From: Arbacia lixula
Taxonomy: Eukaryota > Echinodermata > Echinoidea > Arbacioida > Arbaciidae
Assembly (NCBI GenBank): GCA_963669155.1
Contig: OZ022591.1
Location: forward strand, 20,808,504 to 20,872,503
Length of the DNA stretch: 64,000 bases
Direction of reading: 5' to 3'
The notes under the pieces were generated by a model that saw only the letters and a program-made list of their open reading frames with translations, was not told where the DNA came from and did no database searches. A program made the translations under genes and the position numbers. Below are positions 1 to 64,000 of this stretch, one piece after another (the first letter of the stretch is position 1; every line of letters begins with the position of its first letter).

Positions 1-1710
1 CACCCTGACTTTGAAGTAATGAGTTCCTACCGATGATGACCACCCTGACTTTGAAGTACTGAGTTCCTACCAATGATGACCACCCTGACTTTGAAGTAAT
101 GAGTTCCTACCGATGATGACCACCCTGACTTTGAAGTAATGAGTTCCTACCGATGATGACCACCCTGACTTTGAAGTAATGAGTTCCTACCAATGATGAC
201 CACCCTGACTTTGAAGTAATGAGTTCCTACCAATGATGACCACCCTGACTATAAAGTAATGAGTTCCTACCAATGATGACCACCCTGACTTTGAAGTAAT
301 GAGTTCCTACCAATGATGACCACCCTGACTTTGAAGTAATGAGTTCCTACTGATAATGACCACCCTGACTATAAAGTAATGAGTTCCTACCGATGATGAC
401 CACCCTGACTTTGAAGTACTGAGTTCCTACTGATAATGACCACCCTGACTATAAAGTAATGAGTTCCTACCGATGATGACCACCCTGACTTTGAAGTAAT
501 GAGTTCCTACCAATGATGACCACCCTGACTTTGAAGTAATGAGTTCCTACCAATGATGACCACCCTGACTATAAAGTAATGAGTTCCTACCAATGATGAC
601 CACCCTGACTTTGAAGTAATGAGTTCCTACCAATAATGACCACCCTGACTTTGAAGTAATGAGTTCCTACTGATAATGACCACCCTGACTATAAAGTAAT
701 GAGTTCCTACCGATGATGACCACCCTGACTTTGAAGTACTGAGTTCCTACTGATAATGACCACCCTGACTATAAAGTAATGAGTTCCTACCGATGATGAC
801 CACCCTGACTTTGAAGTAATGAGTTCCTACTGATAATGACCACCCTGACTTTGAAGTAATGAGTTCCTACCAATGATGACCACCCTGACTTTGAAGTAAG
901 GAGTTCCTACCGATGATGACCACCCTGACTTTGAAGTAATGAGTTCCTACCAATGATGACCACCCTGACTTTGAAGTACTGAGTTCCTACCGATGATGAC
1001 CACCCTGACTTTGAAGTAATGAGTTCCTACCAATGATGACCACCCTGACTTTGAAGTAATGAGTTCCTAATGATAATGACCACCCTGACTTTGAAGTAAT
1101 GAGTTCCTACCGATGATGACCACCCTGACTATAAAGTAATGAGTTCCTACCGATGATGACCACCCTGACTTTGAAGTAATGAGTTCCTACCAATGATGAC
1201 CACCCTGACTTTGAAGTAATGAGTTCCTACTGATAATGACCACCCTGACTATAAAGTAATGAGTTCCTACCGATGATGACCACCCTGACTTTGAAGTACT
1301 GAGTTCCTACTGATAATGACCACCCTGACTATAAAGTAATGAGTTCCTACCGATGATGACCACCCTGACTTTGAAGTACTGAGTTCCTACCGATGATGAC
1401 CACCCTGACTTTGAAGTACTGAGTTCCTACCAATGATGACCACCCTGACTTTGAAGTAATGAGTTCCTACCAATGATGACCACCCTGATTTTGAAGTAAT
1501 GAGTTCCTACCGATGATGACCACCCTGACTTTGAAGTACTGAGTTCCTACCAATGATGACCACCCTGACTTTGAAGTAATGAGTTCCTACCGATGATGAC
1601 CACCCTGATTTTGAAGTAATGAGTTCCTACCGATGATGACCACCCTGACTTTGAAGTACTGAGTTCCTACCAATGATGACCACCCTGACTTTGAAGTAAT
1701 GAGTTCCTAC
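1..1710 (-). repeat. 40-bp minisatellite containing the SFT2D3 exon 1 splice donor
   Basis: About 43 head-to-tail copies of a 40-bp unit, continuing past the left edge. Read on the minus strand, each unit holds CATCATTG followed by GTAGGAACTC, which is the last 8 nt of the adjacent coding exon plus the start of its intron. Variants sit at fixed places (ttgaag/ataaag, agtaat/agtact, cgatgatg/caatgatg/tgataatg). Runs of variant dimers recur around 350-470, 670-790 and 1230-1360, giving an 80-bp higher-order pattern. Nearly every copy keeps the GTAGGA donor; the copy near 1069-1070 has lost the GT. Confidence 0.97.
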
Positions 1711-1980
1711 CAATGATGGGCACACAGGATCCTTCTCTGCCTGGCTGAACCAGCCGTTTGTCTCGCCGCTGTCTCGGCTTTCCTTGGGAGCCCCGGTCAG
1801 CAGATTCCCACTTGCCTCCACGTCCTGGTCGGAGCTTTTTGCGCTTGAAAACCACGATGTCATTGAAGTCATGGCACTGTGCGCGCCAGATGAAAGTGAA
1901 CTGGTCGACTGGGAGAGCGTCTTCGATGAGGAGGATGAGGAGGAGAGGTACGATTGAAGATCGGATTTTAGGTCAGCCAT
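1711..1980 (-). CDS. SFT2D3: SFT2D3-like vesicle transport protein, first coding exon (partial gene)
   Basis: The ATG at 1980-1978 opens a 90-codon exon beginning MADLKSDLQSYL, followed by a long Ser/Thr-rich stretch and ending WFSQAEKDPVCPSL. It stops at a phase-0 donor (TTG|GTAGGA, 1711/1710). The start resembles vertebrate SFT2D3 (MADL..QLQEYL), and CPSL resembles the LPSVTR segment just before the first membrane helix of the SFT2 family. SFT2 proteins are small tetraspanning Golgi proteins implicated in endosome-to-Golgi vesicle fusion. The four membrane helices would lie in exons beyond the left edge, so the assignment rests on the cytosolic N-terminus alone. The exon's donor is also the seed of the 40-bp array. 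The family call is by recognition, with moderate certainty; that this is a real exon is better supported. Confidence 0.62.
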
Positions 1981-3340
1981 GACTGCTTCTTAGATGATAT
2001 GGGGCTTCACAAATATTTACTACAGGATTATATCTATGCTTTTTGTTTTCAGGATTCTAAATTCCTTGTTGGCTAAACCTATGTTGTCTAAATCTTCCCA
2101 GATTATTTGTGAATGCGATGTCCTATTTTGAACTGAGGGTAATTCTGTTAACAATAGTCGCTCCAGCTGCTGTCAGATCCTACAGTATGTCAGTGGACTC
2201 AGCTCAGCTCATGAATCTCCTTTGCAGATTGGCTGGTACAAGGTTTCGTGTAGAATTCTGATTCTTTCAAGGATCAAACCGCTGGTTGCTTGAAGACACT
2301 TCCCTGCAACTGAAAATTATAAAAAGTAAAAAAAGAAATTGACATGAGCAACATAATAAATGCTAACAAGGGAGAACATTAATTCAATTGACCACTATGA
2401 ACAAATCAGGCAAGCCTAAGGTGTTTAATTTAAGAGAACTCATTAGTATTACTACATACTCTCTGCAAAAAGTGTAATTTGATTTGTAACTAATCATTTT
2501 CATTGCTGACGCTGAGCTCAAGCCCGTTAAAACCTCACACAATCATTCATGACAACACTTGACAGCTAGAATCCTAGATGATGTCATAATTTCATTCCCC
2601 GAGCATGGCAAAGTCTAAAAGTGCTATAAATCCATAAAGGCTTAAAGTATACAAATCTTGTGGAATGTAGTATTATTACAGTCAGTATTTGGTCCCGAGG
2701 TGAGGTGGAGGGCGTGGGGGTACTCGCCGGGTCTCCGACGGCGGGAGCTACCCGGGCGCGGCCAGGGTATGCAATGCATGCTAAGTCAGTGGGCTCAGTC
2801 ATTTGCCTACCTGCTGTCCGTTTGTTTTCGACAGGCAAAACTTTTCTCAACTTAATTAAGCATGCATGTATTGTAACTTACATTTTTAAATGTTGTCGCT
2901 TCCCCTATCTACTCCAGACCACGACATCAAGAACTGGCAAATCGTTAATTTGGTGAAGAAGATTCACTTGTCATCAGTCTTACCCGACTCAGCCGAAGTA
3001 TAATTTCGTTTTATTTTCGTTATTGACAACGATACGGTTATTCGTCCAAAACAAAGACGTAGACCACACAAAACACGCGACTCACTACGCTCATATATGC
3101 TATTTGAAATCGCTCACCAAGAAAAATACACATTTTACAAGCCTAAAATTATGATAAAGACGCCAAGGCAGCGGCACTTGCTGAGTGCGAGAGCAGAGCG
3201 AGCGCCGCGCTCCACAAGCTTTGGATGACGTGGTCGACGTTGAAGTGAACGAACGTTTTCGATGGATGCGATAAATGCGGGAAAGTTGAAACACCGAGGC
3301 GTTTTTTTTGGTAATGTTTGCTACCGCAACATTCCATTCC
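1981..3340. other. 5' flank of the SFT2D3-like gene; no further gene seen
   Basis: Non-coding in all frames, apart from short ORFs without recognisable sequence. The first few hundred bases should hold the SFT2D3-like 5' UTR and promoter. A moderately GC-rich patch lies at 2690-2770. No TATA box or other element could be assigned. Confidence 0.4.
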
Positions 3341-3344
3341 ATTC

Positions 3345-3620
3345 GATTCTCCCAATAATCAGAAATATTTGTGGTGGTGGTGGTGGTGATATTTCCATAT
3401 CCTCTAGAATATGTACCCCCCCATCAAAGAAAACAAAAAGATGCATGGGCAGGTTATAAGGGGGTTTAACCGCCCCCCCCCCCCCCCACACACACACTCG
3501 ATCCGTGCCTCGATCAGACCCGCGCACGTAAAATCTCACTCCTACACTCCTATATTTATAGTTGGTCTCTGATCTTGGCACTTACCGCCCCCCCCCCCCC
3601 CCTTTGGCAAAAAACTAGAT
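3345..3620. repeat. Low-complexity patch with GGT and poly-C runs
   Basis: A (GGT)n run near 3372-3390 and two C runs, 3472-3487 followed by a short CA run, and about 3588-3602. ORFs across it translate to Gly or Pro runs and are not genes. Confidence 0.8.
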
Positions 3621-4757
3621 CTGCCATTGTGTGTATCAAATCAAAAACGTCATTATGAAATCCCTTGATTTCCCACGGTCCTTTATCCCCATTTTTTTTC
3701 TTCCAAATGCAGTTTGAATGAATGAATCTGCCATGCTAGTGCACTCGTGCAGCGAATGATATAATGCATGGTACATGTAGCTATTCCTCCGTGAAGTTTG
3801 AAGTTTATTTATTATTTCTGACGACCCCTTTCGAGGTATGAGAAAAACATAGTAACTTGTACAATACAATTTATAATATACACATATGTTTTCTTTACGA
3901 AAAAGTAAAAGAAAAGAAAAGAAAACAGTTTCGAAATACATGTAGGCTACATGTACCAGTATTCACAGAAGGAATGTATAACATTGTATAACATAGGCCT
4001 ATAAGAAATTTTGAATCGGTATTGGCCGCTAAACTTGATCTTATATCCCTGCGTCTATGACTTTACCCCAACGAAAGCTTCAATTACGTATTATAATTGA
4101 GGATGAAAATGGCTTCCATTGGATTCTGCTTCAAAAGGCGAAATGTTGTCACCACCAGAGAAGATTTAGCAGCCCTGTAGCAGACCTATACTCCACCCAT
4201 TTAGGGTCATGTGTTGACTTAGTCATAATAAGTGCGATTCAAAACTTCCTTCTAAGCGTGAAGTAGAACTATTTTATCACGAAAAGGGGATTTCCCACTC
4301 TCGGGATGACCAGTAAAAATATTGACCTCTCCCTCTCTCCCTTACCTTTGCTAATGTAGATCTGCGCATTCATTGAAAATGGTATATTTCATTTTTGAAA
4401 CGACATCAAGTAAGACAAAAAAAAAACACTAATGTATACTAATTGGGGGTGTTCAAAACTTGTTTTGGGTGATGAGTTGTATGCAATTTAAATGCATGAC
4501 AGCTAAGGACTCAAAATTGTCCTTCCGTGGGAGGGGGTTCCCCTTCCCCCTTCACCTTGACCCCCCTCCCCCCCACCGCCCCCCTCCCGGTCCCCATAGA
4601 TCAAAGAACCTGTCTTCGCCACTGATATAGATTTATAGACACTGTTCTCATCGAACTGCTATTTTTTTTTATTGATTAATTGGATGTTGGGTGTTATATT
4701 TTGGTGATGCAAAAACTTCGAGACCACGTACTGCAGTTAATATAGCTCACCACGCAA
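3621..4757. other. Intergenic DNA, no gene seen
   Basis: AT-rich unique-looking sequence with a C-rich stretch at about 4540-4590. No conserved protein segment or RNA gene recognised. Confidence 0.4.
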
Positions 4758-4836
4758 ATGGTAATGATGGCGTTGATGATGGTGATGGTGGCGGTGGCGG
4801 GTGGTGGTGATGGTGATGATGATGATGATGATGAAT

Positions 4837-4907
<71 letters not shown>

Positions 4908-5010
4908 GTGATTATGATGACGATTAGGAGGAAGAGGAGAAGGAGGAGGAGGAGAAGGATATTGATGTTAATGGAGATGGTGATAGTGAGGATGGTGATG
5001 GTGATGCTTT
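4758..5010. repeat. GAT/ATG trinucleotide microsatellite
   Basis: Imperfect GAT repeats with a pure ATG tract at about 4838-4902, then degenerate GAG/GAT. It creates poly-Met and poly-Ile ORFs on the two strands; these are repeat artefacts. Confidence 0.95.
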
Positions 5011-5216
5011 TAATATTACACCTGTCGCCAGTGAAAATAGAAAAAAGTGATTTTCGCATAGTTATGCAGTACAGTATTGATTGAACGCGCGCTGAAGATC
5101 AAGATCGCGCGCGCAATATCTGATGAATGCATGCATGCAGTAAGCGAGGACTCCGGACGGACATATGCACAGGTCTAGCCAGCGCGCCTGGTATAACGCG
5201 CGCGCGCAAGATAAGT

Positions 5217-5470
5217 TAATTTACGGGCCGGTGTGGTAGGCGATTTGGTCTACCAGGCGATCTTGCCTGCGGGCGGATTCCCCTGGTGGAAATTCAGGCG
5301 AATATACCCGCCCTAAGACTGGGGACCAATTCGCCTACAAAAATCCGCCGGTTTTGCCCGCTCTCCTAAATTCTCCAGGCGATCTCGTCCCAGGTACACC
5401 CGAACCAATCGGAAAGCAGGATTGGGGGTGCACCGTGCATATTCTGATCACGAGAAGTTTAAAAAAGAGT
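5217..5470 (+). repeat. GC-rich dispersed element, copy A
   Basis: Contains repeated AGGCGAATNNGCC-like blocks, each partly palindromic. The same order of blocks, ending in the GCTTTCCCAATACACAC segment, occurs in reverse complement at 15955-16192 immediately upstream of PTPN11 exon 1. The two are copies of one dispersed element; its class is not recognised. Confidence 0.7.
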
Positions 5471-5477
5471 TTAAGCC

Positions 5478-5790
5478 GTTGATTCAAGAATATGGTCTAC
5501 GCTTTCCCAATACACACATACGTGTATGTAGTCTGAATTTCAGACCCTGGTCTAATTTTGGCTGTTGATTCAAGAATATCGTCTACGCTTCCCCAATACA
5601 CACATACGTGTATGTAGTCTGAATTTCAGACTCACGTCTGATTTTGGCTATTGATTCAAGAATATGGTCTACGCTTTCCCAATACATGTACACACATGTG
5701 TGTATGTAGTCTGAATTTCAGACCCACGTCTGATTTTGGCTGTTGATTCAAGAATATAGTCTATGCTTTCCCAATACAAACATAGGTGTT
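5478..5790 (+). repeat. Tandem repeat, four units of 86-92 bp
   Basis: Units start at about 5478, 5564, 5650 and 5742 with TTGATTCAAGAATA. Each contains a CCCAATACACACA/TACGTGTATGTAGTCTGAAT segment holding a short palindrome. The last unit is truncated. It belongs to the same element family as the adjacent GC-rich block. Confidence 0.9.
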
Positions 5791-6205
5791 TCGCTTTAAA
5801 ATACAGCTAAACATGAAGTCAAGACACGTACTTTCCCAGTTTTGCTGTAATGTCAGCGAGTCAAAGCAAAACACCTTCCTAATTTTGTTGTAATTACAGC
5901 TGAATGGAATTGCGCCGAGACTATGCTTTTTGAAAAATAAGAAAAGCTTTCATTATTGATGATGTTTGGTACATGCTCAGTTAGGGCAGATTTAAAAAAA
6001 AAACACTTGGCCGGGAACTCGTAAATTACCGAGATCCTACATAATAATGTTCTACATGTATTAATATGCACTTCATTATCACTGCATAGGTGGTAACACA
6101 CAATCAACCCAAAACAGATTAAGTTAAATAAAAATTAATATTTTCTATGTAAGTTTTTTGGTCTTGCATGATTTTTGTCATGTCAATTACTTGTGAATGT
6201 TTTCA
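5791..6205. other. Intergenic DNA, no gene seen
   Basis: AT-rich, non-coding, nothing recognised. Confidence 0.35.
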
Positions 6206-6420
6206 GTGGCGTAGACAGGTTCGTACACCTGGGGGGGGGGGGGGGGGGTGACTGGGCTGCCAGCAATCAAGAGGGCGCGAAAAGCTCCCGAGCGAGGGAG
6301 CGAAGCGACCGAGCCGGGGGGATGGTGTGGGAGGGGGGTGTCCCCCCCCCCCCCCCCCCCCACGGTAGGGAGCTTTTGCAATTTTGAACGTGAAATCGTG
6401 CAATCTGATGCATACTTAAT
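6206..6420 (+). repeat. G/C-run dispersed repeat fragment
   Basis: Begins CAGTGGCGTAGACAGG, then a G run of about 18, a segment rich in GAGCGAGGGAGCGAAGCGA, and a C run of about 20 at 6343-6361. The G and C runs face each other and could pair as a hairpin. It looks like a fragment of an interspersed element whose class I cannot name. A (CA)n tract follows at about 6450-6473. Confidence 0.6.
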
Positions 6421-7036
6421 GAGGTAAAATAACCACACAAGCGTTCACGCACACACACACACACACACACACATTGTACTACATGTACCCTTAAATGGAC
6501 AGTCATAGTTTCGACAAGATCTACACACCGTGGCATACGAGTACGGAATGGACTATTATTTTGCAGGGAGGGTTCGTAATGGATCCAGGGGTAGTTTGGG
6601 TACCATTTGGCTTGAAACAGAATTTTCTGCGGTTTAGTTTCTAGTACGGGAGCAAGAAGTTGGGGTGATTGGGGCTAACCAAGTCGTTAAAACCGGCATC
6701 AGTTTCATCATCATCTTTCACCCTCAACGGCACTTTCTTCTGGTTGAACTTCCGTAAGAACAGGCCTTTCTCCGACATTATCCGATTTTGATGTAGACGG
6801 CTGTTCGCCATCACGTTCTTCTTTCTCGTTATGCTTGAAAAAGAAGTAATCTTTGATGTTTTCTTCTTATTATGAGCCATCCTAGAATCCGAAAATCAAT
6901 TCACGCTGTGAATTATGTAAGGGACACACTCATATATAGTTTCCCCTTAAAAAGTTAAGGAAGACAAGGCCTCCAAGGACTCGCCACGTGTTTAGGTTTT
7001 CTAAACACAACAAAAAAAACACCCCCCCCCCCCCCC
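6421..7036. other. Intergenic DNA, no gene seen
   Basis: Contains the short CA microsatellite and AT-rich sequence. No coding or RNA gene recognised. Confidence 0.35.
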
Positions 7037-7715
7037 AAGCAAAATAGCATAACTTTTTATTGAAGCGGTTTTGGGAAAAATGATTTGCAGGATTGTTCCT
7101 TAACTCATTGACTAACCTCTGTGTGAAAATGACATTAATCCAATTAGTCATGCATGAGTGGGCAAATTTTAATGGCAAAAAATATAGACTTTTCAAAAGT
7201 CACAAGGGTAATTGTTTATGCCGTTTTAACAGTACATTTTGGCATTTCTTTATTTTCTGCGATTTTTAAAGTATATTCACTCAACCATGACACGGAAATG
7301 ACTTCAAATGTTTACATAAAAGGTCATGTTACATCTTTGTCAAAATTTCCAGTTCTATTTTTTCACAAAAATAAATGGTTTTTAAAAGTTTCAAACTCAA
7401 GATGGAGGAGTATTTTTTAAATGGGTTAAATGTCGGGATAGGTGTATCGAGAGATGGATGATAAACAATGAAAGGACATAAGTTATGCACCAGAGATGGA
7501 ATTCATCAAAAATTCATATGACAGAAACCCCAAATTACCCTTGTGACTTTTGAAAAGTTACATTTTTGCTTCTTAAATTTGCCCACTCACGCATGACTTA
7601 TTGGATATTTGGATTAATGTGATTTTCACACAAAAGTTAGTCAATAAGGTGAAAAACAATCCTGCCAAATTATTTTGCCCAAAACCTCTTTGATGAAAAG
7701 TAATGCTATTTTGCT
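7037..7715. mobile_element. Fold-back (MITE-like) element with arms of about 180 bp
   Basis: The left arm (7037-7212) starts AAGCAAAATAGCATAAC. The right arm (7532-7715) ends in its inverted match, ATGCTATTTTGCTT. Inner arm segments also pair (GTCACAAGGGTAATTG against CAAATTACCCTTGTGAC). The spacer is non-coding, so this is a non-autonomous inverted-repeat element. Confidence 0.8.
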
Positions 7716-8510
7716 TAGTGAGGACAAACCACAAGATAACCACAAAATACTTAAGATTTTCTCTTTTTACCGTCTGAATTGGCTTTCACTGTGTGAATGC
7801 GGCTAATACCAATAAACACGATTACAATAATGATGAGGATTAATATCATCATCATGATAATTATCATTATTAATATTATAATTTTTATCATCATTATTAT
7901 CATCATGAATTATTAAGTAAGCAAATATCATTGATATCATTGATATCAATCGTAGAAATCGATTGTAGACCCCTGAATCGATCGTAGACTCTACGATTGA
8001 TTACTTATCAATCGTAGAGCCACTAAACATTCACCTTGGCAGCTGTAAGTGTAATATTGGAGGAGAAAGAGGTTGAAGGATTGCAAGTACGAAGACAGAG
8101 GCGAGTATATGGATAGGATGAATCCTTTAATAAATTTTCGCACAAGGACATCCATAGAATAAACATGATACATGTATCAGTTAACATGAGGTGGACTGCA
8201 GGCTATTGGAGCCATTGGGCCTACAACAAGTACAACATATATAATAATCATAATATATGTAGGCCTATATGTCATACATTGTACTTACAGCGATAAAGCA
8301 ATTCATACAATTATCACACACATTGGTCCAATATCTGATAAAAAATTAAAACAAATAAAATAAAGAATAGGCAAAATACATGTATGTACGTTCATAATAG
8401 AACAATTAACATATGTTACATCTAAACTGAGTCTACAGCCAGCATATATAAGTTAGATATTTCTCATATTTTTTTTTTACAGTCAATTGCATGCACCTTA
8501 ATAACAAGCC
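7716..8510. other. Intergenic DNA with imperfect ATC/ATT repeats
   Basis: A run of TCATTATTATCATC-type imperfect repeats at about 7830-7915 and short GATATCATTGATATC palindromes near 7930. No gene. Confidence 0.5.
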
Positions 8511-9320
8511 TTAACCCTATCTAGCCCGGGGGGGGGGGGGGGGGGGGGGGGGGCAAAAACAGCCCCCCCCCCCCCCTCGACATTTTTTGCAATAAATTTG
8601 TAACGCGAAAAGATCGCGCCGCGACGTTTTATGACTTTTTTCCTTCAAGTCTCACGCAACTTTTAAGACCAAATTTGCGACGCGGGGGTACACGGTTCCA
8701 AAGTTACGTAACATTTTGTACGTGCATGTCAGACCCAAAATTGCTCAAAAACGTGATTTCATGTACAAATCCAATGCAAATTCTGTATCTGCCAAAATTC
8801 ATAAATGTATCATTATATCTATTTTTACTGATGAAAAACAATAGATTTCATGTTATTTATGACTGAAATAGTGTTGCCGACGATTTCCATGGAAAAAACA
8901 ATGAAAAACATAAAGTCGAAAAAACAAAGAAATACATAAGGAATTCAAAAAACAATAAAATACATAAGAAAAAATTTGATATTGCCATTCGTTTAAATCC
9001 TAATTTGATAATAATCATAAGAAGACTGTCTGGAGTGAAATCTCACAGTTTGGGGGCTATATTTAAAGATTTACAACCAAATTATGATTTTTATGCATTT
9101 AATTAGCATAATTAATTAATTAAAAATAAATTTGAATAATTTTGGTGCAATTGACAATTGAATTGTGGAGATTACGGCATCGGTGACGTACGTGCCAATT
9201 TTCGTCGCGATCGCGCGATCAACGGTCGAGATCTTAGGGGGGGCTGTTTTTGCCCCCCCCCCCCCCCCCCCCCCCCCCCGGGCTATGCGATTTCAAAATA
9301 GCCCGGGCTATATAGGGTTA
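8511..9320. mobile_element. Fold-back element with long poly-G/poly-C terminal arms
   Basis: The left end TTAACCCTATCTAGCCC leads into a run of 26 G (8528-8553), then GCAAAAACAGCC and a 14-C run. The right end is the inverted order: G run, GGCTGTTTTTGCC, a 27-C run (9253-9279), GGGCTAT, and ATAGGGTTA. The 0.66-kb core is AT-rich and non-coding. The termini are inverted repeats of about 60 bp dominated by homopolymer G/C. Confidence 0.8.
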
Positions 9321-10202
9321 ATACAATGACAGTTTGGTATAACTGACTGAATAAATGTAAAAATTATTACAGTGTTATATTATACCTAACTGCATTAAGA
9401 AGATGCAGTGGCATCTGCCATATTTACGATCAAATATTCAAATTTCCAGACCAAGGAGACAGCCTCGGTTCTTTTTGAGCCATTTGTTGACTTTATCTAT
9501 GATGGACCATGTATTACTATGGGATCTGGCAATTGTCACTTTCTCCTTGATCAATGTCTTACATTCAGTCTTGTGTGATTAATGTAAGCTATGTACTCTA
9601 CAACCTTGTCCAGCTATTTGGAGAGCACCATGAGGGGACTGACGAAGCAGTAATGAACAATGATGAAGATGGACAAGAGCAGAGAGCAGTGCTGGAAACA
9701 GACATCAATGTGCTGCAAGGGAGAATGTTATTGCTGTACAGTATTTGAATGATGAACTTTTTCATATAAATTTCATGCTCACACAGGACTTCCACTTGTA
9801 TTAGCACATACGTCCACTGTTCATTTTCCATTGGACGTAAATTTAAACGTAAAAACAAGTCACACTGAGGGAGCACTTTATATATATTTTAAAACTACTT
9901 CCGCAGTCAAACAGAAAGCTGTATCTGTCGATGATTGAAATATTTAAAACTAGACTGCCACGCAGTCAATAAATGTGCCTCCGCCTCTTTGCTAGCTCTA
10001 TTTAGATTTCTTCTCAGAAAATGTGTATATTTGGTGGGCAATGACCATTGAATTCCTATGTGAAATGAAAATATCATATACTGTATTTCCATGTTTAGCC
10101 AAGTTTGGCAATGTTCATTGACCTTTGACCTCTGACCTTTCAGGAATTTCACCAAAAATGACACCAGTCTATCCCCAAGAAGTGATCCATCTGTGCACCA
10201 TG
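9321..10202. other. Intergenic DNA, no gene established
   Basis: A 64-codon ORF at 9554-9748 has an acidic mid-section but no recognised domain and no convincing splice sites, so it is not called. GACCTTTGACC-type motifs appear at about 10116-10140. Confidence 0.35.
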
Positions 10203-10727
10203 TTTAAAGACAGCCCGTCCCTTTTTCAGATCACCACAAAACCATCAAAACATTGGCAAAACATATAGAGAAGTGTTAGCAAGCTGTATATTCATAATCT
10301 GAAACTGATACGTAGTGTAAAATTCAAATAATGCACGTAAACAACGTCTGATTGATAGTCTCCACCTCAGGCTCTTAGTAGTTTGTGTTTAAATATCTGT
10401 TTATTGGTTAATTTGTTTATTAAATTATAAAACGCATTATGAAAAAAAATGTTCTATAGAAGGAATCATTTCCAAAGTTTGGTAATTACGTATAAAATTA
10501 GGATTTCACACATGCATAATAACCACATAGATACTGTAACAAAGACTAATACTTTTTTCGTAGTACGAAGTCGGTTTGAAATTTAACGGCTGAAATTTTT
10601 TACATACACATAAAGCTTCAACATGCTATATTCTCAGAAATGGTCTTGAATCACACTTTCTTCAATTTACGATCGTGATAGACGATTTCAAATTTTAAGC
10701 TTGCAAAAGGGACGAACAATCTTTAAT
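10203..10727 (+). mobile_element. MITE family 1, copy 1
   Basis: Closely similar along about 525 bp to 22899-23429. Its ends are inverted: TTAAAGACAGCCCGTCCC at the left, GGGACGAACAATCTTTAA at the right. No ORF of note. A shorter relative with the same ends lies at 23555-23940. Confidence 0.8.
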
Positions 10728-10779
10728 GAGAATTGCATCCTTGGATCTGGATTTAATGTGAAAAAAAGTCAATTGGGGG

Positions 10780-11710
10780 CAATTTCTCACAAAGTCCATC
10801 GACCTTTGAAATTTGACCTCAATCAGATTTAACCCCAACTTTACACACTTCATCAGTTTCATGCAGTACCCATATCTTCCAAGTTTGAAGCAAATCTGGT
10901 TAACGGCTCTAAAGATATTGCCTAAACGGATTCGGGACGGATGGACAAACTTATGTACAAACGGATGGACAACCTAAAAACATAATGCCTCCAGCCACTT
11001 TACAGTTTTTGTCTGTACTCCTGTGCATTTTGGGGTGCCGTTGAGGTTGGGATGTCAGCGATTTGCATCTAGGGGTGTTGTAGGTGGAGCGTCTTCATCA
11101 TTTCATGGAGGGGTGCGATGGCTTCACAATCGTCTGGAAGGAAGTGATGTCTTCATCCATCTCTGGATAATTATAGATATAAAACAGACTAAGTTAATTT
11201 GTATTGCAATTGAAAGTATTGGGGAAATATAACATTTTGGCCATATTTGATAATTTTGGAAAAGGTAAGTGACCTTTATCCTCTGACTTGACTTTGTACA
11301 ACTTTGTACAACATACAGTTGAAATTGATCATTGAATTTCAAGTTATCGCAAAAAATATGTTGAGCCAATTTCAGCCAATTTTATTCATTGACCTCTTGC
11401 CTCACCACTCTATCTCCGTGAATTAATACACCTTTGTAATAAGTTTGATTGAATTGATTTATATATTTTCAGAAAGATAACATTATGGTAAATTTTGACA
11501 ATACATGTATTTGATTGGGGTTAGTCTCCCTTGATCTTAAAGAGATTTACCCCCCAAAAATCACAAGCCTCCACATTGTGATCTATCTCTGCTATGTTTG
11601 ATGGGACTTGGAAAATAAGATGTGTATTTATTTGCAAAAAAAAAAAAAAATAGGCAATTGTTGGGAAAGGTCATCGACCTTTGACCTCTGTCCGATATGA
11701 CCCCACTGTT
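10780..11710 (+). repeat. Dispersed repeat region rich in GACCTTTGACC motifs
   Basis: Repeated GACCTTTGA/TTGACCTC/GACCTTTGACCTC motifs occur at about 10800, 11270, 11385 and 11670. Around 10945-10990 is a GACGGATGGACAA...CATAATGCCTCC block that matches, more weakly, 58430-58490. Probably fragments of one dispersed family; no coding capacity seen. Confidence 0.5.
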
Positions 11711-13623
11711 ACAGTTTATTGGTTCATGAAATACATACCATGTTTGAAATACATGTCTATGAGGTATACCAATTAATGCACACATTGTTACCCTACCTGG
11801 AATAATAAAGGTATGTTTCTTTTAAGTTTTAAATTTGTGACATCACATGTGAGATGCTCTCTCATGCCTAACTTGCTTCACTTCTTAGAAACAATACTAT
11901 TTGGAACAGATGATTTGTTGATGTCAGTGGTTTCTTTGGAGAAAAAAAATACATTTGTATTTCATTTTGTGTATTTCTTGCCTTCATAAGTAATACTTTA
12001 ACCCAAATTAGAAAAATATATCATAGCATATGCATTAAATTATAGGAACACTGTTTGTTTTTTTCTTGAATACACTGTATTACCTGCATGTGAGTCTATG
12101 CAACTTTGATTACTGCCATTATGTGTCGTCGCCTTGTTGGACCCAACAATTCCCTGTCTGGACTACAGCGACATGGCCTCCAGTGCGCCTCCAGAGCTGG
12201 CCTCAACTTAGGTTCTGGTCCTCCAGCTATTTAAAAGAAATGCAAAGAAAGATAAAGAGACAGGATATGACAGAAAGAGAAAGAGAGAGAGGTGGCACAA
12301 TTAAACAATAAACAATGAAATATATTTTTGTGAAAAACAACATTTTTGACAAATTTGCACTAGGTACATGTAAATGATTGAAACTATAAATGTACAGGGT
12401 TCCTGTTTTCTACTTTGTTTAAACCTACACCTACAAAATTGTGCTATGCATCAAACAAAGCAAATGCTTAAAAAAAATATCTACAATTAAACAGCATCAT
12501 TCTCTAACTGTGCAATGCTGTTTAGAATACATGTTTCCTGCATTAGAAAATTAAAACAATATATAACAAAGCAAAGAATAAGCAACTTTTCTAATTGTTT
12601 ACTGTCAGTAAAGCTTAATACATGTATTACAAACCTGTTGTTTTTCACAAGAGTGCAGAGCATGATCGTCTCCTCCTCTGTCCACCTTGGGTTTCTTGCT
12701 CCTGGCTTTATAAACGAGACAAGAAAGTAAAGAAAAAAAATCACAATCCTGAAAATATGTATGGGAAATGTTAGCTCCAACATTAAAGAAAAACACATTA
12801 TCCTTGACAAAGCCAAAAAGTACACATTGCACCTTGATTGTTTAGGGTTGTGGGATGGAAATGTTTTTTTTTCCCCCAGTCACAAATAAAACCTCTGTGG
12901 AACCCTCAGAGAATTAGGGAAAAACTTAAAAGTGCATATATTAATTAATCGAAATCTCCACTGCATGTTAAATAGTACTACGATATTGACTGGTAAAATA
13001 TTGTTTTCATTTCTGTTGTTTATCTTAACACCAACCTCCAAACAATAGGCTAATGCTGTCGATTTTGAAAATTTTCATCATTTAAGACTGGAGTCTACCA
13101 AGATAGGAAATTAGGATGTGTATAAACAAAAATATTTAATAACAAATTGTCTCCACTTACCAAGTTACCATGCTGACTGGTTTCAACTCTAGCCTCTAGC
13201 TGGAACATACTGTATGGATATAGAATGGATAGGAATTATGCAGTTTAGCACCTTAAATGTACATGAACATGTACAAGTCACATGAGTACTCACTAGCAAT
13301 GAGTGTGTAGGTGAGGAATCAGGCCACAAAATTAAGATGAAGCCACACAAAATCTCCCCAACCCGACCTAAATTATAACCATAACCCTTCATTACCGGTA
13401 TACATGTAGTAACAAACCCCAGTACCAATAAGCCACCTATTAATGGACTCTGATGTTTCCGTTTGGTGCAGAAATTCAACACACATTTCTGAGCAGTTAT
13501 GATAATATAATGGAAGGTCAGATAAGCCAAAATATATTTGGGCCCGTCTCCAGTAATGGGGTACATTTCTTTAGATTTCCTGTAACATATATCTCTTAAA
13601 TTCCAATTATTTTTTATGGTCTC
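11711..13623. other. Intergenic DNA, no gene seen
   Basis: AT-rich, with short ORFs only. A moderately GC-rich stretch at 12125-12220 is interrupted by stops and has no recognised homology. Confidence 0.35.
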
Positions 13624-13996
13624 TTAAAGGGCATATACTGTACTGGGAAGGCAAAAAGGCCTTCAAAATGTAATTGTTAGCAATCTTCTTGCCAATGGTC
13701 TTAAATTCATGTATTGTCTATTTTACAGGATTGCTGAAAGTTATCTGCCCTCAAATGATCCACATATGGAGTAATTAATGATTAATGATTAAATCCTCAA
13801 AATGTTCGGCCCGAACATTTCAAGGATTTGTGATTTAATCACTTATTACTCCAAATGTGGATCATTTGAGGGCAAGTAACTTTCAGCAAGTTTCTAAAAT
13901 GGACAATACATGAATTTAAGACCATTGGCAAGAAGATTGCTCGTGATCACCTTTTGAAGGCCTTATTGTCTTCCCAGTACAGTATACTCCCTTTAA
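13624..13996. mobile_element. Near-complete palindrome (fold-back MITE)
   Basis: Starts TTAAAGGGCATATACTGTAC and ends GTACAGTATACTCCCTTTAA. The arms, each about 185 bp, pair through to a central GTTCGGCCCGAAC at about 13806-13818 with few mismatches and essentially no loop. Such structure is typical of fold-back MITEs. Confidence 0.9.
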
Positions 13997-14079
13997 ATAA
14001 ACCAGCCAATAATAATAAAATATCAAAGCAATGTATTGATTTGCACTTTACAAGGTTTTGTAGACTTCAGAAAATTTAT

Positions 14080-14178
14080 CCTGTACAAATTTGTCATAGC
14101 ACGTTGGTAACGGGACAGACGAGTTTGTAACACACGCGTCTGTCCCGTTACCAACATGCTATGGCAAATTTGTACAGG
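14080..14178. repeat. 99-bp inverted repeat
   Basis: CCTGTACAAATTTG...GGTAACGGGACAGACG is followed after a short loop by the inverted CGTCTGTCCCGTTACC...CAAATTTGTACAGG. The arms of about 40 nt have only a couple of mismatches. Confidence 0.9.
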
Positions 14179-15780
14179 CTTAGTTTAGAAATATTCAGAG
14201 CAGGCTTTCAGCTGAAGTTATTTTGGAGGAAATTAATTCAATACTCATATATGTCATATTTTGGTGGTGCAAGGTGGTCATAATTTCAAATGATTCAGTT
14301 GTGCCAAAAAATATCCCTTTAATGGCTTTACTGTAGACAGACCTATTTAGATATTTGGAATGGTGATAGTCACCATGTAGACAACTACAAAGCTCAATAT
14401 GTTACAATAACAGAGATGCCAACTATTGATGTGATTGCGTGCAGGTCATAAGTTGTAGAAAAATATGATCCATTTCAAAACCGTCTCGAGTCACTAAGCA
14501 GAAGGAGGGGAGGGGGATGGTAGTGGTGGGATTTCATTTTTAGTGTGCAATGACAAGCTCTCGGGATGTACATGTACTTACTTACGCATGCATAAACGTA
14601 GGCCTACATGCATGCTAAATATGTGATCACCAGTTAAATGGCACAAAGTATAAATTCACTGGTTGGTACAGGAAAGTTGAACATAATTTTTTTCTGTTTC
14701 TGGCAGGCTGTAAATGCGTGAGAAAACAGTTGCTGGGAGTCATGCAGCATGAGAGCAACCTCTAATGCAGGAGTCGCACGCCTAATGTAGGAGACTTGGC
14801 ATTTCTGTAATAACTCTGATTGATCTTTTCAATGTGAATTGTTTCCCCCGACATGCATTCAAAATGTGCTAGACTGTACTTAATTATTGCACGGTTGATG
14901 CGCCCACATACATGTACTGCCATGACTGCCATAGTCAGTGATAAAGCAAATTGTTAATGTGTGTGTCTGGTCTGTGCAGTTTGAACCATCCCATTGAATA
15001 CTCTATCGGTTATACTGAAGTAGTACAGGGCCTAAAACTTGGTTTACTCCATGAAAGTGTGATGAAATTAAAATGTAGAGGCCATGCATGGAGAGCCATA
15101 CTCCCATACTATAGGCATAAATGCAAGTTCAACTGCTGACAGTAGAGCTACTACAGTTACAAAAATTGTAGTAGGTCTCGAGTCAGATTCAGGGACAGTC
15201 ATTTTGAGCAGTAAATTCATCAAATTCATCAAATAAACCCTCAATACACAAAGGATAGATTAAGTCGAATTAATTTCAGAATTATGACTGGTAATGCATT
15301 GTGTACGTCTCTATCTACATACTGTAGTCAAAGCTAGTTCCTAAGTAATAATATCATTAATAGTCTAGACATACCATTACCAATGCAACGATGTTTCAAG
15401 TTACGCACATATATCTACAGCGTAAAAACACGCGCACGGCCTGCCTGAACTCTGGGGACACGGTGGGCTAGGAAGTGCTATATGGCGGTGAATGCCGCAG
15501 TGAATTTGCTGCTGCGATGAATCACATACAAAATCGTGTTGACAAAAACTACTTTCATCATCATAAATCCGTTAATCATTAGCACTGAGGACTACTTACA
15601 TACTAATTTCAATATCCATTGGCACAAGATATCATGACAAAATGACATACTCGGGTAAACATGCGATATTTAGATACTTACGGTCGTTGTTTTGATGGTT
15701 TCGTGCAGCGAACTTACGGCGGTAACAGCTAACATGCAAGAAAATCGCTAGGCTATACCGTCAGCCACATCATGAAAAAC
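14179..15780. other. Intergenic DNA upstream of PTPN11, no gene seen
   Basis: No coding segment or RNA gene recognised. Confidence 0.35.
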
Positions 15781-15954
15781 AAAATGTAAATCGATCAAAC
15801 GCTATTTTCATGGATTAGCGATTGATCGCAACGAATCAAGCGCTAATAGCGTTTGATTGGAGAGGGGCTTTATGTTACGGATTTTAGCGATTAATCACTA
15901 TTAGCGCTTGATTGAAAAATAGCGAAAATCGCTAACCTTTCTTTATGTTACGGG
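15781..15954. repeat. Cluster of short inverted repeats (GCGATT/AATCGC, GCGCTAATAGCG)
   Basis: Multiple interleaved copies of TAGCGATTGATCGC, GCGCTAATAGCG and ATTAGCGCTTGATTG, plus two TTTATGTTACGG blocks. Likely the decayed end of a fold-back element abutting the GC-rich element. Confidence 0.55.
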
Positions 15955-16192
15955 GCCCAGCAGACGTGGGTCTGAAATTCAGACTACATACACTTTTACA
16001 CACATGTGTGTGTATTGGGAAAGCACGCGACCCGGCGAATTGGTCCGCCCCTAGCGCCGAATTGGTCCGCGTGCCCAGGCGAATCCGACCGCGGGCAGGT
16101 TCGCCTGCTTTTTCGACCAGGCGTATCCGTCCGCAGGCAGCTGGGAGACCAAATCGCCTGGGAGGCGAATTCGCCTACGACACCGGGAAAGA
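15955..16192 (-). repeat. GC-rich dispersed element, copy B, just upstream of PTPN11 exon 1
   Basis: Reverse complement of the 5217-5545 type sequence: the GTCTGAAATTCAGAC and TGTGTATTGGGAAAGC block, then GC-rich AGGCGAATTCGCC palindromes. Its edge lies under 70 bp from the PTPN11 start codon, so part of the promoter or 5' UTR may derive from it. Confidence 0.7.
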
Positions 16193-16258
16193 CTGAAGCC
16201 GCAGCTAGTCCAGGAAATAACGAACTCCTGCCCATCTACTCCAGATTGAGGATAAAAC
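16193..16258 (+). promoter_or_regulatory. PTPN11: Likely PTPN11 5' UTR / proximal promoter end
   Basis: Leader immediately before the start codon. Start context AAAACATGG (A at -3, G at +4) is favourable. No TATA box; the true transcription start cannot be placed from sequence. Confidence 0.4.
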
Positions 16259-48135
<31,877 letters not shown>

Positions 48136-49381
48136 CCATGACGACGTCTCCAACAACAAATGTTGACAAACTACAGCAACATTTTAAGTACACCAGAAAC
48201 GTTTCTGATGACTATGTTTTATGATGCTGGATCAAAGTGGAACAACTGCTACGACGTTTTTTCAAATCCCGTTTTCCATGCGAAGTATCACAGAGAGCTG
48301 AATCAATGCAACAAATCAACCAGCAACATGTTAATGACGCATGATCATGACTTAGAAATAATGCTGATACTTTTAGGTCAAATTGGATGAAATGTGATAA
48401 CTTACCGCACCGCCTCCACCCCTATATTAAGTGTCACCAAGATTTCTCAAACGCTTGATAACTAAGAGTTAATTTTAGCAGCTTGCTTGGCCTGTTAAAT
48501 CACAGTTTGTTAGACTGTAAACATAATTATCGATGACATTTTGTAATCTTGATCTAATGTGAATGGCCTATGCATTGCTTCTCAAACCTCTGTGGAATAT
48601 TGTGAATTTTCACCAAGATATGAATAGTTCTATCTAATGACTAAGATATATTTGATCTCATGTGGACTGTACACATAGAGAGAGGATGAGCTGATCGGGT
48701 TCAGTCTTCAAAAGAAGCTTACCGTACTTAAGCCTCCGTCACTCCACTGGTATATTGATGCTTGTTGGGAAAGCTTGACCACAAACTCCTCCAGAACTCC
48801 TCCAGAATACCTACTACTATTACAAACCTTTCCACTTCAATTAGGGAAGCTCTTGACTTCCAGCAAAACATGAGTCATTTTTAGTTGTGTGACCATGCTG
48901 CGGTGATACTATGCGGAAAAATGTCTCTTGGTCATGTGGCTTTCCAAGGCAAGAATCTGCCCAAGACACAAACAGCATCTAGTCACTAGGAGGTCTTCAT
49001 GATAGTAGAGCCGATGATATTTGTTCTGGGATATTTGCAATGGGAAATAATCATATTGTGGAATGCTTTTCTCTGTAACGTCAGATCAAGTTAACAAAAT
49101 GACTGGATAGCCTGACATCATAGCACTGTCACCACTTGTTAGACGTCTTAGCAAGGTAAAGGCAAATGAAATTTAAATCAACATCCGCAAGCAAACTATA
49201 TCGAGCTTACAACTTCATAAGTGAAAGTGCTGAAAAAAGTAGACTATTATTACTGGTAGCTCTTTCTCCATTCCAGGAAGTTATGTGTATTTATGCAGAC
49301 TTCAAGTGATGTATGATTGTTTTCCCTCAAAGTGACCATTATTTTGTAGATTTTTCCTCATGTTTATAATGTGTACAGCAG

Positions 49382-49720
49382 GGTTAAAAACAGGGTGTCT
49401 TATTTGCATAAGTCATGACAGTGGGCAAAAATCAGCAATATACCCTAAAAATATCGGATATGAAATCTCACAGTCATAGCTTCACAAACGTTTTCAGGAA
49501 AACTAAAAAACTATCATTGTTTACATTTGAAAGTCACCGACCAGAGTTAACGTTGATAATCGTATCCTCCCTGTCAGTGCGCAATGCGGGCATTGCTCCC
49601 ATTGAACGCATGGAGCGGACCGTGCAGAGCACAGCGCAAGGCGGTGTCGCAAGGCGGTGGCCAGTCTTTAGGCTATAGGTTTCGTACAACCAGCCCAAAA
49701 CCTACTCACAGAGTGAGTAG
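49382..49720 (+). repeat. Dispersed repeat, copy without satellite
   Basis: Begins CAGGGTTAAAAACAGGGTG and shares ordered blocks with 63424-63720: TCACAGTCATAGCTT, TTTTCAGGAAAA, CTCCCATTGAACGCATG and CAGTCTTTAGGCTA-type. This copy lacks the 75-bp array. Confidence 0.78.
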
Positions 49721-51332
49721 CAATAGATGGTGATTATGTATCACACATCATGACACACGGTTGATTCCCCTTTAGTAACCACATGTATAAGTGTTTGAGG
49801 AAGATTGTTTTTCATGATTTTTTTGTGACAGTGAATGTGTCACTGTCAGTACATTCGGTGTATAAATATGACATGAACAGCGTGCATACATCCTTTACAC
49901 TAAAGAAGGATTGACACTGATGATAGGCAAATTAACGCTGGTTTCAACAGTCTGGTGTTGGTTTCTCTCCAGTGTTAACGTGGCAGAGTCTACACCCAGT
50001 GCTCCATCATGGTTTCTGTCGCAAAAATCTTCTGGTGCTTCTGGTGTAATATCATGCAGCGGAAATGTTGTAAATAGTGCTATAAAAAAATTGGAAAATT
50101 GTGTGTTTTTCAAGCTTATATACTCAAAAATTGTATCTGGAACAGAACATTGATATGGTTATGCAATTAAGCTTTTCATAATGTTCCATATTTATTACCC
50201 AGTACATGAACACAAATATATCAAACTTGAATGTGTATACATGTATTTAAAAACCCAGATAAGCAACTCAGATTTCTGTGTGTGGTGTTGCTCTGTTTTT
50301 GTTGAAAATGTCATTTATAAGCATTTAAAAAAAAAGTTTACAGGTTAGAAGAATAGCGAATACATCATGCATTTTCAAATGTAGCGTTATGCTGTTACGA
50401 ATGAAGCTTGTTCATGCAGTAGACATGTAGAAATGATAGGTGCATTTTATCAAATGAATAAGGTACATTTGTGATTGCATTTTCTTTGGTGTGGGACTAA
50501 AACAGTCATGCCCATGTCTTGTAAACATCTGGTCAGAGTTTGATGTAAACTACTCTCTGATTTTTTTTTAAGAGTATATTTTTTTTCTCATATAATCATA
50601 GATATTTTGTGACTGAAACTTTTGTGCTAGAAAGAATGCTATTTAATGAAGTGTAGCTGATCCGATTTTTGTGACGACAATGCAAGGTATGCAAAGTGAA
50701 AGTAGCTAATATATACATTCTAGGTGCTATTGTTTGATTATGATTTAAGGTTTTACACCATATTTTGATTAATCAAAGTTCTTTCTTAGAATATAACATG
50801 CTACTCCAAATAGACTCCTGATTTTGCTTAAGTTTCTGTTATTATTTATGCAAAAGCTCTGAAAAGCCAAACTCATTTTGTATTGATTTTTCTATGGGAA
50901 CAGCAAAATTTACATTTTTTTTCTTCATAGATGCTTAACAAATATGCAATGTACCAATTTGTTATCAAATTTTCTTTGTGTGCAGTAGGTTTATGTATCT
51001 CTCATTGTTTTTTGACTTGTCAAAACAAAATCCTGAGTAGGAATGGCGAACCCACAACACATGCTGGTGAAAACACACCGAATGTTCCCCATTAATGGGC
51101 AGTGAAGAGTATTTTTTTATTTGGCGTGTAGCAAGTTATTCACATGGAACCATCTGAAGGCCCAATGCCATAAATCAAACGTGTCAAACTACGTTTTGCA
51201 TTCGAAGGGAAAAAGTATATGTCAGGGGCTCTTTTTGCCAGTGTTAAATCGCCCCCACGCAATTGTTTCACCGACGTCGATGCCATGCTTGAGTGCACAT
51301 CACCAGCATCTCTGCACATTCCCACTACCTTG
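49721..51332. other. Downstream region, no gene seen
   Basis: AT-rich. A local inverted stretch at 49825-49850 (GTGACAGTGAATGTGTCACTGTCA). No RNA gene recognised. Confidence 0.35.
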
Positions 51333-51800
51333 TGGGTGGTATTTCAAACAGTCACAAAAAAAAAAACTCATTGGGACTTTCCCCCAGTTTCCTCTAACTC
51401 TATGGATGCGCAGATATGTGCGTGCACATCAGTTATGTACGCTGCTCATCTTTTTGCATGTGATGTGAATGGAGAGGACAGGGGATGGCTCTCCAAAAAT
51501 TCTCCTGAATATTCTGCTAATTTCTCTCATGCAGGATTCTGTAATACTAATCCTTCTAATTTTCTGATTTGCATAATTTTGCATGAAGTTAGAAGAAAAC
51601 TTAGGAGGGGAGTTAGGAGTACAGTTAAGAGAGATTCTTTCAAATTTTCACATAATCAATTTTTACTTTCACACGCATAGAGACTATTTGAATGGTATTA
51701 TGCATCTCTAAGAATTGAATATTATTATTATTATTCTTGAATACCACAGAAAAATTATGATGATATTTCTACTAAGTTAGCATTTTGGAATACCACCCCC
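51333..51800. mobile_element. MITE family 2, copy 3
   Basis: GGGTGGTATTTCAAACAG at the left and TTTTGGAATACCACCCCC at the right. TTAGGAGGGGAGTTAGGAG-type inner motifs as in the 40.6-kb copy. Confidence 0.68.
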
Positions 51801-52197
51801 TTGCTCAGATTGTACCATGCCCCCAGGAAAAGACTTGTGGGTGTGGTGATGTGTATATAGGTGACCGTTCAATACATGGTAGATCTTGTACAGGGAATCG
51901 TCTGCATCTGCTAATTTTGCCTTTATGTATTTTTGTTTTGTTCTCTCCTCTGTTGCTGTTGATTTTAGATGTTAAGTAGATATAACTTCCGTGCAATATT
52001 ATGTTTAGCTTCCTGAAAGTAATTGATTGCGTTTGTCAGATTCTTGTATTGTTTTTTTTGTGTTATTTTGAATTGATGCATCAATGTATCTATCTTATGT
52101 TAGTAGATTGACTGTGTCTATGTATTGCCGTTCTGAGCATCGTGGCGATGGCTTTGTGTGTATGCATACAGAGGGAGACTTTCCACTTGCAGAGTGC

Positions 52198-52350
52198 ATA
52201 AACTTTGCTTTACATGGAGCACTTTGGTCTAGTGGTGAGAAGTCTTGGCTCTTAAACAAGAGATCCTGGGTTCAAGCTCTGTCTAATCTGTACACCCTTG
52301 GACATGGCATACTGCTCACGCTCCTCAACCAAAGTGAAGTAAAAAGGTAC
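52198..52350 (+). mobile_element. tRNA-derived SINE fragment
   Basis: Box A-like TGGTCTAGTGG at 52225-52235 and box B-like GGGTTCAAGCTC at 52269-52280, spaced as in a tRNA gene. A Ser-like or Glu-like body without a clean cloverleaf is followed by non-tRNA sequence. An RNA polymerase III promoter-type SINE head; not called as a functional tRNA. Confidence 0.65.
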
Positions 52351-52367
52351 CTGCCAAGATTTGTTCC

Positions 52368-52525
52368 TGGGCTCTGTTGCATTAAATTTACCTTAGATTG
52401 TAACTTTGCTACCAATGGCAATTTCTATGGAAACCTTCAATTTGATTGGCTATCAAGTGATGTTACTGTGGTAGTTACTAATGATGAAACAGTTACCATT
52501 AATGGTAACTTTTATGTAACAGGAC
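52368..52525. mobile_element. MITE family 6, copy
   Basis: GGGCTCTGTTGCATTAAATT ... ACCATTAATGGTAACTTTTA, with the GGAAACCTTCAATTTGATTGGCT segment shared by the other copies. Confidence 0.8.
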
Positions 52526-53082
52526 TATGATGAACTACTTTTTACTTATAGTGTCAGTGGCAGCTTTGCTGAAGCCATTTGAATAAAACACAATTCATAT
52601 TTTTTTCATAATTTCAGCAAACTTCCTCATGAGTGTAGAAATGTGTAGCAAATTTGTTGGCATGTTTGTTAAAATGCCATGCGCAAGATTAATTTTGAGA
52701 AGAGGATCGAAATCACATCTCCTTTATGGTGATGGAATTCCAAAGTCTGATGTCATAGGGGCATGTTCTCATTTCACTGATTGTAGTCATGAAAGCTTAG
52801 TCAGCACACCTACAGACAAGTGAGTGTACAGTGTATGTAAACATGCTGATTTCTAAACTCACTGCTAGTTGACATTAGAAAAACTCATGTTTATGTTGAT
52901 GCTGATCTTATTTGAAGAAAAAGAAGGAACTTGGCTTTAAAAAAAACTTAGATAGTGTTTAAAGAAATAACAGTAGTGTTAATGCCATGAATTGACTATC
53001 TACAAGTGTGGTAATAGTATTTATACATATATATGTATATCAATGATTGTAGTGAAAAAAATGGTTGATAGAATAATCTTTC

Positions 53083-53088
53083 AATAAA
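53083..53088 (+). terminator. PTPN11: Candidate polyadenylation signal AATAAA
   Basis: AATAAA in a T-rich context about 4.95 kb after the stop codon, the second canonical hexamer on the sense strand. Confidence 0.3.
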
Positions 53089-53110
53089 ATCACCATCACA
53101 TTTTTTATCT

Positions 53111-53974
53111 AATATGCACAGATATCTACATTATACATATACGCTCGGGCTTTATTGCTTTTCCCAAGGAACGGTGCGACAGTTTTATTTCATTTTTGAA
53201 GGAATCTATTTTGATGAGATTAAATCATAAAACTGCATTTTGTAGAAATCATAACTTTTGTATCTTTGGTCAATGCAAGGAGTACAGTGGTTTTTTTTGT
53301 CATGTGGATATTAAATATATGTATTACAACACAACTTAGATTTGTATTGAGGTGTATACCTAAAATGTGATGCTATATTTTTGTATATTGAAATCTTGGA
53401 CTTTTTGTGTACAATATTGTTTGTGCTTTGTTGAAACATTCTGAAATGTTTTGTCTTGTATATTACGGATCTAAATTGTAAGTGATGAAGTGAACCAAAC
53501 TCCTCAATATGTTTAAATGACAAATGCATCTAGGACAGACAACTTTTTTTCCTCCCAAGTGATGTATTTTTTTAGAGTTTAATATATTCCATAAGTATTT
53601 TGAGAAAGTATTGTATGCATTTATATGTAGAATTGATGATGTCATTTTTTAAAGTCCACATAGGTTGCCATTGATGTTTTACTCAGTTCAACTTTCCCAA
53701 ATTTCCTTACAGAAAAGCTTCTTTTTTTGTTGATTATTGTTTAGGTTTGCTAAATGATAAAGAAAAAGAATTTAAAGGATGAAAGTCATATTACGCTTGC
53801 ACCCAATTAAATGGAAATTGTTTTATTAATCTCATGTGTGTTGTCCTTTATTTCTCTAGCTTTGACCAGCTTGAAATTCCATAAGGCGAAGGCCAGATTG
53901 GATACCCATGTATTACCTCATTTTGAATCCCAGAGTTGTGTAGACACACTGCCGATAATGATATACATGTACCT
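53111..53974. other. Intergenic DNA, no gene seen
   Basis: AT-rich, nothing recognised. Confidence 0.3.
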
Positions 53975-54295
53975 GGGCCGTCTCATAAAGCTGTTTGTAA
54001 GTAACGCACAACTTTACGCACGACTAGTGACCTGTTCTTGTGCTAATTTAAATACCCAAATTGGTTCCTGTTTTTGATACATGTATAATGGGAGTGAATT
54101 TTGTACAATCAAATTTTAAAAAATTATAAACTTTGTATTCACTGAGATGCTTGTTAACAACAAGAATTTTGATCTACAAAGATCTAATATCAATTTTAGC
54201 TGCTGGGAATCAAAATGATTGAGAATCTGATTTGGCACCTAAGAACAGGTCACCAGTCATGCGTAATTTATGAACAGCTTTTTGAAACAGGCCCT
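53975..54295. mobile_element. MITE family 5, copy 2
   Basis: GGGCCGTCTCATAAAGCTGT ... AACAGCTTTTTGAAACAGGCCC; internal sequence collinear with 37262-37571. Confidence 0.83.
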
Positions 54296-54519
54296 AAAGT
54301 TGCAGAGACTGCAGTAGTTTGGATCACTAAGCACCAGACAAAGAAGTGTGATAAGTTTACAACAAAACTGAGATTTTGAGTTTGAGCAAAACCAGACCAT
54401 ATGTAGTTGATAGAGAAGTTGAAAGCATGTGAACTGGTGACATTTACAGCTGTGTTGCAAGGCTGGGAGACCATCATTGAACTCACAAGTAACACACAAA
54501 TATCAACATACACAGCTTT

Positions 54520-54531
54520 AAACGCACACGC

Positions 54532-54569
<38 letters not shown>

Positions 54570-54690
54570 GCACGTATGCACACACACACACGTGCACACA
54601 CACACACGTACACACTCACGCACGCACGCGCACACACACACACACACACATACACACACACACACACATACACACACACACAGATTCAAC
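54520..54690. repeat. CA microsatellite with CG interruptions
   Basis: (CA)n interrupted by GCACGCACG and TACACA units. It produces His-Thr and Val-Cys ORFs that are not genes. Confidence 0.97.
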
Positions 54691-55061
54691 CTGTCATTTT
54701 AAATACACTTCACAACAAATTTCTTGCATGCTTTGCCTCTCTTTTTCCAACTTTCATGTCCAATAACATCTCATATATGAGCTTACATAATAAAATAAAT
54801 CCAAATCAAATGAATATGGAATTTTCTTGTGGATTAATATCCACATATATTTTGCTCATATCCTTGTAAACGCATTCACTGTAAATATCTCTTGTGGAAT
54901 GTATGGTAAAAACTGGCTTTTTCAACAAAAGGGGACAAGACTTAGGTGGAAGGATAGCCTTTGAGTAGCTGGAACTGTTTCATAACGCACTGCAATTGAT
55001 CGTAAGATTTATTCTAAGCTTGTACTTGTGCCACAAAACAGTTGCAATAGAAATTAAACAT

Positions 55062-55213
55062 GGCCCCATTGCATAAAACTTTACATTGATGGTAACTTCT
55101 ATCAAACTACCGTAGTAAAATCGCTCAACAGCCAATCAAAGTCAAGGTTTCCAATAGAAGTTGCCATTAGAAGCAAACTAACCATCGATTGTAACTTTTA
55201 TGCAAAAGGGCCC
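55062..55213. mobile_element. MITE family 6, copy
   Basis: GGCCCCATTGCATAAAACTT ... AACTTTTATGCAAAAGGGCCC inverted ends with TTGATGGTAACTTCTATC inside. Confidence 0.85.
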
Positions 55214-57100
55214 ATAACGGTGATTGCATATTGATACAAATGCTGTGGATCTATCTTTGTAACTCGACAATTGATTGCAAAGATAAGAGTCACAGTGGTG
55301 TTCTGTGATACAGATTGTGGAAATTAAAGAAGTCAAATCATACCAATCAATTGAAAATCTAAAAAGAAAAATACTTCAAACAAAACTTGATTTATCAAAT
55401 TATTAAATCCACTCAACCATAGTCTGGTTACCTCATCTTGTCTTCACAATTTACCATAGGTTCTTTTGAATGCAAAATTATTTAAAATATCACTCAAAAG
55501 TTCAAACATTTCTCACAAATCTGCAAGTTCAATTTCATTATAAAAAGTATAAAGTACTTCCCAAAGTTCTAGATGAAGCTAGGCATAAATTAAACACCAA
55601 CTTCCCCCCCCCCCACACACACACACTCAAGAATCTCAAATATTGTTATCTCTTGTGTTCTGTCAGCAAGTACTTCTTCACAACATGCGATAACAAAAAT
55701 TGTGAATACAAAATTATAGGCTTATAAAATACAGACACAAGCTACACATCAATCATATATAAACTCTCCACACAAGTATATGATATATAAAAGCAAGTGC
55801 ATAATTGACATATAAATACTGCATAATACTCTTTCAGAAAGAAAATACATGAAAAACACACTACAAGTGAATAATATTGCTTTGGATATACAGACATATT
55901 TTGCAAAATGGCAGGACGCATTAGATTTCAGGAAAACCTTTTGGACGGATAAATACATCATACCGAAAACTGGAAAGAGAGGAACATATATGTACTAACA
56001 CTAATCTAAATGGATAATTCTGTTACTTCATTTTTTAATGAATTTTGTAATTTGCTTTGGAAATGCTCAAATAAAACCATACATTTAGTGTGAGGTTTTC
56101 TGTAATGGTTTGATTAAGTACTATTTAGTATATGAAATTATGTTTGTCAATTTATTTAGTGATTATATAGTCAGTTGAAAACAAAAGCAATAAACCACTT
56201 GGAATACTCGTCTAATATATGTTGTAAATATTAGAAATAAAGGTAATGTTTAATGCAATAAGGTCAACGAATATAAGACATTATGCAATTTATCAGCACT
56301 TGATATTGTTTACTACAATATCACTATTCCCCGATTTAAGAATAAACTTGCATTCGATGCAATTAGCTGATTAAGAATTATAGAGTGTGAATTTATATTT
56401 CCAAAAATGTCTATATGCTCAATGTGAGACAAAAAGATATCACTCGTAAAATTGCCATAAATTTGAAAATAAAAGTTGACGTTGAATTTGATTATGTTTA
56501 TGAATATATACACTCAGGACTGTGTTCAATAACGAAGCTTTGTCATCATTCTGGTATGTTATATTCACAATAATCCCATCTATATTCTGTACTCCAAGAT
56601 AGTTTTACCTCGTATTATGTTTGTCAAGCGTTTGTTAATTTTCTCTTGTAAATGTACTTTGTAAATTATGCCCTGTATTTTGTTGATAAACATGTATCCT
56701 GGGCTCTGTGTTACCTTGTATTCTATATATCTATATATTTGAATAAAAGGATTTAAAAAAAAAATGACTACATGTACAACAAACTGAAATATGATGTGGA
56801 GAAAATATATCACAATTCATGTATGATATGATTTCACAAATGGGTGTGTACAGATCATACGTCTTTATGCAAACGTTAAAGCATTAAAGCCTCAAGTGAA
56901 GAGGCTTGTTGAGTACAGAATCAGAATATCTATATGAATTGTCACTACCATGGAAACAGGCAATGGGATATGAGCATTGAAGTTGTTGTTGCTATGGTAG
57001 TTCCAACTAATGGTACATTGCTATGTTCAAAGAACTATAATGCCATATTGTCCTGAGAACTAAGTGATATCAACATCATCAAAATGCTGAATACAAATCT
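55214..57100. other. Intergenic DNA, no gene seen
   Basis: Very AT-rich. No coding segment, RNA gene or repeat recognised. Confidence 0.35.
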
Positions 57101-57566
57101 TAAAGGGAAAGTCCACACTGAAGTTATGTCGATTTTAATGAAAGCAACATATTAGTGAAAGTTTGATGAAACTCAGTCATAGGATAAGAAAGTTATTAAA
57201 GTTATGATTTTGTGACTTCACATGCGAGATGCTCTCCCATATATTGTAGATTATATTTTGAAAAATGTTAATTTTCAAAAATTGTACATGCTACCTGTGC
57301 ATTTCATTTATCATTGGACATATGTTTTTACAAACATACTTCTATGATAACGATTGATTCCTTCATCGAAATTCAGTAAAAGGGGAATTCATGGGGAAAA
57401 TAGTGCACAACATACAGTACTGGTATAATATGGGAGAGCATCTCACATGTGACATCGCAAAATCAAAACTTGAAAAATCATAACTTTCATATCCTTTGAA
57501 GGATTTTTGTCAAACCTTCACTGTTTCTTTCACGTGTTTGCTTTTATTAAAACTTCAGGGTGGGCA
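57101..57566. mobile_element. MITE family 4, copy 2
   Basis: Fold-back from TAAAGGGAAAGTCCACACTG to CTTCAGGGTGGGC. The arms include GAGATGCTCTCCCATAT with ATATGGGAGAGCATCTC and AAGTTATGATTTTGTGA with its inverse. Confidence 0.85.
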
Positions 57567-58129
57567 ATACGAAAGACATAACAAGGAAACAATGATGTCA
57601 CCATATATCACAACCGACATAAAAAATTGATTTGTTCATTAAGTACTACAAAAATTTTCTCTGATATTTCCCACAAATGATGTTTAGTCTGTGTACAACA
57701 ACCAATTATATGCTCTGAAAATATATATTTTTTTTGCAGTCAGAGGGTTAGTGAATTTTATTTATCTAGAAAATAAGGTAACATTTTTATATTCCAAAAT
57801 ATACAAACATGATGTTGAAAAGAGGTAAAAAAAAAAAAAAGAGGCCATTAATGAATGGAAGGCAAACTCCATATTCTCACTCCATACCATTACATACAGT
57901 AAAAACTGTCACAAACATATTTCACTCAAAAATTCAAGCATGCCATCAAATGATATTTACATTTGATATAACAAGAGAAATGAAACTGCGTTCGTTTTAC
58001 TGGGATGCCTCTACCCTCCCATGCAGACACTGAAGTATTGCTGTAATCTCTAAAAGTAAAAATTCATTGTCCAATGCCTGGAAATCTTAATATGAAATAC
58101 AAATCAATCGTCGATATGTAACAAGTTAC
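57567..58129. other. Intergenic DNA, no gene seen
   Basis: Nothing recognised. Confidence 0.3.
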
Positions 58130-58490
58130 CCCATAACCAGGAAACTTGAGCAATTTGACCTTGACCAATTAAATCTGACCTTAACCTGTGACCTTTGACC
58201 ATTAGCTATGACATCTGCCCCAAATTAGAATCAATTAATTGTCCTGTCATCATTGCATCAAGTTTGGCTGAATATTTGTTGAGTTATGAAATTAAAAAAA
58301 AATCCTTCAGAATTTGACCTTGACCTATGACCTTTGACATATCTGACTGGACCAGAATCTAATCAGTAAATTGTCCTGTCATATTCAACTTCAATGAAAT
58401 TTGGTTATTTCTTGAGTAAAAGTTATCTGTAAAGACGGACGGACAACGACCCAGAAACATACCATCCATCCACTTGGTGGCGGAGGCATA
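58130..58490. repeat. Dispersed repeat rich in TGACCTTTGAC motifs
   Basis: TGACCTTGACC, TGACCTTTGACCATTAGC and TGACCTATGACCTTTGAC repeat across the block, ending GACGGACGGACAACGACC ... GGTGGCGGAGGCATAA. Related to 10780-10990. Confidence 0.65.
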
Positions 58491-58509
58491 AAAACCTCTT
58501 GTGATAATT

Positions 58510-58645
58510 CACACACATGATGTGCATCTACACAAATAGATGGCAAACACACAATGCAGCACGGTGAAGGGAATATATTTACACCTGAACATATATGTTT
58601 GTACCATACCACATACAGTAGATGGTACCCTTAACCATATATATA
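58510..58645 (+). repeat. Direct duplication flanking a Tc1-like MITE, left copy
   Basis: ACATGATGTGCATCTACACA, AATAGATGGCAA, ACAATGCAGCAC, TTTACACCTGAA and AACCATATATAT recur in the same order at 59332-59480. Confidence 0.85.
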
Positions 58646-58647
58646 TA

Positions 58648-59285
58648 CAGTTGAGGCCAGAAGTTTACATGCACCCATGAAATTCAAAGAAAAGTTGACA
58701 CTTGCCAAGCATCATCAAATTTACTGTATCTTATAAAATATTTGAGCTTTCATGACGAATTTGATATTAAACAAATGAGTATGTCATACCCCTTTATCAT
58801 ATTGCTTTTGTCATCAGGAGCTGAAAAATATTTAGGAGTCATTTTTCTCCCAAAATTTTCATATTTTAGACAAATTAAAAATAAAAACTTGACAAAAACA
58901 TTTCATATTTGTGCTAGTTACTTCTCAACACAAACATTTCAGATTACACTTTTTTGTTCAGTGGTGACATATAAAAAAATGTAATATAAATCATAGATTT
59001 CACATTTATATATTTCTATTAAACAATGTTTAGAAATATAATAACACACAATAGACTACATTTGGCACGAATATTACTTTCTTTCTTCAAAGAAAATTCC
59101 ACCTGAATTATAATTTAATCACAACAGCATTCCAATCATGTGAAAGAACTTAATACGCTCTTTCATTTGATACCAAATTCGTCATGGTAGTATTTATATT
59201 TCTGAAGATATAGTAAATTTTTCGATGTTTGGGAAGCGAACAAATTTCACTGAATTCCTTGGGTGTATGCAAACTTTTGGCCTAT
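58648..59285. mobile_element. Non-autonomous Tc1-like element
   Basis: The left end TACAGTTGAGGCCAGAAGTT/TACATGCACCC is typical of Tc1-family terminal repeats. The right end GGGTGTATGCAAACTTTTGGCC is its inverse with a decayed tip. A second inverted pair (CATGACGAATTTGATAT; ATACCAAATTCGTCATG) lies about 100 bp in from each end. No transposase. Confidence 0.85.
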
Positions 59286-59331
59286 GATAACATTTATAAG
59301 AGTCAATACAAACTGTACTGTCTGTTAGAGT

Positions 59332-59480
59332 AAACATGATGTGTATCTGTACAAATAGATGGCAACTAGACAATGCAGCACAGTGAATTGTAATACTGTA
59401 TATTTACACCTGAATACATCTGTTTGTACCATGTACAGTAGATGTACCTTGTAATGGTACCATAAACCATATATATGAAA
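59332..59480 (+). repeat. Direct duplication flanking a Tc1-like MITE, right copy
   Basis: Homologous to 58510-58645. The two copies bracket the element at about 820-bp spacing. Confidence 0.85.
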
Positions 59481-59810
59481 ACACTTCTTAAAGTTAATAC
59501 AAACTGTGTCTGTGACGTGCTGCGATATGCAATTCAAAAACATAGTAGACTACACACTTATGGCTGCCTTGCTTACCGATGCTCTCTAAGCATAGCATGA
59601 ATACATCAACATACATCATGGCTAATGCACCTATAGTCTCAATGTTCCTATAGGAAGAAGCCTACAGTCCTTACATGTAAGCCCATTCAGGATCAAGTGC
59701 CATGGATGTGTGGTCTGGTGCTGTAACTGTTGATATCAACGATTAAAAATAACAAAAGGTGCATCACATGAAAGAGCACATTTCTGCATAAGATGAATCC
59801 ATTTGGGGCA

Positions 59811-59947
59811 TTAAAGGTCCCCTGTCATCAAAATGTATTTCAACTTATGTTGATGCAACATAATATGTACATAACAAAATCACTAACTGTTCAATAGAAA
59901 TATGTGTCCTAAATTTTAAAACAATTTTGATGACAGGGGCCCTTTAA
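59811..59947. mobile_element. Small fold-back MITE (137 bp)
   Basis: TTAAAGGTCCCCTGTCATCA ... TGATGACAGGGGCCCTTTAA; arms of about 30 bp or more. Confidence 0.88.
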
Positions 59948-61009
59948 GTGATACATATTACCTTTGTAATGATTTTTCAAAGCAAAATAAGGGTTAAATG
60001 ATTACTAAATCTTGAAATTGGCAACGTGCTGAAAAGTTTGAAATACCACTTTTTGACTTCAAATTGGCATGATTATTGCTCTAACTTGAATTTTTTGGTA
60101 TTTTGCTAATTTATAATGACATTTACATTCCGCTTCCTAATAAAAATCAAATTAAAAAAAAATGTTCCCAATTTAAGAGTCTAGTAGTAATCAGTTCTGT
60201 TCTAAAAAGGCCTCCATCTCGAATGAGTTAGAAATTTTTTTTCACTGGTTTCCACAAATTCAGAGCAAGGATCCATCAATAGAAAGCATCATTAACTGCC
60301 AAAGTCTCAAAATGTCTCTGATATGTAATTGACAGTGACGCTGTAACTCTACAACGTTACCAGAAAATTGCACAGATAAATATCTTCAATGAGCAGAGGG
60401 TATGAGAAACAAGTGCATGAGATGTGAACACAAGCACTAATCAGAGATTAAATGTACAATTATCTTGACAATTATTTACGATTATTTACAGTGTAAAAAT
60501 GATGTTGTGAACTACCAAGGCATATTTTCAACTGCAGCTTTTCTTCAGGTTTTCTGAAAGATCTTTGGATTCAATAAATCATGACACACACACAAACACA
60601 CACGCATACACACAGCATTAAATATCTGCAAATTAAAAAGAAAAAAAGTAAATCAAGGCTCTAAAAATCTCCACATATCAAAGAAAGCCGCTCATACTGG
60701 TTCTCATTTCCTTAAAATGCCTTTTTTTTATAATTTGAAAACAAATTAGTTTGTATTGTTATGTGAATGATTTCATACTGTGAAATGAAGACAAAAATGA
60801 AAAAGGCTTGTCAATAAGTCCCCTACAAATTAATAGATCTGCTCTTCTCATTGATAGAATTGCCTGGAATTTAAAGAAAGATAACTTTGATCTCAGGATT
60901 CTGTGAGCATTTGTTTAAAATCAAATAGACACTGAAATTAAACAGTACCGTGGGCCATAGTCTTACCCATTACTACGCCTCACATTAAACCTATCACAGA
61001 TAGCCCAAC
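59948..61009 (-). other. TTLL10: Probable TTLL10-like 3' UTR / downstream flank
   Basis: No coding sequence and no AATAAA on the minus strand within this interval, so the end of the transcript could not be placed. Confidence 0.35.
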
Positions 61010-61605
61010 TCAAAGCCGCAGAGAGCCCAGGTTAGAAATGGCGTCTTTGACCGCATCCTTCTCTCGCTCCTCCTCCTTTCTTCGCTCCTCCTCCTTCTTT
61101 AGCTCCTCCTTCTTTTTCCGGTGCTGGGCTTCGCGTGCAGCCAGCACAGCGCCCCCTTGCTGCAGGCGGATGACAGGCGTGGTCAGCGGGGTCACATTCT
61201 TCCTCAGGCTCAGCTTCACCACGGGCAGCTGCCGGCCGGCCGGGGGCGACTCCTCCGGGGGCCTCGACGACATCGTCCCCCTCGTCGTGATGGAGGTCGT
61301 CGACCCTGACTGGCGCGGTGAGCGGGTCTTCCCGAGGGTGGTCGTTGATCGCTGCGGACTGAGGGATTTCCTGGGTAGGGATCGTGCCCCATTTGGTGTG
61401 GAGGAGGAGGTGGAGGTGGAGGTGGTGGTGGTGGTGGAGGTAGGAGAGACCGGCGTGGCGCTCATAGTCTTGCGGGTCGGTGGTCGCATGCTCGGTACGG
61501 TGCCACCAGAGGTCTCATCATACAGCACCTGGTAGGAACGCCGCTGTGACAGTGGGGTGACTGGCTGACGGCGCTTGATCTTATCAGAGATCTCCACTAC
61601 CACAT
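61010..61605 (-). CDS. TTLL10: TTLL10-like terminal coding exon
   Basis: The acceptor CTCCCTAG is preceded on the minus strand by a run of about 18 C acting as the pyrimidine tract. Begins mid-codon (Asp: G|AT) with DVVVEISDKIKRRQ, then low-complexity Ser/Thr-Pro and the charged coiled coil; TGA at 61012-61010. Confidence 0.85.
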
Positions 61606-64000
61606 CTAGGGAGTGAGAGGATGGCGGGGGGGGGGGGGGGGGAGAGAAGGGGAAAAATAAAGTTTTACTCTTTAAACCCAGGGGGGCTTTGTATGGAAGT
61701 TTTCAAATCTCAAAGCGATATCTTATTACTTTTCAGAATGAAAGCGCAGAATGTTGGGGGGGGGGGGGACATTATGGGCCCCCCGGCCTAATTAATGTTA
61801 TTCCCCTCAGATAACTAATGTTCACTTAAAGGTGATATTCATAGAAAATCCAAAAATATGAAGATATTCATCTACAGAAAGCTTATAAGCCACACAATGA
61901 GCTCGGATGACATTCAAACAATATATCCCTTCCCCAAAAGGGAAATTAGGGTGAAAACAATCACCGTATTCTCGGGGACAAATTTGCCCTACTGTCATCC
62001 GAAACGGCCTTTAGGTCTGACGTAAGAAACGGGAGGCGTTAACATGCCAATCCGCAGCTTCTTTTCCGCCAGAAGCATCATGCATTGTTAATAATATTGT
62101 GATGGCAGTTGCTAGTGGATTAACAGGTGTGATACACAATGGTCATTGTGAAGCGTATCCCGGCTGCGACGTACACACAATGCCACTTTCCCTGAGGCGA
62201 TTTCGTAGGTCAGGAAGAGAGTCAATTTAGCAAAATTTGACTTTCATTAAACACAAAACTGAACACTTTCGTGGCATGTTAGCTGCGTACATTGCTTTAA
62301 TAACTCATTCAATTATAAAATTTCCTATGAATATCACCTTTAATCCCCAGTAGGCAGATCTGAACACAACCATAGAATCTCAAACTACAGTCCAGTACTT
62401 ACCCAGCGTTTCTTGGACCATGCCTGGTAGGATCTAAACACAACCATAGAATCTCAAACTACAGTCCAGTACTTACCCAGCGTTTCTTGGACCATGCCTG
62501 GTAGGATCTAAACACAACCATAGAATCTCAAACTACAGTCCAGTACTTACCCAGCGTTTCTTGGACCATGCCTGGTAGGATCTAAACACAACCATAGAAT
62601 CTCAAACTACAGTCCAGTACTTACCCAGCGTTTCTTGGACCATGCCTGGTAGGATCTAAACACAACCATAGAATCTCAAACTACAGTCCAGTACTTACCC
62701 AGTGTTTCTTGGACCATGCCTGGTAGGATGTCTTTGAGTACCTCACAGTTTGTATGCAGCGCTGGGTTCACATTGATCTCCAGGAGCCAGATCTGAACAC
62801 AACCATAGAGAGAACAAAGTAAATAAAAATAACTCTCTCATTACTATTGGCATGAAGATGTGTAGTAAGCCATTGGGGTTTTTCAAGTCTGGTAATATAA
62901 GGGTTAACTCTCTCATTGTCATTGGCACGAAGCTGTGTAGTAAGCTAATAAGGTGTTCGAGGCCTGGTAATGTAAGGGCTAACTCTCTCATTACCATTGG
63001 CATGAAGATGTGTAGTAAGCCAATGGAGTTTTCAAGTCTGGTAATATAAGGGTTAACTCTCTCATCACCATTGGCATGAAGATGTGTAGTAAGCCAGTGG
63101 GGTTTTCAAGGCCTGGTAATGTAAGGGTTTACTCTCTCACTACCATTGGAATGAAGATGTGTAGTACGTCAACAGGGTTTTCAAGGCCTGGTAATGTAAC
63201 GGTTAACTCTCTCATTTCCATTGGCATGAGGATGTGTAGTAAGCCAATGGGGTTTTCAAGTCTGGTAATGTAGGGTTGACTCTCTCATTAACATTGGCAT
63301 GAATATGTGTAGTAAGCCAGTGGGGTTTTCAAGGCCTGGTAATGTAAGGGTTTACTCTCTCACTACCATTGGCATGAAGATGTGTAGTAAGCCAATGGGG
63401 TTTTCAAGGCCTGATAATGTATGGGTTAAAAACAGGGGGTCCCATGAGAACTCATGAAACTCAACAGGAATCAGCAGTATTCCCTCACAATAAGGTGTAT
63501 GAAATTTCACAGTCATAGCTTTCCAAACATTTTCAGGAAAAGTGAAGAACTATCAGCAAGCATAGTCTACATTCACAACTGTATTGTCCCTCTCAGCGTG
63601 CGATGGGAACAATTGCTCCCATTGAACGCATGCACCGTGCAGCGGACCATAGCATACAGCGGTCACCGGTCTCTAGGCTAAAGGTTTCAGACAAATCAGC
63701 CCCAAATCTCCTCAAAATCTACTGATCGATATAATTTCACACAGTTTCCAGCTCTATCATTGGGAGGGAAGTTCTAATACAGTATTTTCTTGAATTTTCT
63801 GTGTTTAAAAAAAAAAAATAATAATTTCTTTGACCTGCAAAAGGGAGACAATGTCATCAAAAGAGGAGTAAACATAGAGTGTGAAGGTGAGAGGACGAAC
63901 ATAAAGCTACGAGAAGAATGAAGGGTAAGAAAGACAAGTACGGTAACTGACCTTCATGTCTGTGTCCAGGAGGAAGTCAAAGCCTAGAAGGTCAAAGTAG
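61010..64000 (-). CDS. TTLL10: TTLL10-like tubulin polyglycylase, last three exons (partial)
   Basis: Spliced as 64000-63952, 62792-62699, 61605-61010 (TGA). The frame runs YFDLLGFDFLLDTDMK, then IWLLEINVNPALHTNCEVLK, then DILPGMVQETLDVVVEISDK. This is the signature end of the tubulin-tyrosine-ligase-like ATP-grasp domain and fits TTLL10 best (FDL.G.DFL.D...K, WLLE.N.NPALHTNCEVLK). The acidic-Asn pair in LLEINVNP matches the Mg-ATP site. TTLL10 in many animals elongates polyglycine chains on tubulin in cilia. The tail of about 190 residues is Ser/Thr/Pro-rich and basic, ending in a charged predicted coiled coil (KKKEELKKEEERRKEEE) and NLGSLRL. The upstream catalytic domain lies beyond the right edge. 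Confidence 0.85.
61826..62342. mobile_element. Fold-back-ended MITE, 517 bp, in a TTLL10 intron
   Basis: Termini TTAAAGGTGATATTCATAGA and CCTATGAATATCACCTTTAA; non-coding core. Confidence 0.85.
62357..62726 (-). repeat. 74-bp x5 array spanning a TTLL10 exon end and its splice sites
   Basis: Units start (GATC) at 62357, 62431, 62505, 62579 and 62653, exactly 74 bp apart. On the minus strand each of the four downstream units reads TGTGTTTAG|ATCCTACCAGG...ACGCTGG|GTAAGT: a 31-nt mini-exon with intact acceptor and donor (62625-62655, 62551-62581, 62477-62507, 62403-62433). The fifth unit is the real exon's 3' end. Confidence 0.95.
62699..62792 (-). CDS. TTLL10: TTLL10-like penultimate exon (ATP-grasp core)
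   Basis: 94 nt, phase 0 in and phase 1 out. IWLLEINVNPALHTNCEVLK then DILPGMVQETL; acceptor TGTGTTCAG, donor CTGG|GTAAGT. Confidence 0.92.
62847..63430 (+). repeat. 75-bp satellite array B, in a TTLL10 intron
   Basis: Eight units (about 62847, 62921, 62996, 63070, 63145, 63219, 63293, 63367) of the same family as 27325-27932, in the same plus-strand orientation. Confidence 0.95.
63424..63860 (+). repeat. Dispersed repeat flanking satellite array B
   Basis: Starts GGGTTAAAAACAGGGGGTCC and carries the CATTGAACGCATGCACCG block shared with 49382-49720, then the GATCGATATAATTTCACAC and TTTGACCTGCAAAAGGG blocks shared with 27130-27320. Confidence 0.8.
63952..64000 (-). CDS. TTLL10: TTLL10-like exon (truncated by the window edge)
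   Basis: YFDLLGFDFLLDTDMK in phase 0, donor AAG|GTCAGT at 63952/63951; continues past the right edge. Confidence 0.88.

Follow-up and report, generated by a model that had tools for sequence, protein, structure and literature searches.

The window, a stretch of 64,000 nucleotides of contig OZ022591.1 of the sea urchin Arbacia lixula, contains tandem arrays that run across exon–intron junctions in three genes (SFT2D3-like, PTPN11 and a TTLL-family gene), which raises the question of whether DNA is duplicated there by a process directed at splice junctions. These arrays are most probably locally born minisatellites that are tolerated near exons, with no process aimed at splice junctions (probability about 0.85), and their apparent anchoring on junctions can be explained without any special process.

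Tandem arrays at exon–intron junctions

The leftmost array covers the first donor of the SFT2D3-like gene:

1711–1980, minus strand: exon 1 of the SFT2D3-like gene, 90 codons of coding sequence starting at the ATG (translation)
1710, minus strand: first intron base at the SFT2D3 exon 1 donor
1–1718, minus strand: 40-bp tandem array over the SFT2D3 exon 1 donor (TRF)

The 40-bp unit carries TCATCATTG/GTAGGAACTC (the slash marks the junction), and GT is kept in 41 of the 42 full in-register copies inside the window, the real donor included. The array runs 753 bp further to the left of the window (flanking DNA, L010:9248), giving a total of ~2.47 kb and ~62 copies. By itself exon 1 has no Pfam match; joined by visual inspection to an exon further downstream (L010), it matches Got1/Sft2.

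At the other end of the window lies the TTLL-family gene:

62699–62792, minus strand (first base 62792, last base 62699): TTLL-family exon, Pfam TTL
62357–62729, minus strand: 74-bp array over the exon tail and donor, 5 copies

The Pfam TTL match of this exon covers 31 aa (E=2.8e-4; 20.7 bits vs a cut-off of 20.1), and the gene is called TTLL-family on that account. The 74-bp unit consists of an acceptor-like TTTAG, then 31 nt of exon tail and then GTAAGT, and tandem copies span both exon ends, in agreement with the initial annotation, which had described an exon with both sites repeated. Four more TTLL junctions, located by visual inspection beyond the right end of the window (L011), showed no array. 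A 75-bp satellite is present at 27327–27920 and again at 62830–63429.

The remaining cases belong to PTPN11, the frame of which is intact across 14 exons when exon-proximal sites are used (exon 1 is not among the mapped exons):

27965–28087, plus strand: exon 2 (N-SH2), intact ORF, Pfam SH2
28071–28774, plus strand: 42/57-bp array over the exon 2 donor, 15 copies of ..TCAG/GTGAG, real donor included
34836–34921, plus strand: decayed copy of the exon 3 5' part, upstream of the exon, 81% to exon 3
34995–35189, plus strand: exon 3
35134–35454, plus strand: 170-bp x1.9 repeat over the exon 3 donor (TRF)
37641–37747, plus strand: decayed copies of the exon 5 5' part, 75–78%
37757–38513, plus strand: 147/155-bp array in the intron, containing TCAA runs and following the decayed exon 5 copies on the downstream side (TRF)
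38635–38751, plus strand: exon 5
39452–39568, plus strand: exon 6
39642–39714, plus strand: second copy of the region around the exon 6 donor, 81%, with GT retained

Tandem copies spanning the junction, as claimed beforehand, are present at the donors of SFT2D3 exon 1 (TRF and inspection of copies), PTPN11 exon 2 (15 copies) and PTPN11 exon 6, where one further copy of 74 bp lies at an offset of 87 bp. For exon 3, arrays had been proposed on both sides: the donor has one extra copy (119 bp, 92% identity, offset 170 bp, GT kept), whereas the acceptor side is weak, its decayed copy having AA in place of AG at the aligned acceptor position and failing both the strict and the gapped test for local tandem copies. 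The proposed exon 5 acceptor array is likewise reduced to the decayed copies before the exon, which fail both tests. No copy of the junction was found at exon 14, suggested as another case; a direct repeat in intron 13, seen by eye, ends before reaching the exon 14 acceptor.

Copy runs made or inflated by assembly are highly improbable as an explanation: arrays like the 2.5-kb SFT2D3 run are difficult to assemble, but substitutions distinguish the copies, the two-copy cases are just 81–92% identical, and the assembly comprises 590 contigs, several of them tens of megabases long. The probability of a dispersed introner-like element inserting at splice sites is close to nil, as the three units searched in the 607-Mb assembly are each confined to one locus (41/41 matches for SFT2D3, all 14 for PTPN11 exon 2 and all 3 for TTLL, among the matches listed) and each holds exon sequence of its own gene; the dispersed similar copies at many loci that characterize introners, or any other evidence favouring such an element, were not found at these loci.

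Frequency of arrays at junctions and in introns

Under the strict test, 3 of the 27 PTPN11 junctions lie inside local tandem copies, compared with 10.0% of intron bases, and the gapped test gives 3/27 vs 13.4%. The initial annotation had put the affected exons at about a third, a proportion that comes down to 3/14 mapped exons of PTPN11 in the strict count and 4/14 with the decayed cases included, and had held that this is not expected by chance, which is unsupported, since 26 sites placed at random in PTPN11 introns give at least 3 hits in 25% of draws. At least 5 hits occur in only 1.6% of draws, a count that arises in PTPN11 only by admitting both decayed cases while omitting decayed intron copies.

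Fourteen loci for dynein heavy chains in this genome, all of one gene family, served as the control; 153 introns with 306 junctions were accepted from 171 neighbouring exon pairs and 18 were dropped. Arrays of the same kind as in the window are found in these genes as well. They span 10/306 junctions (3.3%; 95% interval 1.6–5.9%) compared with 11.7% of intron bases, or 17/306 junctions compared with 14.3% of intron bases in the gapped test, while two random sites per intron give a mean of 22.8/306 and never fewer than 12 in 2000 draws. The idea that duplication prefers junctions is therefore contradicted in the dynein genes. The hits are clustered, 9 of the 10 lying in two genes (9/150 vs 1/156, p = 0.009).

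The distance profile, with a resolution of ~20 bases, shows no coverage peak at the 306 junctions. On the donor and acceptor sides (n=153 each), arrays cover 10 and 9 positions at 80 bases into the intron, 5 and 5 at the junction itself, 6 and 5 at 20 bases into the exon, and 0 and 0 at 60 bases into the exon; on the donor side the value at 10 bases into the exon (7/153) slightly exceeds that at the junction.

These figures bear on a junction hotspot, in which a splice-site-linked process (such as transcription-coupled breaks or pausing) would duplicate DNA preferentially at these positions. The higher frequency in the window (6/32 junctions vs 10/306, p = 0.002; 5/32 when counted by arrays, p = 0.008) would speak for such a process, although this excess is limited by the window having been picked for its junction arrays, and the total of 32 leaves out the four flanking TTLL junctions, with which it becomes 6/36. 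A hotspot is very unlikely, as dynein junctions are covered less than introns and give no peak, PTPN11 junctions are at the level of their own intron background, and the control hits are without donor bias (5 donors and 5 acceptors).

Origin and tolerance of the arrays

In the preferred reading of tolerated minisatellites, short tandem duplications would be widespread in this sea urchin's introns, presumably produced by slippage or unequal exchange, and some breakpoints would land within an exon, a few tens of bases from its edge, so that the unit includes the exon edge and the splice site. Such an array may be tolerated when the exon-proximal copy, probably the one in use, still yields the correct mRNA and the remaining copies are intronic, while arrays extending deeper into coding sequence would be selectively lost; copy number could then expand and homogenise as in any minisatellite. 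The data are consistent with the suggestion that junction duplications may persist because normal splicing continues at one of the copies, since the PTPN11 frame is intact over 14 exons with exon-proximal sites and a stop is met on reading beyond the real donor in 5/5 donor arrays of the window.

Relation to known classes

Arrays of this kind had been thought to belong to no named class. The paper that originally described them, under the name of mirages, is reportedly Canestro et al. 2002. According to the passages on mirages in the amphioxus globin paper, the term denotes tandem duplications of exon–intron boundaries in amphioxus, and RT-PCR suggests that regular splicing is undisturbed by them (PMC3087553). 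The sea urchin arrays, known here from the DNA of one assembly, belong to this already named phenomenon, which is thereby extended from amphioxus to a sea urchin. As far as those passages go, both share minisatellite-like tandem units of exon edge plus splice site, occurrence at both intron boundaries (here 5 donor and 5 acceptor control arrays and both TTLL exon ends), unit lengths of tens to ~160 bp, a real site at the exon edge, and retention of AG or GT in many but not all copies (here 41/42 in SFT2D3 and 15/15 in exon 2). The present arrays differ in their host, in the ~62 copies of the SFT2D3 array and in the TTLL unit, where a 31-nt exon tail is flanked by both sites.

Only the amphioxus globin paper was found on mirage minisatellites at exon–intron boundaries, and none was found by title on sea urchin intron minisatellites at splice sites (the main text of PMC3902484 has no minisatellite passage), which does not prove absence in print. 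For a sea urchin, the present estimate is that tandem arrays span ~3% of the splice junctions of one gene family. Intron gain by tandem duplication has reportedly been described by Zhuo 2007 and by Gao and Lynch 2009, and is said to have occurred in potato RdRp (PMC4974935). It shares with the present arrays the tandem duplication of a splice-competent site, while here existing intron edges are duplicated and no new intron is shown.

Splice-site-like units in the PTPN11 exon 2 array

The exon 2 array is an unusual case, a tandem run of units that, judged by sequence score, resemble dual-specific splice sites with an AG/GT core. All 15 copies retain CAG/GTGAG; scored as putative donors they rank at the 75th–80th percentile of the 153 donors mapped; scored as putative acceptors they rank at the 54th–74th percentile and exceed the 99th percentile of 5311 AG sites in introns. 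In this they resemble the dual-specific splice sites in tandem repeats of human UBC and VCX3A, as described in PMC10809524, where the UBC sites are in use and mark the borders of the coding ubiquitin units, whereas the extra exon 2 copies are intronic candidate sites.

Retention of the site in every exon 2 copy, and of the dinucleotide in all or nearly all further copies of 7/10 dynein arrays, might suggest that repeated sites are kept for a role as decoys or in recursive or dual-specific splicing. There is little probability of such a function, as homogenisation alone accounts for site retention, and retention in the control ranges from 0/5 to 7/7: one array has AT instead of GT at the aligned position in 5/5 further copies, and another has AG altered in 6/6, with AG one base further on in 4/6. 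Splicing from an inner exon 2 donor would, moreover, bring an immediate in-frame stop. A bolder proposal, also unlikely, is that the 15 copies are working dual-specific sites (zero-length exons) by which intron 2 would be shortened stepwise with the mRNA unchanged, such mirages providing echinoderms with a silent reservoir from which recursive splicing and new introns could draw. Since they hold ready-made spare splice sites, the arrays lend themselves to tests of splice-site choice and of intron gain.

Genes in the window

The assembly comprises 607 Mb in 590 contigs, and the window occupies C16:20808504-20872503. The central gene of the window, PTPN11 (plus strand), was mapped from exon 2 to exon 15 by unbroken translation, and these exons encode a pair of SH2 domains followed by a tyrosine phosphatase domain; exon 1 was not located. 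In protein alignment the product shares 90% identity over its full length with that of Diadema setosum, 96% over 45% with a Strongylocentrotus purpuratus model, 76% with two starfish and 60% with amphioxus; the animal is a sea urchin. The left gene (minus strand) gives a Got1/Sft2 match when exon 1 and a downstream exon are joined by eye, while the right-hand exon (minus strand) matches the tubulin-tyrosine ligase family barely over the cut-off; the names SFT2D3 and TTLL10 come from the initial annotation, and the present tests reach family level only.

Arrays over splice junctions

The initial annotation described tandem arrays whose units hold an exon edge together with its splice site in three genes, and five clear examples are present:

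SFT2D3 exon 1 donor (minus strand): 40-bp unit, covering 1718 bp of the window and extending 753 bp beyond its left edge
PTPN11 exon 2 (plus strand): CAG/GTGAG, with the junction between CAG and GTGAG, 15 times, spaced at 42 bp, then 57 bp
PTPN11 exon 3 donor (plus strand): one further copy, 92%
PTPN11 exon 6 donor (plus strand): one further copy, 81%
TTLL exon (minus strand): 74-bp unit including the donor, with an acceptor-like site and 31 nt of exon tail also inside the unit

Copies 5' of PTPN11 exons 3 and 5, which had been counted with these, are decayed, and exon 14, proposed as another case, has no junction copy. A copy of the TTLL exon acceptor was found 433 bp further on. When the exon 2, SFT2D3 and TTLL units were searched against the genome, all three matched their own loci only, which fits birth in place.

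These arrays are real and belong to a known kind. At sequence level they share the structural features of mirages, the tandem duplications of exon-intron boundaries in amphioxus, as far as these are described in the accessible text of PMC3087553, so that the earlier statement that no named class exists does not hold. The host group lies outside the published cases found; a literature search listed no paper on sea-urchin mirages, an absence that carries little weight.

Comparison with chance

Each position was scored by the 40-base segment centred on it, and counted as positive if a match of at least 75% to that segment lay no more than 700 bases away, simple repeats being excluded. In PTPN11 the test is passed by 3/13 donors and 0/14 acceptors, compared with 10.0% of the 17,723 bases in its introns, and 26 random intron sites give a mean of 1.8 hits, with three reached in 25% of draws; a gapped test gives 3/27 junctions against 13.4% of intron bases. 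The junction rate is thus close to the general intron rate of the gene, and the claim of an excess beyond chance is not borne out.

Dynein heavy chain genes of the same genome, found via the AAA1 domain (81 matches) and chosen blind to repeats, served as control. Spliced alignment with reference proteins taken from echinoids as well as other animals gave 153 introns from 171 pairs of adjacent exons, across 14 loci and 165 kb, with identity near the splice of 86% (median; minimum 39%). Arrays spanned 2/178 junctions against 8.7% of intron bases in the first sample and, with two genes extended, 10/306 (3.3%) against 11.7% of 97,004 intron bases in total (gapped test, 17/306 against 14.3%). When two sites were placed at random in each intron, 22.8/306 were hit on average, with a minimum of 12 in 2000 draws. 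The hits are uneven, two genes contributing 9/150 and the other twelve loci 1/156 (p = 0.009); one of the two already had a hit prior to extension.

Coverage on the donor and acceptor sides is 10/153 and 9/153 at 80 bases into the intron, 5/153 and 5/153 at the junction, 6/153 and 5/153 at 20 bases into the exon, and 0/153 on both at 60 bases into the exon. It declines exonward and stops a few tens of bases inside the exon, with no mark at the junction. The suggestion that duplication prefers junctions therefore fails in the control, and there is no sign of a junction-directed process.

The window has 32 tested junctions (27 from PTPN11, four from TTLL and one from SFT2D3), of which 6 pass, against 10/306 in the control (p = 0.002), or 5/32 when counted by arrays (p = 0.008). 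Because the arrays were the reason for choosing this window, the excess is not readable as genome-wide. PTPN11 alone gives p = 0.08, and none of four further TTLL junctions just beyond the window lies in an array.

Splice sites in the copies

The ten control arrays have the same kind of structure as those of the window, and in seven all or nearly all further copies retain the dinucleotide; one dynein acceptor array keeps AG in all three further 92-bp copies. At a locus on another contig (C10:23704811-23739380, minus strand), AT replaces GT in 5/5 further copies of the donor at 10151 of the joined stretch, while at the acceptor at 6906 the aligned AG is changed in 6/6 further copies, 4/6 of which have an AG shifted by one base downstream.

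In the SFT2D3 array, GT is kept in 41/42 full in-register window copies. Scored with a matrix built from the 153 control introns, every copy in the PTPN11 exon 2 array does well as both donor and acceptor, owing to a pyrimidine-rich stretch that makes up the final 17 coding bases of the exon and closes with CAG. An in-frame stop lies immediately past the real exon 2 donor, and at SFT2D3, the TTLL exon and PTPN11 exons 3 and 6 read-through continues for between a few and some 30 codons before it meets a stop. Dual-specific splice sites within tandem repeats are described for human UBC and VCX3A in the accessible text of PMC10809524. The exon 2 array is the single piece that merits an RNA test.

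Other repeats in the window

Visual inspection showed a recurring MITE-like sequence (CCCTATTGCATAAAAGTTACCATTGATGG...) at several intronic and flanking sites:

~43362-43650, window
~44510-44570, window
~52380-52530, window
~55060-55210, window
~3040-3190, flank right of the window (L011)

A 75-bp satellite (TAACTCTCTCATTACCATTGGCATGAAG...) occupies two unrelated introns 35 kb apart (27327-27920 and 62830-63429), both close to a junction array, and a 480-bp GACT microsatellite (41891-42371) ends about 40 bases 5' of the PTPN11 exon 9 acceptor. PTPN11 intron 2 contains a relic of a Tc1/mariner-type transposase (30430-31320, minus strand), in which a 209-aa segment (30430-31059) matches HTH_Tnp_Tc3_2 and DDE_3 and is cut off by a stop from an 86-aa open stretch upstream.
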